A DNA stretch of 64,000 nt from Gammaproteobacteria bacterium. GTDB lineage: Bacteria; Pseudomonadota; Gammaproteobacteria; Steroidobacterales; Steroidobacteraceae. The position numbers were made by a program, and so were the translations under genes. The stretch covers positions 1 through 64,000 of the forward strand of contig JABCZO010000012.1 in NCBI GenBank assembly GCA_013289615.1. The letters run 5' to 3'. Positions 1 to 64,000 of the stretch are shown piece by piece (position 1 is the first letter of the stretch; the number at the start of each line of letters is the position of its first letter). The notes beneath the pieces were generated by a model. It was given only the letters and a program-made list of their open reading frames with translations, had not been told where the DNA came from and made no database searches.

Positions 1-369
1 GCGCCCACCCATCGCGATGTGATAGTTGATATCGATCAGCTTGCGCGCAAAGCTGTGGGCGAAGAATCCGGCAATGAACAGCGACACGTCGCCCAGGCGC
101 TGCAGCCCGCGCTCGCGCTCCAGTGCGCTGGGCGCCTCCAGCGCGTCGGACAGCATCTGCACCAGCGGCCTGAGCCGCACGCCGTCCGGGGTACGCTCGA
201 ACAGCTGCTCCGAGCGCGCGAACAGCGTCAGCAGGTTGACCACGTATTGCTCGGTCTGGTCCTCCACTGCCACACGCTGGTGCGCCAGCGCGCCCTGTAG
301 CGCATCGTGAAAGTACTCGCGCAGACTCGCTACGGCCACGACACCGTCGTTGGATTCAGACTGCTGCAT
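1..369 (-). CDS. Conserved hypothetical protein, C-terminal part missing
   Basis: An open frame starts at an ATG at 369 and runs off the left edge of the window without a stop, so only the first 123 residues are seen. They are soluble and mostly helical-looking (MQQSESNDG at the start, then many Leu/Ala/Glu repeats), with no signal peptide, membrane segment or recognisable catalytic motif. It is divergent from the GST gene, with about 150 bases between the starts. I do not recognise the family. The reading is supported by codon bias like the neighbouring genes and the lack of a better frame on the other strand. Confidence 0.6.
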   Translation of the reverse strand, partial: MQQSESNDGVVAVASLREYFHDALQGALAHQRVAVEDQTEQYVVNLLTLFARSEQLFERTPDGVRLRPLVQMLSDALEAPSALERERGLQRLGDVSLFIAGFFAHSFARKLIDINYHIAMGGR

Positions 370-523
370 GACTTCGTCCTTTCGGAAATCCGCTTCAATC
401 GTCAACGCTTTGAGTTGACCATGAAAGCCGGTTAGCCTTAGATAACCTCGTCACGAAATTGTGCTGCAAGAACTCGGCCGGCCTGGCAGTCACAACCGCC
501 GACTGCTAATAATTGGGAAAAAC

Positions 524-1186
524 ATGTCGGACATCACGCTTGTCATCGGTAACAAGAATTACTCGTCCTGGTCGCTAAGACCATGGGTATTACTACGGCA
601 TTTGCAGCTGCCGTTCGAGGAATTGCTGATTCCGCTGTCGCTACCCGACACTCACGCGCGTATTGCGCAGCACGGCCCGTCAGGGCGCGTGCCGGTGCTC
701 AAGCACGGCGAGCTGACGCTGTGGGAATCGATCGCCATTGGCGAATACTTATGTGAACTGACCGGCAACGGCTGGCCGCGCGAGCGCGCCGCGCGGGCGC
801 ATGCGCGCGTGGTCAGCGCCGAAATGCACGCCGGCTTCGGCGCGCTGCGTGCCCAGTGGCCGATGAACGCCCGCGCCACCGGCCGGCGCACGCCGATGAC
901 GGCCGAACTGCGTGCCGATATCGAGCGCATCGATGCGCTGTGGAGCGATTGCCGGACGCGCTTTGGGGCAAACGGGTCGTGGCTGTTTGGCGATTACTCG
1001 CTGGCCGACGCGATGTACGCGCCGGTCGCGCTGCGTTTTCGCAGCTACGGCGCAACGCTGTCGGCGCCAGCGATGGCGTACCTGGAAACGCTGCTGCAGG
1101 ATCCTCCGCTGCAGCAATGGCTGGCAGCCGCCGCGCTCGAACCCTGGAGCATTGCCTATTCGGAGGTCGGCGTTGCGGTCAGCTAG
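524..1186 (+). CDS. Glutathione S-transferase family protein
   Basis: A 220-aa cytosolic protein with a thioredoxin-like N-terminal domain (residues 1-80) and an all-helical C-terminal domain (about 90-215). The start NKNYSSWSLRPW (10-21) is typical of one bacterial GST subgroup, with Ser14, Ser15 or Ser17 as candidate catalytic residues. The cis-Pro (RVP, 55-57) and the glutathione-contacting Glu68-Ser69 are present. It probably conjugates or isomerises electrophiles with glutathione; the substrate is unknown. The frame is open further upstream, but the ATG at 524 fits the family length. Its last four bases overlap the convergent DUF2721 gene. Confidence 0.87.
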   Translation: MSDITLVIGNKNYSSWSLRPWVLLRHLQLPFEELLIPLSLPDTHARIAQHGPSGRVPVLKHGELTLWESIAIGEYLCELTGNGWPRERAARAHARVVSAEMHAGFGALRAQWPMNARATGRRTPMTAELRADIERIDALWSDCRTRFGANGSWLFGDYSLADAMYAPVALRFRSYGATLSAPAMAYLETLLQDPPLQQWLAAAALEPWSIAYSEVGVAVS

Positions 1187-1653
1187 CCGTCGGCGGAGCT
1201 GACGCCGCGTAGGCCGATGCGAAGATGCTTGGTGGCGACGAACACCTCGCGCAGGAACAGCAGCAGGCCGCCGATGAAGCTGAGCATCGACACGATGAAC
1301 AGCGTCGCGATGATCAGCGAGACGTTAAATCTTACAAACGCGCCTATAAAAAGTGTCACCACCACCATCGATACCAGCAGCGCGCAAATTGTACACATGC
1401 TGATGGCGCGGCCCAGCAGCCGCGCGCGCTGCTCGAGCGTGCGCAGGGCGCCGCCGAGCACATGCATGTCGTCCTCGTGGGTGTTGCTCTCCTTCTGTTC
1501 CAACGCGCGTGCCCGGTCCACCACGCGCGCCAGGCGATTGGTCAGCAACGTGAGTGTGACACCGACGCCGGAGAGCAGGAACACCGGCGCCACCGCGGTG
1601 CGCACCACCTCGCCGATTTCCTGGATCTGGACGCCGACGTTGACCGCCTCCAT
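1183..1653 (-). CDS. DUF2721 family membrane protein
   Basis: A 156-aa protein with three likely membrane segments (about 17-35, 80-100 and 105-130) and a charged loop between the first and second, the usual form of the DUF2721 family, whose function is unknown. The frame extends 23 codons upstream, but MEAVNVGV at 1653 begins the conserved part and avoids a proline/arginine-rich leader that would overlap the CpcT-like gene. It is probably the last gene of the run that starts at the metallopeptidase. Its stop overlaps that of the GST. Confidence 0.75.
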   Translation of the reverse strand: MEAVNVGVQIQEIGEVVRTAVAPVFLLSGVGVTLTLLTNRLARVVDRARALEQKESNTHEDDMHVLGGALRTLEQRARLLGRAISMCTICALLVSMVVVTLFIGAFVRFNVSLIIATLFIVSMLSFIGGLLLFLREVFVATKHLRIGLRGVSSADG

Positions 1654-1660
1654 GGCGTAG

Positions 1661-2335
1661 CTACCGCTTCTGCGACGGGCCGGAACGGCGCTCAAACCGA
1701 TACGCGGAGGCGGCGTCGGCACTGCCTTCGAGGGTGCCGCCGGGGCCGGACAGCTGCTCGTTGAGCAGCAGGTCGGAGCCGCGCAGTTCCGCGCTCTGCT
1801 CGATCAACAGGCCCTCGGCGCCGGCCGAGGCCCGGCAGTCTCTCGCATTGGTGGTGGCCGCGAAGCCGTAGTCGCTCTTGCTCCAGATCAGCTTGCAGCC
1901 CGACAGCCCCGACAGGTCGTCCGGCAGTACCGACTGCAGGACATACGGATCGTCCACGGCGTGCAGCCAGCGCAGTGGTTCCTTGAATACGTAGACCGAC
2001 TGCACCAGGTGTTCATTTTTCTTGTCGAGCTCGAAAGTCCAGATGTGCTGCGCCAGTATCCGGCGCGGATCGTCGATGGCGGTCTCGCGCTCGAACATCA
2101 CCACCTTGCCTATCGCCAGCGCGTTAACCGGGTTAATCACCAGGGCTACGGCGGCGTGTTGGCCGCTGGCGTCGGTTTTGGCCTGCGCACGATTATCGTA
2201 CTGACCCGGCAGGCCCTGCAGCAGCTTGTCGAACTCTTTCTCGTGCTTGGTGGCCTGGGTGCTGCAGCCTGCCAGCAGCAGCAGCGCCAGCCACGCGGCC
2301 GGCGGTAGGCTCGTCATGGGTCGATTGTCAGGCAT
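1661..2335 (-). CDS. CpcT/CpeT-family lipoprotein
   Basis: A 224-aa predicted outer-membrane or periplasmic lipoprotein with a clear lipobox (LLLAGCS, Cys at about 24). The mature part begins with the family signature FDKLLQGLPGQYDN and continues as a single CpcT/CpeT-like beta-barrel fold. In cyanobacteria the family attaches bilins to phycobiliproteins; this organism shows no sign of phycobilisomes, so the role here is unknown. The first ATG overlaps the stop of the ATP-grasp gene (translational coupling likely); a second ATG at 2317 is equally able to give the signal peptide. No strong Shine-Dalgarno precedes either. Confidence 0.72.
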   Translation of the reverse strand: MPDNRPMTSLPPAAWLALLLLAGCSTQATKHEKEFDKLLQGLPGQYDNRAQAKTDASGQHAAVALVINPVNALAIGKVVMFERETAIDDPRRILAQHIWTFELDKKNEHLVQSVYVFKEPLRWLHAVDDPYVLQSVLPDDLSGLSGCKLIWSKSDYGFAATTNARDCRASAGAEGLLIEQSAELRGSDLLLNEQLSGPGGTLEGSADAASAYRFERRSGPSQKR

Positions 2336-3362
2336 TGAAGTCGCGCCACTCGACGCGGTAGCTGCGGCCGAGGGTCATGATGCGCTCGAGCAGCTCCCGG
2401 TATGGCATGCCGGCTGCCCGGGCCGATTCGGCGAAGTCCTCTTCGCGCGCCAGGTTCGGATTGGGGTTGGCTTCCAGCATGAACACGCTGCCGTCACCGC
2501 GCACGCGAAAATCGATGCGGGCGCATCCCGACAGGTGCAGCGCCCGGTAGATGCGGCGCGACAGCCGGTCAAGCTGGTGCAGCACCGCCGGCGGCAGCTC
2601 ATCGGCCGCGCGGGTAGTGATGTCGTAGCGGCGCTGATAGGCCCGGTCCCACTTGACCTTGCGGGTGGCAATCGCCGGCAGCGAATCCGGCAGCGAGCCA
2701 AAGCGCATCTCCCATACCGGCATCCGGGTCAGGCGCTCGTTGCCGAGCATGCCGACGTACAGTTCGCGGCCCTCGATGTATTCCTCCACCAGCGCATCGG
2801 AACCGATCTGCTCGTGCATGAACTGCACGCGCTCGCGCAGCTTGGCGATGTCGTCCACCACCGAGGCCTGGGCGATACCGAGCGAGGCGTCCTCGGTGGC
2901 GGATTTCACGAACAGCGGCGGACGCAGCCGTCGCGGCACCGTCACGCGCTGGCCGCGCCGGAATACCGCGAACTGCGGGGTCGGAATGCGATGAAAGGCG
3001 AGCAGCTGCTTGCACAGCACTTTGTCGCGCGACAACAGCAGCCCGCGCGGATTACAGCCGGTGTAGGGTGCGCGCATGAGTTCGAGGAATGCGACCACGT
3101 GCTGATCGTAGGTGACGATGCCATTGAACTCCTCGAGCAGATTGAACACAAGCTCCGGCTTGGTTTCCATCAGCGCCGCGCGCAATTCGGTCAGCGAGTC
3201 GAGTACGCCCAGGGTCTGCACCTGATGGCCGGCCGCGCGCAGCGTCGAAATCACGTCATATTCGGTGCGCCATTCGTCGATCTGTTTCTCGGAGAAGCCC
3301 TCCAGGCTCTCCGGCGGCACCAGGCTCGAGTGCACGACGACCAGCGTGCGCAGTTTTTTCAT
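2328..3362 (-). CDS. ATP-grasp ligase (D-Ala-D-Ala ligase-like)
   Basis: A 344-aa cytosolic ATP-grasp enzyme. Visible parts are the N-terminal preATP-grasp region, the central ATP-binding segment (LFVKSATEDASLGIA, about 149-163), the EEYIEGREL segment and the metal-binding end RIDFRVRGDG...EANPNPNLA. The last matches the D-Ala-D-Ala ligase superfamily (Asp, Glu and Asn ligands). It should join a carboxylate to an amine at the cost of ATP; the substrate cannot be told. The serine and glycine contacts of true Ddl enzymes are altered, so it is probably not the cell-wall ligase. ATGA overlap with the metallopeptidase upstream shows co-translation. Confidence 0.8.
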   Translation of the reverse strand: MKKLRTLVVVHSSLVPPESLEGFSEKQIDEWRTEYDVISTLRAAGHQVQTLGVLDSLTELRAALMETKPELVFNLLEEFNGIVTYDQHVVAFLELMRAPYTGCNPRGLLLSRDKVLCKQLLAFHRIPTPQFAVFRRGQRVTVPRRLRPPLFVKSATEDASLGIAQASVVDDIAKLRERVQFMHEQIGSDALVEEYIEGRELYVGMLGNERLTRMPVWEMRFGSLPDSLPAIATRKVKWDRAYQRRYDITTRAADELPPAVLHQLDRLSRRIYRALHLSGCARIDFRVRGDGSVFMLEANPNPNLAREEDFAESARAAGMPYRELLERIMTLGRSYRVEWRDFNA

Positions 3363-4423
3363 GCGCGCAAACGCAGTCCCTGGCTACGCATATACAGTCG
3401 CACCAGCCGGCGCAGCATGATCCGGGTGGCGCGCAGCGACTCGCGCTGCGAGCCGCGTACATACAGTTGCAGACGCTCACCGCGATCGATGGCGGTGCGC
3501 AGCACCTGGTAGGCGCCGTAGCGATCAACGCCGGTGGCACGGATCACCGAGCCGAGCAGTTGCGGCTTATTGGCACGCAACAGCGTCGCGGCGGTGAGTG
3601 CACGCGCGCGCGGCTCGGTGGTGAACACGCGCTGCAGCAACCGGTCGGCGAGCATGCCGCGCCGCGTGCGGGCACGCGCCAGCTTGCTGTGATAGTACTG
3701 CGCCAGCGTGCGCTGATTGCGCGCGAGCGGTTCGATTCGGTCGCGGCAGCGCACCGGCGGTCGATGGGCGCCGAATTCGCCCGCAACCTGCTGCACGAAT
3801 CGGAGCTTGCGCAGCGCCGGCCACGATGCATAGCGGCGCTGCCAACCGGAGCGCGGCGCCAGCCAGACGGCAAAGGTCTCGGCAAAATCCTCGGTCGGAT
3901 GGCTCTGGGCATACCAGTCGCCAAGGTGCTGCACGTGATGGCGGCTGGCCGGGCGCGCTCGGTAGCCGGAGCGATACGGCTCGGACGCCGGCCCGAACAG
4001 CGCGCGCCAGTGGGCGCGACGCCGCAACCGGTACGCGGAATCGATCGCATGGCCGGCTTCGTGCCGCAGGATGCGCATCAGCCAATTGACGTTGCTGCCT
4101 TCGACCTCGCGCGTCATCTTGCGCTCCAGGCGCATGAGCCGCGGGTGGGCGAGATAAAACGGCATCGCGATCCCCGGCACGCCATCGGGGGAAAACCATT
4201 CCTCCGACAGCCAGACGTGCGGCCGGAAGCGGATGCCGCGCCCGTCGAGCTCGTTGTAAAGACGTCGAACGTAGCGCAGCAACGGCGAGCGCCGCAGGTC
4301 CAGCCGCAGATCGCAGATGCGCAGCTGCAGCAGCTCGCGGTCGCTCAGCCGAGTCCAGTCGAGCCGCCGGCCGCGTACCGCCTGCAGGCGACGCGGGGAA
4401 ATTGTAGTGGGTGTGGAGGCCAT
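3359..4423 (-). CDS. Putative zinc-binding metallopeptidase (PF15887-like)
   Basis: A 354-aa protein with a zinc-protease signature RHEAGHAID (HExxH) near the middle and, about 65 residues on, HPTEDFAETFAVWL, which probably supplies the third ligand. This two-part pattern fits the 'putative zinc-binding metallo-peptidase' family. The C-terminal third is rich in arginine. There is no signal peptide if translation starts at the ATG at 4423; a start further upstream (to 4597) would add 58 poorly conserved residues. Its stop overlaps the start of the ATP-grasp gene, so a peptidase and a ligase are made together. The substrate is unknown. Confidence 0.77.
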   Translation of the reverse strand: MASTPTTISPRRLQAVRGRRLDWTRLSDRELLQLRICDLRLDLRRSPLLRYVRRLYNELDGRGIRFRPHVWLSEEWFSPDGVPGIAMPFYLAHPRLMRLERKMTREVEGSNVNWLMRILRHEAGHAIDSAYRLRRRAHWRALFGPASEPYRSGYRARPASRHHVQHLGDWYAQSHPTEDFAETFAVWLAPRSGWQRRYASWPALRKLRFVQQVAGEFGAHRPPVRCRDRIEPLARNQRTLAQYYHSKLARARTRRGMLADRLLQRVFTTEPRARALTAATLLRANKPQLLGSVIRATGVDRYGAYQVLRTAIDRGERLQLYVRGSQRESLRATRIMLRRLVRLYMRSQGLRLRA

Positions 4424-4648
4424 CACCGCAAACTCTACCCAAGCGGCGTTACGCTGTCCGCACGCGCCCCGGCCGGGCGGCGGCTGCCTGACGGCCACAG
4501 CGAGCCGATCGGCCCGAGGCCAATGACTGGGCAGGTGCGGGTGAACTACCACGATCCTGGCCCGATCTTCGCCAATAAATGGCGCCGAGGTGATCAATTT
4601 CGCAACCGGATCGCCACGGCCAGGCCGCGAGGGGTTAACGCGGCGGCG

Positions 4649-5509
4649 CTACGGCAGCTGCTCGGCCAGCGACTCGTCCTCGGCATCGTTGCTGAACGCG
4701 GCGGCCGCTGGCACCCGTCCGGCGCCAGGCACAGCCAGGTGGGCAAAATCAAACTGGCGCGGATCTGCCAGCGTGCCGGGTTCCACGTGCTGCAGGGCTG
4801 AGAATATCGACTGCACGCGCCCCGGGTGTTCGCGCTCCCAGGCCGCCAGCATGCGCTTGATGGCAGTGCGCTGCAGATTCGGCTGCGAGCCGCACAACGT
4901 GCAGGGGATCAGTGGGAATTGCATGCCGCGCGCATACCTGGCGATGTCGCGCTCGGCGATGTACGCCAGCGGACGGATCACGATGTGCCGCCCATCCTGC
5001 GAGCGCAGCTTGGGCGCCATCGCCTTGAGCCGCCCGGCATTGAACAGGTTCAGGAACAGCGTCTCGACGATGTCGTCGCGATGGTGGCCGAGCGCAATCT
5101 TGCTGATGCGGTGCTCGGCGGCATAGTGGTACAGCGCACCGCGCCGCAGGCGCGAGCACAGCGAGCACATGGTGCGCCCCTGCGGGATCACGCGCTTGAC
5201 GACGCGGTAGGTGTCCTGCTCGATGACGTGGTAGCGGACGCCGAGCGAGCGCAGGTAATCGGGCAGCACTTGCGCCGGGAATCCGGGCTGCTTCTGGTCG
5301 AGGTTGACCGCGATCAGCTCGAACTGCAGCGGCGCACTGCGCTGCAGCGAGCGCAGCAGGTCGAGCATCGTATAAGAGTCCTTGCCGCCCGACAGGCACA
5401 CCATCACGCGATCGCCCGCCTCGATCATGCGGTAGTCTTCGATCGCCTTGCCGGCCAGGCCGCGCAATCGCGCCCCCAGCCGGCGCACTGTGGCCGAGGT
5501 CTCGCTCAC
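4649..5509 (-). CDS. ttcA: tRNA 2-thiocytidine(32) synthetase
   Basis: A 286-aa cytosolic enzyme that thiolates cytidine 32 in certain tRNAs, using ATP and an iron-sulfur cluster. The PP-loop SGGKDS is at residues 40-45, the cysteine pair CSLC at 115-118 and the later PCTLCGSQ at about 202-209, all as in TtcA. The motif [16 protein letters not shown] is also characteristic. The last 30 residues are a low-complexity tail. The start overlaps the stop of the M32 carboxypeptidase by four bases, so the two are probably co-transcribed. Confidence 0.95.
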
Positions 5510-7008
5510 GGGGCGGCCTCGAGGTACTTATTGTCGAGGTAACGCAGCAACGCGGTAGCCGATAACGGTTGGCCGGTGGCGTCCTTCATCAGCTCCTTGA
5601 CCGTGACTTTGGCGCCAAGGCCGTGCACGTGCTCGCGCAGCCAGCCGAACAGGCCGCCGAACTCCCCGCGCGCGATCTGCTGTTCGATCTCCGGTAAGTG
5701 GCTGCGCAGGCTCTCCCACAGCTGCGCCGCAATCACCGCGCCAAGTGCGTACGACGGGAAGTAGCCGAACGAGCCGAGCGCCCAATGAATATCCTGCAGA
5801 CAACCGTCGGCGGCCCCGCTCGGTCGAACCTCCAGCCGCTGTTCCATGCCGGCGTTCCACGCCTCGGGCAGCTCACGCACCGCCAGTTCGCCCGACAACA
5901 GCTTCTTTTCCAGCTCGTAGCGCAGCAGGATGTGCAGCGGATAGGTCACCTCGTCGGCGTCCACGCGGATCAGGCTGCGCTGCACGTTATTCAGCCGCCG
6001 GTACAGGTTGTCGGGCTCCCACTCCGCACCGCTGACCGCAAAATGTTTCTCGAGCAACGGCCGCAGATACTGCACGAACGCACGGCTGCGCCCGACGATC
6101 ATCTCCAGCAGCAGCGACTGGCTCTCCTCCAGCGCCATGCCGCGATCGCGTCCGACCGGCTGGTCGCGCCAGGCCTGCGGCAGGCCGAGGTCGTACATCG
6201 CGTGGCCAGTTTCATGCATCGCGCCGAGCAGGCCGGAAAACAGGTCCGCACTGTCAAAGCGCGTAGTGATACGAATGTCGCCCGACACCCCTTCCGTGAA
6301 CGGGTGTTCGCTCTCATCGATGCGGCCGCGATCGAACGGAAATCCGATCGAGCGCATCACCTCGATCACCAGTGCGCGCTGCTTGCCGGGCGCAAATTTT
6401 CCGGTCAGCGGCAGCGACGGCCGCTGCGCCTGCAGGGTCAGGGTCTCGCGGATCAGGCTCGGCAACCGGCGCGACAGGGCTTTGAAGATCGTGTCGATAT
6501 CGGCGGCTGAGATGCCTGGGGAAAACTCGTCCACCAGCGCGTCATAGGGTGGCAGGCCGAGCGCCTGCCCGAGCAACGCGGCTTTGTCGCGCACCAGGTG
6601 CACGACCTCCTCCAGGTGCGGCGCGAACAGATCGAAGTTGTTCTGCCGCCGGGCCTCGGCCCAATGCACCTCGGCACGCGAGGTGGCGCGCGCCAGACGC
6701 GAGATCAGCGACACCGGCGTGGCGATGGCGTAATCGCGCTGACGGCGCATCTCGTGCAGATTGGCGAGCTGCCAGTCCTCCAGCCCCTGCGAATTCGCCT
6801 GCGCACGGTCGAGCAGGCGGGTGATCTTCGGCGTGGTCAGCAACGCATGGTATTCAGTCTCGAGCGCCGCCAGCTGCTCACCGCGCACGTCGGCGCTGCC
6901 CTTGGGCATCATGACTGCCGCGTCCCAGCGCAGCAGCGACAGCGCACCGTGGAACGCGTGCAGCCGCCGCCATTCCTGCTCGAGTTGCACGTAAGGGGTG
7001 CTAGACAT
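5506..7008 (-). CDS. Carboxypeptidase Taq, M32 family
   Basis: A 500-aa cytosolic zinc metallocarboxypeptidase, the usual length of the M32 family. The zinc motif HETGHAMYD lies near residue 264, followed by the M32 signatures ALEESQS and [13 protein letters not shown]. It removes C-terminal residues from peptides and is probably a broad housekeeping peptidase. The ATG at 7008 gives the normal N-terminus ([14 protein letters not shown]). It lies directly upstream of ttcA with an ATGA overlap. Confidence 0.93.
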
Positions 7009-7032
7009 GGTCGCGGTGACGGGTTGTGAAAA

Positions 7033-7170
7033 TCACTGGCCTGTTGGCCAGCTGGCCGCACACCAGTTCAACCGGCGGCACCACTCCGGCCAATCGGAGG
7101 CAATGACACCGATCCAGACAGAGACCGTGAGCAGCAGCAGGAGCGTCAGATATACCGCCAGCGAGCGCAT
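7033..7170 (-). CDS. Possible 45-aa single-pass membrane protein
   Basis: A short frame between the M32 gene and the divergent glgA. It encodes MRSLAVYLTLLLLL, a hydrophobic helix to about residue 26, then a compact tail with two cysteines and four tryptophans (DWPEWCRRLNWC). The Cys/Trp-rich tail and the placement, co-directional and 24 bases upstream of the M32 gene, suggest a real micro-protein. No Shine-Dalgarno is seen before the ATG at 7170 and I know no homologue. It may be fortuitous. Confidence 0.35.
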   Translation of the reverse strand: MRSLAVYLTLLLLLTVSVWIGVIASDWPEWCRRLNWCAASWPTGQ

Positions 7171-7226
7171 GACAACATGATAATGGCTTCGCCTACGGGC
7201 GTCTCGCGCTGCGGTAAGATCCGGCG

Positions 7227-8684
7227 ATGCCATTGAAAATATGCTTTGCGTCGGCCGAAGTGACCCCCTTCGCCAAGGCCGGCGGGCTTGCCGATGTGTC
7301 CGGAGCGCTGCTCAAATACCTGCATGCCGACGGTCACGACGTGCTCTTGTTCATGCCGGGTTACTCGAGCATCCAGCGCGAGGGCCTGGAAATCCACCCG
7401 GTCGATTACCTGCGCGGGCTGTCGGTAACGCTCGGCACTCATCGTTACGATTTCTCGGTGTCGACCGCGCAGCTGCCGGACTCGAGCGCAATCGCGCATC
7501 TGGTCGATTGCCCGGCGCTGTTCAACCGCCCGTCGCTCTACACCTCGGACGCCGACGAGCACCGGCGCTTCCTCGTGCTCACGCACGCCGCCTTCATCTG
7601 CTGCCAGCGCATGGCCTTCGCGCCGCAGATCATGCATTTCAACGACTGGCACACCGCGGCCGGAACGCTGTTGCTGCGTTCGACTTACGCCTGGGACCGC
7701 CTGTTCCAGGCTGCGCGCACTGTGCTGACGGTGCACAACATCGGCTACCAGGGCATCCTGAGCAGCACCCTGCATGCCGAGGTACTGCCCGGCGGTCCGG
7801 TGTCGATGCTCGATGCGGGGGATTTTGCCGCCGGGCGCATCAATCTGTTGCGCACCGGGCTGAGCTACGCAGACCGGATCACGACCGTCAGCCCTACCTA
7901 CGCGCGCGAACTTCGCACCGCCGAATATGGGATGGGCATGGAAACCCTGTTGCGCAAGCGCACCGATGCCATCGTCGGCATCCTCAACGGCGTGGACTAC
8001 GACGAATGGGACCCGCGCCGCGACCGCTATGTGTCGCAGCACTACGGCGCCAACCAGCTCGGCGTGAAGGCCGCGATCAAGGACGAATTCCTGCAGCGGA
8101 TACACCTGAGCGGCGGCCCGCGAACCGCGCTGGTCGGCATCGTCAGCCGCCTGGCGACGCAGAAAGGCTTCGATCTGCTGTTCGACTCGTTGCCACTGCT
8201 GCTGCAGGCGCGCGAGTTCAACCTGGTCGTGCTCGGCACCGGGGAGGCGCGCTACGAGAATTTCTTCAGCGCGCTGCAGCGGCGATTTCCGGCGCGGGTT
8301 CACTTTGAGCGCCGCTACAGCGATGAGCTCGCACATTGGATCGAGGCGGCAAGTGACATGTTCCTGATGCCCTCGCGCTACGAACCCTGCGGACTCAACC
8401 AGATGTACAGCATGCGCTATGGGACGGTGCCGATCGTGCGCCGCACCGGCGGACTGGCCGATTCGGTACAGCATTTCGATGCCGCCACCGGCTCGGGCAC
8501 CGGCATCGTGTTCAACGACTACAACGCCGAGGCGGTCAGCTGGGCCCTCAATACGGCGCTGGACCTGTACCAGCAGCGGGCTGCGTGGCGGCGGCTGATG
8601 CAGAATGGCATGGCGCAGGATTACTCCTGGAGCCGCCAGGTGCGCGGCTACGTCGAAATGTATCAGAGCCTGGTACAGCCCTGA
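7227..8684 (+). CDS. glgA: Glycogen synthase
   Basis: A 485-aa GT5-family enzyme that transfers glucose from ADP-glucose to the end of an alpha-1,4-glucan. The ADP-glucose-binding motif KAGGLADVSG is at residues 16-25, and the C-terminal GT-B domain carries SRLATQKGFDLL and the family end motif SRYEPCGLNQMY. Length and order match bacterial GlgA. It faces the malQ/glgC cluster and ends two bases before the convergent LEA14-type gene. ADP-glucose would come from GlgC in the same window. Confidence 0.96.
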   Translation: MPLKICFASAEVTPFAKAGGLADVSGALLKYLHADGHDVLLFMPGYSSIQREGLEIHPVDYLRGLSVTLGTHRYDFSVSTAQLPDSSAIAHLVDCPALFNRPSLYTSDADEHRRFLVLTHAAFICCQRMAFAPQIMHFNDWHTAAGTLLLRSTYAWDRLFQAARTVLTVHNIGYQGILSSTLHAEVLPGGPVSMLDAGDFAAGRINLLRTGLSYADRITTVSPTYARELRTAEYGMGMETLLRKRTDAIVGILNGVDYDEWDPRRDRYVSQHYGANQLGVKAAIKDEFLQRIHLSGGPRTALVGIVSRLATQKGFDLLFDSLPLLLQAREFNLVVLGTGEARYENFFSALQRRFPARVHFERRYSDELAHWIEAASDMFLMPSRYEPCGLNQMYSMRYGTVPIVRRTGGLADSVQHFDAATGSGTGIVFNDYNAEAVSWALNTALDLYQQRAAWRRLMQNGMAQDYSWSRQVRGYVEMYQSLVQP

Positions 8685-8685
8685 G

Positions 8686-9180
8686 TCAAAGCCGCACGCT
8701 GCCCTTCTGGTCGAACGCAATGGTGCGCACCATGCCGCCCTGCAGATGCACCTGCCCGTACACGCGATAGTCGACCGTGTGGTGACCCAGGCCGCCGGCC
8801 AGCGCCCCGAGCACGGTGTTGAGATTGGCGGTCACGTTCAGGTCGAAGTCGGTCTCGCCTGAGGGCGGCAACGTGAACGGGGCGTCGGTCGCGCCCTGCG
8901 CAAACGCCGTACCCTCGAGTTCCAGGTTGCAGTCGATGCGCCGGATCGGGATGGCGCGGTCGTTCGGGTTGGTGGCGTGAAAGGTCAGCCTGACCTGCTG
9001 CTGCTGCAGGTTGCCGCCGCCGATCACCACGCGGGTGACCACCAGGGTCGGGGCCGCCAGCTTCGGCAGCATGCTCGCGCAGCCGGTGAGCGCGGCGAGC
9101 AACGTTGCCATCCATGCCAGTCGCAGCGGTCGAGCCGGCTGCGTGGCTCGACTGCCGCTGGCCATCGAATCTGCCCTCAT
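8686..9180 (-). CDS. LEA type 2 (LEA14/WHy) family lipoprotein
   Basis: A 164-aa exported protein with a lipobox (LAALTGCAS, Cys at about 34) and one LEA14/WHy-type beta-sandwich. The latter is visible as LTFHATNPNDRAIPIRRID and the closing repeat FDLNVTANL. Such proteins are linked to desiccation or membrane stress, but the bacterial role is undefined. The start is chosen because its ATG overlaps the malQ stop (ATGA), a sign of translational coupling; the signal peptide then has a long basic N-region, and an ATG at about residue 6 is an alternative. Confidence 0.75.
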   Translation of the reverse strand: MRADSMASGSRATQPARPLRLAWMATLLAALTGCASMLPKLAAPTLVVTRVVIGGGNLQQQQVRLTFHATNPNDRAIPIRRIDCNLELEGTAFAQGATDAPFTLPPSGETDFDLNVTANLNTVLGALAGGLGHHTVDYRVYGQVHLQGGMVRTIAFDQKGSVRL

Positions 9181-10583
9181 ACGCGCTGCACCCCACTGAC
9201 ACGCCCGAACACCTGATTCAGCTGCGCGAAGCGCTGCGCCAGATCCGCGCTCAGCCCGTCGGCCGGCAGGCGCCAGCTCCAGTTGCCGGGCACCGTCCCA
9301 GGCGTATTGAAGCGCGCCTCCGGGCCCAGTTGCAGCAGATCCTGCGCCGGAATGATGGCCAGTTGCGCCACCGAGGCCAGCACCGCGCGTGCCATGGCGT
9401 CGGGCAGGCCGGCGGCATCCGAACGCAGGTAATACGCGACCCGCTGCGCGTCCGCGTTCCCAAGACTGCGGTACCAGCCCACGGTGGTGTCATTGTCGTG
9501 CGTGCCGGTGTAGGCGACCACGTCGCGCTGGTAATTGTGCGGCAAGTGCGGATTGTCAGGCGAGCCGTCGAATCCGAATTGAAGCACGCGCATTCCGGGC
9601 AGACCGAAGCTGACCCGCAGCAGCTCAACGTCGGGTGTGATGACCCCCAGATCCTCGGCCACCAGCGGCAGATCGGGAAAGTCGGCGACGAGCGCCTTGA
9701 ACAACGCGTGCCCGGGGGCCGGGCACCAGCGGCCTTCGCGTGCCGTGTGCGCCCCGGCCGGAACGGCCCAATAGGCGGCGAGTCCGCGAAAATGATCGAT
9801 GCGCAGCAGGTCGAAGCGGCGCAGCTGGCGGCCGAGGCGCGCGCGCCAGAACGCAAATCCGTCGCGCTCGGCCTGCTCCCAGTCATACAGCGGATTGCCC
9901 CAGAGCTGGCCGTCGGCCGAAAAATAGTCGGGCGGCACGCCCGCCAGCAGCAACGGCCGGCCATCGGCGCGCAGCTGGAATTGTGCGCGCGCCGACCAGG
10001 TCGCCACCGAGTCGGGGGCGACGTAGATTGGCAGATCGCCGAACAGGAACACGCCGCGCTGCGCCGCGTAGCCGCGCAGCGCACGCCATTGCCAGTCGAA
10101 CTGCCACTGTTCGATGCGACGGCGATCGAGCTGCTCGCGCGCCTCGCGTGCTAACCGGTACATGGCCTTCGGCTCGCGCGCGCGGTACGCCTCCGGCCAG
10201 GCCCACCAGGGCGCCTGGAAGCGATCGGCCAGGGCTTCGAACCGCACGTAATCCTCGAGCCAATCGTCATGCGTGGTACGGAACAGGTCGAAGTCGGCAC
10301 GCTGCTGGCCGAGATCGGGCAATTCGTTACGATCGATCAGCGCGGTCTGGCCGGCAAAATCCGAGCGCGCCCAATAGGGCGAGCCGCCGCCGCCCGGCGG
10401 GCCCAGCGGCAGCACCTGCCAGACGGAAAACCCGGCCTGCGCCAGCCAATCGATGAAAGCGCGCGCCGCCGCGCCGAGCGCGCCGCGCGCGCCAGCGCCG
10501 TCGCCCTCGCCGCTAATGAGTGAAGTGGGATGCAGCAGCACGCCAGAGCGTCGCCGCTCCAGCAGCCGCGGAGCCACGCTCAT
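9177..10583 (-). CDS. malQ: 4-alpha-glucanotransferase (amylomaltase)
   Basis: A 468-aa GH77 enzyme that moves maltodextrin segments between glucans. Family motifs are seen in order: LGPPGGGGSPY near residue 60, LLRIDHFRGL (nucleophile Asp), LPLVAEDLGV (acid/base Glu) and YTGTHDNDT (third acidic residue). It is a compact plant/bacterial-type MalQ. Its stop overlaps the LEA14 start and its start overlaps the glgC stop, so glgC-malQ-LEA14 forms one tight unit. It would process dextrins released by GlgP. Confidence 0.94.
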   Translation of the reverse strand: MSVAPRLLERRRSGVLLHPTSLISGEGDGAGARGALGAAARAFIDWLAQAGFSVWQVLPLGPPGGGGSPYWARSDFAGQTALIDRNELPDLGQQRADFDLFRTTHDDWLEDYVRFEALADRFQAPWWAWPEAYRAREPKAMYRLAREAREQLDRRRIEQWQFDWQWRALRGYAAQRGVFLFGDLPIYVAPDSVATWSARAQFQLRADGRPLLLAGVPPDYFSADGQLWGNPLYDWEQAERDGFAFWRARLGRQLRRFDLLRIDHFRGLAAYWAVPAGAHTAREGRWCPAPGHALFKALVADFPDLPLVAEDLGVITPDVELLRVSFGLPGMRVLQFGFDGSPDNPHLPHNYQRDVVAYTGTHDNDTTVGWYRSLGNADAQRVAYYLRSDAAGLPDAMARAVLASVAQLAIIPAQDLLQLGPEARFNTPGTVPGNWSWRLPADGLSADLAQRFAQLNQVFGRVSGVQRV

Positions 10584-11860
10584 GCGCGGCTTACGGCGAG
10601 CTTCGCCAGCATGTCGGGGGTCACCAGCACGACGCCTTTATCGGTGACATGAAACCTGGCGGCATCGGTCACCCGGTCGATGCCGATCTGCATGCCGTCA
10701 GGGATCTCGCAGTTCTCGTCCAGAATCGCCTGCTTGACGCTGCAGCCGGCGCCGATCTTGACGTTGGGCAGCACCACCGCGCGCACGATACTGGAGCGCT
10801 CCTCGACCCGGACATTGGAGAACAGCAGCGACTGATCGACCACGGCGCCCGAGATGATGCAGCCGCCTGAGACCATGGAATTGATCGCGGTGCCGCGACG
10901 TCCGACCTCGTCCAGCACGAACTTGGCCGGCGGCTGATGCAGCTGATAGGTCCAAATCGGCCACTCTTCGTCGTACAGATTCAGTTCGGGCGCAACGTGC
11001 ACCAGCTCGATATTGGCGTCGTAGAACGCGTCCACGGTGCCGACGTCGCGCCAGTAGTTCTGCGCCCGCGTCTTGACGTCGGTGAACGGATAGGCGACCA
11101 CCTGCAGCAGGTCGATCGCCGCCGGAATGACGTTCTTGCCGAAATCGTGCGCCGACTTGTCGTCGGTCGCATCGGCGAGCAGCAGCTTTTCCAGCAGCCG
11201 GGCGTTGAACACATAGATACCCATGGACGCCAGCGCAATATCCGGCCGCGAGGGGATGGTATCGGGCTCCTTCGGCTTCTCGGTGAATTTGGTAACGCGG
11301 TTCCAGTCGGTGACCGAGAGCACGCCGAAGTCGCTCGAGCTGGCGCGCGGCACCTCGACCACGCCGACGGTGATGTCGGCGCCCTTCTCGACGTGATAGG
11401 CGATCATCGGACCGTAGTCCATCTTGTAGATGTGATCGCCGGCGAGCACCAGCACATGCTTGGGGCGCAGCGCGCGGATCAGGTCGAGGTTCTGGTAGAC
11501 GCAATCGGCGGTGCCGCGATACCAGTGCAGGCCGACCTGCTGCTGCGCCGGCACCACGTCGATGAATTCGCCGAACTCGCCGCGCAGGTAGCTCCAGCCG
11601 CGCTGCACGTGCTGGATCAGGGATTGGCCCTTGTACTGCGTCATCAGGAAAATCTGGCGGATGCCGGAATTGACGCAGTTGGACAGCACGAAATCGATGA
11701 TGCGGAACTTGCCGCCGAACGGGGTCGCCGGTTTGCAGCGATGCAGCGTCAGGTCCCTGAGCCGCTCGCCACGGCCGCCGGCCATGACCACGGCCAGAGC
11801 GCCGCTGGTCAGGCGACTGACGTAACGTCCAGAGGAAGCCCGCGACTGCTGCTTGGCCAT
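10580..11860 (-). CDS. glgC: Glucose-1-phosphate adenylyltransferase
   Basis: A 426-aa ADP-glucose pyrophosphorylase, the committed step of glycogen synthesis. The nucleotide motif AVVMAGGRGERL is at about residues 22-33, followed by KPATPFGGKFRIIDF and a C-terminal left-handed beta-helix with hexapeptide repeats (SGAVVDQSLLFSNVRV). These are standard GlgC features including the arginine/lysine-rich N-terminus that binds allosteric effectors. It is the first gene of the glgC-malQ-LEA14 unit. Confidence 0.96.
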   Translation of the reverse strand: MAKQQSRASSGRYVSRLTSGALAVVMAGGRGERLRDLTLHRCKPATPFGGKFRIIDFVLSNCVNSGIRQIFLMTQYKGQSLIQHVQRGWSYLRGEFGEFIDVVPAQQQVGLHWYRGTADCVYQNLDLIRALRPKHVLVLAGDHIYKMDYGPMIAYHVEKGADITVGVVEVPRASSSDFGVLSVTDWNRVTKFTEKPKEPDTIPSRPDIALASMGIYVFNARLLEKLLLADATDDKSAHDFGKNVIPAAIDLLQVVAYPFTDVKTRAQNYWRDVGTVDAFYDANIELVHVAPELNLYDEEWPIWTYQLHQPPAKFVLDEVGRRGTAINSMVSGGCIISGAVVDQSLLFSNVRVEERSSIVRAVVLPNVKIGAGCSVKQAILDENCEIPDGMQIGIDRVTDAARFHVTDKGVVLVTPDMLAKLAVSRA

Positions 11861-11887
11861 AGGTTCGGATGATGACGGGACGCGATC

Positions 11888-11893
11888 AGTATA
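11888..11893 (-). promoter_or_regulatory. Possible -10 element for glgC
   Basis: TATACT read on the minus strand, 27 bases before the glgC ATG. No convincing -35 hexamer is at the usual distance, so this is only a candidate. Confidence 0.25.
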
Positions 11894-11980
11894 GTACGTC
11901 GGACAAGCATCGCGGCTGCAGGTTCAGGGGATTGTTGCGGTGATTTCCCTCAAACCGCGCCAGCGCAAGCGCTGACTTCG

Positions 11981-12028
11981 CTGTAGGAGGAGCCGCGGCA
12001 CGGCGGCGCGCAATTTGCGCGCCTACAG
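11981..12028. repeat. REP-like palindrome at the glgP 3' end
   Basis: A 48-base element bounded by inverted ends CTGTAGG (11981-11987) and CCTACAG (12022-12028). Inside it is a perfect 7-bp hairpin GGCGCGC/GCGCGCC (12005-12011 with 12017-12023, loop AATTT) and a GC-rich second half. The GTAG ends and hairpin resemble REP elements that are spread by RAYT transposases. The glgP stop codon (12025-12023) lies inside the right end. Confidence 0.6.
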
Positions 12029-14590
12029 CCGCCTGAGCAGACCCATCTCCAACGGATGCGCCAGCATGTCGTGCCACGGGGAGATACGGATCTCGAACGC
12101 GAACTGGCCGCAGTTTGGCGGTATCGCCTGCAGCTCATAGACGACCGAGCCGTCACTGTCGATCTCGCCGTTCGGGCGCAGCAGTGCGCGCCAGGCATCG
12201 TCGTGCTGATCGGTGCGAAACGAGGACAGCGCCGGCAATTCCGAGCGCGATCGCGGCAACACCCGTTGCGCGACGAATTCCACGCGCACGTCGGCCGGGG
12301 TGAGCCCGTTGAGCGCAGCGGCGATGCGCACGTTCAGCGCACGGGAACGCGGCAACTCGCGCGGCGTGTCGCTGAGGCGGCGCAGTCCCACGCCGGCCCA
12401 CTGCTCGCGCACGCGTTGCTTCCAGCCGCTCAGCTGCGTGGCCGCCGCTGCACCGCCTTGCATCAGGCGCTGGTGGTGCTGCGCGGCCGGGTAGTACACA
12501 CCGCGCGCATAGTCCTGCACCACCCGGCCCATGTTGAAGTGCGGGATCACGGTCATCATCGCGCGCTTGCAGCGCCGCACCCATTCCGGCGAATAGCCTT
12601 CCTGGTTGCGCGCGTAGTAGAGCGGCACGACTTCCTCTTCTATGGCGTCGAGCATCGCGGCCGAGTCGAGCGCGTCGCGCCGCTCGGCGTCCTGCGCGTC
12701 GGAGGCAGGAATGCCCCAGCCGTTGTTATGGTCGAAGCCTTCAGCCCACCAGCCATCCAGAATGCTGACATTGAGACGGCCGTTGATGGCTGCCTTGATG
12801 CCCGAGGTACCGCTGGCCTCGAGCGGTGCCACCGGGTTGTTGAGCCACACATCCACGCCGGTGACCAGCCAGCGCGCCAGTTGCAGGTCGTAGTCCTCGA
12901 GGAATACCACGCTACCGGCCAACTCGGGCATGAGCATGAGCTGCTTGATCTCGCGCAGCATCTGCTGACCCGGTTGATCGGCCGGGTGAGCCTTGCCGGC
13001 GAACAGGAACAACACCGGACGCTCCTCCGAACCGACCAGCCGCAGCAGGCGCTCACGATCGCGCAGCATCAGTGAGGCGCGCTTGTAGGTGGCAAAGCGG
13101 CGCGCAAAACCGAGTGTCAGTACATTGGGCTGTTCGGGGTCGATCAGTCGCGTGATCCGGCGCAGCTGCGCCGGGTTCAGGTCCTTGGCACGATATTCGC
13201 GCCGCAGGCGGGCGCGCACCCCCTCCAGCATGCGTGCCTTGACCTGCTGCGCCGTGTTCCAGAAGTCGTAGTCCGGCACCGCGGTAATGCCGAGCCAGAA
13301 GTCGCGATCGGAGAGGCGTTCGCGCCACTCCGGACCCAGGGTGCCGTCGAAAAAACGACTCCAGGTCTGGGCCAGAAAGGTCGGCACGTGCACACCGTTG
13401 GTGACGTAGCCAACCGGATTCTGTTCCGGGGGTACCTCGGGCCAGCGGTCGGCACACAGGCGCGCCGACACCGCACCGTGAATGCGGCTGACGCCGTTCA
13501 TGCGCCGCGCGCCGTGCAGCGCCAGCTGCGTCATGTTGAACACGTGCGATGCGTTCGGAGCCCGTCCCAGCTCGAGCACCCGCTCGGGCGAGACGCCGAG
13601 CTCGGCGAACATATCCTGGAAGCAGTGCGTGAACAGGCCGTTCTCGAAGGCATCGTGGCCGGCCGCCACCGGCGTGTGCGTGGTGAACACGCACTGCGTG
13701 GCCGCCGATTCGAGTGCGGCCGAGAAGCTCAGCCCGCCCGCGACACCTTCGCGTACCAGTTCGAGAATCAGGAACGCCGCGTGACCCTCGTTCAGGTGCC
13801 AGACCGCCGGGGCTTTTCCGAGCGCCCGCAGCGCGCGCGCCCCCCCGAGCCCCAGGATCATCTCCTGGCGAATGCGCACATTAGCGTCACCGCCGTAGAG
13901 ACGGTGGGTGATCTCGCGATCCTCGGTGAGGTTGTCCTTGCAGTTGGTGTCGAGCAGGTAGACCGAGACGCGGCCGACCTGTGCCTTCCAGATGCGCGCC
14001 ACGACGTTGCGGCCGGCGATGCGCACCGTCACCTGCATCCACTCGCCGCTGGCATCGCGCACCGCTTCCACCGGCAGATCGCGCGGATCGGTTTCGGTAT
14101 TGCTGGCGTGCTGCACCCCGTCGCTGTCCACCGACTGAATGAAGTAGCCTTGGGTATAGAGCAGCCCGACCGCGACGAAATTCAGCCGCTCATCGCTCGC
14201 TGCCTTGCAGTGATCGCCGGCCAGGATGCCAAGACCGCCGGAATAAATCGGAAAACTCTCGTGAAAGCCGTACTCGGCACAGAAATACGCCACCAGCGGC
14301 TCGTCGGCCCGCTGCGGTGCCGACAGATAGGCATCGAAGGAATCGATCACCTGTCGATAGCGCTCCAGGTAGATGCGATCGGCAGCGAATCGGTCGAGGT
14401 TCTCCTGGTTGATGCATCGCAACATCAACCGCAGATTGCCGCCTACCTGCTGCCACAGCTCCGGTTCCAGGTCTTCGAACAGGGCCCGCGTCGGCCGGTG
14501 CCAGCTGAAGAACAGGTTGCTGGCGAGCTCCGGCAGTCGCGCCAGCGGGGCGGGAACTACCGGATAAATCTCAATAAGTTGATTAGGCAT
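12023..14590 (-). CDS. glgP: Alpha-glucan phosphorylase (GT35, DUF3417 type)
   Basis: An 855-aa enzyme that removes glucose from glycogen or maltodextrin as glucose-1-phosphate, using pyridoxal phosphate. The N-terminal DUF3417-type region (about 1-110, LPELASNLFFSWHR) marks the archaeal/actinobacterial-like phosphorylase subgroup. The PLP-lysine motif GTSGIKAAINGRL is near residue 600, followed by ILDGWWAEG. An ATG at 14590 with AGGG about 6 bases before it is preferred to the upstream MMNRRRAA start. The last codons (CGG CTG TAG) come from a REP-like palindrome. Confidence 0.93.
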   Translation of the reverse strand: MPNQLIEIYPVVPAPLARLPELASNLFFSWHRPTRALFEDLEPELWQQVGGNLRLMLRCINQENLDRFAADRIYLERYRQVIDSFDAYLSAPQRADEPLVAYFCAEYGFHESFPIYSGGLGILAGDHCKAASDERLNFVAVGLLYTQGYFIQSVDSDGVQHASNTETDPRDLPVEAVRDASGEWMQVTVRIAGRNVVARIWKAQVGRVSVYLLDTNCKDNLTEDREITHRLYGGDANVRIRQEMILGLGGARALRALGKAPAVWHLNEGHAAFLILELVREGVAGGLSFSAALESAATQCVFTTHTPVAAGHDAFENGLFTHCFQDMFAELGVSPERVLELGRAPNASHVFNMTQLALHGARRMNGVSRIHGAVSARLCADRWPEVPPEQNPVGYVTNGVHVPTFLAQTWSRFFDGTLGPEWRERLSDRDFWLGITAVPDYDFWNTAQQVKARMLEGVRARLRREYRAKDLNPAQLRRITRLIDPEQPNVLTLGFARRFATYKRASLMLRDRERLLRLVGSEERPVLFLFAGKAHPADQPGQQMLREIKQLMLMPELAGSVVFLEDYDLQLARWLVTGVDVWLNNPVAPLEASGTSGIKAAINGRLNVSILDGWWAEGFDHNNGWGIPASDAQDAERRDALDSAAMLDAIEEEVVPLYYARNQEGYSPEWVRRCKRAMMTVIPHFNMGRVVQDYARGVYYPAAQHHQRLMQGGAAAATQLSGWKQRVREQWAGVGLRRLSDTPRELPRSRALNVRIAAALNGLTPADVRVEFVAQRVLPRSRSELPALSSFRTDQHDDAWRALLRPNGEIDSDGSVVYELQAIPPNCGQFAFEIRISPWHDMLAHPLEMGLLRRL

Positions 14591-14915
14591 GGCTGCCCTG
14601 CGGCGGTTCATCATAGGTTAAAAGTCTATCAGCATGGCCATCCCTCGCCCGTGCGCTGCATCGCAAGAAGAACGGCATCGATCGTCAACGCCGGCACCAA
14701 TGACAGCATGCTGTTGACAGCAGGACGCCTGCATCCACAGCATCACGGCGTGCAGGCACCAAGGACACCAACACCGACACGGCTCGGCCAGCTGCAAGGT
14801 CCGTATCATCGCTGATCGACGCCAGCACCTGCGCAGCCTGCTGTACGCGATCGCTGCCTGCAGCGCTGCGTGCGGGCGCCAGGGGGCCACCCCGAACGCG
14901 CAGGCGCCAGCCACG
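14591..14915. other. Gap between glgP and the 14916 gene
   Basis: About 325 bases without a standard gene. The first part should hold the glgP promoter; no clear -10/-35 pair was recognised. From 14718 to 14915 the plus-strand frame of the next gene stays open but has no ATG, GTG or TTG. From 14829 it encodes a stretch resembling a lipoprotein signal peptide (LRSLLYAIAACSAACG). Confidence 0.5.
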
Positions 14916-15455
14916 GTGGACGCCGCGCCAGCTGCCGGGAGCGCACCGGCCGTGGCCGCATCGAATTGCCTGCCCTCGCACGACGGCTACCTGCGCGTGC
15001 GCATGCGTGGCGACAGCAATATGGATATCGACTGGCGTGATGCGGACATGCGCTGCGACGGCGGTCCGCGACCCGGTCAGCACGGCCTGCGCCTGACCTT
15101 CGCCGGGCCGGCGCAGGGCGGCGCGCACAACCTGCGTTTCGTATTCGGCATCGCCGCCGCACCCGGGGCGCGCAGCGCGCATAACGTGCCGGCCAACGTC
15201 ACGGTGATTTTCGAGGGCGAGCGCAAGCTGTTCTCCACCGCGGGCGACGGCAAATGCACCATCGATGAGTTTACCGAACAATCATTGCCGGCCCAGGCTG
15301 ACCCGCACCTGCAGCGCCTCACGGCGCGTGGCTTCTGCATTGCGCCGGCCACGGCGCTCGCCGGTAAGGCAGGGTTGCTGCTGAGCCGGTTTGACTTTGC
15401 CGGTCCCGTCGTGGAAGAGGATCCCGTCGATGACGCGTTACCCGCCAGGCCCTGA
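14916..15455 (+). CDS. Secreted hypothetical protein, start uncertain
   Basis: From the first standard start (GTG at 14916) this encodes 179 residues with six cysteines at most, including NCLPSHDGYLRVRMRG, ADMRCDGG, GKCTIDEFTEQ and RGFCIAPATALA. The protein looks like a compact beta-sandwich domain with disulfides. A signal-peptide-like segment is encoded just upstream in the same frame but lacks a normal start codon, so the true start may be CTG at 14829 or another non-standard codon. The end overlaps the DUF192 gene start by 26 bases, so the two are co-transcribed. I do not recognise the family. Confidence 0.6.
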   Translation: MDAAPAAGSAPAVAASNCLPSHDGYLRVRMRGDSNMDIDWRDADMRCDGGPRPGQHGLRLTFAGPAQGGAHNLRFVFGIAAAPGARSAHNVPANVTVIFEGERKLFSTAGDGKCTIDEFTEQSLPAQADPHLQRLTARGFCIAPATALAGKAGLLLSRFDFAGPVVEEDPVDDALPARP

Positions 15456-15954
15456 CCCATCCGCGGCGAAGCGGCTGGGGCGTGCGCGAATTTTATCAGC
15501 CCTGGTGCTGCTGCTGGCTGCGCTGCTGGCGCCGGCCGGACTGGCGCTCGAGAGCCTGAATGGCTTCCCGCACTCGCCGCTCGAGATCCAGACGCAGGCG
15601 GGCCGGCAGCACTTCGATATCTGGATTGCCGACACGCCGCAGCGCTCGGAGCAGGGCCTGATGTTCGTGCGCTCGCTGCCCGCCGGGCGCGGCATGCTGT
15701 TCCCGCAGCAGCGGCCCGGGGTGATGCGCATGTGGATGAAGAACACGCTCATTCCGCTGGACATGCTGTTCATCGACGTACACGGCGATATCATCTACAT
15801 CCGGCACAATGCCACGCCGGAATCCGAGGACATCATCAGCACCCCGGCGCCGGTCATCACGCCGGTGAAGGCAGTGCTGGAACTCGCGGGCGGAGAGTGC
15901 GCGCGGCGACACATCGAGCAGGGCGATCGCGTGATCCACGGCCTGTTCTATTGA
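15430..15954 (+). CDS. DUF192 family exported protein
   Basis: A 174-aa protein with a signal peptide or anchor (ILSALVLLLAALLAPAG, about 18-34) and one DUF192 domain with its signatures TPQRSEQGLMFV, MWMKNTLIPLDMLFID and AVLELAGG. The family is small, periplasmic and of unknown function. The ATG at 15430 is preceded by GAAGAGGA about 9 bases upstream, which decides this start over one 39 bases earlier. It overlaps the preceding secreted protein gene. Confidence 0.88.
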   Translation: MTRYPPGPDPSAAKRLGRARILSALVLLLAALLAPAGLALESLNGFPHSPLEIQTQAGRQHFDIWIADTPQRSEQGLMFVRSLPAGRGMLFPQQRPGVMRMWMKNTLIPLDMLFIDVHGDIIYIRHNATPESEDIISTPAPVITPVKAVLELAGGECARRHIEQGDRVIHGLFY

Positions 15955-16104
15955 GGGGTCGGACCGGCGCGAGCGCCGCGAGCCCATCGCGATGCTGCCG
16001 GACGCGCCGCTCGCCAGTGATGCCGCTGGTCGTGTGCGCCGAACCTCGAAAACCTGGCATGAAAGGTTCATGATTTGTCAGTTCAGGAGCATGGGAGGTC
16101 GTCG

Positions 16105-17304
16105 ATGAGCAGGCGCCGCTGCCACTTCGGGTCGATCGCATTGCTGCTGGTCGCGTTCGCGGTGCACGCCGATACCGTCGCCGACTGGGCTGGCAACGCC
16201 ACCGATATCGCGACCGACGGCCCCAATACCATGCGCACGCTCGCGCTGGTCCAGAATGCGGTGTACGAGGCGGTGAATTCGATCACGGCGCGCTATCCAC
16301 GCGACCGGATCGATCTGAAGCCGTCGCAGGGTGCCTCGATCGATGCGGCCATCGCGGCGGCAAGTCGCACCGTGCTGCTGCACGAGGCGCCCGTGCTGCA
16401 GCCGCAGATCGAAACCGCCTACAGCCAGGCCCTCGGCAAGCTCCCGGACGACCAGGCGCGCAGCAGCGGCGTTGAGCTCGGCGAGCGCGCGGCGGCGGAT
16501 GTGCTCTCAAAACACACCGACGATCTGGGTGCTCCGGAGCCATACCGCCCGCTGACAACGCCGGGCGTTTATGTGCCGACCGCATTTCCGCTCGGCGTGG
16601 CGGTCGGGCAGCACAAACCATGGTTCCTGAAGAGCGCTTCGCAGTTTCGCCCGGGACCGCCGCCCGCCCTGACCAGCGAGCTTTGGGCACGCGACTACAA
16701 CGAGGTAAAAGCCATCGGCGCGCTCAACAGCTCGGTGCGCACACCGGAGCAGAGCGCGATAGCGCAGTTCTGGGCGACTGCATTGCCGGACGTGCACATT
16801 GGCGTGGTGCGTTCGCTCGCCAATGCCCCGGGGCGGGAGATCACGCGCAATGCGCGACTGTTCGCGGCCGTCACCTCAGCCATCAGCGATGCCGAGGTCG
16901 CCGTCTTCGAAGCCAAGTATTACTACCAATTCTGGCGCCCGATCACTGCGATTCGCAACGGCGACCGCGACAATAATCCCAAGACCGAGCGCGATGCCGG
17001 CTGGCAACCCATGATCGTGACGCCGATGCAACCGGAATATCCGTGTGCGCATTGCGTCGTCGCGGCGACCATCGCCACCGTGATTCGCATCGAGGTCGGT
17101 CGCGAACCGCTGCCGGTTCTCAGTTCGACCAGCAATACAGCGCCGGGCGTGACGCGCTACTGGACGCGCACCGAGGATCTGGAGCTAGAGGTCTCCAATG
17201 CGCGCATCTATGATGGTGTGCACTATCGCAATTCGGGCGAGGTCGGCAAGCGGATGGGCGAGCAGATCGGCGCCGTGGTGGCGGCCGCCTACGGCCTGCC
17301 TTAG
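16105..17304 (+). CDS. Vanadium-dependent haloperoxidase / PAP2-like phosphatase
   Basis: A 399-aa exported protein (signal peptide about 1-24) of the vanadium haloperoxidase and PAP2 acid-phosphatase superfamily. The three active-site motifs are visible: Lys-x6-Arg-Pro (AKYYYQFWRP), the His-bearing EYPCAHC (about 310-317) and RIYDGVHYRNS. The second motif normally reads PSGH; here Ser-Gly is Cys-Ala, while the His is kept. It could oxidise halides with peroxide or act as a phosphatase. GGGAGG 6 bases before the ATG at 16105 fixes the start. Confidence 0.85.
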   Translation: MSRRRCHFGSIALLLVAFAVHADTVADWAGNATDIATDGPNTMRTLALVQNAVYEAVNSITARYPRDRIDLKPSQGASIDAAIAAASRTVLLHEAPVLQPQIETAYSQALGKLPDDQARSSGVELGERAAADVLSKHTDDLGAPEPYRPLTTPGVYVPTAFPLGVAVGQHKPWFLKSASQFRPGPPPALTSELWARDYNEVKAIGALNSSVRTPEQSAIAQFWATALPDVHIGVVRSLANAPGREITRNARLFAAVTSAISDAEVAVFEAKYYYQFWRPITAIRNGDRDNNPKTERDAGWQPMIVTPMQPEYPCAHCVVAATIATVIRIEVGREPLPVLSSTSNTAPGVTRYWTRTEDLELEVSNARIYDGVHYRNSGEVGKRMGEQIGAVVAAAYGLP

Positions 17305-17389
17305 AAATACCGCCGGCCGCGCGACCCAGGCGACACCGTACCTTGTGTTGTGGACGAGCAACGCCAGTGCCCGGATGCGCGATTTGCTA

Positions 17390-17417
17390 TTGTCGTGCGA
17401 AAGGAAATCCGTATACT
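17390..17417 (+). promoter_or_regulatory. Possible promoter before the first TonB receptor
   Basis: TTGTCG (17390-17395) and TATACT (17412-17417) with a 16-base spacer, in the 297-base gap before the receptor gene. The -10 is good and the -35 moderate. The long leader (about 180 bases) that follows holds no structure I recognise. Confidence 0.35.
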
Positions 17418-17601
17418 TCCATACCACTATGGAAAACCCGGTCTCATCAGGGTTTTAGTGTGTACCGCGTCATTTGGGGAAGGCGGTTCAATTCTGTCGC
17501 CCTAAGTGTTGCGAAAGTACAGCACAGAAAATGTCATGCGAATGGTAGGCGGAGGCCGGCCTAGAGCATACGAAATGACGGAATTAGGGAGAATCCAGCA
17601 C

Positions 17602-20600
17602 ATGACCACCGAAAGCAATCCAATCCTCAGACGCGCGGTGCGACTCGCGCTTCTGGCCGGAAGTGCCGCTGCGGTTGCGGTGCATCCCCCGGCCGCCAGC
17701 GCGCAAGCGGCGCCCGGTTCCACGGCCGAAAATACCGCTGAGTTGAACGAAGTCGTCGTCACCGGTTCGCGCATCGCCAGCCCAAGCCTGGACGCGATCA
17801 GCCCAGTGACCGCGGTAACCTCCGAAGAGTTCAAGGAGACCGGCGTCACCCGAGTCGAGGACCTGCTCAACAGCCTGCCACAGGTGGTCGCCGACCAGGG
17901 TTCCGGGCTGTCGATGACCGCCAACGGCACGGCCACCGTCAACCTGCGCGGCCTGGGCGTGCAACGCACGCTGGTGCTGGTCAACGGCCGCCGCCTGCAG
18001 GGCGGTGACCCGGGCGCGATCCAGGGCGCGACCCCGGCCTATGCCTCGGCCGCGGATATCAATCAGATCCCCGTGGCACTGATCGAGCGCGTCGATGTGC
18101 TCACCGGCGGCGCCTCCTCCACCTATGGCGCGGACGCGGTGGCGGGCGTCGTCAACTTTGTGATGAACGATCACTTCGAGGGCGTGCGCGTCGATGCCAA
18201 TATCGGCATCTATAACCACAACAACCACGAGGCCTGGAGCGATCCGCTGCTGACAGCCGACGGCAATCCGGCCGTCACCGGCTCGAACTGGGACGGGTCG
18301 AATAAGGACTTCACCATCATCATGGGGCACAACTTCGCCGATGGGGCCGGCAACTTCGAGGGCTATCTCGGTTACCGCACCGTCGCGGCAATCACCGCCA
18401 ACCATCGCGATCACTCCGCCTGCACGCTCAGCGACAGCACCGGCACGCAACCTTTTTTCTGCGGCGGCTCGAGCACCACCGCGCCGGCCGTGTTCCAAAA
18501 CGCGAGTACCGGGACAAAACTTCAGGTCACCGACGCCGGCACTTTGGTGGACCAATACAATCATTTCAACTACGGCGCGTCCCACTATCTGCAGCGCAAC
18601 GACGAGCGCTACACCGCGGGTTTCTTCGGCAAGTTGAAATTCAACGATCACGCGGAGGCCTATACCGAGTTCATGTTCATGGACGACCAGAGCACCGGCA
18701 ACTACGCGCCAGCGGGCTCATTCCTGGGAAGTGCCAGGGCCATCGATGCCAACTCGGGTCTTCCGGACGGTGCACTCTCGTACAACTGCGGCAGCGGCGG
18801 CTACGGCAATGCGGGTATGAACCCGTATATCACCGCTGCCGAGTTCCCGACACTCTGCCCCGAAACCGCCGGCGGTGCGCCCATTGCCTATACCAATAAG
18901 ACCAATACCGGCCAACTGTTCCCTTACCAGATGAGCGCCACCGGCGTCGGCCAGATCGCCATTGGCCGCCGCAACATCGAGGGCGGCCCGCGCGAGGACG
19001 AGTACACACACACCTCCTATCGCGGCGTGTTCGGCGTACGGGGCGAGATCGTCGAGGACTGGAACTACGACGCCTATGGGCTGTTTTCAACGACGCGCTC
19101 ATCCGATTACCACAACAACGATACCTCGACCCAGCACATTCAGAACGCGCTGCTGGCCGTGCCCGGCCCCGGCGGCACGCCGGTGTGCCAGGGCGGTCAG
19201 ACCGGCTGCGTGCCGTGGCCGATCTTCAACCCGGCGGTGGCGGTAAGCCCGGCTGCGCTGACCTACATCTCTGTGCCGGGCGTATTCCTCGCGTCCGAGC
19301 AGGAAGATATCGGCAGCGCCTACGTGTCCGGTGATCTGACCAAGAACGGCATCAAGACGCCGTGGGCGAACGACGGCCTGAAGGTCGTATTCGGTACCGA
19401 ATACCGCCGCGATGCGCTGACCTCCAGCCCCGACGAGGAGTATCAGAGCGGCGATCTGTCCGGCATCGGCTCGCCGGCGCCACCGGTGGCGGCCTCGCAG
19501 CGCGTGTGGGAACTGTTCACCGAGGCGCGCCTGCCGATCGTGCACGATGCACCGTTCGTGAAGACCTTCGATTTCGAGACCGGCTATCGCTATTCGAGCT
19601 ACAGCGAAGGCTACAACACCAATACCTTTAAATTCGGTCTCGAGTGGGCGCCGGTCAACGACCTGCGCGTGCGCGCCAGCTTCAACCGCGCGGTGCGCGC
19701 GCCAAATCTGCAGGAACTGTTTCAGCCCGATCACGTCGCCCTGGACGGCAGCAACGACCTGTGCAAAGTCGGCACGAAGCTTACTGCGGCTCAGTGCGCA
19801 CTGCTGGGACTGAGCCCGCAGTTGTACGGCGCCGGCGGCGCAGCGAAAGCGCCGTCAAGCCAGTACAACGGTCTGGTCGGTGGCAGCCCGGTGCTGAAGC
19901 CCGAAGTCGGTAAGACTTACGATGTCGGTCTGGTATTCACGCCGAGCTTCCTGCCGAAGTTCAGCGCGACGGTGGACTACACCGATATCAAGGTCACCGG
20001 CCTGGTGAATTCCTACGGTGCGAGCGTGATCGAACAAAACTGTGCCAACACCACCCTGGCTTACTGGTGCGATCTGATTCACCGTGATCCCGCTGGCACG
20101 CTATGGGCCAGTCCTAGTGGGTACGTCATTGACCCGCTGCTGAATGAAGGCGGGCTGGAATACCGGGGTCTCGACATCGGGCTGGCGTACACCATTGGAC
20201 TCGGGCCCTTCGGAAACCTGCGCACGCGCTTCGACGGCACCTGGCTCAAGGACCTGATCTACAGCCCCGGCGGGCCGGGCTCGAAGTCCTATGACTGCGC
20301 CGGCCGCTTTGGTCTGAGCTGTGACCCGATCACTCCGACCTGGCGCCACCGCATGACCCTGGACTGGGCTACGCCGGTCGCAGGCCTGTCGGGCGGCGCG
20401 GTATGGCGCTTTTTCGGCAAGGCACTCAATACGACCTATCTTCCGAATGAGCCTGACTACGCAAACAATAACCACCTGAATCCGGCAGCCGACGCGGAGA
20501 TCCCGAATTACAGTTACCTCGACCTGCATGTCTCCTATGTTTGGAACAAAGTCACGGTGCGCGCGGGCTGTAACAACGTGCTGGATAAGGATCCACCGAC

Positions 20601-20712
20601 GGTAAGCGGCGCGACCGGCGGCAATGACGTCTATTACGACAACAACACCTACGCCTCGGTGTATGACCTGGCAGGGCGGTTCTTGTTCATGAATGTCACG
20701 GTGGATTTCTAA
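17602..20712 (+). CDS. TonB-dependent receptor, large
   Basis: A 1036-aa outer-membrane receptor for energised uptake. It has a signal peptide (cleavage after PAASA, about 36), a TonB-box/plug start LNEVVVTGSRI (about 48), a plug domain to about 190 and a 22-strand-type barrel that ends in Phe (NVTVDF), the usual BAM signal. Many cysteine pairs lie in the extracellular loops (for example CTLSDSTG...FFCGG, VCQGGQTGC). No STN signalling domain is present. AGGGAGA 10 bases before the ATG at 17602 supports the start. The ligand is unknown; the TPR enzymes directly downstream suggest a shared pathway. A strong terminator follows. Confidence 0.93.
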   Translation: MTTESNPILRRAVRLALLAGSAAAVAVHPPAASAQAAPGSTAENTAELNEVVVTGSRIASPSLDAISPVTAVTSEEFKETGVTRVEDLLNSLPQVVADQGSGLSMTANGTATVNLRGLGVQRTLVLVNGRRLQGGDPGAIQGATPAYASAADINQIPVALIERVDVLTGGASSTYGADAVAGVVNFVMNDHFEGVRVDANIGIYNHNNHEAWSDPLLTADGNPAVTGSNWDGSNKDFTIIMGHNFADGAGNFEGYLGYRTVAAITANHRDHSACTLSDSTGTQPFFCGGSSTTAPAVFQNASTGTKLQVTDAGTLVDQYNHFNYGASHYLQRNDERYTAGFFGKLKFNDHAEAYTEFMFMDDQSTGNYAPAGSFLGSARAIDANSGLPDGALSYNCGSGGYGNAGMNPYITAAEFPTLCPETAGGAPIAYTNKTNTGQLFPYQMSATGVGQIAIGRRNIEGGPREDEYTHTSYRGVFGVRGEIVEDWNYDAYGLFSTTRSSDYHNNDTSTQHIQNALLAVPGPGGTPVCQGGQTGCVPWPIFNPAVAVSPAALTYISVPGVFLASEQEDIGSAYVSGDLTKNGIKTPWANDGLKVVFGTEYRRDALTSSPDEEYQSGDLSGIGSPAPPVAASQRVWELFTEARLPIVHDAPFVKTFDFETGYRYSSYSEGYNTNTFKFGLEWAPVNDLRVRASFNRAVRAPNLQELFQPDHVALDGSNDLCKVGTKLTAAQCALLGLSPQLYGAGGAAKAPSSQYNGLVGGSPVLKPEVGKTYDVGLVFTPSFLPKFSATVDYTDIKVTGLVNSYGASVIEQNCANTTLAYWCDLIHRDPAGTLWASPSGYVIDPLLNEGGLEYRGLDIGLAYTIGLGPFGNLRTRFDGTWLKDLIYSPGGPGSKSYDCAGRFGLSCDPITPTWRHRMTLDWATPVAGLSGGAVWRFFGKALNTTYLPNEPDYANNNHLNPAADAEIPNYSYLDLHVSYVWNKVTVRAGCNNVLDKDPPTVSGATGGNDVYYDNNTYASVYDLAGRFLFMNVTVDF

Positions 20713-20743
20713 AAAAGCGGCGCAAGTTCCTTTTGATAGACTC

Positions 20744-20774
20744 AAAGGCGGGCGTCGGCCCGCCTTTTTTTATT
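20744..20774 (+). terminator. Rho-independent terminator after the first TonB receptor
   Basis: A perfect 10-bp stem AAAGGCGGGC/GCCCGCCTTT (20744-20753 with 20758-20767), loop GTCG, followed by a run of T to 20771. It lies 31 bases past the receptor stop and separates it from the TPR genes. Confidence 0.92.
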
Positions 20775-20815
20775 CAGCATCCGCAAGATCGGGTGAGTGC
20801 TCGGGGTAGTACCGC

Positions 20816-23038
20816 ATGACATCCACAGTCGCCCGCGACCGCCTCGAAGTCGCCGTCACGCATCAGCGTGCCGGGCGCTTTCGCGAAGCCGTGGCCATCC
20901 TTCAAGAGCTGCTGCGCGCTGCGCCGAGAGATGCCGACCTCATGCAGCGTCTCGGCGTGGCGCTGGCACAGCTCGGGCAGCCGGCGCAGGGCGCGCCGCT
21001 CATGGCAGCCTCGCTGGAGCTGCAACCCGGACGGCCATCGGTGTTGCTGAATCTTGCTCGCGCGCTGCTCGCGCTGGGCCGCCCCGAGGCTGCCTTGCAG
21101 TGCTGCGATCGAGCGGTCGCGCTGGACAGCGCTGCCGCGGGTAATTATCGCGCGGGTGCATATCGACTGCGCGGGGCCGCGCTGACCATGCTCGGCCGCC
21201 GAGATGAAGCACTGGCGAATTTGGGCCAGGCGGTCCGGTTGGCGCCGAATGATGCGGAGGCACTCACCGAACTGGGCGTCGCGCTAGAGGCGGGCGAGCG
21301 CACCCACGATGCGCTGAACTGCTTCGAGCGCGCGCTCGAACTCGATCAGAACCAGTCGCTGGCGCTCCAGCATCTGGCCAAGCTCACTGCCGCGATGGGT
21401 GATTACACCCGCGCGCTTGGCTACCTCGATCGGGCGCTGGCGCTGCAGCCGCAGCTGGCCGCGCTGCATAGCAATCGGGGCAACTTCCTTACCCGCCTCG
21501 ACCGCTTAGGTGAGGCCCTCGCGAGCTATGCCACCGCCCTGGCGATCGATCCCGCCAATCTCGACACCCTGCACAACCGCGCGATGACGTTGACGCTGCT
21601 CGGACGTCACGCCGAGGCGCTGCGCGACTTCGATGAACTGCTGGCGCATGGCGGTGAGCGCCCTTCACACCTGCTGGCGCGCGGAACGGCATTGCTCGAG
21701 CTCGGCCGGCCCGCCGAGGCGGCAGAGCCGCTCGAGCGCGCAGCAGCCCTGCTGCCGCAGGATCGCGAGGTGCATGCGCAGCACGGCAGCGCGCTGCTGC
21801 GCCTTGCGCGCTACGCGGAAGCGCTCGAGAGTTTCGATCGTGCCCTCGGCATTGGGCCCGAGCGAGCGCAGATACTAAACAATCGCGGCGTCGCGCTCGA
21901 GGCCCTGGGCCGGCCGCAGGCTGCGCTCCAGGACTTCATTCGCGCCGCGGTGATCGACGGTACCGCAGCGGCCACCCACGTCAACATCGGGGTACTGTCG
22001 GCGCGGCTTGGGAACGATGCACAGGCGGCAGCGAGCTTCGATCGGGCGCTGTCCATCGACCGCGATGACCCCGCGGCGCGGCTCGAGCTGGCGTTTCTGT
22101 ATCTCGCGCAGGGCGATTTGCGCCGCGGCTGGCCGCTGTACGAAGCGCGCTTTCGCGTGCCCGCACTCGCGGTCCCGCCGCGCGAGTTCGGCGTGCCGCG
22201 CTGGACCGGGGAGGCGCCGATCGCCGGCAAGATCCTGCTGGTGCACGCCGAACAGGGATTGGGCGATACGATTCAGTTCTGCCGCTACCTGCCGCTGCTG
22301 GCCGAGCGGGGTGCAACGGTGATGTTCGAGGTCATGGCGCAGCTCAAGGCCCTGATGGGCACTTTGCCGGGGGCGATCCAGCTGATCGGCCGCGGCGAGC
22401 TGCTCCCCCGATGCGACTATCATTGTCCACTCATGAGCCTGCCGCTGGCCTTCGGCACCCAGGTTGCCAGCATTCCGCAGCAGGTGCCCTATCTGGCTGC
22501 GGATCCGGTGCGCACCACCGACTGGGCCACTCGCCTGCAGCAGCTGCCGGGTTTGCGCGTCGGGCTGGCCTGGCAGGGCAACGCCCAGGTCGAGCGCTTG
22601 ACCTGGGCACGCGGGCGCTCGCCGCCGCTTGCGGTATTCGCACCGCTCACTGAAATCCCGGGCCTCAGTCTGGTGTCGCTGCAGCAAGGCGAGGGACTGC
22701 AGCAACTGCGGGCAGCGCCGTTTCGCGATCGCATCTTTTTCCCCGGCGAGGAAGCCGGCGCGGATGCATTTCTCGACACCGCTGCGATCATGGCGTCGCT
22801 CGATCTCATCATCAGCTCGGATACCTCGGTCGCGCACCTGGCGGCCGCCCTGGCGCGGCCAACCTGGGTGGCGCTGAGCGCCGCGCCCGATTGGCGCTGG
22901 CTGCGCGAGCGCAGCGACAGCCCGTGGTATCCCACGATGCGCCTGTTCCGTCAGCCGGGACGCAGCAATCGCTGGGACGCGCTGGTGGCCGCGCTGGCCG
23001 GGTCTCTCGAGGCGCTCATCGCTGAGCGCGCGCACTAG
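20816..23038 (+). CDS. TPR protein with C-terminal GT9-like glycosyltransferase domain
   Basis: A 740-aa protein without a signal peptide. Residues 1 to about 460 are a long array of TPR repeats (recurring A-x-x-x-F-x-x-A-L and N-x-x-x-x-L). From about 470 a domain like ADP-heptose transferases and other GT9/GT-B enzymes begins with LLVHAEQGLGDTIQFCRYLP and ends with DLIISSDTSVAHLAAAL, the donor-site motif. The layout recalls TPR-linked O-GlcNAc transferases, though the catalytic family differs. It probably transfers a sugar to a protein or peptide held by the TPRs; donor and target are unknown. The sulfotransferase gene starts 20 bases downstream. Confidence 0.85.
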   Translation: MTSTVARDRLEVAVTHQRAGRFREAVAILQELLRAAPRDADLMQRLGVALAQLGQPAQGAPLMAASLELQPGRPSVLLNLARALLALGRPEAALQCCDRAVALDSAAAGNYRAGAYRLRGAALTMLGRRDEALANLGQAVRLAPNDAEALTELGVALEAGERTHDALNCFERALELDQNQSLALQHLAKLTAAMGDYTRALGYLDRALALQPQLAALHSNRGNFLTRLDRLGEALASYATALAIDPANLDTLHNRAMTLTLLGRHAEALRDFDELLAHGGERPSHLLARGTALLELGRPAEAAEPLERAAALLPQDREVHAQHGSALLRLARYAEALESFDRALGIGPERAQILNNRGVALEALGRPQAALQDFIRAAVIDGTAAATHVNIGVLSARLGNDAQAAASFDRALSIDRDDPAARLELAFLYLAQGDLRRGWPLYEARFRVPALAVPPREFGVPRWTGEAPIAGKILLVHAEQGLGDTIQFCRYLPLLAERGATVMFEVMAQLKALMGTLPGAIQLIGRGELLPRCDYHCPLMSLPLAFGTQVASIPQQVPYLAADPVRTTDWATRLQQLPGLRVGLAWQGNAQVERLTWARGRSPPLAVFAPLTEIPGLSLVSLQQGEGLQQLRAAPFRDRIFFPGEEAGADAFLDTAAIMASLDLIISSDTSVAHLAAALARPTWVALSAAPDWRWLRERSDSPWYPTMRLFRQPGRSNRWDALVAALAGSLEALIAERAH

Positions 23039-23058
23039 CCAGGCGCTGGTTGCATTCG

Positions 23059-24888
23059 ATGTCGGTGCGCGATGATCCCGAAGAGCTGCTGCAGCGGGCA
23101 CGAGCCGACCTCGCCGGCGAGCGGCTGGCCGCGGCCGAGGCCAAGTGCCTTGAAGTGCTCAGTGCCCACTATCATCACGCTGGCGCACTCGGGGTGCTGG
23201 GCCAGGTGCTGTACGCCCGCGGCCAGCATGAGGAGGCGGTGCGGATCTTCAATGCACTCACCTTGATGCAACCGAGCGTCCAAGAGCATTGGCAAAACCT
23301 GGGCACCGCGCTGCGGCCGACGCGGCGTCACGATCAGGCGATCGCTGCATTCGATCGCGCGCTGCGGCTCGCACCGCCGTCGGCCGCGCTGCTGTACAAC
23401 CTCGGCGTGCTGCAGATGGAGCGCTGCAATTATGACGCTGCCTACCTTGCATTGCGCGACGCCGTTGGCCTGGCGCCCAATGATGCCACCATGCGCTGGG
23501 CCTTGGCCCAATGTTGCTACGAGCGGACAAAGAACGACGAAGCTCTGGCAACACTCGAAAATTGGCAGGAGCTGCAGGGGCTGACACCCCAGATCACCGC
23601 GCAGATTGCGGGCTTGCTCGTTATGATGGGGGAGACGCGCCGCGCCGCTTCCGCCATCGAGCAGCTGGTGGCCAGTCCGCCGCTCAAGGGGCGCGCGCCT
23701 GTCGCGCTGGCGACCATCCTGGAGCGCCTGCATCGGCTGGACGAGGCCCGCGGCATCCTGCAGCGTTTGGAGCAGCATGAGCGCGATCCCCAAATCCAGA
23801 TCGACTTGCTGCAGATATCGGCGCAGCTGGCCGCGCGGGCCGGCCAGCACCAGCTTGCACTGACTCATCTGACCGCAGCCTTGCCGCAGTATCAGCCGTA
23901 TGCGCGCAAGTGCCACGTATTGTTTCCCATGGCGAAAGCGCTCGATGCGCTGGGCCGCTACGACGAGGCCTACGCGACCGCGGAGGAGGCGCACCGCTCC
24001 CAAGTTGCCTTTATCGGCGCTGCGATGGGCAAAGGAGCTGACACGCCGTCTTGGATGTCAAGGCGCATCGCCCGCGGTTGCAACCCGGCTGACGTCGCCC
24101 TCTGGGATGAGGGACCGCCGGTCGAAGAGTCCCCTATTTTCATCGTCGGATTCCCCCGGTCGGGCACGACGCTGCTCGAGCAGGTGCTGGATGCGCACCC
24201 ACTGCTGCAGTCGATGGACGAGCAGCCGTTCATGATGCAGGCCTGCGCCGCACTGTGCGAAGGTCCGGTGAGCTACCCCAATGAACTCGGCAAATTGGAC
24301 GTCAGCGCCCTCGATGAGATCCGGGGGCGCTACTGGGCGAGTGTGCGTCGCAAGATCGACCTGTCGCCGGCCAAGCGCCTGGTGGACAAGGGCCCGATGA
24401 ATATGACGGTGCTGCCACTGATCCGGCGGCTGTTTCCGCGCGCGCGCATCGTGCTAACGATCCGCCATCCCTGCGACGTCCTGCTGAGCTGCTATTTCCA
24501 GCAGTTCCGATCGACCGACCTGGCACTGCTGTGCCGCGACCTGGCGACGCTGGCCCGCGCTTACGACAGCGCCTTCAGGTATTGGTATTCACAGTGGCCC
24601 CTGCTGCGTCCCTCGAGCTACGAGCTGTTCTACGAAAGGCTGACGGCGGACTTTCCGGCGCAGGTGCGCCAACTGGCCGAGTTCCTGCAGTTGCCCTGGC
24701 ACGACGCCATGCTGTCGCCGGCGGAGCGCGCCCGCGCCAAGGGATTCATCAGCACCCCCAGTTACGCGCAGGTCACCGAGCCGGTCAACACTCGCTCAGT
24801 GGGTCGCTGGAAACGCTATGAGCGCCACTTCGAGCCGGTGTTGCCAGGCTTGAGGCCGTGGATCGAGCGCTGGGGATACAGTCTTTAG
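23059..24888 (+). CDS. TPR protein with C-terminal sulfotransferase domain
   Basis: A 609-aa cytosolic protein. Residues 1 to about 340 are TPR repeats. The C-terminal half is a Sulfotransfer_3-type domain with the PAPS 5'-phosphosulfate loop IVGFPRSGTTLLEQ near residue 360 and the 3'-phosphate motif TIRHPCDVLLSCYF near 470. It should transfer sulfate from PAPS to a hydroxyl or amine, plausibly on a peptide such as tyrosine. The ATG at 23059 is preferred to the TTG nine bases earlier. It forms an operon with the TPR-GT9 gene and overlaps the convergent small gene by four bases. Confidence 0.9.
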   Translation: MSVRDDPEELLQRARADLAGERLAAAEAKCLEVLSAHYHHAGALGVLGQVLYARGQHEEAVRIFNALTLMQPSVQEHWQNLGTALRPTRRHDQAIAAFDRALRLAPPSAALLYNLGVLQMERCNYDAAYLALRDAVGLAPNDATMRWALAQCCYERTKNDEALATLENWQELQGLTPQITAQIAGLLVMMGETRRAASAIEQLVASPPLKGRAPVALATILERLHRLDEARGILQRLEQHERDPQIQIDLLQISAQLAARAGQHQLALTHLTAALPQYQPYARKCHVLFPMAKALDALGRYDEAYATAEEAHRSQVAFIGAAMGKGADTPSWMSRRIARGCNPADVALWDEGPPVEESPIFIVGFPRSGTTLLEQVLDAHPLLQSMDEQPFMMQACAALCEGPVSYPNELGKLDVSALDEIRGRYWASVRRKIDLSPAKRLVDKGPMNMTVLPLIRRLFPRARIVLTIRHPCDVLLSCYFQQFRSTDLALLCRDLATLARAYDSAFRYWYSQWPLLRPSSYELFYERLTADFPAQVRQLAEFLQLPWHDAMLSPAERARAKGFISTPSYAQVTEPVNTRSVGRWKRYERHFEPVLPGLRPWIERWGYSL

Positions 24889-25343
24889 CTGATGCGCCTG
24901 ACCTTCGTCATGCGCCCCTTGCTCGCCGCCAGCCACAGCGAACCCATCGCGCCATGCTCGATATGGACCGGCTCGCCGACCGCAAAGTGCTTGCCCGGCT
25001 CCGCCTGCGTCTGTATCCACACCTGCTGATTGTCGAGCGTAAAGATCAACTCACCGTGTCCGCCCGCGCCCACGGCGATAATCGTAGCCGGCAGTATTTC
25101 GGTCTGCACCTGTCGCCCGACGACCGGATCGCGCTTGTTCGCTATCTCGGCCGTCATGCCGAAGCGGTCGGCCTCGACTTTTGGCAGCGCCGCTACCAGC
25201 GTATCGAAGCAAGCCAGCCGCTGTACCTGATCGGTCTGCGCGCCGCAGCGGCGCAGGCTTGCATCCAGCGGATCGGTCGCGGCCCGCGACCACAGGGTCG
25301 CGAGCACCCATGGCAGCAGCGCCCAGCGGTAGCCGCGTCTCAT
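24885..25343 (-). CDS. Exported hypothetical protein, 152 aa
   Basis: A small protein with a signal peptide (about 1-22) and a mature start RRCGAQTDQVQRLACFDTLV. The Arg-Leu-Ala-Cys-Phe-Asp motif with a preceding cysteine is common in small periplasmic proteins of several families. A beta-rich C-terminal part follows (ELIFTLDNQQVWIQTQ, then HIEHGAMGSLWLAA). No function is known to me. It is coupled by an ATGA overlap to the TPR/aspartyl-hydroxylase gene upstream. Confidence 0.75.
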   Translation of the reverse strand: MRRGYRWALLPWVLATLWSRAATDPLDASLRRCGAQTDQVQRLACFDTLVAALPKVEADRFGMTAEIANKRDPVVGRQVQTEILPATIIAVGAGGHGELIFTLDNQQVWIQTQAEPGKHFAVGEPVHIEHGAMGSLWLAASKGRMTKVRRIS

Positions 25344-26644
25344 CGCGAGGCCAGCTCGGGGCCTTCATCCCCATAGAAGCGACCGATGCCGATGGTCAGC
25401 GATCGCACCAGATCCTGCTCGGCGCGTGTCAGCAGCGGATTCCAGATATCGAACAGCAGGATGATGCGCACCTGATCGCTGTCGTTCCAGGCCTCGTGCT
25501 CGATGCTGTCGTCGAAAACCCAGGCCTGCCCGCGCTGCCACTGCCTTATCTGCGAGCCCACCCGAAAACCGCAGCCCGGCGGAATGATCAGCGGCAGATG
25601 CACGATCGAGCGCGTGTTGGTCGTCCCGGTGTGCGGCGGTAGTCGCGTGCGCGGCTGCAGCACGGAAAAATAAGCTCCGGGCGCATACAGCTCGATATCG
25701 CACAGTGGCAATTGCTTCAGCACAGCGGCCGTCTTCGGGCATTTCTCCAGATGCGCGGGGATTGGCCTGCTGTCGTGCCAGAGGTGATACACGCTCCACT
25801 GCAGTGAGTGGTTGAGTGGACCCCATTGATCGATCGGCGCGCTGTCCGGAGCGTCGATGTACGGTCGAAACTCGCCGCGCTCGGCCTCAAGCGCCGACAT
25901 CGCCTCGGCCGCGATGTCACTGGTGGCGGCTTCGAGCAGTGACAGCCACGGGAACAGCTGGCGTGGAAAGAACTCCAGCGCCTGCAGATACGGAAACATC
26001 ACTGCCTTGGGTTGGCTGTAGTAGATGGGCCGCTTACCCAGGTAGACGTCGTGACAGGCCTGAAAGCGCTGCAGATCCTCGGCGCCATGCGAAGCGCGCA
26101 CGCCGGCCAGTTGCTGACGCAGGAACGATTCCAATGCCGCAGTGCTCTCGTTGCGTACGACACGCGCGTGGGCGAGAGCGTGCTCCAGCCGCGGCCCCAC
26201 TTTAGCGCCCGAATCAACGCAGTCGATCGCGGCGCTGTAGAGAATCGCCGCTGCCTTCGGCCTGCCGAGCCGCTCCATCAGATCGCCCTTCTGCAGCAAT
26301 GCCGGCACGTACCGCGGCTCGATGCTCAGTGCCTTCTCGAGCGCTGCTGCCTCCGCATCCTTGTCGTCAAGCGTGCGGCACGCACTGGCGAGATTCAGCC
26401 ACAGCACCTTTGATTGGCTGTCGGACGCAATGGCACGCTCGAACAATTCTCGCGCGCGCGCGACATTGCCGACCCGATGCATGTGGCCGCCCGCAGCGTT
26501 CAGAACGAGTGGTTGCTGCGGCGCACGCGCCAGCGCCATTTCGACCAGCTTGAGCGCTTCGGCAGGCGGCTGGCTCGCCGACACCTGATTGATCGCCTCC
26601 GCCAGCGCTCGCGCCTCGGGTTCGCTGATGACTGTTGCGTTCAC
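25340..26644 (-). CDS. TPR protein with aspartyl/asparaginyl beta-hydroxylase domain
   Basis: A 434-aa protein. About residues 10-180 are TPR-like helices. The C-terminal half is an Asp_Arg_Hydrox domain with the iron ligands His338 (PPHTGTTN) and His383 (DSIEHEAW), and the conserved arginine in QVRIILLFDIWNP. Like the vertebrate ASPH it combines TPRs with this 2-oxoglutarate oxygenase and should hydroxylate an Asp or Asn in a peptide. GCGAGG a few bases before GTG at 26644 favours this start over GTG at 26677. The downstream small exported protein is translationally coupled. Confidence 0.88.
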   Translation of the reverse strand: MNATVISEPEARALAEAINQVSASQPPAEALKLVEMALARAPQQPLVLNAAGGHMHRVGNVARARELFERAIASDSQSKVLWLNLASACRTLDDKDAEAAALEKALSIEPRYVPALLQKGDLMERLGRPKAAAILYSAAIDCVDSGAKVGPRLEHALAHARVVRNESTAALESFLRQQLAGVRASHGAEDLQRFQACHDVYLGKRPIYYSQPKAVMFPYLQALEFFPRQLFPWLSLLEAATSDIAAEAMSALEAERGEFRPYIDAPDSAPIDQWGPLNHSLQWSVYHLWHDSRPIPAHLEKCPKTAAVLKQLPLCDIELYAPGAYFSVLQPRTRLPPHTGTTNTRSIVHLPLIIPPGCGFRVGSQIRQWQRGQAWVFDDSIEHEAWNDSDQVRIILLFDIWNPLLTRAEQDLVRSLTIGIGRFYGDEGPELASR

Positions 26645-26734
26645 GGAAACCTCGCTATCGATCAGGTCACAATCCACGGTTGAAAAGGCCCCAGTCTTAC
26701 GCGCGGCGACGGTGCTTCGTGTTACGGTAGGCCG

Positions 26735-27772
26735 GTGCGAGACCAGGCTATTTTACGCTGTCAGACCCACAAGAATGCAGCGACTGCCAGGTGCCTGGCG
26801 GGCCTGCTGCTGCTGTGCCTGACGGCGCGCGCCGTCATCGCTGGCGATGTCCTCGGGACGGCGGATCCGGCAACCGGTCCGGACGATTCGGTGTTTGCGC
26901 TGCCGACCACGCGCGATCACATCGGCCGCGTGCTGGTCCCCGTGACGATCAATGGCCACGGGCCGTTTCGCTTTATCGTCGATACCGGTGCCAACCACTC
27001 GACCATCGCACCGCGTACGGTGCAGACGCTGGGGCTGACCCCGACACAGGAGACGCCCTTTCATGTCGACGGGATCACCGGCGACGCGCAGGTAGCCTTC
27101 GTGACGGTGGACGTTCTGCGGTCCGGGGATCTGACGATCGACGGTGCGGCGCTGCCGATCATCTGGGCGCCGGTCATGGCCGGCGCCGACGGCATCCTGG
27201 GGGCGGCGGGACTGACCGAGAAGAGCCTGCTGATCGACTTCCAGCGCAACCGTGTCGAGATCGCGCATCACTTCCAGGCTCTGGGGCGTAGCCCCGCGAT
27301 CAAGATCCACGCCCTGCGGCTGACCCATGGACTTATCACACTCGATACCGTGATCGGCGGCGTGCGCACTTGCGCCATTCTGGACACCGGCTCGGAGCGC
27401 ACGCTCGGCAACCTGGCGCTGCGCGACGCGCTGAAAACGCAGCGCAAGCCGGGGTCGATCGCTGTGGTGACGTCGGTCTACGGGGCCACACAGGCAGTCG
27501 AACCGGGCGAGTTGCAGCGGGCACCGACGATCGTGCTCGACGGGCTGCGCATCACCGATGCCGAGATCGTGTACGGCGACTTTCACATTTTCAAGGTCTG
27601 GGCGCTGGATCACAAGCCGGCGCTGATCCTCGGCATGGACGTGCTCGGCACCGTGGCGTCGCTCAGCATTGACTTCAAAAACCAGGACGTCTATGTCGAG
27701 GGCCTACGCAACGTGACGCATTCGATGCCGGTGACGCACGGCGATATCAACAATATGGCGATCAAGCACTGA
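26735..27772 (+). CDS. Secreted retropepsin-like aspartic protease with two DTG motifs
   Basis: A 345-aa exported protein (signal peptide to about 36). Two retroviral-type aspartate protease half-sites lie in one chain: IVDTGANHS (Asp83) and AILDTGSERT (Asp217). Each is followed by the hydrophobic-hydrophobic-Gly element (DGILGAAGL; LILGMDVLG), so the chain may fold as a pseudo-dimer like pepsin. A second copy lies at 34687. It starts with GTG at 26735, divergent from the TPR-hydroxylase gene with about 90 bases between. It probably cleaves a periplasmic peptide or protein. Confidence 0.82.
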   Translation: MRDQAILRCQTHKNAATARCLAGLLLLCLTARAVIAGDVLGTADPATGPDDSVFALPTTRDHIGRVLVPVTINGHGPFRFIVDTGANHSTIAPRTVQTLGLTPTQETPFHVDGITGDAQVAFVTVDVLRSGDLTIDGAALPIIWAPVMAGADGILGAAGLTEKSLLIDFQRNRVEIAHHFQALGRSPAIKIHALRLTHGLITLDTVIGGVRTCAILDTGSERTLGNLALRDALKTQRKPGSIAVVTSVYGATQAVEPGELQRAPTIVLDGLRITDAEIVYGDFHIFKVWALDHKPALILGMDVLGTVASLSIDFKNQDVYVEGLRNVTHSMPVTHGDINNMAIKH

Positions 27773-27807
27773 AGCGCGGCGCGAACGCCCGCGGCACCAG
27801 CCGCTAG

Positions 27808-29649
27808 TCAGTTCGGCGCCGCCTCGGGCAAGGGCAACGCATCGAAGGCGATCGTCAGCCGCGGCTGCGCGCCGTGAATCGGCGTCGTCCCGTGCCACAT
27901 GTACGAGGGGAACAGCACCAGTCGGCCGGGCAGCGGCTGCAGGTACTTCTCCGCAGTCGCGCCCGGCACCGAAAAACGCGTCTCGCCAAATTTGAGCCAG
28001 CCTGAACGCAGCGCCGTGTCCTGCACCTCGTCCGGCACGTCCACGTAGTACGCCGAGCTGATCCAGCCCTGGGGATGCAGATGATTGACGTGGAAGCCCT
28101 CACGCTGCAGCTGCACTGACCAGGCGCCGGTGATCACCGCGCCGCCCACGTTGCGCGCTGACAGCGGATGCCCGGGCGCCTGGCCGAGCGCGCGCAGATA
28201 GTCGGCGATCGGCGCCTGGAAGGCCTGCAGTACCGCGCCAATCGCAGCGTCGCTCTCGGCGATGAGATTGCGCGTGGTCTGACTGCCGTGCCGCAGGCTC
28301 TGATCCAGAGGATGGGTCGCGAACCGGTGGCGCGCCGTCAGCGCCGTGCGCAGCGCGGCGTTCAGCTCGGCTATCGACGACCAGCCCGGCGGGGGCTCGA
28401 GCATGTAGCTGCGCACCAGCCGATCGTAATCGTAGAGCTCGCGGTAGTGCTCGCGTCCGAGCAGCCGTGCCGCGGTGGCCTCGTAGGCGATCCAGCTCTG
28501 GACCAGCGGTTCGCGGGCCCGCCGCGCCGCGAGGTAAGGTAGTGCATCCTGCGCGCGGCCGCGGGCCAGCAGGATTGCCACCAGCGTTTCGATGATCTCT
28601 GCGTCGTCGGGCATCGCCGATGCGGCGAGAAAGGCTTCGTGTTCGGCCTCTGCCAGGCGCCCAGTCTCCTGCAGCAACTGGGCTAGCAGCGCGTGCAGCG
28701 GCGGCGCGGGTCCGTGAGCGGTCAGGGCTTGCCGCAGCTGCCGCTCGGCCTCATCGAACCGGCCGGCGCCTTTGAAAACGCGGGCCAACTCGGTCTGTAG
28801 CGGCAGATTGCCGGGCTGTGCGGCAGCGATGGCCGCAAAGTCGCGCGCAAAGGCCGGATCGGCGCGCATGTAACGCAGGCGCGCGAGATTGACCTGGGCC
28901 TCGATATCGGTCGGGCGCAGCGCCACGGCGCCGACGAACTCGCACTCGGCCTCCTCCAGGCGGTAGAGCAGGCTGAGCGCGCGGCCGCGATTGAAGGCGA
29001 GCTCGAAATTGCGCGCGCCCAGGGCGCGTGCGCGGTCGAGCACCGCCAGCGCCTCCTCGGCACGCTCCAGGCGCGACAGCAGCGCTCCAAGATTCTGGTG
29101 CGCAAAGGCCTGGCGCTCATCCAGCGCAAGTGCGCGCCGATAGGCGGCCTCTGCCTCAACAATCTTGTGCTGGCGGTCGAGCACGAAGGCCAGCAGCGAG
29201 CAGGCGTCGGCATCCTCCGGCCGCTGCTGCAGCAGCGTGCGGGCCTCGGCTTCGGCGGCAGCCGGCCGACCCAGCTCCTCGAGTATCACTACCAGGGCAC
29301 GGCGCGCCGCGTGCTCCATAGGAGCGCGCTCGAGCAGCTGACGATAGGTCTGCGCGGCCCCGGCCGCACGTCCGCGCCGGTGCAACAACTGGCCGAGATT
29401 GAGCTGGAACTTCAGGTTGGCGGGCTCGATCTGCAGGCTCTGCCGCACCAAGCGCTCGCCGGCAACGGCATCGCCGGACTGCTCGCAGATCAGTCCGAGC
29501 AGGTGCAGCGCCGTTGCTTGCTGCGGGGTCTGCGCCAGCAGCGCGCGGCAGGCGCGCTCGGCTTCGGCGAGGCGCCCGTTCTGCATCAGATCGGCGATGG
29601 CGATGAGCCGCGACTGCAGCGCGGCGCCGCCAGATAAGTTAATAAACAT
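27808..29649 (-). CDS. TPR protein with C-terminal 2OG-Fe(II) oxygenase domain
   Basis: A 613-aa protein with about eleven TPR-like repeats in residues 1-430 and a C-terminal '2OG-Fe(II)_Oxy_5'-type domain. The domain shows HVNHLHPQGWISSAYYVDVP and, some 60 residues on, SYMWHGTTPI...PRLTIAFD. These supply the histidine ligands and the arginine that binds 2-oxoglutarate. It likely hydroxylates a peptide side chain. The ATG at 29649 (MFINLSGG) is chosen because the repeats begin soon after; GTG codons at 29712 or 29706, with AGAAGG upstream, would add about 20 residues. Confidence 0.85.
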   Translation of the reverse strand: MFINLSGGAALQSRLIAIADLMQNGRLAEAERACRALLAQTPQQATALHLLGLICEQSGDAVAGERLVRQSLQIEPANLKFQLNLGQLLHRRGRAAGAAQTYRQLLERAPMEHAARRALVVILEELGRPAAAEAEARTLLQQRPEDADACSLLAFVLDRQHKIVEAEAAYRRALALDERQAFAHQNLGALLSRLERAEEALAVLDRARALGARNFELAFNRGRALSLLYRLEEAECEFVGAVALRPTDIEAQVNLARLRYMRADPAFARDFAAIAAAQPGNLPLQTELARVFKGAGRFDEAERQLRQALTAHGPAPPLHALLAQLLQETGRLAEAEHEAFLAASAMPDDAEIIETLVAILLARGRAQDALPYLAARRAREPLVQSWIAYEATAARLLGREHYRELYDYDRLVRSYMLEPPPGWSSIAELNAALRTALTARHRFATHPLDQSLRHGSQTTRNLIAESDAAIGAVLQAFQAPIADYLRALGQAPGHPLSARNVGGAVITGAWSVQLQREGFHVNHLHPQGWISSAYYVDVPDEVQDTALRSGWLKFGETRFSVPGATAEKYLQPLPGRLVLFPSYMWHGTTPIHGAQPRLTIAFDALPLPEAAPN

Positions 29650-30148
29650 TAATTTTTGCTGTAGCGAATAACAAACGATTGTGCTCCGAGTTGAATATAT
29701 TGGCACCTGCACCCTTCTGGCGCGGTCATTGCGGGGTTTTTAAGCAACAGCCACTGGTCACTGCATTTTGGTCAAGAGCGGTGCACTTATTATTTAACCT
29801 TATGTTTTTATTATAAATTTGTGCGACGCAAAGAGGCTCCAGCCGACGGTTCCGGAAGCCGTTTTCCGGCGTACTTGCGGGCGCTTTCGACGCCTATGCA
29901 TGGATTTCGGACTGTACGCATAGCTGTTGCCCCAGCACGACACATTGTTGCGCGACGCAGTTTGTTCGGAATATCCTCGCATCACTGTTAGGGGATGCAG
30001 CCTCGGTCTCGTTGCTTTGCACTCATGTTCAGCTCGTACAGAACGGGCTCGTCAGCTGCACTGTTATACAACTTGTTGTTGCACGTATCGCGCGGGTCAC
30101 ATGGATTCAAAAGTGCATCGCAGCGCGATCTGCAGGGAGAAAACAGAA
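29650..30148. other. Long divergent gap before the second TonB receptor
   Basis: About 500 bases between the TPR-2OG oxygenase and the receptor. It is clearly more AT-rich than its surroundings in 29770-29820, where TATAAT occurs on the minus strand (29815-29810), a possible -10. No convincing -35, operator or RNA was identified. A small near-palindrome ACAAC-TT-GTTGT is at 30068-30079. Confidence 0.5.
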
Positions 30149-32911
30149 ATGACCGAGTCTTCTTGGAGTAGCTCTCCATCTCAAGTATGCCTGCCGATCA
30201 CGGCCGCGGCGCACCGCATGCTGCAAATCGGCGCGGTCGCAGTCATGGCGGCGGCGGCCTCATTCGCCGGTGCCGCGGAAACGGCAGAATCCGAGCAGCA
30301 GCTGCAGGAAGTCGTCGTGACGGGCTCCCTGATCGCGCGGCCTAACGCCGAAACGGCGGAAGCCATCACGATTGTCTCGACCGACGACCTCAGAAACCAG
30401 GGCGTCACAACGGTGGAGCAGGCGCTGCAGATGATCAGCGCAAATAATAACGGTAACGGATACCAGACTGCCTCCGCGGTCACGACCTTCGAGGGCGGCG
30501 GCTCATACGCGAGCCTGCGTGGCCTGGGCGCAAACAAGACCCTGGTGCTGCTGGATGGCCAGCGCCTTGCCAACAACGTGGTGCTCGGGGCCGGCATCGA
30601 TATGGATGTCATCCCGTTCGCGGCCATCGACCACATCGAGGTACTGCGCGAAGGCGCCTCGTCACTGTACGGGACGGACGCCATTGCCGGTGTCATCAAC
30701 TTCATCACCAAGAAGAACTACGACAAGGGCGAACTGGATATCACTGCAACCAAACCGCAGGATGGCGGCGGCGGCGGGACCGGCGCGAACGTCACCTTTG
30801 GACATGGCAATGTTCAGACTGACGGCTATAACTTCCTGGTCACGGGAAGTTACACCTATGGCGCGGAATTGAGGGCCACTCAAAGGCCATTCTCCAGCAC
30901 CGGATTTGACCCGACCAGAGGACTGGCGAACACCAATTTCCCCGGATCAGTGCCGGGAAGTTATCTCGACTCCAATAACAACCTGTACCAGGTCGGCTAC
31001 CCGGGCTGCGCGGGTAATCCGTATTTGACCCGGTTTTACGGCGATTGCTCTTACACCTACTCCTCCGCCGTGGACCTGATTCCGAAGACCAACCAGGAGT
31101 CGGGATTGGTCTCGTTTACCAAGGCGCTGCCGGCAGATAACACACTGGCTGTCCAATATTTCTATGCCCGCTCCCAGGACACCAATTGGGGTGGTCCGAT
31201 GGAGTACGCCGAAAATATGAACCCCGGCACTCCCTTTTTCCCGACGGCCGGCAACTCAACCTGCACCTTCACCTGCAGCGGCCCACCTAATCTGGCCGCC
31301 CCGGTCTTGGCGATCTGGACCGACCCGTACAACAGTCGCGGCTTTCAGTACACCAATGTGGAACAAAGGCTTCTGCTCACGTTTGAGGGTAAGAACGCGG
31401 GATGGGACTACTCGACAAACTTCAACTACAGCACCAATCACAACCGGTCTGATGCGGCAACCGGCTGGCCCTCGCTGGGGATCCTCGCGCCCGGTAACGT
31501 GCTCAGCCCTTTGATCAACCCGTTCAGTGCGACGCAGACGGCGGCCGGAGAAGCCTTGATCCAGAGCGCTTATATGAGCGGCGAAGTCGCCGTCGGGACG
31601 TACAGACAGTGGAGCTTCAACGGTCATGCCGGTCACGCACTGGGCGACGCCTTTGGCGCGGGTCGACCCGCAGCGTTTGCCGTTGGCTTCGATGTTCGAG
31701 GCGAGCATATTGGCTACACCACCACGCCGCTGGCAGCGCCGATAGCCACGGCGACTGGTTTCCTGCCCACCCACACCCTGGGATCTCGAACCGAGCAGGC
31801 GGCCTATGCCGAATTGAACGTCCCGATAACCAAGGACTTTGAGTTTACGGTATCGGATCGTCAGGACAGGTATAGCGATTTCGGCAACACCAACAATGGA
31901 AAGATCTCGTTTCGCTTTCAGCCATTCCAGATGCTGACCCTGCGAGCGGCTGCCTCCACTGGCTTCAGGGCGCCATCGCTGTTTGAGTTGTACCGACCCC
32001 CAACCTTCGGCGCGACCGGCGAGATGAACTCCTACCCGGGGTGCGCAACGGGGGCTTATACGGTGATATTCACCCAATCGAACTGTACTTCGCAGGGCCT
32101 GGCGCTGTTCGGCGGAAACACCACCCTGAAGCCGGAGCAGTCGGATAATTTTGATGTCGGTTTTATCGTCGAACCCATTCAAAACCTCGGCATTACGCTC
32201 GATTGGTACCGAATCACTCTCAAGAATGAGATTCAGACGATTCCGGGTACTGCGATCTATGGAAATCCCACTACGTTCGCAAACTACTACGTGTTGAACA
32301 ATGCCGGGACGCTGACTCAGGCACCCTCGCTCGCTATCGACTGCGTCCCGTACACATCGCCCACCTGTGGATACATTCTGCAGAACAGTCAGAATACCGG
32401 TGGCATCCAGACCGACGGATTTGACCTGAGTGTCCAATATCTCATCCGGACGCCCATCGGCAAATTCCACACCAGTTTGGAAGGCACATTGGTTACAAAA
32501 TACCTCCTGCAGCAGTATCTGGATGGTCCCGAGCTCAATCGGGACGGACAATTCGTTCAGGGGAATCAACCGATCATTCGCTGGTCGCATCAGCTGAACG
32601 CTGATTGGAGCAACGGGCCGTTTGGCGCCGGTCTCAGCAACCACTTCGTGTCTTCGTATGGCGATTACACGCTGATGGCTAATGGTCAGGTGCATACCGT
32701 CGGCGTCTATTCGATCTGGGGTATCTACGCCTCCTGGAAGCCGATTGAGACTCTGACGACACTGGTCGGCGTCTCCAATCTTTTCGATACCGATCCGCCG
32801 TTCTCAAACCAGGGCGGCGGCACCAACACGAACTGGCAGGCCGGCTTCAACCCGCTGTTCTCGGATCCGACTGGTCGGGCCTTTTACGTCAGGCTGAAAT
32901 ACGAGTTCTGA
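30149..32911 (+). CDS. TonB-dependent receptor
   Basis: A 920-aa outer-membrane receptor. Signal peptide to about residue 39 (ASFAGA), plug start QEVVVTGSLIARP (about 50), plug to about 180 and a barrel that ends in LKYEF with the terminal Phe needed for insertion. Cysteine-containing loops are visible (STCTFTCSG). AGGGAGA 8 bases before the ATG at 30149 fixes the start. It is a different subgroup from the receptor at 17602 but shares the same plug start. The ligand is unknown. It is followed by a strong terminator. Confidence 0.93.
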   Translation: MTESSWSSSPSQVCLPITAAAHRMLQIGAVAVMAAAASFAGAAETAESEQQLQEVVVTGSLIARPNAETAEAITIVSTDDLRNQGVTTVEQALQMISANNNGNGYQTASAVTTFEGGGSYASLRGLGANKTLVLLDGQRLANNVVLGAGIDMDVIPFAAIDHIEVLREGASSLYGTDAIAGVINFITKKNYDKGELDITATKPQDGGGGGTGANVTFGHGNVQTDGYNFLVTGSYTYGAELRATQRPFSSTGFDPTRGLANTNFPGSVPGSYLDSNNNLYQVGYPGCAGNPYLTRFYGDCSYTYSSAVDLIPKTNQESGLVSFTKALPADNTLAVQYFYARSQDTNWGGPMEYAENMNPGTPFFPTAGNSTCTFTCSGPPNLAAPVLAIWTDPYNSRGFQYTNVEQRLLLTFEGKNAGWDYSTNFNYSTNHNRSDAATGWPSLGILAPGNVLSPLINPFSATQTAAGEALIQSAYMSGEVAVGTYRQWSFNGHAGHALGDAFGAGRPAAFAVGFDVRGEHIGYTTTPLAAPIATATGFLPTHTLGSRTEQAAYAELNVPITKDFEFTVSDRQDRYSDFGNTNNGKISFRFQPFQMLTLRAAASTGFRAPSLFELYRPPTFGATGEMNSYPGCATGAYTVIFTQSNCTSQGLALFGGNTTLKPEQSDNFDVGFIVEPIQNLGITLDWYRITLKNEIQTIPGTAIYGNPTTFANYYVLNNAGTLTQAPSLAIDCVPYTSPTCGYILQNSQNTGGIQTDGFDLSVQYLIRTPIGKFHTSLEGTLVTKYLLQQYLDGPELNRDGQFVQGNQPIIRWSHQLNADWSNGPFGAGLSNHFVSSYGDYTLMANGQVHTVGVYSIWGIYASWKPIETLTTLVGVSNLFDTDPPFSNQGGGTNTNWQAGFNPLFSDPTGRAFYVRLKYEF

Positions 32912-32940
32912 TCCTCGTCCTGGCGGTTCAACCTCTTAAC

Positions 32941-32968
32941 ATCGGCCCCTTCGGGGGCCGATTTTTTT
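32941..32968 (+). terminator. Rho-independent terminator with UUCG loop
   Basis: A perfect 9-bp stem ATCGGCCCC/GGGGCCGAT (32941-32949 with 32954-32962), loop TTCG, then seven T. It lies 30 bases after the second TonB receptor and just reaches the stop of the convergent amidase gene. Confidence 0.93.
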
Positions 32969-34559
32969 ACGGTAGGCGCGGGCCGCCGGGACTTGCGGCG
33001 GCGGAGGCCGGCGTCTCGAGCGTCGGCAGGTACTGCGCAGAGGTCAGCGGCCCGGTGAGCAGGCTGAAGGCGTAGCCGCAGGCCAGCAGCAGCTGCTCGG
33101 ACCAGGCCGGGCCGATGAACGACAGGCCGACCGGCAGCCCCGCTACCTCCCCCATCGGCACCGACAGATGCGGATAGCCGGCGACCGCCGCCAGGGTGGT
33201 GTATGAATCGCCGCCGCGATCGCCGTAGGCCTGATCGACGCGCCACGCCGCGCTGGTGGTCGGTGCTACCAGCAGATCGAGCCGATCGTGTTGCAGCATC
33301 TGGTCCAGACCCTGCGCACCCGCCAGTCGCTTCGACGTCTCCAGGGCGCCTCGATACGCGGCGTCATCCAGACCGGCGGTCTGCTGGGCGCTGATGAAGA
33401 TATCCTGGCCGAAGTACTGCAGCTCGTAGGGAGAGGCGCGGTTGTAGTCGATCAGCTGCGCCAGGTCGCGCGTCTTGACCGCCGCGGGAGCGGCCGCCAG
33501 ATAGCCATCGATACCGGCCTTGAATTCGCTCAGCAGCACCGTGAGTTCAGCCGCCTCGAGCGGCGCGCTGTCGGGCGCGGACACCTCGACCAGCGTGGCA
33601 CCAGCCGCGCGCAGCCGTCGCAGCGCGCGTTCATAGACCTGGTCCATTTCGGGGTGGCTGCCAGGCTTGAAGCGCAGCACGCCGATGCGCTTGTGGCGCA
33701 GGCCTTGCGGATCCAGGCCCGCGGCGTAGTCGGTCGCCTCACACGGGCCGCCGGCCGGCTCGCACTCGTGGGCGCCGTGACTGACCAGCGCGCTCAGCAG
33801 GATCGCGACGTCGGCCACCGTGCGCCCCATCGGGCCGGCGGTGTCCTGGCTGTGCGCGATCGGCACGATGCCGCGCTGCGACAGCAACCCCAGTGTCGGC
33901 TTCAGCCCGATGATGCCGGTCATCGACGCCGGGCAGGTGATCGAACCGTCGGTCTCCGAACCGATGCTCGCCGCTGCCATGCCGGCGGCCACCGCGACTG
34001 CGCTGCCGGAACTCGATCCGCAGGCCGTGCGGTCGAGCACATACGGATTTCGGGTCAGCCCGCCAACGGCGCTCCAGCCGCTGGTCGCATGCGTGGAGCG
34101 AAAATTCGCCCATTCGCTCAGGTTGGTCTTGCCGAGGATGATCGCTCCGGCGGCGCGCAGCGCCGCCGCCACGGGCGCATCGGCGGTCGCGAAATTATCG
34201 ACCAGCGCCAGCGAGCCCACGGTGGTCGGCATCCGGTCCGCCGATTCGATGTTGTCCTTCAGCAGCACCGGAATGCCGTGCAACGGGCCGCGCGCCCCGT
34301 GCTCGCGCCGCTCCTGGTCCAGGGCGTGCGCCTGCGTCAGCGCATCCGGATTGATCGAAATGACGGCGTGCAGCGCCGGCCCTTGGCTGTTCAGCGCATT
34401 GATGCGCTGCAGATAGTGCTGCACCAAGGTTTCGGCCGTGAATTGACCGGACCCCATCTTGGCCTGCAATTCCGCTATTGAGGGCTCTGGATTCACGTTT
34501 GCCGACCAGACCGGCAGTCCGATGACGAGCGCGAACGCGACACACAGTGCACGGTGCAT
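32967..34559 (-). CDS. Exported amidase (amidase signature family)
   Basis: A 530-aa amidase with a signal peptide (about 1-19). The catalytic Lys is in GIPVLLKDNIE, the cis-Ser in CGSSSGSAVAVAAG and the nucleophile Ser in GSETDGSITCPAS, as in the amidase signature family. It hydrolyses an amide to acid plus ammonia or amine; secretion suggests a peptide or cell-wall-derived substrate. The start at 34559 is divergent from the second retropepsin-like gene (127-base gap). It lies between the two TonB-linked groups and may serve the same pathway. Confidence 0.9.
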   Translation of the reverse strand: MHRALCVAFALVIGLPVWSANVNPEPSIAELQAKMGSGQFTAETLVQHYLQRINALNSQGPALHAVISINPDALTQAHALDQERREHGARGPLHGIPVLLKDNIESADRMPTTVGSLALVDNFATADAPVAAALRAAGAIILGKTNLSEWANFRSTHATSGWSAVGGLTRNPYVLDRTACGSSSGSAVAVAAGMAAASIGSETDGSITCPASMTGIIGLKPTLGLLSQRGIVPIAHSQDTAGPMGRTVADVAILLSALVSHGAHECEPAGGPCEATDYAAGLDPQGLRHKRIGVLRFKPGSHPEMDQVYERALRRLRAAGATLVEVSAPDSAPLEAAELTVLLSEFKAGIDGYLAAAPAAVKTRDLAQLIDYNRASPYELQYFGQDIFISAQQTAGLDDAAYRGALETSKRLAGAQGLDQMLQHDRLDLLVAPTTSAAWRVDQAYGDRGGDSYTTLAAVAGYPHLSVPMGEVAGLPVGLSFIGPAWSEQLLLACGYAFSLLTGPLTSAQYLPTLETPASAAASPGGPRLP

Positions 34560-34686
34560 AGGACACTTATGTCATAGGCCCGCGTCGCGGGCGTCGGCGC
34601 GGATCATAACCCGACTGGCAAGTTGTCTCGGCAGGGCAAAGCGCGCACGATAACCTAGGCACTACTGGGCTGCGTGAGGGCATGCC

Positions 34687-35694
34687 ATGTCCGGGGCGGT
34701 TCGAACCTGGCTCGCGAAACTCGTGCCACTGCTGCTCATCGGTGGCAGCTTCCAGCCCGTATCCCTTGCCGGGCCCACGACCGGATCGCTGACCGCTGGT
34801 GTCGATGCCGAGCAGACCGGCCCTCTGTATGCGATACCCACGCTGCGCGACCGGGTCGGCCGCATCGTCGCGGCGGTGATGATCAACGGTCGCGGGCCAT
34901 TCCGTTTCATGCTCGATACCGGCTCCAATCGAACCGTACTGGCGCAATCGGTGCTCGCCAAACTGAGCCTGGCCGCCGATCCGGATGCCTCGATATCGGT
35001 CGTCGGCGTCACCGGATCCCAGATCGCCGCCAGCGTGCATATCGACAGCCTGGACGCCGGCGACATGCATTTTCGCGACGTCGATCTGGCCGTGTTGTCC
35101 GGACCGGTGCTGTACGGCCTGGACGGCATTCTCGGCATGGAAGGCTTCGATGGCCTCAAGGTATCGGCGGACTTTGTCCGCAATTTAGTCTCGATCTCCA
35201 AGTCGCGCGGTCGACCAGCAGCGGCGCAGTATGCAGCCATCCCGGTGCGGTTCCTGTCCGACCGCCTGCTGATGATCGATGCTCTTGTCGGCCGCCTGCA
35301 CGTCAAGGCGATCATCGACACCGGCAGCCAGCGCACGCTGGCCAATGGCGCGCTACTCGCGGCGCTCAGTGGCGGGCGGCGCGACGTTCCGCCGACCTCG
35401 CCGGCCAGCGTGATCGACGCCACGCAGTCCCTGCAGCCGGGTCTGACCGGTCGCGTACCGGCCATCCGGCTGGGGGAGACGACCATCCAGAACCTGGACG
35501 TCACGTTCGGCGATTTTCAGATATTCAGGACCTGGGGACTGGAAAACGAACCGGCGCTGCTGATCGGTATGGACGCGCTCGGTACGCTGGCGGATCTCGA
35601 CATCGACTATCAGCGCAAGGAGGTGGACATGCTGTCGCGTACGGCGCCGCATCCGCTGCTGGAGATAATGGGGCTTTCACCCACCAGCTGGTGA
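34687..35694 (+). CDS. Secreted retropepsin-like aspartic protease with two DTG motifs (second copy)
   Basis: A 335-aa exported protein (signal peptide to about 29) clearly paralogous to the one at 26735. It has the same order: a proline-rich lead, GRGPFRFMLDTGSN (Asp77), DGILGMEGF, then AIIDTGSQRT (Asp211) and LLIGMDALG. Identity between the two is moderate, so the duplication is not recent. ATG at 34687. A small plug-like lipoprotein gene follows 123 bases on with its own candidate promoter. Confidence 0.82.
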   Translation: MSGAVRTWLAKLVPLLLIGGSFQPVSLAGPTTGSLTAGVDAEQTGPLYAIPTLRDRVGRIVAAVMINGRGPFRFMLDTGSNRTVLAQSVLAKLSLAADPDASISVVGVTGSQIAASVHIDSLDAGDMHFRDVDLAVLSGPVLYGLDGILGMEGFDGLKVSADFVRNLVSISKSRGRPAAAQYAAIPVRFLSDRLLMIDALVGRLHVKAIIDTGSQRTLANGALLAALSGGRRDVPPTSPASVIDATQSLQPGLTGRVPAIRLGETTIQNLDVTFGDFQIFRTWGLENEPALLIGMDALGTLADLDIDYQRKEVDMLSRTAPHPLLEIMGLSPTSW

Positions 35695-35763
35695 TCGACA
35701 GTTGCGCGCACCAGCGCCGTCAACCTCGACAGCGCGGAATCTCGCTCTCCTACGCCGCAGGCG

Positions 35764-35769
35764 TATAAT
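35764..35769 (+). promoter_or_regulatory. Candidate -10 (TATAAT) for the plug-like lipoprotein
   Basis: A perfect TATAAT hexamer 48 bases before the ATG at 35818. The -35 region (about 35741-35746) is weak. Confidence 0.4.
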
Positions 35770-35817
35770 CATCAACTGGTGGGGCCGATCGGGCGCAGGA
35801 GTTTCCGGGAGGTTGCT

Positions 35818-36081
35818 ATGTCTACGCGTTGTGCTGGGACGTCAATACTACTGGTGCTATGCACGCTGACGGCGTGTACCGCCACGCCACCGCGGATGGG
35901 GACCACCTCCGCGTCGCGCGTCTACGTCACCGGTTCACTCATTGCGGCACCCGTCGACAGTGTGACCGGCCAACCAGCGCCGAACCCTGCGCTCCAGGTG
36001 GTGACCCAAGACGAGATCATGGTTACGGGCCGGACGAACCTTGGCACCGCACTGCACCTGCTGGTGCCGAGTATTCAATAG
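35818..36081 (+). CDS. Lipoprotein resembling the N-terminus of a TonB-receptor plug
   Basis: An 87-aa protein with a lipobox ending in Cys20 (LTAC). The mature part contains RVYVTGSLIAAP (about 34-45) and then LQVVTQDEIMVTGRTNLGTALHLLVPS. This parallels the start of TonB-receptor plugs, for example EVVVTGSLIARP in the receptor at 30149 followed by TIVSTDDL...TTVEQALQMIS. No barrel follows: the gene ends normally at 36081. GGGAGG 5 bases before the ATG is a good ribosome site, so it looks like a real short gene, not a truncated receptor. Function unknown. Confidence 0.7.
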   Translation: MSTRCAGTSILLVLCTLTACTATPPRMGTTSASRVYVTGSLIAAPVDSVTGQPAPNPALQVVTQDEIMVTGRTNLGTALHLLVPSIQ

Positions 36082-36127
36082 ACACGCGGCCTGAAGCAGG
36101 ACTCGGCAGCAGCTACTGAGAGCGATC

Positions 36128-36145
36128 GGCGCGAAGATTGGCGCC
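36128..36145. repeat. Small inverted repeat similar to the REP-like hairpin
   Basis: GGCGC (36128-36132) and GCGCC (36141-36145) around an 8-base loop. Read on the minus strand, TTAGGCGCCAAT...CGCGCC recalls TGTAGGCGCGCAAAT...GCGCGCC of the element at 11981. It may be a decayed copy or a weak terminator between convergent genes. Confidence 0.3.
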
Positions 36146-36171
36146 TAAAGCCCCGTTCACTGACCATCGCC

Positions 36172-36390
36172 TTAACGTTGTTTGCCCTGGCCGTGCTCGC
36201 CCGCCGCCGCGCAATTACCGCATCCCGGCGTCGCCAGCCGCGCCCGGTGCCGCGCCGCGACGCGCACCAGCATGCCGTGCGCCGCCAGTGCATCGAGCAG
36301 GCGCTGGCGCCGCATCATCGGCAGGAACGTCCACACCACGTAGCCGGCTGCAGACACAACCAGTAGCGCGATGACGAGCTGCTGCCACAC
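36172..36390 (-). CDS. Small Feo-associated membrane protein (DUF6587-like)
   Basis: A 72-aa protein with one membrane helix (about 3-25), a basic middle and a small cysteine motif GCGNCAAAG near the C-terminus. Small proteins of this form follow feoB in related bacteria, where they may help or regulate FeoB, like FeoC. It starts four bases after the feoB stop, so it is in the feo operon. Confidence 0.72.
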   Translation of the reverse strand: MWQQLVIALLVVSAAGYVVWTFLPMMRRQRLLDALAAHGMLVRVAARHRARLATPGCGNCAAAGEHGQGKQR

Positions 36391-36393
36391 GGT

Positions 36394-38280
36394 TTACGCT
36401 CCGGCGCCCAACAGCAGCGCGATTCGGTAGGTCGTGAACGCGGACACGTAGGCCAGCGCAAACAGGTAGCCGGCCATGATCAGCGGGTAGCGCCAGGAGT
36501 TGGTCTCGCGCCGCACGGTGACCAGCGTCGACAGGCACTGCGGTGCAAACACATACCACGCCAGCAGCGACAGCGCCGTGGCCAGGGTCCAGCTGTGTGC
36601 GATCATCGGACGCAGCGCCGTTTCGACGCCGGCAGTGCCGCTATTGGAAAGGGCGTACACGGTGCCGAGCGCGCCGACCACGACTTCACGCGCCGCCAGC
36701 CCCGGCACCAGTGCCACGCTGATCTGCCAGTTGAAGCCGAGCGGCGCAAAGATCCGATCGAGCCCGGATCCCAGCATGCCGGCAAAGCTGTAGCGGATCG
36801 CAGGTCCTGTGGCACCATCGGGCGGCGCCGGATAGCTCGACAGGAACCACATCAGCACCATCAGCGCCAGGATGATGGTGCCGACGCGCGTCAAAAAGAT
36901 CTGCGTGCGCTCCCACAGCCCGGTGAGCAGATTGCGTACCGTGGGCCAGTGGTATTCCGGCAGCTCCATCAGCAGCGGGTGATAGTGCGAGCGCATCGTG
37001 GCGCGCTTCATCACCAGCGCCACCAGCACGGCGCCCGCGACGCCAGCCACGTAGAGTGCAAACAGGACCAGGCCCTGCAGATTGAACGGTCCGACGCCGC
37101 GCGCCGGGATGAAGGCGCCGATGATCAGCGCGTACACCGGTAGGCGCGCCGAACAGGTCATCAGCGGTGCCAGCAAAATCGTCGCCAGTCGATCGCGCAC
37201 GCTCGGTATGGTGCGCGTCGCCATGATTCCCGGAATCGCGCAGGAAAACGACGACAGCAGCGGTATGAACGAGCGGCCCGAGAGCCCAACGCCGCCCATC
37301 AGCCGATCGAGCAGGAACGCGGCTCGCGGCAGATAGCCGCTGTCCTCGAGCAGCAGGATGAAGAAGAACAGGATCAGGATCTGCGGCAGGAACACCAGCA
37401 CGCTGCCCGCGCCAGCGATCACGCCGCCGACGATCAGGCTGCGCAACGGACCCGCCGCCATCAGTTGCTGCACCGCCTGGCCGAGCGCCTGCATGCCGGC
37501 GTTGATCCAGGCGACCGGAGCCTGCGCCCAGCTGAACACCGCCTGGAACACCAGGAACAGCAGCAGCCCCAGAAGCACGGGACCTGCGATCGGATGCATC
37601 ACGATCGCATCGAGCCGCGCGAGCGCGCGATCGCGCAGCGGCTCGACATAGCCGGCAATCGTCAGGATGCGGCGTGCCTGCCGTTGGGTCGCTGCCAGCT
37701 GTTCGTCGGTCTCGGCCGGCAGCGTGAAAGCGGCACGAGCGGGCGCCACTGCAAGCGTATCGAGCGCCGCCACCAGTGCGGCTTCCCCGCCGGGGCGTAC
37801 CGCGACGGTCTGCACCACCGGCACGCCAAGCTGCCTGGCCAGGGCTTCGCGATCGAGACTGAAGCCGCGGCGCTGTGCCAGGTCGCTCATGTTGAGCGCG
37901 ACGATCATCGGGATCGACAGCCGCGTGAGCTCCAGCGCCAATCGCAGCGACAGCCGCAGGTTGGTCGCGTCCAGCACGCAGATGATCAGCTCCGGCGGTG
38001 ACTCGCCCTGCAGCCGCCCGGTCACGACATCGCGGGTGATCGCCTCGTCGAGCGTCGTAGGCACCAGGCTGTAGGCTCCGGGCAGATCGATCACGCGGTA
38101 GAGAAAATTGTGGTGCGCGCCGACGAACGCGCCTTCCTTGCGCTCGACCGTGACGCCGGGGTAGTTCGCGACTTTCTGGCGGCTGCCGGTCAGGCGGTTG
38201 AACAGCGCGGTCTTGCCACAATTCGGGGCTCCCACCAGGGCAACCCGGCGGGTCAGCAGGTCGGGAGTCTCACGGGTCAC
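36394..38280 (-). CDS. feoB: Ferrous iron transport protein B
   Basis: A 628-aa inner-membrane Fe(II) transporter. The N-terminal G-domain has G1 GAPNCGKT (17-24), G3 DLPG and G4 NMSD; two Gate domains with about ten membrane segments follow (for example SCAIPGIMATRTI, with the conserved Cys-Ala-Ile-Pro-Gly). It is shorter than the 770-aa E. coli protein, mainly in the linker and C-terminus. Its start overlaps feoA by 11 bases. Expected to be Fur-repressed. Confidence 0.96.
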   Translation of the reverse strand: MTRETPDLLTRRVALVGAPNCGKTALFNRLTGSRQKVANYPGVTVERKEGAFVGAHHNFLYRVIDLPGAYSLVPTTLDEAITRDVVTGRLQGESPPELIICVLDATNLRLSLRLALELTRLSIPMIVALNMSDLAQRRGFSLDREALARQLGVPVVQTVAVRPGGEAALVAALDTLAVAPARAAFTLPAETDEQLAATQRQARRILTIAGYVEPLRDRALARLDAIVMHPIAGPVLLGLLLFLVFQAVFSWAQAPVAWINAGMQALGQAVQQLMAAGPLRSLIVGGVIAGAGSVLVFLPQILILFFFILLLEDSGYLPRAAFLLDRLMGGVGLSGRSFIPLLSSFSCAIPGIMATRTIPSVRDRLATILLAPLMTCSARLPVYALIIGAFIPARGVGPFNLQGLVLFALYVAGVAGAVLVALVMKRATMRSHYHPLLMELPEYHWPTVRNLLTGLWERTQIFLTRVGTIILALMVLMWFLSSYPAPPDGATGPAIRYSFAGMLGSGLDRIFAPLGFNWQISVALVPGLAAREVVVGALGTVYALSNSGTAGVETALRPMIAHSWTLATALSLLAWYVFAPQCLSTLVTVRRETNSWRYPLIMAGYLFALAYVSAFTTYRIALLLGAGA

Positions 38281-38614
38281 GCGGTGGCTCGAGCAGTACC
38301 ATCACGTCCCGGGCTTCGCGCCGGCGCAGCGCGAAAATCGACGAGCCGATGCGCACCGCAATCGGATCACCGCCAGGACGAATCTCCTCGACGACTTCGA
38401 CGCGCTCGCCCGGCACGAACCCCAGTTCGAGCAGACGGCGCGTAATGGTCGAACCGGCGCCCGCGCCGTCGCCGATGGCGAGCGGGGCGACACTATGCGC
38501 CGTCACAGCACTGACGGTGCCGCGATCGCCCTTATGAAGCGTCGCCAGCGAATGCACATCACTTTGGACGGCTGCGGCCGTGTCGATCGACAGCCAATCC
38601 ACACAGGAATCCAT
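38270..38614 (-). CDS. feoA: Ferrous iron transport protein A
   Basis: A 114-aa cytosolic SH3-like protein needed for FeoB activity. FeoA features are a LELGFVPGERVEVV motif and GDPIAVRIGSSIFALRRREA. The N-terminal 35 residues are longer than usual. It starts with ATG at 38614, overlaps feoB by 11 bases, and a Fur-box-like site lies 20-40 bases upstream. Confidence 0.92.
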   Translation of the reverse strand: MDSCVDWLSIDTAAAVQSDVHSLATLHKGDRGTVSAVTAHSVAPLAIGDGAGAGSTITRRLLELGFVPGERVEVVEEIRPGGDPIAVRIGSSIFALRRREARDVMVLLEPPRDP

Positions 38615-38633
38615 TGCTGCGTCCCAAAAGTTT

Positions 38634-38652
38634 AAATGAGAATCAATCGCAC
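38634..38652 (-). promoter_or_regulatory. Probable Fur box before feoA
   Basis: Centred on 38644, the minus strand reads TGCGATTGATTCTCATTT, which matches the 7-1-7 Fur motif well in one half (TGAGAAT on the plus strand) and partly in the other. It covers the expected promoter of feoAB. Confidence 0.5.
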
Positions 38653-38782
38653 TCGCATCTGAGCATAGCGCAGACGGGCACCAGGCGCCAGTTCGGCTTA
38701 GGGCTTTGCGAAGAGTGTCGCAGCCGCTGATTTGAAGGGCGGCGCACCCGATTGGTGCGCTGCAACACCCTCTGCCGATGAT

Positions 38783-39256
38783 CTAACGGTGTGCGCCAAA
38801 GCGGCGCGCCAGCCAGTGATCCAGCGAGAGATTGCCGGCACCGCGGCACAGCAATACCAGCAGCATCGCGGCCCATTGGATGTGGGTCGGCCAGGCTTGC
38901 GGGTAGACGAACACCTCGATGATGGTGGTCATGCCCAGCAGCAGCAGCGCAGCCGGGCGCGTCAGCAACCCGAGTACCAGCAGCACCGGCGTCGTCAGTT
39001 CGATGCCCGCCCCAAGATGCGCGGCGACATCCGGCGGCAGCAGCGGCAGCTTGTACTCGTCCTCGAACAGCTGCAGCGTCGCATCCCAGTTCGCAAGCTT
39101 GGTGGTACCGGAATTCCAGAACACCGTCGCGACCGCGAAACGCAGCGGCAGCGCCAGCAGGCTGTAGGACACGCGCTCGAGCCAGCCGATAACCCGTCCG
39201 ATAGCGCCGATGATGCCCGTGTCGCCGCTGGCGGCCGGAGAAACCGAGGTGTTCAT
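38783..39256 (-). CDS. bufD: DoxX family membrane protein of the buf operon
   Basis: A 157-aa protein with four membrane helices and the DoxX signatures ATVFWNSGTTKLANW and GIELTTPVLLVLGLLTRPAAL. DoxX proteins are often the last gene of bufferin operons, where they may help membrane export or redox steps; the exact role is unknown. It overlaps bufC by four bases. The symbol is by operon position. Confidence 0.85.
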   Translation of the reverse strand: MNTSVSPAASGDTGIIGAIGRVIGWLERVSYSLLALPLRFAVATVFWNSGTTKLANWDATLQLFEDEYKLPLLPPDVAAHLGAGIELTTPVLLVLGLLTRPAALLLLGMTTIIEVFVYPQAWPTHIQWAAMLLVLLCRGAGNLSLDHWLARRFGAHR

Positions 39257-40020
39257 TCGCGCGTTGCTCCTGTCGGTGGCGCCCTTAGATCGAAGGCGAT
39301 GAATCGTCCCGAGGACAGGTGCTCGGCGAGCCAGGCACTGATGTCTGCATCAGCCCGATCGTCGAGCGCCGCATACAAAGGCTCGCCGGCGCACAGCCGC
39401 GCGGTGAACTGCCAGCGCGCGACGTTCAGGCGTCGCACCTGCACGCCGCTAGCATCGCGCTCGATCAGCAGGTGCACCGGGCCACTGGCCAGGTCGATCG
39501 CCGCCATCGCCGCGGCATCCTGATCCAGCACCGCCCGCCAGATCGCATCGGCGGGGAACTCGAGCCGCAGCAGGCTCAAACCCGGATGTGCGGTAAAACT
39601 CACGCGCGCCCGGGCCGACTCGGCAAGTAGAGCCAGCCGCGCCAGATCCAGGCCGCTCGCATCCTCGGCATGCAGCGCGCGGTTCACCGTCCATTCAAGT
39701 CGCGCGACATCCGCCAGGTAGGGCAGCGTCGCCGCCGGCACAAATCCGCTCAGAAAACCGGCAAAGCCGCCACCGTAGTCATTCAGCCAGGCGCTCGCCG
39801 GAGGCTGGCGGCGAATGAACGCGCGCGCGCTGGCGTCGAAAAACTCGGCACCCACCAGCCGCTGCACCGCCGGGAACGACAGCCGCAGCGCGTTGACGAG
39901 CGTGCTGAGGCAGGTATTGCGGTAGATCGCCAGCCGCAGCGCGCTCTCCTCGTCCGGCGGCGGCGCCTCGCCAAGCAACTGCGCGCGCAGTGCCTGCTGC
40001 AACTCAAGCAGCGCAGGCAT
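39253..40020 (-). CDS. bufC: BufC-type DUF2063 partner of the MNIO oxidase
   Basis: A 255-aa protein with an N-terminal DUF2063 (putative DNA-binding/RRE-like) domain: LQQALRAQLLG...RLAIYRNTCLSTLVNALRLSFPAVQRLVG. In bufferin operons it partners the DUF692 enzyme and presents the peptide. ATG at 40020 begins the conserved part and overlaps bufB by 17 bases; further upstream is an arginine-rich shadow. Co-translated with bufD. Confidence 0.87.
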   Translation of the reverse strand: MPALLELQQALRAQLLGEAPPPDEESALRLAIYRNTCLSTLVNALRLSFPAVQRLVGAEFFDASARAFIRRQPPASAWLNDYGGGFAGFLSGFVPAATLPYLADVARLEWTVNRALHAEDASGLDLARLALLAESARARVSFTAHPGLSLLRLEFPADAIWRAVLDQDAAAMAAIDLASGPVHLLIERDASGVQVRRLNVARWQFTARLCAGEPLYAALDDRADADISAWLAEHLSSGRFIAFDLRAPPTGATRE

Positions 40021-40888
40021 GGTGCCCAGGCGCGACGCCGCGCAGCAGCGCGCTCGCCTGCGCTGCTTCATCGAGCAGCACATCGAAGGCCGGAATATCG
40101 GTGTCCCATTCGATCAGCGTCGGCGTAGCACCGAAGCGCCGCAGCGCCTGCCGGTACAGCGCCCAGACCTCGGCGGCGACGCGCGCGCCATGATCATCGA
40201 TGCGCACCACGCTGCCGTCATCCAGCGTGCGCACTGCGTGGCCGGCCAGATGAATCTCCCCGACCGCCGCAGCCGGCAGCGCATCCAGGTAGGCCTGCGG
40301 ATCCCAGCCGTGGTTGCTGGCGCTGACGTAGATGTTGTTGACGTCGCACAGGATGCCGCAGCCAGTGCGTTGCGCGACCGCGGTGATGAATTCCCATTCG
40401 GGAATGGTGGAATGCCGGAACTGCAGGTAGGTCGAGGGGTTTTCGATCAGGATGCGCCGCTTGAGCGCAGCCTGCGTCTGCTCGACGTGCCGGCACACGA
40501 CATCGAGCGCCTCGTCGGTCATCGGCAGCGGCAGCAGATCGGCCAGGTAGTGACCGCCGACAACACTCCAGGACAGATGTTCCGACACCAGGCCGGGTTC
40601 GATGCCGTGCGCCAGTTCGCCGATGCGGCGCAGGTGCTCTCGATCGAGCTCTTCGGCACTGCCCAGCGACAGTCCGACGCCGTGCAGCGACAGCGGATAG
40701 TCGCGTCTGACTTGCTCCAGCACCCGGCGCACGCTGCCGCCGCCAAAATAATTCTCCGCGTGTACCTCGAACCAGGCCACGGCCGGCTGCTGCTGCAGCA
40801 CCTGCTCATGATGCGGGAAGCGCAGCCCGATTCCCGCCGCAGCGGGAATCGGGCCGGTATGTTTCGCGCTGTGGCCGTCGCCCGACAC
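40004..40888 (-). CDS. bufB: MNIO (DUF692) oxidase that modifies bufferin
   Basis: A 294-aa TIM-barrel enzyme with a multinuclear iron centre. Family motifs are FEVHAENYFGGG, LHGVGLSLGS, SEHLSW, ILIENPSTYL, GCGILCDVNNIYVSA and EIHLAGH, including the His, Glu, Asp and Asn iron ligands. BufB converts bufferin cysteines to thiooxazoles in characterised systems. The start is GTG at 40888, with AAGG 6 bases upstream, nine bases after the bufA stop; longer starts would overlap bufA in another frame. A perfect 13-bp hairpin lies in codons 12-21. Confidence 0.92.
   Translation of the reverse strand: MSGDGHSAKHTGPIPAAAGIGLRFPHHEQVLQQQPAVAWFEVHAENYFGGGSVRRVLEQVRRDYPLSLHGVGLSLGSAEELDREHLRRIGELAHGIEPGLVSEHLSWSVVGGHYLADLLPLPMTDEALDVVCRHVEQTQAALKRRILIENPSTYLQFRHSTIPEWEFITAVAQRTGCGILCDVNNIYVSASNHGWDPQAYLDALPAAAVGEIHLAGHAVRTLDDGSVVRIDDHGARVAAEVWALYRQALRRFGATPTLIEWDTDIPAFDVLLDEAAQASALLRGVAPGHHACAA
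40825..40854 (-). promoter_or_regulatory. Perfect 13-bp hairpin at the start of bufB
   Basis: GCCCGATTCCCGC (40825-40837) and its exact complement (40842-40854) with loop CGCA. It is within the coding sequence, 34 bases after the bufB start and 43 after the bufA stop. There is no T run, so it is not a standard terminator. It may protect the bufA message or reduce bufB translation. Confidence 0.5.
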
Positions 40889-40896
40889 GCGGCGCC

Positions 40897-41193
40897 TTAC
40901 ATCGGCTTGGTGGAACCGCCGGCGATCTTGGCGCAGTCGCCCGCCGGCAGCAGTACGAAGGACTTGGAGTCGCGTGCCATGGTCGCCTGGCCGGCGCAGG
41001 AATGCGACCCCGCCGCACAGTCGTTCTTGGCGGCTGCATTGATGCCGTAACACTTCTCGGACTTGTCCTTCATCGCCGGCGCCGCGTCGGATTTGGCCAT
41101 CGGCGCATCGGCAGCGCGGACCGGTGCCTGCAGCACCAGGGCGAGTCCAACGGCGGCAGACAGGGTCGAAGCGGCTGATAGATAACGATTCAT
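40897..41193 (-). CDS. bufA: Bufferin precursor (DUF2282), copper-buffering RiPP
   Basis: A 98-aa exported peptide: signal peptide to about residue 27, an Ala/Lys spacer and a core with four cysteines (C48, C59, C66, C87) in the DUF2282 pattern KCYG...KNDC...HSCAGQ...GDC. In studied bufferins central cysteines are changed by BufB into copper-binding thiooxazoles. GAGGGG 7 bases before the ATG at 41193 is a strong ribosome site, as expected for a peptide made in excess. First gene of bufABCD. Confidence 0.92.
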   Translation of the reverse strand: MNRYLSAASTLSAAVGLALVLQAPVRAADAPMAKSDAAPAMKDKSEKCYGINAAAKNDCAAGSHSCAGQATMARDSKSFVLLPAGDCAKIAGGSTKPM

Positions 41194-41244
41194 GATGATC
41201 CCCTCATGTTCTCGCGGTCCCGGAATTGGGGCCACGAGGGTAAC

Positions 41245-41269
41245 TTCGATATCGGCGGCAAAAGGTTAC
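41245..41269 (-). promoter_or_regulatory. Sigma-F-like promoter of the buf operon
   Basis: On the minus strand GTAACC (41269-41264), 15-base spacer, CGAA (41248-41245). This resembles the GTAACC-N16-CGAA motif I recall for Caulobacter sigma F, which also controls bufferin-type genes. It is 52 bases before the bufA ATG, and a fitting ECF sigma gene is adjacent. Confidence 0.55.
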
Positions 41270-41279
41270 ACTGGCTGGC

Positions 41280-41855
41280 GTGCCTACCGAGCCGACCCCC
41301 CAGGAACGAGACCAGGCCTGGTCGCAACTGATGCGGGCAGCACAGTCCGGCGACCGGACGGCCTACGAGCGGCTGCTGAGTGAAATCTCGCCGCTGATTC
41401 GCGCCCTGGTGCGCCGCCATTGCAGCAATCGCGCCGATATCGAGGAGATGGTCCAGGACACGCTGCTGACCGTGCATCGGGTGCGGCATACCTACGATCC
41501 GAGCCGGCCGTTCTGTCCGTGGCTGGCGGCCATCGCCTGGCGTCGAAGCATCGACGCGCTGCGCCGTCGTATACGGGTGTCCAGGTATGAGACCCCCGAA
41601 CAGGGCGTTTATGAAACCTTTTCGGATGCTGCAGCGAATAGCGATCTAGAGGGCGTGCGTTCGGCCGAGGAGGTAGAGCAGTTACTGCAGCTGCTGCCAC
41701 CGCGGCAGCGCCAGGCGCTGCAGTCGCTCAAGTTGAAGGAAATGACCCTTGCCGAGGCGTCGGTGGCGTCAGGACAGTCGGTAGCCGCGCTCAAGGTGAA
41801 CACCCACCGGGCACTCAAGACGCTGCGGGGGCTGCTCGAGGGCCGCAAGCGCTGA
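41280..41855 (+). CDS. sigF: ECF sigma factor (SigF-like)
   Basis: A 191-aa sigma-70 family member with region 2 (ADIEEMVQDTLLTVHRVRHTYD; CPWLAAIAWRR) and region 4 (LPPRQRQALQSLKLKEMTLAEAS...ALKVNTHRALKTL). It has no region 1 or 3, as in ECF factors. It is followed by an NrsF-type anti-sigma factor and divergent from bufA, as in the Caulobacter sigma F system that responds to metals and redox stress. It starts with GTG at 41280. Confidence 0.88.
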   Translation: MPTEPTPQERDQAWSQLMRAAQSGDRTAYERLLSEISPLIRALVRRHCSNRADIEEMVQDTLLTVHRVRHTYDPSRPFCPWLAAIAWRRSIDALRRRIRVSRYETPEQGVYETFSDAAANSDLEGVRSAEEVEQLLQLLPPRQRQALQSLKLKEMTLAEASVASGQSVAALKVNTHRALKTLRGLLEGRKR

Positions 41856-41860
41856 GGCAG

Positions 41861-42532
41861 ATGGTTTCAGGAGTAATGAATTTGGCGGCCGTGCAGACAG
41901 AGCGGGTGATCGTCACACTGGCGTCGCAGCTGCAGCCGGTACGGCGGCTGCGCTCCCCGCTGCTGCGCGCGCTGTTATGGCTGGCGGTGGTTGGCGGCGT
42001 AGGCGGGGTGCTGATTGCGCGTGAAGTCGGGCTCGCAATCTTCCTGCAGCGCCTCGCGGTGCCGCGCGTGGCAGTGGAGGACGTCGCCATCGCCCTCACC
42101 GCCATCACCGCCGTCATCGCCGCCTTCGAACTCTCGGTGCCCGGACACTCGCCCCGGTGGGCGCTGCTGCCGGTGCTGCCGCTGTTGTCATGGGTCAGCG
42201 CCAGTGGTCTTGGCTGTCTTCGTAACGGCTTGAGCCTGCAGCGCGCCGACGGCTTCGCCGGGGAGAGTCCGCATTGCTTTGCGTTCATCGCCGGCGCGAG
42301 CGTGCCGCTGGGGCTGGGGCTGTTCTGGATGCTGCGCCGTGCGCGGCCGATCGCGCCGCTGCCGGTGGCCGCGCTCGGTACGCTGGGGGTGGCCGCCAGC
42401 GCGGCGTTCATGCTGCAGTTCTTCCATCCGTTCGACGTTACGGTAATCGACCTGGCGCTGCATCTGAGCGCGGTCGGGCTGGTGGTGCTGGTCGGCACCG
42501 TGTGGCGACGTCCATTACTGGCCGCGGCCTGA
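41861..42532 (+). CDS. nrsF: NrsF-type anti-sigma factor (DUF1109)
   Basis: A 223-aa protein with six membrane helices and the two cysteines typical of NrsF (GLGCLRNG and SPHCF, on the periplasmic side), thought to sense metals or redox state and release the sigma factor. It follows the sigma gene after five bases. A second ATG at 41876 (with AGGAG close by) would remove five residues and is equally possible. Confidence 0.88.
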   Translation: MVSGVMNLAAVQTERVIVTLASQLQPVRRLRSPLLRALLWLAVVGGVGGVLIAREVGLAIFLQRLAVPRVAVEDVAIALTAITAVIAAFELSVPGHSPRWALLPVLPLLSWVSASGLGCLRNGLSLQRADGFAGESPHCFAFIAGASVPLGLGLFWMLRRARPIAPLPVAALGTLGVAASAAFMLQFFHPFDVTVIDLALHLSAVGLVVLVGTVWRRPLLAAA

Positions 42533-42571
42533 AAGCTCAGCGTGCCTGCCGGCAACGGCACGGGCAGCAGG

Positions 42572-44899
42572 CTATACGATCGTGGTTGCCAGATTCTTGC
42601 CGATATAGGTAATGTCGCTGAGCTGGGCCTGCAACAACTTCGTAAACTGATCGGCCGGCAGCGGCCGCTTGAAATAAAAGCCCTGCAGCTCGTCGCAGGT
42701 ATGGGCTCGCAGGAATTCGGCCTGTTCCCTCGTTTCCACACCCTGCGCAACCACCGTCATGCTCAGGCTCTTTCCCATGGCAATGACCGCGTCGGCCAGC
42801 CCGGCATTTTCCGCAACGCCGGTGATGTCGCGTATGAACGAGAGATCAATCTTGATCGTGTCGAGCGGGAAGCGCTGTAGCGTGGCCAGTGATGAATACC
42901 CGGTTCCAAAATCGTCGATCGCGATCCGGACTCCCAGCTGCTTCAGGCCAGCCAGGATCCGCAGCGTATCCGGGACATCGCGGATCAGCAGGCTCTCGTT
43001 GATCTCGAGCTCCAGCAGATGAGGAGCAAGCTGCGTGACCTCCAGTATCGATTTCACGTCGCGCAGCAGGTGCACATCACGAAACTGCCGCGCCGTCAGG
43101 TTGACGGCGATGCTCACATGCGGCAGGCCCTGAGCCTGCCAGGCAACATTCTGCAAACAGGCCGTCTTGAGCACCCACTTGCCGATCGGCACGATCAGCC
43201 CGGTCTCCTCTGCGACCGGAAGAAACTGCAGCGGCTGCAGCGTACCCAGCTCGGGATGCTGCCAGCGTAGCAGCGCTTCCATGCCGGCAATGCGGCCGCT
43301 GCCGATATCGCGCTTTGCCTGGTAGTAGAGCCGAAATTCGTTGCGCTCGAGCGCCTGCCGCAGACTCAATTCCAGGGTCAGGCGCTGCAGCGAATTGGAA
43401 TCCAGCTTTTCCGAATAGAACTGGAAATTGTTCCTTCCCTGCGCCTTTGCCTGATACATCGCGATATCGGCGTTCTTGGTCAGCGTTTGCTCGTCCAAAC
43501 CGTCCTGCGGGTACATGCTGATGCCGATACTGGTGGTGACGCGAAATTCGTGACCGATCAGGGTGAACGGCTTACCCACCACCGAGAGTATCTTCTGGGC
43601 GACGGTTTCGGCGTACTGTTCGCCGCCCAGCTCGGGCAGGAGCAGGACGAATTCATCGCCGCCCAATCGCGCCACCGTGTCGCTGTCGCGCACGCACTCC
43701 TTGAGTCGGGCGGCCGCGCTCTTGAGCAGTTGATCGCCCGCGTCGTGCCCGAGCGTGTCGTTGATCTGCTTGAAGCGGTCAAGGTCCAGAAACGCAACCG
43801 CGAGTTGCCTCCCGGCCTGATGCGCCTCGATGATGCGTTGACTCAGAAGTTTGCTGAACATGCTCCGATTCGGAAGCCCGGTGAGGGCATCGTGATAGGC
43901 CAGGTATTCGACCCGCTGCGCGTGCAACAGCTCGCTATCGCCTTCCCGCAACCGGCTCTGGGACAGCTGCCAGCTCATCCGGCCCAAAAGGGCCAACAGC
44001 AGTAGTGCCACGACACTTCCGAGCGCCGCGCGCCACAGGTACTCGCGTGCATCGCCCTCGGCAGCGGCCGCCTGCTCATCGGCCGAGAGCCCGATCAGCA
44101 CGGCCAGCGGGAACTCGTAGAGTTCGCGCGCGACGCTCCAGCGCCGCACCCCGTCCCAGCGGTCGGTCGAGACTGTCACTTGCGCTTCGGCAGAGCCGGC
44201 TTTCGGCACGATGGCGTCGTAGTCGGCGACCTCGCCGGAGAACACCGAGTCCCCGGTGCGCCTTACCCGAAATACGCCATCGGTGCCGAGCATGCCCAGT
44301 TCACCATGCTCGCCCAGTTTCGCGGTCTCATACCCACTGACGAAATAGGCCGCGGCGACCGCGACGATCACCACCCCGTCAAATGCTCCCTTGGCGTCGA
44401 GCCTGCGGCTGAAGTGCAGTTTCCCGCTGCCGGTGGTGCCTGGCGGAAGCTGCCCGATGAAGAAGCTCTCGCCGGCGCGTTGTCCGCGAAAGTAATCCTC
44501 ATTGGCGACGTTGGGGGTCTCGCCCGGGCGCGTGCTATCCACGATGGCGCCGTTTCGATCGGCAATGCTGACCACGAACAGCAGTTCCGGCGGCAGCAAT
44601 CCCTTGTCGGCCAGCTCGGAGAGTCGGCCGGGGCCGCCGACACGTTCGCGCCAGTACTTGACGAGACTCAAGGTCTGATCGATCTCGCGCAGCGCGCGCA
44701 CGATCTGGGCCTGATAGGTACTCAGCAGCTCGCGGCTCGAGACCGCCGCCGCGTGCTCCGCATCGACATGTTTGACTCTGATGACGCTGATGGTGGTCGC
44801 CCAGATGACCGCCAGTAAAAATGCGGCGATCAGCGGGAACACGATCAGGGGTTCGGAAGCCCTGCCCAGGGCGCGATGAAATGTGTCGGTCGGGCGCAT
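42572..44899 (-). CDS. Sensor diguanylate cyclase/phosphodiesterase (Cache-GGDEF-EAL)
   Basis: A 775-aa inner-membrane protein. One helix near residues 20-38, a periplasmic Cache-like sensor (about 45-290), a second helix near 295-315, then GGDEF with intact site RLGGDEF and inhibitory RDSD five residues before it, then EAL (MEALLRWQHP; DDFGTGYSSL; KIDLSFI). The last EAL motif reads VAQGVET where VAEGVET is usual. It probably makes and/or breaks c-di-GMP in response to a small ligand. It lies 231 bases downstream of the cytochrome gene, transcribed in the same direction. Confidence 0.93.
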   Translation of the reverse strand: MRPTDTFHRALGRASEPLIVFPLIAAFLLAVIWATTISVIRVKHVDAEHAAAVSSRELLSTYQAQIVRALREIDQTLSLVKYWRERVGGPGRLSELADKGLLPPELLFVVSIADRNGAIVDSTRPGETPNVANEDYFRGQRAGESFFIGQLPPGTTGSGKLHFSRRLDAKGAFDGVVIVAVAAAYFVSGYETAKLGEHGELGMLGTDGVFRVRRTGDSVFSGEVADYDAIVPKAGSAEAQVTVSTDRWDGVRRWSVARELYEFPLAVLIGLSADEQAAAAEGDAREYLWRAALGSVVALLLLALLGRMSWQLSQSRLREGDSELLHAQRVEYLAYHDALTGLPNRSMFSKLLSQRIIEAHQAGRQLAVAFLDLDRFKQINDTLGHDAGDQLLKSAAARLKECVRDSDTVARLGGDEFVLLLPELGGEQYAETVAQKILSVVGKPFTLIGHEFRVTTSIGISMYPQDGLDEQTLTKNADIAMYQAKAQGRNNFQFYSEKLDSNSLQRLTLELSLRQALERNEFRLYYQAKRDIGSGRIAGMEALLRWQHPELGTLQPLQFLPVAEETGLIVPIGKWVLKTACLQNVAWQAQGLPHVSIAVNLTARQFRDVHLLRDVKSILEVTQLAPHLLELEINESLLIRDVPDTLRILAGLKQLGVRIAIDDFGTGYSSLATLQRFPLDTIKIDLSFIRDITGVAENAGLADAVIAMGKSLSMTVVAQGVETREQAEFLRAHTCDELQGFYFKRPLPADQFTKLLQAQLSDITYIGKNLATTIV

Positions 44900-45130
44900 G
44901 GGTTTCCTTACCGGCCGGCCGACCAGTCAACAGGCCACGAACCAGGATGGCCGAATATCACCCATGGCACAGCCTGCGGGATCAGCTGGCTCGCAGTTTG
45001 TTCGCCAGCGCACGTAGCGGCTCGATTCAATGGAATAAATCAGCCGGCGTGGTTCCAGCGCCACAGGCGGAAGAGCGCGTGAGGCTTTTTCCCCACGGTC
45101 GCCGTCCGGCGCGGCGTGTGGGCACGGCGG

Positions 45131-46690
45131 TTACTGAATCGAAAGGTCGATCAGATAGGTCGATAGCGCCAGTCGTTCCTGCGACGTCAGCACCACGTCC
45201 GGTGGCATGCGTTGCGGGCCCGCCTCGGGGGCAAGACGAAACAGGATCTCATCGAGCAGGTTGCCGCGCGCGCGCGATTGGGAGAGCAGCAGCGGTGCGA
45301 GTGCATCGGGCCGCCCAAACGGCACCGCAGGTGCCACGCCGGTGCTGTGGCACGAGGCACAGTGTCCCAGCAGCATCGTTGGCAGCCCGGCGTCGGCCGT
45401 CGCGGCATCGTCCGGGCTGGCTGCGGGCGGAGGGATCGCAAACACGGCGTCGGCCTGTCCCAGCAGCGCGCGACTGCGTTGACGCAGGTAGCCGCAGTAG
45501 CGGTCATCCGCGGAATTGTCGCGCTGCTGGTGCAGCTCGGCGAGCGTGTGGTCGGCACCGGCCAGGTCGGCGCGGATCAGAGCGGCCAGTCCGGCGTCAT
45601 CTGCCGCGGGTGTTGCGAAATCGTAGGTATTCTTCTCCAGCGCCAGGGTCCATTGCGCGGTTGATATGCCAAGTCCCGACTCAGCCACATAGCGGAAGTC
45701 CGTCAGCGCCGTTGGATGATCCGTGCCGTCGACCCGCGGATGAACCTTGAGTTTGTCGGCCAGCGCCCGCCCCTGCTTGGCAATGCTCTGCCGCGCGTTG
45801 GCCAATTCGGAAGTCCGGCGCAACAGCAACATCTGGCGCCGCACTCGTGGCTGCTGCGCCGAGGGTACAAAATCCTCAAGTTGGCCGCAGTTACCTTCGG
45901 CCGCACCCAGCAGTGCATATTGATAGAGCGCGTAGTCCGGGCTGGCTTGCAGTTGGCCCGCCACCATGCGCATGTTCAATGCGCTCAGCAGGCGCGCCAG
46001 CTCCGCATTGGGAGATTCTCGCCTGACGCCGTCATATTGACTGCGGCCGTCCGGCACGAAGGTGTTGCGATAGGCGAATCGCTGCGCCCCGATCAACTGC
46101 CGATACCTGGGGTTGCGGGATTGCTGACCCAGGAATTGCTCCAGGCCGGCGCGCTCTACCGCGGTCAGATTAGAGCCGTAGCGCTCGCCATACGCACCCG
46201 GCCATAGCGGGGTGGTGTCCCAGATCGGTCGGACCGGGTCGCCGTGGCAGCGGCTGCAGCGCTCGGGATTGATCGGCGAGATCTGCACCTCGGCGCCGTT
46301 GCCGGAGGCGGGGAAGATCAGCTCGCGGAACTCGAAGCGATTGTTACGCTCGTCGAACTGCGCCGTCTCGAGCGTGCCATAGCCGCGCTCGGATGGATTG
46401 CCGTTGAAGGTGATCATGAACCTGGCATTGCTGCCGTACAGGATCACCCGTGGATCGCTGAAGCTGGCCTGCTGCAGGCTGCGACTCGAGAACACCAGCG
46501 CGAAGTTGGATCGGTAGTCGGCCGGTAACGCGGCCAGCACGCCGCTGATGGAGCGTATGCCGTCGCGTGTGACCAGCGACTCCAGCGCCTGGTAATCCAT
46601 ATCCGCCGCGACTGCAGCGCCGATGAGCAGCGTCATGGCGCACGCCGCACTGCGAGCGCCAGTTGCTCGCCATGATCGGTGCGATTTCAA
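45131..46690 (-). CDS. Periplasmic diheme c-type cytochrome
   Basis: A 519-aa exported protein (signal peptide to about 29) with two heme-binding sites, CSRCH near residue 150 and CASCH near 440. The first lies in SPINPERCSRCHGDP, the second in LGHCASCHSTGV, and MPPDV near the end could supply the methionine ligand. The region between is not a recognised domain. It likely passes electrons in the periplasm. It is the last gene of the SCO-porin-binding-protein group. Confidence 0.83.
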   Translation of the reverse strand: MKSHRSWRATGARSAACAMTLLIGAAVAADMDYQALESLVTRDGIRSISGVLAALPADYRSNFALVFSSRSLQQASFSDPRVILYGSNARFMITFNGNPSERGYGTLETAQFDERNNRFEFRELIFPASGNGAEVQISPINPERCSRCHGDPVRPIWDTTPLWPGAYGERYGSNLTAVERAGLEQFLGQQSRNPRYRQLIGAQRFAYRNTFVPDGRSQYDGVRRESPNAELARLLSALNMRMVAGQLQASPDYALYQYALLGAAEGNCGQLEDFVPSAQQPRVRRQMLLLRRTSELANARQSIAKQGRALADKLKVHPRVDGTDHPTALTDFRYVAESGLGISTAQWTLALEKNTYDFATPAADDAGLAALIRADLAGADHTLAELHQQRDNSADDRYCGYLRQRSRALLGQADAVFAIPPPAASPDDAATADAGLPTMLLGHCASCHSTGVAPAVPFGRPDALAPLLLSQSRARGNLLDEILFRLAPEAGPQRMPPDVVLTSQERLALSTYLIDLSIQ

Positions 46691-46718
46691 TGCCGGTCGG
46701 CCTTTGGCAGTGCCGAGC

Positions 46719-47135
46719 CTAGAATTTCTTCAGCACCGTGACATCGCCGGGCGGCGCCGTGGTGACGTAGCCGATCGCCCCCGGGTTCGATTTCACGTAG
46801 GCGATAACTTCCGCATCGCTGGCCCGGACGGTGGGCGGATTGATGCCATCGCGAAAGCTCTTCTTGGTCCACAGCGATTCGTATTTGGCGGCGTCGAGCT
46901 GCAGCACCTTCTTCAGGAATTCTTCCCTGGCAGAGCTGTTATCCTGCGGCCTGATCTTCGTCGACTCTGCGAGTTCCTTCTCGCCGGTATAGATGTTCTT
47001 GATGTCATCGGCCGTCAGGTTCAGGCCTGGGTACACGATGACGTAGACGTCGGCGAACGCCAGCGCGGGCGCTGCCGTGAACAGCATTACCGCCCAGAGT
47101 ACGCCTCGCTGGGCCAGACTGATTGTAAGTTTCAT
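46719..47135 (-). CDS. PstS-like substrate-binding protein, short
   Basis: A 138-aa exported protein (signal peptide to about 26). It resembles the phosphate-ABC-transporter-type 'PBP-like' small domain: NLTADDIKNIYTGEK, then SARE-EFLKKVLQ and NPGAIGYVTTAPP, the typical last motif. It is about half the size of PstS and no transporter genes are nearby, so it may be a sensor or scavenging protein. An AGGA lies before the ATG. It is 14 bases after the porin. Confidence 0.82.
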   Translation of the reverse strand: MKLTISLAQRGVLWAVMLFTAAPALAFADVYVIVYPGLNLTADDIKNIYTGEKELAESTKIRPQDNSSAREEFLKKVLQLDAAKYESLWTKKSFRDGINPPTVRASDAEVIAYVKSNPGAIGYVTTAPPGDVTVLKKF

Positions 47136-47149
47136 GGCATCCTGTCCCT

Positions 47150-48289
47150 TCAGAATCGAATGGCGACCTGTACATGGGCCTCGTTGTACGACTGGCCGCC
47201 ATCGCGTTTCATGTCCGTATGATTAGCGTCTATTTTGATCGCCGTCTGAGGCGTCAGGTCGTAGCGCACGCCGACCAGGGAGCGTTTGTATGACTTGCCA
47301 CCGAGCAGGTACTGGAAATAACCGTCGTCCTGGCTCAGGGTGTCCTGTTCGAACCGGGCGAGCGGCGTGATGAGACCGAAGAAGATGTAGTCCGCCTCGA
47401 CATAGAAGGCGCTGCTCTCGTGGCTGGGGCCGCCGGTGCCATGCGCCTTGTTATCGAATCGGTAATATTCACTCATGAGCTCCCAATCGCCGGGAGTCCA
47501 ATGTCCGAACGCGCCGATCACCTTGACATCGGTCTGCGCGGTGCGCACACCACTGATGAAATTGTCGATCTGCTCGCTGAAGCCATGCGCCCCGACCCAC
47601 AGGCTATCGAGCGCGCCACCGAGGAATTCGTACCCGAGGCGCGCGCCGAACGCGGTATGCGAGTCGGCATTACCGGCGTTCTGCATGTCGATGACCCCGT
47701 CGAGTATACGGCTGCCGTTGCCCAGATAGGCATCGTAGGTGAAGCGGCCGGGGCCGATATCGCGCCGCCCGGTCGCCCAGATGCCGTTAGTATGCGCCGG
47801 TAGTATTCCGCCGTGGTCTTCGAAGCCAAGGAACTGCGGGCGCATGACCGTTGGCTGCAGCTGCGCGCCATGGTGGTAAGCGGTATTCCAATACCCGTAG
47901 GGTGTATGAAAGCGACCCATCCACACGGTCAGATCGTCACTGAACAGATAACCGATTTGCAGCCGCTCGATATCGACAGCAGGCTGGCCATTGTCCGAGC
48001 CCGGCTTGGTCCAGTCGTCGAACTCGACCACGTCCTCCATCAGTGCACGAATCCGATCGGTGAGGCTCGGGGCTATGTACAGATCGAGGTTGTCGAGCTT
48101 GAAGCCGGTATTCCCGGTCGGCGCATTCTGCTGCGTCGTGTCGGTGTAGTAGACCGAGGCGAAGCCGTGGATGACGAGTCCCTCGATGTCGGCCCGCGCC
48201 TGCACACTGATCACTATCAGGCCGAGCAGCCACAGCGTTGGGACGATCCACTGCGGCACTCGTTCGAGCGCAACTGTGCGCTTAGTCAT
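47150..48289 (-). CDS. Outer-membrane porin-like beta-barrel protein
   Basis: A 379-aa exported protein with a signal peptide (to about 34) and repeated amphipathic strands ending in VQVAIRF, the terminal aromatic needed for outer-membrane insertion. Features such as LDNLDLYIAPSLTDRIRALMEDV and WMGRFHTPYGYWNT fit an OprP/OprO- or DcaP-like porin subgroup. The ATG at 48289 overlaps the SCO stop (ATGA) and is preferred to a TTG at 48298. With the PstS-like gene downstream it may pass anions. Confidence 0.8.
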   Translation of the reverse strand: MTKRTVALERVPQWIVPTLWLLGLIVISVQARADIEGLVIHGFASVYYTDTTQQNAPTGNTGFKLDNLDLYIAPSLTDRIRALMEDVVEFDDWTKPGSDNGQPAVDIERLQIGYLFSDDLTVWMGRFHTPYGYWNTAYHHGAQLQPTVMRPQFLGFEDHGGILPAHTNGIWATGRRDIGPGRFTYDAYLGNGSRILDGVIDMQNAGNADSHTAFGARLGYEFLGGALDSLWVGAHGFSEQIDNFISGVRTAQTDVKVIGAFGHWTPGDWELMSEYYRFDNKAHGTGGPSHESSAFYVEADYIFFGLITPLARFEQDTLSQDDGYFQYLLGGKSYKRSLVGVRYDLTPQTAIKIDANHTDMKRDGGQSYNEAHVQVAIRF

Positions 48290-48903
48290 GATCTGCAACT
48301 CCCATTATCCGGATGACGGCAGCGCGGCGCTGCTTTGGCAAAGAAATCTTCGTTGCGGTTGGCCCAGGTCAGCGTACTGGCGATCTCGCCAGCGGGATTG
48401 ATCAACAGGATCTTGAAGTCGTGGACGCGATGCTCGTCGTACAGCCAGGACGGGAAGTCGAGCGCCGCGGCAAATTGCTTGGTCACCGCGTCGCTGCCGG
48501 TCAGGAAATGCCAATCGGTGCGCAACAGGTGATGGCGCCGACGATAGATCAACCAGCTTCCCGGGCCATCGACGCTCGGGTCGTAACTGACTACCACGAT
48601 GTCGACCGCCAGGCCGGCACTCGCGGCGCTTTGTTGCAGCTGCTCGAGCCGGTGCAGCGTGTAGCTGCAGACCTCGCGGCAGATCGAATAGGCCATGGTC
48701 AGCATGAGCGTGTGCCCCTGCCACTGCCCCAGCCGCGCCAGCTCGCCATGCTCGTCCTGCCAGTCGAATGGCAGCTCGTACAGGTTCGCCACCGTCGGCT
48801 CAGCCGCCGGCGCCGTGCTCTGCAGGCCCGCGACGCCGAGCAACAGGCACACCATGCCGGCCACTGCGTAGCGCGAGCGGTTCGCTTTGCATGGGCCTGA
48901 CAT
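48286..48903 (-). CDS. SCO1/SenC-like periplasmic thioredoxin-fold protein
   Basis: A 205-aa exported protein with the copper/thiol motif CREVC (SICREVCSYT), the SCO counterpart of CxxxC, and a later HDFKILLINPAGEI region. The His normally found as third copper ligand may be the one in EHRVHDF. It may deliver copper to an oxidase or act as a thiol reductase. ATG at 48903 gives a normal signal peptide; upstream extension overlaps the chemoreceptor. Coupled to the porin downstream. Confidence 0.8.
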   Translation of the reverse strand: MSGPCKANRSRYAVAGMVCLLLGVAGLQSTAPAAEPTVANLYELPFDWQDEHGELARLGQWQGHTLMLTMAYSICREVCSYTLHRLEQLQQSAASAGLAVDIVVVSYDPSVDGPGSWLIYRRRHHLLRTDWHFLTGSDAVTKQFAAALDFPSWLYDEHRVHDFKILLINPAGEIASTLTWANRNEDFFAKAAPRCRHPDNGSCRS

Positions 48904-48922
48904 GCGTTCGGTTCCCGCCGCG

Positions 48923-50563
48923 TCAGCCGGCCTGACACCGGGCGAGCGATTTGCCGCTGGCCCTGAGCGGCCGGTTGGCGGCACTGGCCGCAGCGGGCGG
49001 CGCTGCGCGTTGCGGGCGCCCGGCGACTTTGACTTCGCTCCCGGTCAGCTTGAATTGACCGACGGCGGCGTCCAGATCTGCGGCCCGCTGGCGCACGTCG
49101 GCGGATGCCTGTTCAGCCTTTTGCACGAACACCGAATTCTCGCGGGTCATCTCGTCCAGATCGCCGACCGTGGTGGCAACCTGGTCGGTTTCCCGCTGCT
49201 GGCGGCGCGAGGCGGCCAGTACTTCCTGGGTGGTCTGCGTCAGCGAATGCACGGCGGCGATGACCTCGCGCATGGTAGCGCCGGCCTGCTCTACCAGCTG
49301 CGCGCCGTCGCGCACGCGAGCGAAGGTGCTGCCGATCAGCTCCTTGGCATTCCTGGCAGTGTTGGATGAGCGATTGGCAAGCTCGCGAACCTCTGCGGCG
49401 ACGATCGCAAAACCACGACCGCTGGCGCCAGCCCGCGCCGCCTCCACTGCCGCATTGATCGCCAGGATATTGGTCTGAAAGGCGATGTCTTCAATGCCGC
49501 CGATGAACTCAAGCACCCGCTTGGAGCCCGAATAGATTGACTGCATGGTGTCGACGGTCAGGTCCACGACCTTGCCGCCGCGGTTGGCCAGTTCAGCCGC
49601 GCCGTGCGCGACGTCGCGCGCCTTCTCCGATTCCGACGTGTTGTGTGCGACCGCCTCCAGCAAATGCGTTGCACTGTCGCGAATGCGCCGCAAACTGGAT
49701 GCCTGCTGCGCGGTGCGCTGCGCGAGATCTGAATTACCGTCGGCGATGCTGACCGAGGCCTCGGCAATCTGCTGCGCACTGCGACGCACGTCGGCGACGA
49801 TCGCCGACAGCGCGGTCTGCATCTGCAGCAAGGCGAGCTGCATTTCGCCGAGTTCGTCCGCGCGCGCAATCTTGATCGGGCTGGTCAAATCGCCGCCGGC
49901 AATCTGCTTGGCTATCCTGACCGCCTGGCCGACGGCCCCGTGTATGGCGTCGATAATGCGGCGCAGCGCCAGCGACAGAATGATGAGCATGATGGCGGTC
50001 GAGCCGATCAGGATGTTCAGGCGCGTCTCGCGGGTCTGTTTCTGGTGATCCACCCACAGACTCAGGTCGGCCTGCACGCGTGCGTCCGCGGCTTTGATGG
50101 CATTGCTGGCGGCATTGATCTCGCCGCGCAGCGGCATCAGGGTCTTGATGGAAGTGCTGACGGCGACGGCCGCGCGAATCTGCGCAATCGATGCGAGCGC
50201 GGATTGCACATCGCCGGATGGCTGCTGCGCCTGCAGCTGCTCCAGGCTGGTAGCGCACTGGTTGATGGCCTCGACGGCCTTCGGACCCAGCGTGCCGGTG
50301 TCGACGGCATCGGTGACGCCGTCGAGAAAATTGCGGTATGAGCGGGCGGCCTGGAGCGACAGCTGGCTGCCGCTGAGCCCGGCATTCATCTCGGTGACGA
50401 TGGTACCGACCAGGCGCGTCTGGTAGATCGACAGCGCGATCAGTGGCAGCACCGCGGCGAACACCTGTGCGAACATGCGCCGCCGCAGCGTCCAGAACGC
50501 CTTGTGCGCACGGTGCTCAGGCGATTGCACCTCAAGCTGATGAGCTAATGCATTGACGTCCAT
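48923..50563 (-). CDS. Methyl-accepting chemotaxis protein
   Basis: A 546-aa chemoreceptor: helix 1 (about 30-50), a helical periplasmic ligand domain (about 52-185), helix 2 (about 190-208), HAMP, and a signalling domain with the hairpin tip [23 protein letters not shown]. No C-terminal CheR-binding pentapeptide is seen. The ligand is unknown. It begins the run chemoreceptor-SCO-porin-binding protein-cytochrome; a sigma-28-like promoter lies 85 bases before its ATG. Confidence 0.93.
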
Positions 50564-50647
50564 ATCGCTCGGATCTGTTACCCCGCAGAGCGGCTCGCGG
50601 GCGCACGCCAGTGCTGCGGAACCTACGGCTGCGCCACGTTATGGTGA

Positions 50648-50674
50648 GCAACGGCGTAGTTAACAGAAACTTGA
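50648..50674 (-). promoter_or_regulatory. Sigma-28 (FliA)-like promoter of the chemoreceptor
   Basis: On the minus strand TCAAGTTT, 11-base spacer, GCCGTTGC. The consensus is TAAAGTTT-N11-GCCGATAA: seven of eight match in the -35, the -10 matches at GCCG and the spacer is exact. It lies 85 bases before the chemoreceptor start. Confidence 0.55.
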
Positions 50675-50842
50675 GGGCGCGGTCTTCGGGCGATTATGCA
50701 AACTGCGACGCAGTGCCGTCGAAGAGCAGCGCAGGTGGTGACTGCCTGCAGCCGCCCGCGCAGCTCGTTTACCCGGTAAATTTTCGGCGATCTTCTGCGA
50801 TAATGATGAAGTTATGGCAGAAAGTAGCGCTATCTACAGGAT

Positions 50843-52021
50843 TTACGTGATTTCGATGGCTATGGCAGTGGCCTCACCGCCGCCAATGCACAGCGAGGCG
50901 ACACCGCGCCGGCCGCCCCTGCCCTTGAGCGCATGCAGCAGCGTCACGATGATCCTGGCGCCGCTGGCGCCTATCGGATGGCCCAGTGCGCAGGCACCGC
51001 CGTTGATATTGACGCGTGCATGGTCGAGTCCGACATCGCGCATCGAGGCCATGGTCACGACTGCAAAGGCCTCGTTGATCTCGTACAGGTCCACGTCGGC
51101 GGCGCTCCAGCCGGCTCTTTCCAGCACCTTCCTGATCGCGCCCGCCGGCGCAGTGGTGAACCATTCGGGCGCCTGCGCATGGCTGACATAGGCCACGACG
51201 CGCGCCAGCGGTGTGGCACCGACCGCGCGCGCTGCCGAGTCATTCATCAATACCAGGGCGGCGGCGCCATCGGCAATCGACGACGAGCTGGCCGCCGTCA
51301 CGGTGCCATCCCTGGCAAATGCCGGCTTCAGAGTCGCAATCTTGCTGAGGTCGCAGTTGAACGGCGGCTCGTCCCGCTCCACCAGCTGATCGGCCTTGCG
51401 GCCCTTGACGGTCAGCGGCGCGATTTCGGCAGCAAAGGCGCCGTTGCCGCAGGCCGCCTGGGCGCGACGCACCGATTCGGCCGCATAGGCATCCTGATCG
51501 GTGCGCGTGAACTGGTATTTCTTCGCGGTGACGTCGGCGAAATGACCCATCATCTGGCCGTCATACGGATTTTGCAGGCCGTCGTAGAACATGTGGTCGA
51601 GCACTTCGCCGTGGCCCATGCGATAGCCCTGGCGCGCCTTGGGCAGCAGATAGGGCGCGTTGCTCATCGACTCGAAGCCGCCGGCGATCACGATGCGCGC
51701 CGAGCCGGCGCGGATCGAATCGCAGCCCAGCATGGCGCTGCGCATGCCCGAGCCGCACACCTTGTTGATCGTGGTGGCCGGCACGCTGTGCGGCACGCCT
51801 GCGGCAATCGCCGCCTGTCGCGCCGGTGCCTGTCCCAGCCCCGCGGGCAGCACGCAGCCGAGGATGACCTCATCGATCTGCTCCCCGCTCACGCGGGCAT
51901 CGCCAACGGCGGCACGCACGGCGGCGGCGCCCAGTTGCGGTGCGCTAGCCGCGCTGAGCGCGCCCTGAAATGCGCCGATCGGGGTGCGCCGCGCGGCGAC
52001 GATGAAAACATCCTCAGTCAT
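50843..52021 (-). CDS. Acetyl-CoA C-acetyltransferase (thiolase)
   Basis: A 392-aa enzyme that splits acetoacetyl-CoA to two acetyl-CoA or runs in reverse. Active-site motifs: NKVCGSGMRS (nucleophile Cys near 90), GGACALGHPIGASG (His near 348) and CIGGGEATA (Cys near 380). It follows scoA-scoB on the same strand after a 52-base gap, completing an acetoacetate-degradation set. Could also supply PHB or isoprenoid synthesis. Confidence 0.94.
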   Translation of the reverse strand: MTEDVFIVAARRTPIGAFQGALSAASAPQLGAAAVRAAVGDARVSGEQIDEVILGCVLPAGLGQAPARQAAIAAGVPHSVPATTINKVCGSGMRSAMLGCDSIRAGSARIVIAGGFESMSNAPYLLPKARQGYRMGHGEVLDHMFYDGLQNPYDGQMMGHFADVTAKKYQFTRTDQDAYAAESVRRAQAACGNGAFAAEIAPLTVKGRKADQLVERDEPPFNCDLSKIATLKPAFARDGTVTAASSSSIADGAAALVLMNDSAARAVGATPLARVVAYVSHAQAPEWFTTAPAGAIRKVLERAGWSAADVDLYEINEAFAVVTMASMRDVGLDHARVNINGGACALGHPIGASGARIIVTLLHALKGRGGRRGVASLCIGGGEATAIAIEIT

Positions 52022-52073
52022 CGCAATGTCCCTGGGGGTTTAAACGGTAAAGTGCGTGCGCGGCGCCAGAGTT

Positions 52074-52727
52074 TCAAGGCCGGGCCGGCAGCGCGGAGCC
52101 GAATTGTGCCGTGGACCTGGCACGCACATCCGCCTCACTCACGCCTGGGGCGAGTTCAATCAAATCAAACGCCGAATGCCGGTCAGGCCGGCTGAACACC
52201 GCCAGGTCGGTGATCAGCATGTCCACCACGCCGGCGCCGGTGAGCGGCAGCTCGCAGGCGCTCTTGAACTTGGGCGAACCGTCGCGGGCGACGTGCTCCA
52301 TCAGCACGATCACGCGCCGCACCCCTGCCACCAGGTCCATCGCCCCGCCCATACCCTTGACCACTTTGCCGGGCACCATCCAGTTGGCCAGATCCCCGCG
52401 TGCCGACACCTCCATGCCACCGAGCACCGAGAGATTGATGTGGCCGCCGCGAATCATCGCGAAGCTGTCGGCAGAAGAGAAATAGGACGAGATTGGCAGC
52501 TCGGTGATGGTCTGTTTGCCGGCATTGATCAGGTCGGCGTCTTCGTCGCCTTCATAGGGGAACGGTCCCATGCCGAGCATGCCGTTCTCGGACTGCAGCA
52601 CCACTTTCATCCCGGCGGGAATGTAGTTGGCTACCAGCGTCGGAATACCGATGCCGAGATTGACGTAGAAACCGTCCCGAAGCTCGCGCGCTGCACGCTC
52701 GGCCAGTTGTTCACGCGACCACGGCAT
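52074..52727 (-). CDS. scoB: 3-oxoacid CoA-transferase subunit B
   Basis: A 217-aa subunit with the catalytic glutamate in [11 protein letters not shown] (about 46) and the family end motif MGGAMDLV. With ScoA it moves CoA from succinyl-CoA to acetoacetate. Overlap of 17 bases with scoA shows co-translation. The last few residues look extended. Confidence 0.92.
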
Positions 52728-53454
52728 GGCTGCTCCGCTTGCGCACCGTACGCTGCTCGATCGGTTTGCGGTAGTTCAGCCCCTGCACGATCCGTTGCAC
52801 GAAGATGCCCGGGGTATGAATGTGATCCGGATCGAGCTCGCCGACTTCGACCAGCTGCTCGACTTCGGCAACGGTGACACGGCCCGCGGTGGCCATCACC
52901 GGATTGAAGTTACGCGCAGTCTTGCGATAGACCAGGTTGCCTTCCCGATCGCCCTTCCAGGCCTTGACGATCGCAAGATCCGCGGTCAGGCCGGTCTCGA
53001 GCACGTACGACTCGCCATCGACCACGCGTGTCTCCTTGCCGGAAGCCACCTGCGTGCCGGCGCCGGTACGCGTATAGAACCCGTAGATGCCCGCGCCGCC
53101 GGCGCGGATGCGTTCCGCCAGCGTGCCCTGCGGATTGAATTCGATCTCGAGCTCGCCCTGCAGATACTGGCGCTCGAACTCCTTGTTCTCCCCGACATAG
53201 GAGGAAATCATCCGGCGGATCTGCCGTGTCTTGAGCAGCTGGCCCAGCCCGACATCATCGATGCCGGCGTTGTTGGAGATCACGGTCAGCCCCTTCACGC
53301 CCAGGTCGCGCAGGGCCGCGATCAGGTGCTCCGGGATGCCGCACAGGCCGAAGCCGCCCGACAGGATCGACATGCCGTCACGCGCGATACCGGCAAGGGC
53401 TGCCGCCGCATCCGGATACACCTTGCCGCTGCCGGCCTGCGACGCCGTAGTCAT
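52711..53454 (-). CDS. scoA: 3-oxoacid CoA-transferase subunit A
   Basis: A 247-aa alpha subunit: the CoA-binding [13 protein letters not shown] near residue 32, [15 protein letters not shown] and the proper ending [16 protein letters not shown]. Forms the active site with ScoB. First gene of scoA-scoB-thiolase. Separated by 45 bases from the end of arnD, so arnD transcripts may run into it. Confidence 0.93.
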
Positions 53455-53499
53455 GTCATCCCCCTGCCTGAACTGCGCGCTGTGGTTGCGAGAATGGTA

Positions 53500-54447
53500 C
53501 TAGATGTCGGCCGGACCTTGCACCGCCAGCGCTCCGCTGCGGCCCGGCACCGAACCCGACTGCACCCGAGCGCCCGGCAAGCTCGCCACGGCCAGCTGCG
53601 CAAACACCGTGCGCATCGACACCAGCTGGTAACCCTGTGCGTGCCAGCCCTCAATCAGCCGCCGGAATACCGGCAGCAGCTTCATGCCCTCGAGCTCCGC
53701 ATGCAAGGTGAATACATGACCCGGGCGCATGCTGCGGGTACGGGCGAGCAATACCTGGTGCACGTTCTGGGCGGTAACGCCGTCCACGCCGATCAGCTCA
53801 TCGAGCGTGGGCAGCGTGGTCGGCAGCTGCGGGCAGGTACTGCGTAGCGGCGGCTGCGAGCGCTCGGCCGACTGCGCCGACAACAGCGGCACGAACGGCC
53901 CCTCGCCGCGCGTGTCCGAGGCGTAGACAAAGCCCAGCTCCTGTTCGAGCTCGAGTGCGTACTGGTTCATCTGCCAGCCGGCAGCGCCATGCGCCTGCGG
54001 CTTGACGCCGAACACTTCGCGAAACCGGTGCACCGCGCGCAGCATCTGATCGCGGGTCCAGGCCTCGCCGCGCCGGCTGACGAAGTCCTGCCAGGTGGTG
54101 TGATCGAAGCAGTGCACCCCGACCTCGTGGCCGGCGTCGCGCACGTTCCTCATGATATCCCCGGCGCGCCGGCCGATATCGGGGCCCGGCAGCAGCGTAC
54201 CGTACAGCAGCGTGCGCAGCCCGTAGTGCTCGAGCACCGAGGTGCGCGACACCTTGTGTGCAAAGTCGAACACCCCGCGCCGGAACACGCGGCGCAGCGC
54301 GCGACAGGTGTGAGAGGGGCCGAGGCTGAACAGGAAGGTGGCGTCCGCCTGCGCGCGTTTGAGGACATCGACCAGCGCCGGGACGCCCTCGCGGGTGCCG
54401 CGCAGCGTATCGACATCAATTTTCAGCGCAAGCTGCAAAACACCCAC
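53500..54447 (-). CDS. arnD: Aminoarabinose-lipid deformylase
   Basis: A 315-aa polysaccharide-deacetylase (NodB-type) enzyme that removes the formyl group from undecaprenyl-phosphate-4-deoxy-4-formamido-arabinose. Metal ligands are the Asp in ALKIDVDTLRGT and the histidines in HEVGVHCFDHT. It starts with GTG at 54447 (GAGG directly before). A perfect 63-base palindrome sits between it and the dehydrogenase gene. The C-terminal 30 residues are low-complexity. Confidence 0.9.
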   Translation of the reverse strand: MGVLQLALKIDVDTLRGTREGVPALVDVLKRAQADATFLFSLGPSHTCRALRRVFRRGVFDFAHKVSRTSVLEHYGLRTLLYGTLLPGPDIGRRAGDIMRNVRDAGHEVGVHCFDHTTWQDFVSRRGEAWTRDQMLRAVHRFREVFGVKPQAHGAAGWQMNQYALELEQELGFVYASDTRGEGPFVPLLSAQSAERSQPPLRSTCPQLPTTLPTLDELIGVDGVTAQNVHQVLLARTRSMRPGHVFTLHAELEGMKLLPVFRRLIEGWHAQGYQLVSMRTVFAQLAVASLPGARVQSGSVPGRSGALAVQGPADI

Positions 54448-54465
54448 CTCGAATTACTATCACCG

Positions 54466-54528
54466 GGAGGGTTCATGCCATGAGGGAATTTTTCATTACG
54501 AAAAATTCCCTCATGGCATGAACCCTCC
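54466..54528. repeat. Perfect palindrome, 29-bp stem and 5-base loop
   Basis: Bases 54466-54494 are exactly complementary to 54500-54528; the loop ATTAC is 54495-54499. It fills most of the 90-base gap between the stop of arnA (dehydrogenase) and the start of arnD. It is more AT-rich than its surroundings. Each strand starts with GGAGGG and then has an ATG followed by about 13 codons, so it reads almost the same on both strands. No T run follows, so it is not a typical terminator. Confidence 0.85.
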
Positions 54529-54537
54529 ATGCGCTGG

Positions 54538-55581
54538 TTACTCAAGGAGTCTTCCAGCTTGCGATATCTGATCGCGATAGGCGTCGAAGATGTGCCGCAG
54601 CGCCTGCTGCATCGTGACACGCGGGGTCCAGTCCAGATCCGTCCGCGTATTGTCGATCTTGGGCACGCGATTCTCGACGTCCTGATAGCCCTTGCCGTAG
54701 TACTCGGCCGCGGTGGTATCCAGCAGCCGCACTTTGGCGGCATTGGCCCGGTACTCGGCATAGGTCGCCGCCACGCGCAGCATCTCCTGCGCCAGCTCGC
54801 GTACCGACAGGCTGTTGGCTGGATTGCCGACATTGAAGATCTTGCGGCTGGCACAGCCGCCGGCATTCTCGATTATCTTCATCAGCGCGTCGATGCCGTC
54901 GCTGATGCCGGTGAAGCAGCGGCGCTGGTTGCCGCCATCCACCAGGCGCACGTTCTCGCCGCGCATGATATGGCCCAGGAACTGGGTGATGACGCGCGAG
55001 CTGCCTTCCTTGGCGGCGTGCATGTTGTCCAGGCCCGGACCGATCCAGTTGAACGGGCGGAACAGGGTGTAGTCGAGCTCATCGCGCATGCCGTAGGCAT
55101 GTATGACACGGTCGAGCAGCTGCTTGGAGCAGGCGTAGATCCAGCGCGGCTTGTCGATCGGCCCGTAGATCAGTTCCGATGCATGCGGATCGAACTCGCT
55201 GTCGTGGCACATGCCGTACACCTCGGAAGTGGACGGAAACAGCACCCGCTTGCGATGCTTCACGCACAGCCGCACCACCCACAGGTTGGCCTCGAAGTCG
55301 AGCTCGAACACCCGCAGCGGCTCGCGCACGTAGGTCGCAGGCGTTGCGATCGCCACCAGCGGCAGCACCACGTCGCATTTCTTGACGTGGTACTCGATCC
55401 ACTCGCGGTTGATGGTGATGTCGCCCTCGAAAAAGTGCAGCCGCGGATTCTCGAGCAGCGGCGCGATGCGCTCGCTGTACATGTCCATGCCATAGACACG
55501 CCAGTCGGTGGTATCGAGGATACGGGTCGACAGGTGGTGGCCAATGAAGCCGTTGACGCCGAGGATCAATACATTTTTCAC
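54538..55581 (-). CDS. UDP-glucuronate decarboxylase (ArnA dehydrogenase part)
   Basis: A 347-aa short-chain dehydrogenase/reductase that oxidises and decarboxylates UDP-glucuronic acid to UDP-4-keto-pentose. NAD site GVNGFIGHHL (8-17), catalytic PSTSEVYG and Tyr-x3-Lys in YACSKQLL. It matches the C-terminal half of E. coli ArnA, here as a separate gene whose start overlaps the formyltransferase stop. Confidence 0.92.
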   Translation of the reverse strand: MKNVLILGVNGFIGHHLSTRILDTTDWRVYGMDMYSERIAPLLENPRLHFFEGDITINREWIEYHVKKCDVVLPLVAIATPATYVREPLRVFELDFEANLWVVRLCVKHRKRVLFPSTSEVYGMCHDSEFDPHASELIYGPIDKPRWIYACSKQLLDRVIHAYGMRDELDYTLFRPFNWIGPGLDNMHAAKEGSSRVITQFLGHIMRGENVRLVDGGNQRRCFTGISDGIDALMKIIENAGGCASRKIFNVGNPANSLSVRELAQEMLRVAATYAEYRANAAKVRLLDTTAAEYYGKGYQDVENRVPKIDNTRTDLDWTPRVTMQQALRHIFDAYRDQISQAGRLLE

Positions 55582-56522
55582 CCGCCTCCCTCCATGACCG
55601 GCTTGAGCGACAGCGATCGCTCGCCATAACGGCGATGGAAGCCTTCGGCGCTGCCGATGTCATCGCCGAGCTCGAATTCCAGCAGTTTCAAGGCGCCATC
55701 GTGACATAGCGCGTAGACGTTGCCGTCGCGCCAGTGCAGCAGCGGCGCTTCGGCACGCCCCGCACCCGTCGCCGGCAGCGAGCGCAGAATACGCAGCGGC
55801 AGGCCCTCGGCCTCGCTGAACGCCGCCGGGTAAGGCGGCGCGACGGCGCGGATCAGGTTATGCACGGCGAGCGCGCCGCGGCGCCAGTCGATGGCGCCAT
55901 CGCGCGCGCGGCGGCGGCCGTAATAACTTCCGGCGCTAAGGTCCTGCGGCGCGTGAGCTGCGGTGCCGGCGATCAGAGCCGGCAGGCAGCGATGCAGGGT
56001 GATTTCGGCTGCGACCGCGACCTTGCGAAACACTTCCAGCGCTGTGTCATCCGGCAGGATCGGCACCGCCTCGCTGTCGATGAGATCGCCGGCGTCCGGC
56101 CTGGCCACCATCGCGTGCAGCGTGGCGCCGGTTTCATGCTCGCCATTGAGCACCGCCCAGTTCACCGGTACCCGGCCGCGATATTTCGGCAGCAACGAGC
56201 CGTGCATGTTGTAGGCGCCACGTGTAGGCAACGACAGCAGCTCGGCACCGAGCAGCGAACGATAATAGAACGAGAACAGGAATTCGGGGCGCAGTGCGCG
56301 CACGCGTTCGACCATCTCGGGGTGATTGGGAGTCTGCGGCGTGAGCACCTCGATGCCATGCCAGCGCGCGTGGCGCGCGACGCTGTCGAACCAGATGTTC
56401 TCGCCCGGCGCGTCCACATGCGTGAACACCAGCGGCACATCGACACCGCGCGCCAGCAGGGTGCGCAGGCAGCGCACTCCGACGTCGTGATAGGCGAACA
56501 CTACCGCCCGCGGCGGGCTCAC
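55578..56522 (-). CDS. UDP-Ara4N formyltransferase (ArnA N-terminal part)
   Basis: A 314-aa formyltransferase with the tetrahydrofolate motifs of ArnA: MHGSLLPKYRGRVPVNWAVLNGE (split over about 103-125; His and Asn active residues) and ATLHAMVARPDAGDLI. It corresponds to the N-terminal half of the bifunctional ArnA. GTG at 56522, 17 bases after arnC, starts the conserved AVVFAYHDVG. It overlaps the dehydrogenase by four bases. Confidence 0.92.
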   Translation of the reverse strand: MSPPRAVVFAYHDVGVRCLRTLLARGVDVPLVFTHVDAPGENIWFDSVARHARWHGIEVLTPQTPNHPEMVERVRALRPEFLFSFYYRSLLGAELLSLPTRGAYNMHGSLLPKYRGRVPVNWAVLNGEHETGATLHAMVARPDAGDLIDSEAVPILPDDTALEVFRKVAVAAEITLHRCLPALIAGTAAHAPQDLSAGSYYGRRRARDGAIDWRRGALAVHNLIRAVAPPYPAAFSEAEGLPLRILRSLPATGAGRAEAPLLHWRDGNVYALCHDGALKLLEFELGDDIGSAEGFHRRYGERSLSLKPVMEGGG

Positions 56523-56538
56523 GGCTGTGTCCCGGGGC

Positions 56539-57492
56539 TCACTTCTGATCCTCGCGCCGCTCCAGCACGGTGCCGACGATATAACGCGGCCGGTGCCGCA
56601 CCTCGTCGTAGATGCGACCGACGTACTCACCGAGCAGGCCGACGCCGAACAGTGCGACACCGAGCAGGAAAAATGCGATCGCGAACAGCGTGAACACGCC
56701 TTCCGCCTCGGGGCCGACCACCAGACGGCGCACCACCAGGTACAGCACGAACACCACCGACAGCAGCGCGATCACGATGCCGATGCCGGAGAACAGCCGC
56801 ATCGGCGCGGTCGAAAATCCGGTCATCAGGTCGAAGTTCAGCCGCATCAGGCTGAACAGCGAATATTTTGATTTTCCGGCACCGCGTTCCTCGTGCGCCA
56901 CGCGGATCTCGGTCGGATTCATCGAGAAGGTATAGGCCAGCGCCGGAACGAAGGTGTTGTATTCCGAGCATTGATTGACGGCATCCACCACCACCCGGCC
57001 GTAGCCGCGGAACATGCTGCCCTGGTCGGTGATCTTGACCTGCGTCGTGCGCTCGCGGATCTTATTGACCAGCCGCGAGGCGTAGCGGCGCCAGGCCAGA
57101 TCCTGGCGCTCGATGCGGATGGTACCGACGTAGTCGTGACCGGCGTCGAGTTCGATCAGCAGGCGGCCGATTTCCTCCGGCGGGTTCTGCAGGTCGGCAT
57201 CGAGCGTGATCACGTAGCGCCCGCGGCTGTGCGCGAAACCGGCGAGGATTGCGCGGTGCTGGCCAAAATTGCTCGAGAACAGCACCACGCACGTGACTTC
57301 CGGCCGCAGCTCGAATTGCGTCTTCAGCAACGCCGCCGAGCGGTCGCGGCTGCCATCATTGACGAACACGACCTCGTACGGCCGGCTCAAGGCGTCCAGG
57401 GCCGGATACAGGCGCGCGAACAACGCCGGCAGCACTTCCTGCTCGTTGAAGACCGGAATGACTACGCTCAACTCGGGTGCGACCGTCGGCAT
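56539..57492 (-). CDS. arnC: Undecaprenyl-phosphate Ara4FN transferase
   Basis: A 317-aa GT2 enzyme that attaches formylated aminoarabinose to undecaprenyl phosphate. N-terminal GT-A domain (VVIPVFNEQEVL; DGSRDRS; TLDADLQNPPEE) and two C-terminal membrane helices, as in ArnC. The ATG at 57492 starts the family sequence; the frame extends upstream through arnB as a shadow. Confidence 0.94.
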   Translation of the reverse strand: MPTVAPELSVVIPVFNEQEVLPALFARLYPALDALSRPYEVVFVNDGSRDRSAALLKTQFELRPEVTCVVLFSSNFGQHRAILAGFAHSRGRYVITLDADLQNPPEEIGRLLIELDAGHDYVGTIRIERQDLAWRRYASRLVNKIRERTTQVKITDQGSMFRGYGRVVVDAVNQCSEYNTFVPALAYTFSMNPTEIRVAHEERGAGKSKYSLFSLMRLNFDLMTGFSTAPMRLFSGIGIVIALLSVVFVLYLVVRRLVVGPEAEGVFTLFAIAFFLLGVALFGVGLLGEYVGRIYDEVRHRPRYIVGTVLERREDQK

Positions 57493-57503
57493 ATGGTGCG
57501 CTG

Positions 57504-58655
57504 CTAGCGAGCGGACCGGCTTGCGGCCCGCGGCCGCCCCGACAACGCCTTCAGCGTGCGCGCCGCCTGCTCGCATACCCGTTCCACGTCCTCGGTTTCC
57601 ATCGCCGGAAACAGCGGCAGCGTGGCGATGCCGCGGCCGATGTGCTCGGCGATCGGGAATTCGCCGGGCCTGAAACCCATCTGCCGATACAGCGTCAGCA
57701 GGTGAATCGCCGGATAGTGCACGCCGACGCCGATGCCGGCGGCCTGCATCTGGGCGATGAACGCGCCGCGCTCGACCTGCGAGGGCAGCACGATCTGAAA
57801 CATGTGCCAGTTGCTGTTGGTGAAATCCTCGACCGGCAGCTCGCAGCCGAGCGAGCGATCGAAGCACTCGAAATAATGTCGCGCCAGAGCGTGGCGGCGC
57901 GCGTTGAATTCCTCAAGCCGCGCCAGCTGGCCGATGCCAATGCGAGCCGCGATGTCGGTCATGTTGTGCTTGCCGCCGGCCAGGGTCACGTCGAGGTTGC
58001 CATCGGCAAAGCGCTCCACGCCCTGCAGCCGCCACAGCTCGCACTGCCGCGCTTCATCGGCGTCGTTCACAACCAGGCAGCCGCCTTCGGCGGTAGTGAG
58101 GTTTTTATTGGCGTGAAAGCTGATCGAAACCAGGTCGCCGATGGCGCCGATGCGCTCGCCCTGCCAGCTCGCCCCCATCGACTGTGCCGCGTCTTCGACC
58201 ACACGTAGCCGGTGGGCGCGCGCGATCGCATTCAGGCGGCCGCGATCGACCGGCAGTCCGGCCAGGTCCACCGGCAGCAAGGCGCGCGTGCGCGGCGTGA
58301 CGGCAGCCTCGACCAGCGCCACATCGATGTTGCGGGTCTGGGCATCGACGTCGACGAATACCGGGCGCGCGCCGGCGCGCACGATGACGTTCGCGGTGGC
58401 AACCCAGGACAGCGGTGTAGTGATGACCTCATCGCCGGCGCCGACCCCTGCCAGCGCCAATCCGATCTCCAGCGCACCGGTAGCCGAGCTCAGCGTGCGC
58501 ACCGGACGGCCACCGAAATAGGCCGACAGCCGTGCCTCGAAGTCGCGCACCTGCGGGCCGCTGCTGATCCATCCCGAGCGCAGTACCTCGGCGACGCCGG
58601 CGATGGTCTCCTCGTCGATCGATGGCCGCGTAAAGGGCAGGAATTCTTTGCTCAC
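57504..58655 (-). CDS. arnB: UDP-Ara4O aminotransferase
   Basis: A 383-aa DegT/DnrJ-type PLP enzyme that converts UDP-4-keto-arabinose to UDP-4-amino-arabinose. PLP lysine in SFHANKNLTTAEGG (about 180) with SSATGALEIGL and VEDAAQSMGA before it. GTG at 58655 starts the conserved KEFLPFTRPSI. It is 11 bases before arnC. A Lys/Arg-rich tail is unusual. Confidence 0.95.
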   Translation of the reverse strand: MSKEFLPFTRPSIDEETIAGVAEVLRSGWISSGPQVRDFEARLSAYFGGRPVRTLSSATGALEIGLALAGVGAGDEVITTPLSWVATANVIVRAGARPVFVDVDAQTRNIDVALVEAAVTPRTRALLPVDLAGLPVDRGRLNAIARAHRLRVVEDAAQSMGASWQGERIGAIGDLVSISFHANKNLTTAEGGCLVVNDADEARQCELWRLQGVERFADGNLDVTLAGGKHNMTDIAARIGIGQLARLEEFNARRHALARHYFECFDRSLGCELPVEDFTNSNWHMFQIVLPSQVERGAFIAQMQAAGIGVGVHYPAIHLLTLYRQMGFRPGEFPIAEHIGRGIATLPLFPAMETEDVERVCEQAARTLKALSGRPRAASRSAR

Positions 58656-58683
58656 GATGGCACCGTAGGATATCGACTCGATA

Positions 58684-59055
58684 TCAGCTGCGCGCAACCA
58701 GCCACACGCCGACGATGATGATGGCGATACCGGCCACGCGTGCCGGGCCGAGCGCTTCGGAAAACAGCAGCCAGCCGGCCAGCGCACTCACGATATAGCC
58801 GATCGACAGCATCGGGTAGGCGATGCTGACATCGACGCGCGACAGCGCCAGGATCCAGAACACCACGCTGACCACATACAGGGCCAGGCCGCCGAGGATC
58901 GGCGGATTCAGTGCCATGCGCGCGGCCAGCGTCCAGGTGTTGGCGAGGCTGAAGCTGAGGTCCGTTATGGCGCGCGAGCCCGCCTTCAACAGCAGTTGCG
59001 CTGCGGCGTTGAGCATCACCCCGGTCAAAACCAGCGCCAGATCCGCGCTTTTCAT
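58684..59055 (-). CDS. ArnE-like EamA/SMR flippase subunit
   Basis: A 123-aa protein with four membrane helices and the SMR/EamA pattern (VMLNAAAQLLLKAGSR; SIAYPMLSIGYIVSALAGW), like the ArnE-ArnF pair that flips undecaprenyl-phosphate-Ara4N. Only one such gene is here. It overlaps the first arnT-like gene by four bases. Confidence 0.83.
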   Translation of the reverse strand: MKSADLALVLTGVMLNAAAQLLLKAGSRAITDLSFSLANTWTLAARMALNPPILGGLALYVVSVVFWILALSRVDVSIAYPMLSIGYIVSALAGWLLFSEALGPARVAGIAIIIVGVWLVARS

Positions 59056-60704
59056 GGTCTGATCACCGCGACAAAAGACGGCGCAGTGTATATCACGCGC
59101 ATCGGCGCGCCCAATGTCTCAAGCTCGTGATAATCCTCGGGTCGCATGATGGCCAGCGCATCGCTTTGCTGTTGCCAGTCGGGCGCGAATTGCCGCACAT
59201 CGGGGATCGCAAGCCATGGTTGCTGCTTCAGGCCGAAATCGAGCTCGCCGCGATAACCGACCAGTGTGCAGGTGCGCTGCAGATAGAAAGGTAGCGGCTG
59301 CAGATAGCCATTCACGCAGTACACCCGGGTGGACGCGCCCAGCCATGGCCGCAGCTGCTGTGTGAGATCGACAACGGCGCGCATCCGCGGCAGGTAGTCG
59401 GCCGCGATCAGCGCCGAGTGCGCCAGCAGCAGAGCGCCGACGCCGAGCGCCAGCGCCGCACCGAGCAGCGCGCCGCGGCGGGCCAGGCCGGCGCCGATCC
59501 CGGCGCCGAGCGCCAGCAGTAGAAAGGCGATCGCGAACCCGCGCACGCTCGCGCTCGAGGCTCGCGCATCCAGCGCGGCGAGTGCCGGCACGTCCCACGA
59601 GGCCAGCACCACGGCGGCTACGACGGCGGCGATCGCGGCCACGGCGGCGAGGTGCAGCGCGAATCGGCGCGGCGGCAGCGCGGCGATCGCGCGTCCGGTC
59701 AGAAGGCTCAGCGCTGGCAACATCGGCACGATGTAGGGCGTGAGCTTCGACTGCGACAGGCTGAAGAACACCAGTACGAATCCGGCCCAGATCAACAGCA
59801 GCGAGGTGGCGCGCTCACCGGCGCGCGCCGCGCGCCAGCCGGTACGCAGCGCCTGCGGCAGCAGCGTCGTCCACGGCAGCAGCCCCACGGCCAGCACCGG
59901 CAGGAAAAACCACAGCGGCTGGTAGCGATCGAATTGCGCGCTGCTCAGGTAGCGCTGGAAATGCTGGAAGATGAAAAAGAAATGCGCAAATTCCGGATTG
60001 CGCGTCGACACCAGCACGAACCACGGGGCCGCCAGCAGCAGCAGCGCCGCGACTGTCCACCACGGCTGCGCGCGCAGCGGCAGTCGCCAGTCGCGATGGA
60101 TCAGCATGAACAGCACGGCGACCGCAGCGGGTATCAGGATGCCGACTAGGCCCTTGGACAGCAGCGCGAGCGCGACGCCCACGCCCAGCAGCAACGGCAG
60201 GCCGCGCGACTGGCGCTCGCCCGGCCGCGCTGCCTGCACCAGCAATGCCAGCGCGGTCATCGCGATCTGCAGGCCGAAACTCAGGCCCATGTCGAGCGTA
60301 GCGATGCGCGCCAGCGCGACGTACAGCAGCGCGCTTGCCTGAACCACCACGGCGAGCAGCGCGGCGCGCTGATCGTACAGACGCCGCCCGAGCGCGAAGG
60401 TCAGCATCAGTCCGAACATGCCGCTCAGCGCCGGCCACAGGCGTACCGTCCAGGCATGCTGCCCGAACATCTCGAATGCAGCCGCGGTGGCCCAATATCC
60501 CAGCGGCGGCTTCTCGAAGTACTTGATGGCATCCAGGCGCGGGGTGACCCAATCACCGCTGCTGACCATTTCGCGCGGAATTTCCGCATAGCGGCCTTCA
60601 TCCGGGTCGAACAGGTGCGGGCTGTCGAGCGGCAGGAACCACAACAGCGCCAGGCCCAGCCAGAACACGGCTAGAACGGAGCGGCTGAACTCGCGAGGAG
60701 GCAT
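59052..60704 (-). CDS. arnT: ArnT-like lipid A aminoarabinose transferase
   Basis: A 550-aa GT39-family membrane glycosyltransferase that moves Ara4N from the lipid carrier to lipid A in the periplasm. The family DE motif is seen in FDPDEGRYAEIPREM near residue 34, followed by about a dozen membrane helices and a C-terminal periplasmic domain. Length equals ArnT. It is the better match of the two. Confidence 0.9.
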   Translation of the reverse strand: MPPREFSRSVLAVFWLGLALLWFLPLDSPHLFDPDEGRYAEIPREMVSSGDWVTPRLDAIKYFEKPPLGYWATAAAFEMFGQHAWTVRLWPALSGMFGLMLTFALGRRLYDQRAALLAVVVQASALLYVALARIATLDMGLSFGLQIAMTALALLVQAARPGERQSRGLPLLLGVGVALALLSKGLVGILIPAAVAVLFMLIHRDWRLPLRAQPWWTVAALLLLAAPWFVLVSTRNPEFAHFFFIFQHFQRYLSSAQFDRYQPLWFFLPVLAVGLLPWTTLLPQALRTGWRAARAGERATSLLLIWAGFVLVFFSLSQSKLTPYIVPMLPALSLLTGRAIAALPPRRFALHLAAVAAIAAVVAAVVLASWDVPALAALDARASSASVRGFAIAFLLLALGAGIGAGLARRGALLGAALALGVGALLLAHSALIAADYLPRMRAVVDLTQQLRPWLGASTRVYCVNGYLQPLPFYLQRTCTLVGYRGELDFGLKQQPWLAIPDVRQFAPDWQQQSDALAIMRPEDYHELETLGAPMRVIYTAPSFVAVIRP

Positions 60705-60722
60705 TGGTTACCTAGAATCGTC

Positions 60723-62363
60723 TCACGGTGGTGAAGCGCGGTCACGGGCCTGCCACAGCATCAGGCTGCGCCGCGGCCCGAACGAGCGCTGCGCCACGAG
60801 CCGGTAATCCGCTGCCAGCGCGGGCAGGTTGTCCTGCTGATTATCCTGTACCAGCAGCCATTGCGGCAGCGAGTACCGGTCGGCCGCCAGCGCCTGGCGG
60901 CCGGTATAGAACGGGATTTCCGCCGCCAGCGTCTCGTCCATATTGAGGGTGTATACCGGCTGCCCGGGCGGCAGGCGCCGGCCGATCGCCTGCACGAACG
61001 GTCCCATATCCTTGGTGTCGTTGAGCAGCGGGGCAGCCAGCGCCAGCACGATGCCATTGGCGACAAACGCCGCGATCAGCATCCAGACTCCGGCGTGCCG
61101 GGTTTCACCGCTGGCGCTGGCGTGCAGCAGCGCGGTGACCGGCACCAGGGCGAGCAGCAGCGCGATGATGACCGGCGCGCTGGCGCGGCCGAGAAATACC
61201 CAGGCCGCGAGTGGCGGCAGCAGGCAATACACGCACAGCAGCGCCACCTGCAGCCACCAGCCCAGGCCCGGCGGGCTGCCCGCGGCAAGCTGCCTGCGCT
61301 GCCACCACTGCGCGCTTCGAATCCCGAGCCACAGGAACAGCAGCGGCAACACCGGCAGCAGGTAGGTTTCCCGCTTGGTGGCCGATATCGACAGCAGCAG
61401 CAGCATGCCGGCGCCCATCAGTGCGCCGAAGCGCGCCGCCTCCGGCCGCCGCGTCACCCGCGAGGGCGCCGCGCGGCGCCAGTTGGCCGGCCGCAGCGCC
61501 TCGATCCATGGCAGTAACCACGGCAGCGTCGCGTACGGCAGTGTCCAGGTGTAGTAGAGCAGCGGCTGGCGGTGACCGCTGCTGCCGAGTGGATTGATGA
61601 GGCGCTGCACGTGATTCACGTAGGCCCATTCCCAGACGGCCGCCGCGCCGCCCTGAGTGAAAATCGCGAGCGCCAGCAGCGCCACCGCCGCGGCCAGCAC
61701 GCCAACGCCAGGCAAAGGTCGCAGCCGCCGCCACGCCGATGGGCGATCGATCAGCACATAGGCCAGAAGTCCCGCGCCGATCAGCGCCGGCCCGACCAGG
61801 CCCTTGATCCACAATGCCAGCACCAGCGCCAGGTACAGCAGCAACTGCAGGTACGCCGGCCGTCGCTGCCGTGCGCCGTCGTGCGGGCGGGCGAGCAGTT
61901 CCCAGGCTGCCCACGCCGCCACGGTAGTCGCCAGCATCAGCAGCGGATCGATCAGCACCCAGTGCGTGGATACCATGAACTGCAGACTGGTCGCGAGCAT
62001 GCATGCCGATATCAACCCGGCGCTGCGCCCCTGCGCAGTAGCACCCCAGTGCAGCAGCAGCAGCAGCGTCGAGAGCCCGGCGAGCACGCTGACGCCGCGG
62101 GCCGCCAGCACGGATGCGCCGCCGGTCAGCCGGAACGCCGCGGCGACCACCCAGTAGTACAGCGGCGGTTTTTCGATGAAGCGCTGGCCGTTCAGCGTCG
62201 GAATGACGCCCGGCGAGAGCGCCATCTCGCGGCTGATTTCGGCCTCGCGCGGTTCATCCGGCGTCCACAGGCCGCGATTGCAGCCCAGCAGCGCCAGCAG
62301 CAGCAAGCCAAACAGCACCGATCGGCGAGCCAGACGCTCGCTAGCAGGGACAGCGGCAGACAT
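60723..62363 (-). CDS. Second ArnT-like glycosyltransferase (GT39)
   Basis: A 546-aa multi-pass protein, the same family and length as the preceding one, with the DE motif in WTPDEPREAEISREM near residue 34. It probably transfers Ara4N or another lipid-linked sugar to a second site or to another acceptor. First gene of the arn run; 18 bases upstream of arnT. Confidence 0.87.
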   Translation of the reverse strand: MSAAVPASERLARRSVLFGLLLLALLGCNRGLWTPDEPREAEISREMALSPGVIPTLNGQRFIEKPPLYYWVVAAAFRLTGGASVLAARGVSVLAGLSTLLLLLHWGATAQGRSAGLISACMLATSLQFMVSTHWVLIDPLLMLATTVAAWAAWELLARPHDGARQRRPAYLQLLLYLALVLALWIKGLVGPALIGAGLLAYVLIDRPSAWRRLRPLPGVGVLAAAVALLALAIFTQGGAAAVWEWAYVNHVQRLINPLGSSGHRQPLLYYTWTLPYATLPWLLPWIEALRPANWRRAAPSRVTRRPEAARFGALMGAGMLLLLSISATKRETYLLPVLPLLFLWLGIRSAQWWQRRQLAAGSPPGLGWWLQVALLCVYCLLPPLAAWVFLGRASAPVIIALLLALVPVTALLHASASGETRHAGVWMLIAAFVANGIVLALAAPLLNDTKDMGPFVQAIGRRLPPGQPVYTLNMDETLAAEIPFYTGRQALAADRYSLPQWLLVQDNQQDNLPALAADYRLVAQRSFGPRRSLMLWQARDRASPP

Positions 62364-62455
62364 AAGCGGGTCAATTGTGCGCTAAATTTACAATGCCGCG
62401 CCGGTCTGTCATCCGTGTCGCCCATGCACTGCAGGGCACAGGATTGAGGCGTAGC

Positions 62456-63589
62456 ATGTCCGCCATGCCGCTCTCTGCCACTGAACTTCGCCGCTACAGC
62501 CGGCATCTGACACTGCCCGAGATCGGGGTCGCCGGCCAGGAAAAGCTGCAGGCCGCCCGGGTGCTGGTGATCGGCACCGGCGGGTTGGGCTCACCGGCGG
62601 CGTTGTATCTGGCTGCCGGCGGTATCGGCAATCTCGGCGTGCTCGACTTCGACCAGGTCGAGGAATCGAACCTGCAGCGCCAGGTGCTGTACGACACGGC
62701 CAGCGTCGGCCTGCCCAAGGCCGAGGTCGCGCAGATGCGTCTCAGCGCGCTCAATCCGGAGCTGCAGGTGCAGGTGCATCAGACCGAGCTGTGCGCGGCC
62801 AACGTGCAGGCCATATTCGATCACTACGACATCATCGTCGATGGCAGCGATCGCGTCGCGACGCGCTATCTGGTCAATGACGCCTGCGTCATTTACGGCA
62901 AGTCGCTGGTCTCGGCCGCGATCCACCGCTTCGAGGGCCAGGCCATGACCTATGTGCCGGGCCGCGGACCGTGCTATCGCTGCCTGTTTCCGGAAGGCGC
63001 CGAGGGCGCGGCCGCCAATTGTGCCGAGGCCGGCGTGCTCGGCGTACTGCCCGGCGTGATGGGCGCCATCCAGGCGACCGAAGCGATCAAGCTGGTAGTC
63101 GGCATCGGCGAGCCGCTGCTCGGACGGCTGCTGACTTACGATGCGCTCGAGATGCGCTTCCAGGAGTTGCGCGCCAAGCGCCGCCCCGATTGCGCCGTCT
63201 GCGGCGATCATCCGACCATCAGCGCGCCGCAGGATCCGCCGGGCTTCTGCAGCGTCGAGGAGCTGCGCCAGGTACGTTCCATTTCCGCGGCCCAGCTGGC
63301 ACAGCGCATCCAGGCGACCGGTTTGCCGATCAGCCTGATTGATGTGCGCGAGCCGGCGGAGTTCGCCGCCTCGCATCTGCCGCGCGCGATCAACATCCCG
63401 CTGAGCACCGTCGAGCACCACGGTCGGCAACTGCCGCACGCCGGAACCGTCATTTTCATGTGCCGCAGCGGCGTGCGCAGCCAGCAGGCGTGCGCGCTTG
63501 CCAGCCGCATGGGGGTGAGCGAGGCCTGGCAGCTCGAAGGCGGACTGCTCGCCTGGAAGGCCGAGATCGATCCGTCGCTGCGCCTGTAA
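62456..63589 (+). CDS. moeB: Molybdopterin-synthase adenylyltransferase with rhodanese domain
   Basis: A 377-aa fusion. The ThiF/MoeB domain (about 1-250) has the ATP site VLVIGTGGLGSPAALYLA, RQVLYD and two zinc-binding cysteine pairs (CYRCLFP and CAVCG). The rhodanese domain (about 265-377) has the active Cys in FMCRSGVRSQQA. It adenylates a sulfur-carrier protein and can pass sulfur to it. GAGG about 7 bases before the ATG at 62456 supports that start. Confidence 0.92.
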   Translation: MSAMPLSATELRRYSRHLTLPEIGVAGQEKLQAARVLVIGTGGLGSPAALYLAAGGIGNLGVLDFDQVEESNLQRQVLYDTASVGLPKAEVAQMRLSALNPELQVQVHQTELCAANVQAIFDHYDIIVDGSDRVATRYLVNDACVIYGKSLVSAAIHRFEGQAMTYVPGRGPCYRCLFPEGAEGAAANCAEAGVLGVLPGVMGAIQATEAIKLVVGIGEPLLGRLLTYDALEMRFQELRAKRRPDCAVCGDHPTISAPQDPPGFCSVEELRQVRSISAAQLAQRIQATGLPISLIDVREPAEFAASHLPRAINIPLSTVEHHGRQLPHAGTVIFMCRSGVRSQQACALASRMGVSEAWQLEGGLLAWKAEIDPSLRL

Positions 63590-63606
63590 CGCCCGGAGTG
63601 GCGTTA
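63587..63606. terminator. Possible bidirectional hairpin between two stop codons
   Basis: TAACGCC (63587-63593) and GGCGTTA (63600-63606), loop CGGAGT, in the 14-base gap between moeB and the convergent aldolase gene. It includes both stop codons. Without a T run it is a weak terminator. Confidence 0.35.
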
Positions 63607-64000
63607 TTTCGCGACGCGCTGCAGGTCGCGCACCAGTGCCTCGATGTCGGCCTCGCTCGTTGCCCACGAGCACATCAATCGATAGCCGGCGTCTGCAAGC
63701 GTATAGAAGTGCCAGCCCATCGCGAACATGGACTCGGCGGCCGCGGCACTCATCTCGACAAACACCGCGTTGACCTCGACCGGGCGCGCCAGCCGCAGGC
63801 CCGGCACGGCACTGATTGCGCTGCCGAGGCGGCGCGCCATCGCATTGGCGTGCAGCGCGTGGCGCATCCACGCCCCGGATTCGAGCACAGCCTGCCACTG
63901 GCTGCTTTGAAAGCGCATCTTCGACGCCAGCTGCCCGGCCTGCTTGCCGCGGCAATCGAATTGCCCGGCCAGCGCCGGATTGAAGAACACCACCGCCTCG
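63604..64000 (-). CDS. Low-specificity L-threonine aldolase, C-terminal part
   Basis: Only the last about 132 residues are in the window; the gene continues to the right. The sequence EAVVFFNPALAGQFDCRGKQ with AGQLASKMRFQSSQW follows the PLP-lysine region of bacterial threonine aldolases (LtaE type), and the end AVFVEMSAAA...GWHFY and LMCSWATSEADIEAL fits. It splits threonine to glycine and acetaldehyde. The PLP lysine itself is outside the window. Confidence 0.87.
   Translation of the reverse strand, partial: EAVVFFNPALAGQFDCRGKQAGQLASKMRFQSSQWQAVLESGAWMRHALHANAMARRLGSAISAVPGLRLARPVEVNAVFVEMSAAAAESMFAMGWHFYTLADAGYRLMCSWATSEADIEALVRDLQRVAK

Follow-up and report, generated by a model that had tools for sequence, protein, structure and literature searches.

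We consider that a 13.9-kb segment of a Steroidobacteraceae genome, module A, is on balance probably a receptor-dedicated cytoplasmic protein-modification cassette, which would act on the TonB-dependent receptor (TonB1) encoded within it. The segment lies in the window, the whole 64,000-nucleotide stretch of contig JABCZO010000012.1 that was analysed. Genes were called with a script trained on window genes, which performed poorly on AT-rich Pseudoalteromonas loci. The first-pass annotation had placed four TPR-fused enzymes (glycosyltransferase, sulfotransferase, Asp/Asn hydroxylase and 2OG oxygenase) between two TonB receptors, with two retropepsin-like proteins and an amidase interspersed; domain searches recovered all of these. 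Its gene list overlooked two members of the unit, the small protein sm and the upstream haloperoxidase-like gene. The features are as follows:

15949–29887 (no strand): module A, missing at the syntenic region of the same-genus genome G004
16141–17304, plus strand: vanadium-haloperoxidase-like gene (PDB 4cit, 8.7e-16; PF01569 weak, below cut-off), product probably secreted as judged by eye
17602–20712, plus strand: TonB1, TonB-dependent receptor (PF07715 Plug and PF00593 barrel; signal peptide by eye)
20816–23038, plus strand: TPR-glycosyltransferase, GT9-like and FlmG-like (TPR 3e-50; without a signal peptide by eye)
23059–24888, plus strand: TPR-sulfotransferase, TPR-ST (PF13469, 2.9e-32)
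24885–25343, minus strand: sm, small secreted-looking protein (apparent signal peptide; its gene follows that of AspH, the two overlapping by 4 bp), a candidate alternative substrate or periplasmic partner
25340–26677, minus strand: TPR-Asp/Asn beta-hydroxylase, AspH (PF05118, 3.6e-41)
26735–27772, plus strand: RVP1, retropepsin-like protein (PF13650 in two stretches; by eye, two DTG motifs and a signal peptide)
27808–29712, minus strand: TPR-2OG-Fe(II) oxygenase (PF13759, 4.3e-22)
30218–32911, plus strand: TonB2 receptor, module B (PF07715 and PF00593), of another subfamily than TonB1
32967–34559, minus strand: amidase, module B (PF01425, 1.4e-96; PRK08137, 3.4e-211; signal peptide by eye)
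34687–35694, plus strand: RVP2, retropepsin-like protein, module B (G004 copy 88%)
35896–36081, plus strand: 61-aa ORF, by eye similar to the N-terminus of a TonB receptor (G004 copy 61% identical)

The borders of the module were defined by comparison with G004. In blastn, the window is collinear with the G004 region (L230) up to position 15948 and again from 29888, and these two borders are 302 bp apart in L230. Within module A are the four TPR enzymes together with TonB1, the haloperoxidase-like gene, sm and a retropepsin. The TonB2–amidase–retropepsin group, module B, is a separate neighbour that G004 retains without TPR enzymes, with the TonB2-type receptor in tandem and an amidase 92% identical to that of the window. 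The idea of one single island was therefore not borne out: a single 18.5-kb operon or island was rejected, as was membership of the amidase and RVP2 in the TPR module. Insertion of module A in the window genome and its loss in G004 are equally possible; there was no tRNA at the module, no common border repeat of at least 10 bp and no integrase among its scanned genes. Elsewhere, orthologs of the haloperoxidase-like gene (65–74%) are module members in three genomes (L052, L228 and L229) and RVP1 orthologs are present in two of these (L052 and L229), while the TPR-2OG oxygenase falls outside the set common to the window and the three.

The catalytic halves were then assigned from solved structures and conserved residues. 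For the sulfotransferase, the closest structures are protein-tyrosine sulfotransferases (PDB 8w5z, 7.5e-20), and the PRSGTT loop and a glutamate of the GEET region, which we take to be the PAPS-binding loop and the catalytic Glu region of TPST, both align. The catalytic half is homologous to protein-tyrosine sulfotransferase, with tyrosine sulfation of a protein as a candidate activity. AspH matches Asp/Asn beta-hydroxylase structures (best 9.2e-25), and its residues H349, G351, H394 and R404, presumably the iron ligands (HxG...H) and the 2OG-binding arginine, are invariant in 15/15 aligned sequences. For the TPR arrays, the matching structures are those of designed TPR proteins and OGT. The GT9 match of the glycosyltransferase (20.4 bits) is just below the Pfam cut-off of 22, and no PDB match was found at E ≤ 0.1 for its GT half, nor any for a 344-aa neighbour at sphingomonad loci. 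Judged by eye from their N-termini, the TPR enzymes appear cytoplasmic.

Linkage between AspH and TonB receptors recurs well beyond the window. Among loci with full flanks, AspH has a TonB receptor no more than 8 kb away in 32/39 named loci (counted after dropping 8 duplicates) and 28/38 order-level loci. The expected share, from the receptor density of 30 genomes, is about 21%, and chance co-location is excluded by binomial probabilities of 1.2e-15 (named) and 8.5e-12 (order-level). AspH loci without TonB within 8 kb number 18/69 in the named set and 15/59 in the order-level set, the latter coming from families f4, f9, f10, f11 and f16 and two of f1. All four enzyme classes occur together in 6 of the 100 TonB-bearing loci of the AspH sets, subsets being common. 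TonB1 falls in one clade with the receptors of other AspH loci; eight TonB1-like receptors in retrieved regions (L235–L242) have neither AspH nor TPR-ST neighbours. The proposal that TPR enzymes and TonB receptors belong together is supported, the association recurring across classes, and the feared outcome, TPR enzymes mostly in unrelated, receptor-free neighbourhoods, is not what the examined loci contain. Some of the enzymes are also joined to each other, with an AspH–ST fusion at 5 loci (one confirmed by Pfam) and a TPR-GT–TPR-ST fusion in Methylovirgula.

Pairing was next followed within the genus. Leaving out that of the window, 22 TPR-STs were found in 20 regions of four genomes (G000, G001, G002 and G004), and in 16 cases a full-length receptor is at most two genes away, on the same strand in 15. 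The remainder either adjoin a receptor piece (2), have a receptor four genes off (1) or sit at contig ends (3). Over 16 pairs, TPR-ST distances correlate with receptor distances at r = 0.925, and at 0.944 when taken within genomes, with permutation p ≤ 0.0004. These pairs are 15 from the genus plus that of the window, since 6/22 TPR-STs have no full receptor within three genes and the second ST of L045 was dropped. In one clade of 12 receptors, the TPR half gave r = 0.935 and the catalytic half 0.848; with the window pair left out, the TPR-half correlation was 0.854 over 15 pairs. Receptors and sulfotransferases co-vary as pairs.

The best clue to the substrate comes from gene neighbourhoods of TPR-ST relatives on plasmids. 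The survey covered 28/41 records and gave 23 annotated regions, 17 of which have a surface-protein gene within three annotated genes of the TPR-ST: 6 autotransporter, 7 TonB, 1 porin, 1 flagellin and 2 type I secreted. The other 6/23 have no such gene nearby. By hand count, surface-protein genes make up 20/133 genes within three of a TPR-ST vs 1/113 further away (Fisher 2.5e-5). The surface-protein idea was formed after 7 regions; TonB and autotransporter were named beforehand, and the porin, flagellin and type I categories were added as each turned up. In the 16 annotated regions examined after the idea, 12 fit, 8 of them via TonB or autotransporter. A Comamonas region also carries cysC (PAPS supply).

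The glycosyltransferase points in a similar direction. It aligns over most of its length with a TPR-glycosyltransferase from a Phenylobacterium flagellin locus (L285; BLASTP 2e-30, 26% over 631 columns) that adjoins three flagellins, FlaF and FlbT. We infer that this Phenylobacterium protein is FlmG, a likeness of locus and size rather than of alignment with the FlmG sequence itself. No flagellin was present among the scanned proteins of the window's island. In Caulobacter, FlmG is reported to bind flagellin through its TPR half and to modify it in the cytoplasm (eLife 2020 e60488). FlmG resembles the window enzymes in its N-terminal TPR and C-terminal GT-B-type transferase, its cytoplasmic location and its surface-exported substrate; the island differs in having a TonB receptor as the neighbour and in adding a sulfotransferase, an Asp/Asn hydroxylase and a 2OG oxygenase.

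In the mechanism that we favour, the TPR solenoid of each enzyme would grip the unfolded TonB1 precursor before it leaves by the Sec route. TonB1 would receive hydroxyls from the Asp/Asn hydroxylase and the 2OG oxygenase, while the sulfotransferase would O-sulfate and the glycosyltransferase O-glycosylate side chains, perhaps including the new hydroxyls. The modified receptor would then be exported and folded so that its outer loops carry the modifications. Outside the cytoplasm, roles as accessories or additional targets would fall to sm, the haloperoxidase-like protein and the retropepsin. The domains, conserved motifs and linkage, paired variation of receptor and sulfotransferase, fusions and exchange of the partner for other surface proteins are observed; we infer which protein is modified, in what order and at which sites, and to what end, which may be an altered ligand choice or the hiding of the receptor from phages and bacteriocins.

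Receptor sequences were also searched for target signatures. Acidic-tyrosine sites showed no clear excess in receptors beside TPR enzymes, with 2.5 in ST pairs vs 2.2 expected by shuffling and 2.3 vs 2.4 in AspH-island receptors. The EGF-type ASPH consensus was found in 1/18 ST-pair and 1/48 AspH-island receptors, and the EGF-like motif Cx[D/N]x4[F/Y]xC of the window receptor is unconserved (2/45 aligned receptors). Candidate residues separate receptors with AspH (45) from those without (8), namely N154 vs D, N1013 vs A/S/G/Q, and Y345. This split was set aside because the two receptor sets are largely separate lineages.

Hydroxylases, sulfotransferases, glycosyltransferases and haloperoxidases are typical tailoring enzymes, and the island holds all of these types. 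The enzymes might tailor a secreted RiPP or peptide-like metallophore that the TonB receptors take up again, its precursor encoded elsewhere or by an overlooked small ORF, a reading that we think rather unlikely. Four sphingomonad loci share a 23-aa Cys/Pro-rich ORF, but the commonest small-ORF family is found at just 18/101 loci and is of secreted or lipoprotein type by eye, 0/6 proteins of more than 1100 aa are NRPS-like by eye, and the TPR-ST family also stands beside autotransporters, a porin and a flagellin. Table 2 of PMC10040529 lists a lasso-peptide B2 protein, PqqD, asparagine synthase, two sulfotransferases, an aspartyl beta-hydroxylase and a glycosyltransferase under cluster numbers 1738–1748; on our reading of this near-consecutive numbering, such enzymes may serve a RiPP there.

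It is less probable still that the enzymes act on a different exported product of the module, chiefly sm, with the receptor only a functional partner. At many loci AspH and sm share a strand, with a 4-bp overlap or almost no gap between them, and in many sm directly follows AspH where the receptor is further away; sm also occurs in the same island of genomes without an AspH match (L212–L214, L216 and L217), and on a Polymorphobacter plasmid it lies between TonB and AspH. However, G000, G001 and G002, from which most of the examined genus ST–TonB pairs come, contain no sm other than that of the window, and some sm genes are far from TPR enzymes (L215, L220, L221, L223 and L225).

The first-pass annotation had left two routes, modification of the receptor or processing of an imported ligand, and receptor modification is favoured because the ST relatives adjoin autotransporters, a porin, a flagellin and type I proteins rather than importers of such a ligand. 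Action on an imported peptide or glycopeptide is very improbable: an amidase and retropepsins are nearby, a membrane dipeptidase family occurs in 4 loci and an ABC-transporter-ATPase-like protein by eye in three (L058, L176 and L182; the sole such family among neighbour families in at least 3 loci), but the amidase is part of module B, which G004 has without any TPR enzymes, there would be little sense in sulfating and glycosylating a nutrient, and the TPR-ST family pairs with autotransporters.

Receptor modification before export has parallels in other systems. The autotransporter heptosyltransferases AAH/TibC and the adhesin glycosyltransferase HMW1C are dedicated, cytoplasmic and encoded beside the surface protein that they modify before export; we know of no TPR fusion or sulfation among them. 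ASPH and TPST, the closest solved catalytic relatives of the AspH and ST halves, are both protein modifiers, and OGT is the natural relative of the TPR arrays; we take the solved ASPH, TPST1/2 and OGT relatives to be human proteins. ASPH and TPST work inside the lumen of the ER/Golgi, whereas the island enzymes appear cytosolic. RaxST of Xanthomonas is likewise a bacterial tyrosine sulfotransferase with an exported target and a gene by secretion genes, but it accompanies a type I secretion system, and the abstract of PMC4216712 mentions neither a TonB receptor nor AspH.

Among the open-access matches listed (subscription literature being outside the scope), no title or abstract concerned sulfation or Asp/Asn hydroxylation of outer-membrane receptors, and as far as we know neither has been described. 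More tentatively, and with somewhat less than even confidence, TPR-fused sulfotransferases, hydroxylases and glycosyltransferases may make up a single broad class of cytoplasmic enzymes, each dedicated to a substrate among the surface proteins (TonB receptors, autotransporters, porins, flagellins and type I adhesins). Outer-membrane proteins would then be sulfated and hydroxylated before export, and enzyme swapping beside TonB receptors would be chemical masking that changes ligand, phage or bacteriocin recognition. If receptor modification is correct, the annotated but unexplained 'tetratricopeptide repeat-containing sulfotransferase' family would gain a function; up to 37 matches to it occur in one genome, TPR-only matches included. 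Work on uptake or on phages would then need to consider receptor modification as a variable, and the TPR halves would let the target of an enzyme be predicted from its neighbour gene. Related enzymes beside other surface proteins hint at an unrecognised chemical marking of bacterial surfaces.

Tailoring enzymes are also encoded beside TonB receptors in the TonB receptor/tryptophan halogenase/SapC/cupin clusters, which have other chemistry and, to our knowledge, no TPR fusions. The SapC family was also seen in 4 of the loci here.

Domain scans recovered every domain named in the first-pass annotation at 17602-36081, where four TPR enzymes between two TonB receptors had been read as one possible island. 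Matches to the TPR arrays include designed TPR proteins and OGT. With N-termini judged by eye, signal peptides are apparent in the receptors, the small protein, the retropepsins and the amidase, and absent from the four TPR enzymes.

Genes in and beside the island (coordinates, strand, product)
16141-17304, +, vanadium-haloperoxidase-like (PDB 4cit, 8.7e-16)
17602-20712, +, receptor TonB1
20816-23038, +, TPR-glycosyltransferase (GT)
23059-24888, +, TPR-sulfotransferase (ST)
24885-25343, -, small protein
25340-26677, -, TPR-Asp/Asn hydroxylase (AspH)
26735-27772, +, retropepsin RVP1
27808-29712, -, TPR-2OG oxygenase
30218-32911, +, receptor TonB2
32967-34559, -, amidase
34687-35694, +, retropepsin RVP2

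Elsewhere in the window, a bufferin-type operon (38783-41193, -) encoding DUF2282, BufB maturase (NF050167, 6.3e-116), DUF2063 and DoxX proteins adjoins FeoB, and glycogen-metabolism-type genes occupy 7260-14614 (starch/glycogen synthase, GlgC-type NTP transferase, DUF3417 phosphorylase).

In a same-genus relative (G004, region L230) the DNA runs collinear with the window as far as 15948 and resumes at 29888, the two borders lying 302 bp apart there vs 13.9 kb in the window. The intervening stretch from haloperoxidase to 2OG oxygenase (module A) is missing from the syntenic site, and TonB2 (82%, in tandem), the amidase (92%) and RVP2 (88%) are kept. Module A therefore comes and goes as a block, having been either gained in the window lineage or lost in G004. 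Neither border repeats nor a tRNA or integrase turned up for module A, and its third-position GC (0.805, 8 genes) is close to that of the flanks (0.83, 36 genes). The closest relatives of module A that we found lie in other genera (L052, L228, L229), where haloperoxidase, TonB1, ST, GT, small protein and AspH are 51-74% identical in shuffled order and orientation; L052 and L229 also have RVP1 (the L228 stretch stops inside AspH), and the 2OG oxygenase is outside the set common to all three. TonB1- and TonB2-type receptors co-occur also in L214, L216 and L217. Where the window has one TonB2, L230 packs four TonB receptor genes into ~14 kb, including two similar TonB2 copies that match the one in the window at 81% and 80%.

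Of the 296 genomes of the order, 72 carry AspH homologs (E ≤ 1e-15). Linkage was measured in 60 fetched order-level regions (AspH not called in one) and in the best 80 of 588 candidate loci (AspH not called in three; eight duplicate the order-level set), the latter named set spanning Steroidobacteraceae, Sphingomonas, Phenylobacterium, Caulobacter, Hyphomonadaceae, Nitrospirillum, Duganella, Paucibacter, Roseateles and others. At 44/59 order-level and 51/69 named loci, AspH has a TonB receptor no more than 8 kb away. Where at least 7.2 kb was available on both sides, the counts were 28/38 (binomial 8.5e-12) and 32/39 (1.2e-15), against ~21% expected for a random gene (from 1460 plug domains counted in 30 genomes whose rounded sizes total ~122 Mb). 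The association proposed in the first-pass annotation thus recurs across genomes for AspH and TonB receptors. Receptor-less order-level loci belong to families f4, f9, f10, f11 and f16, with two more from f1. By in-house profiles, the 100 TonB-bearing loci include 34 with AspH alone, 32 with AspH, ST and 2OG oxygenase, and six with all four classes. In a quick tree with 23/83 inner branches open, 46/48 AspH-locus receptors cluster in a single supported group of 49, which also includes the window's TonB1 and TonB2 and one unpaired receptor; the other 16 ST-paired receptors lie elsewhere. Neither AspH nor TPR-ST was found near eight TonB1-like receptors.

Many neighbour families at these loci were named by eye or left unnamed, a few dozen of the 290 unlabelled neighbours clustered being Pfam-scanned. 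A family of 344-aa proteins encoded next to TonB receptors, chiefly in sphingomonads (L172:8831-9865, -; relatives in 12 loci), had no Pfam or PDB match and is perhaps another modifying enzyme. A conserved 23-aa Cys/Pro-rich ORF near AspH and TonB in sphingomonad loci L169, L170, L178 and L186 (e.g. L170:8181-8252, -) could be a peptide gene. With one representative scanned per family, ExbB- and TonB-type genes were seen near receptor and AspH in Burkholderiales (L168, L171, L176, L182, L191).

Sulfotransferases are likewise paired with receptors. In the window's draft genome (83% complete), there are 8 ST-domain matches, and each of the six places listed is ~5 kb or less from one of the 27 plug domains. 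In 20 regions drawn from four genomes, a full receptor stands no more than two genes from 16/22 TPR-STs; the remaining six lie at contig ends, beside receptor fragments, or four genes from a receptor. Both TonB-ST and ST-TonB orders occur. Receptor and ST distance matrices agree (r 0.925; 0.944 within genomes; 0.91 without the window), and the pairs therefore stay joined through duplication. Within one clade of 12 receptors, agreement with the receptor is at least as close for the TPR half (0.935) as for the catalytic half (0.848).

An ST relative was present in 41 plasmid records, some of them close relatives and so counted more than once; 28 regions were examined, 23 of them annotated, with an incomplete gene table. 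In 17/23 annotated regions, the ST has a surface-protein gene no more than three annotated genes away.

Surface-protein genes near plasmid TPR-STs
Autotransporter: Pacificitalea, Kluyvera, Enterobacter, two Azospirillum, Thalassospira
TonB receptor: Novosphingobium pentaromativorans, N. capsulatum, Komagataeibacter, Asticcacaulis, three Pseudoalteromonas
Porin: Cereibacter
Flagellin: Paroceanicella
Cadherin-domain adhesin with type I secretion and cysC: Comamonas
Calcium-binding protein, putative cargo of the adjacent type I secretion genes: Sulfitobacter

No such gene was found within three annotated genes in the remaining 6/23 (L251, L252, L268, L272, L274, L275). The surface-protein idea was set down after seven regions; 12/16 annotated regions examined later fit, eight of them through the two kinds already specified, TonB and autotransporter. 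Counted by hand, surface-protein genes make up 20/133 genes within three of the ST vs 1/113 further out (Fisher 2.5e-5). Among the five unannotated regions, TonB adjoins the ST in L256 and L257, a receptor fragment lies just upstream in L263, a receptor is four genes away in L270, and no receptor was found near the ST in L271. An island-type TPR-GT homolog lies within two genes of the TPR-ST in 5/6 autotransporter loci (L250, L254, L255, L262, L267), and one Methylovirgula plasmid protein (L268:2935-6726) carries TPR, GT9-like, TPR and sulfotransferase domains on a single polypeptide.

An exported surface protein is the common denominator of the ST loci and therefore the likeliest substrate of the adjacent TPR enzymes. 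The small protein, whose gene overlaps that of AspH by 4 bp, is a serious alternative substrate for AspH; searches of the receptors for sulfation and ASPH-type motifs were negative. For modification of an exported surface protein, the experimentally tested precedent is FlmG, which binds flagellin by its TPR half and modifies it in the cytoplasm (PMC7591256). A Phenylobacterium TPR-GT homologous to the island GT (2e-30) adjoins three flagellins, FlaF and FlbT, and is probably FlmG, judging by its genomic setting and length (598 vs 596 residues).

The nearest solved relatives of ST and AspH are a protein-tyrosine sulfotransferase (7.5e-20) and an Asp/Asn beta-hydroxylase (9.2e-25). AspH-ST fusions occur at five loci (L071, Pfam-checked; L083, L091, L092, L093), with L265 a sixth candidate, and further 2OG oxygenases and a methyltransferase are among the neighbours. 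Together these suggest a hydroxylate-then-cap chemistry, in which side chains would be hydroxylated first and then capped. The fusions, at L071:733-2562 and in L083, L091, L092 and L093, adjoin AspH, TPR-ST and TonB genes.

Among the open-access papers listed in literature searches, none described a TPR enzyme-TonB receptor association; an earlier prediction may exist, for instance in comparative-genomics work on peptide-modifying dioxygenases. In the Comamonas endophytica plasmid (L259), the TPR-ST is flanked on one side by the cadherin-domain adhesin and on the other by a type I secretion set that includes cysC (PAPS supply), and this locus offers a clean test case for adhesin sulfation.
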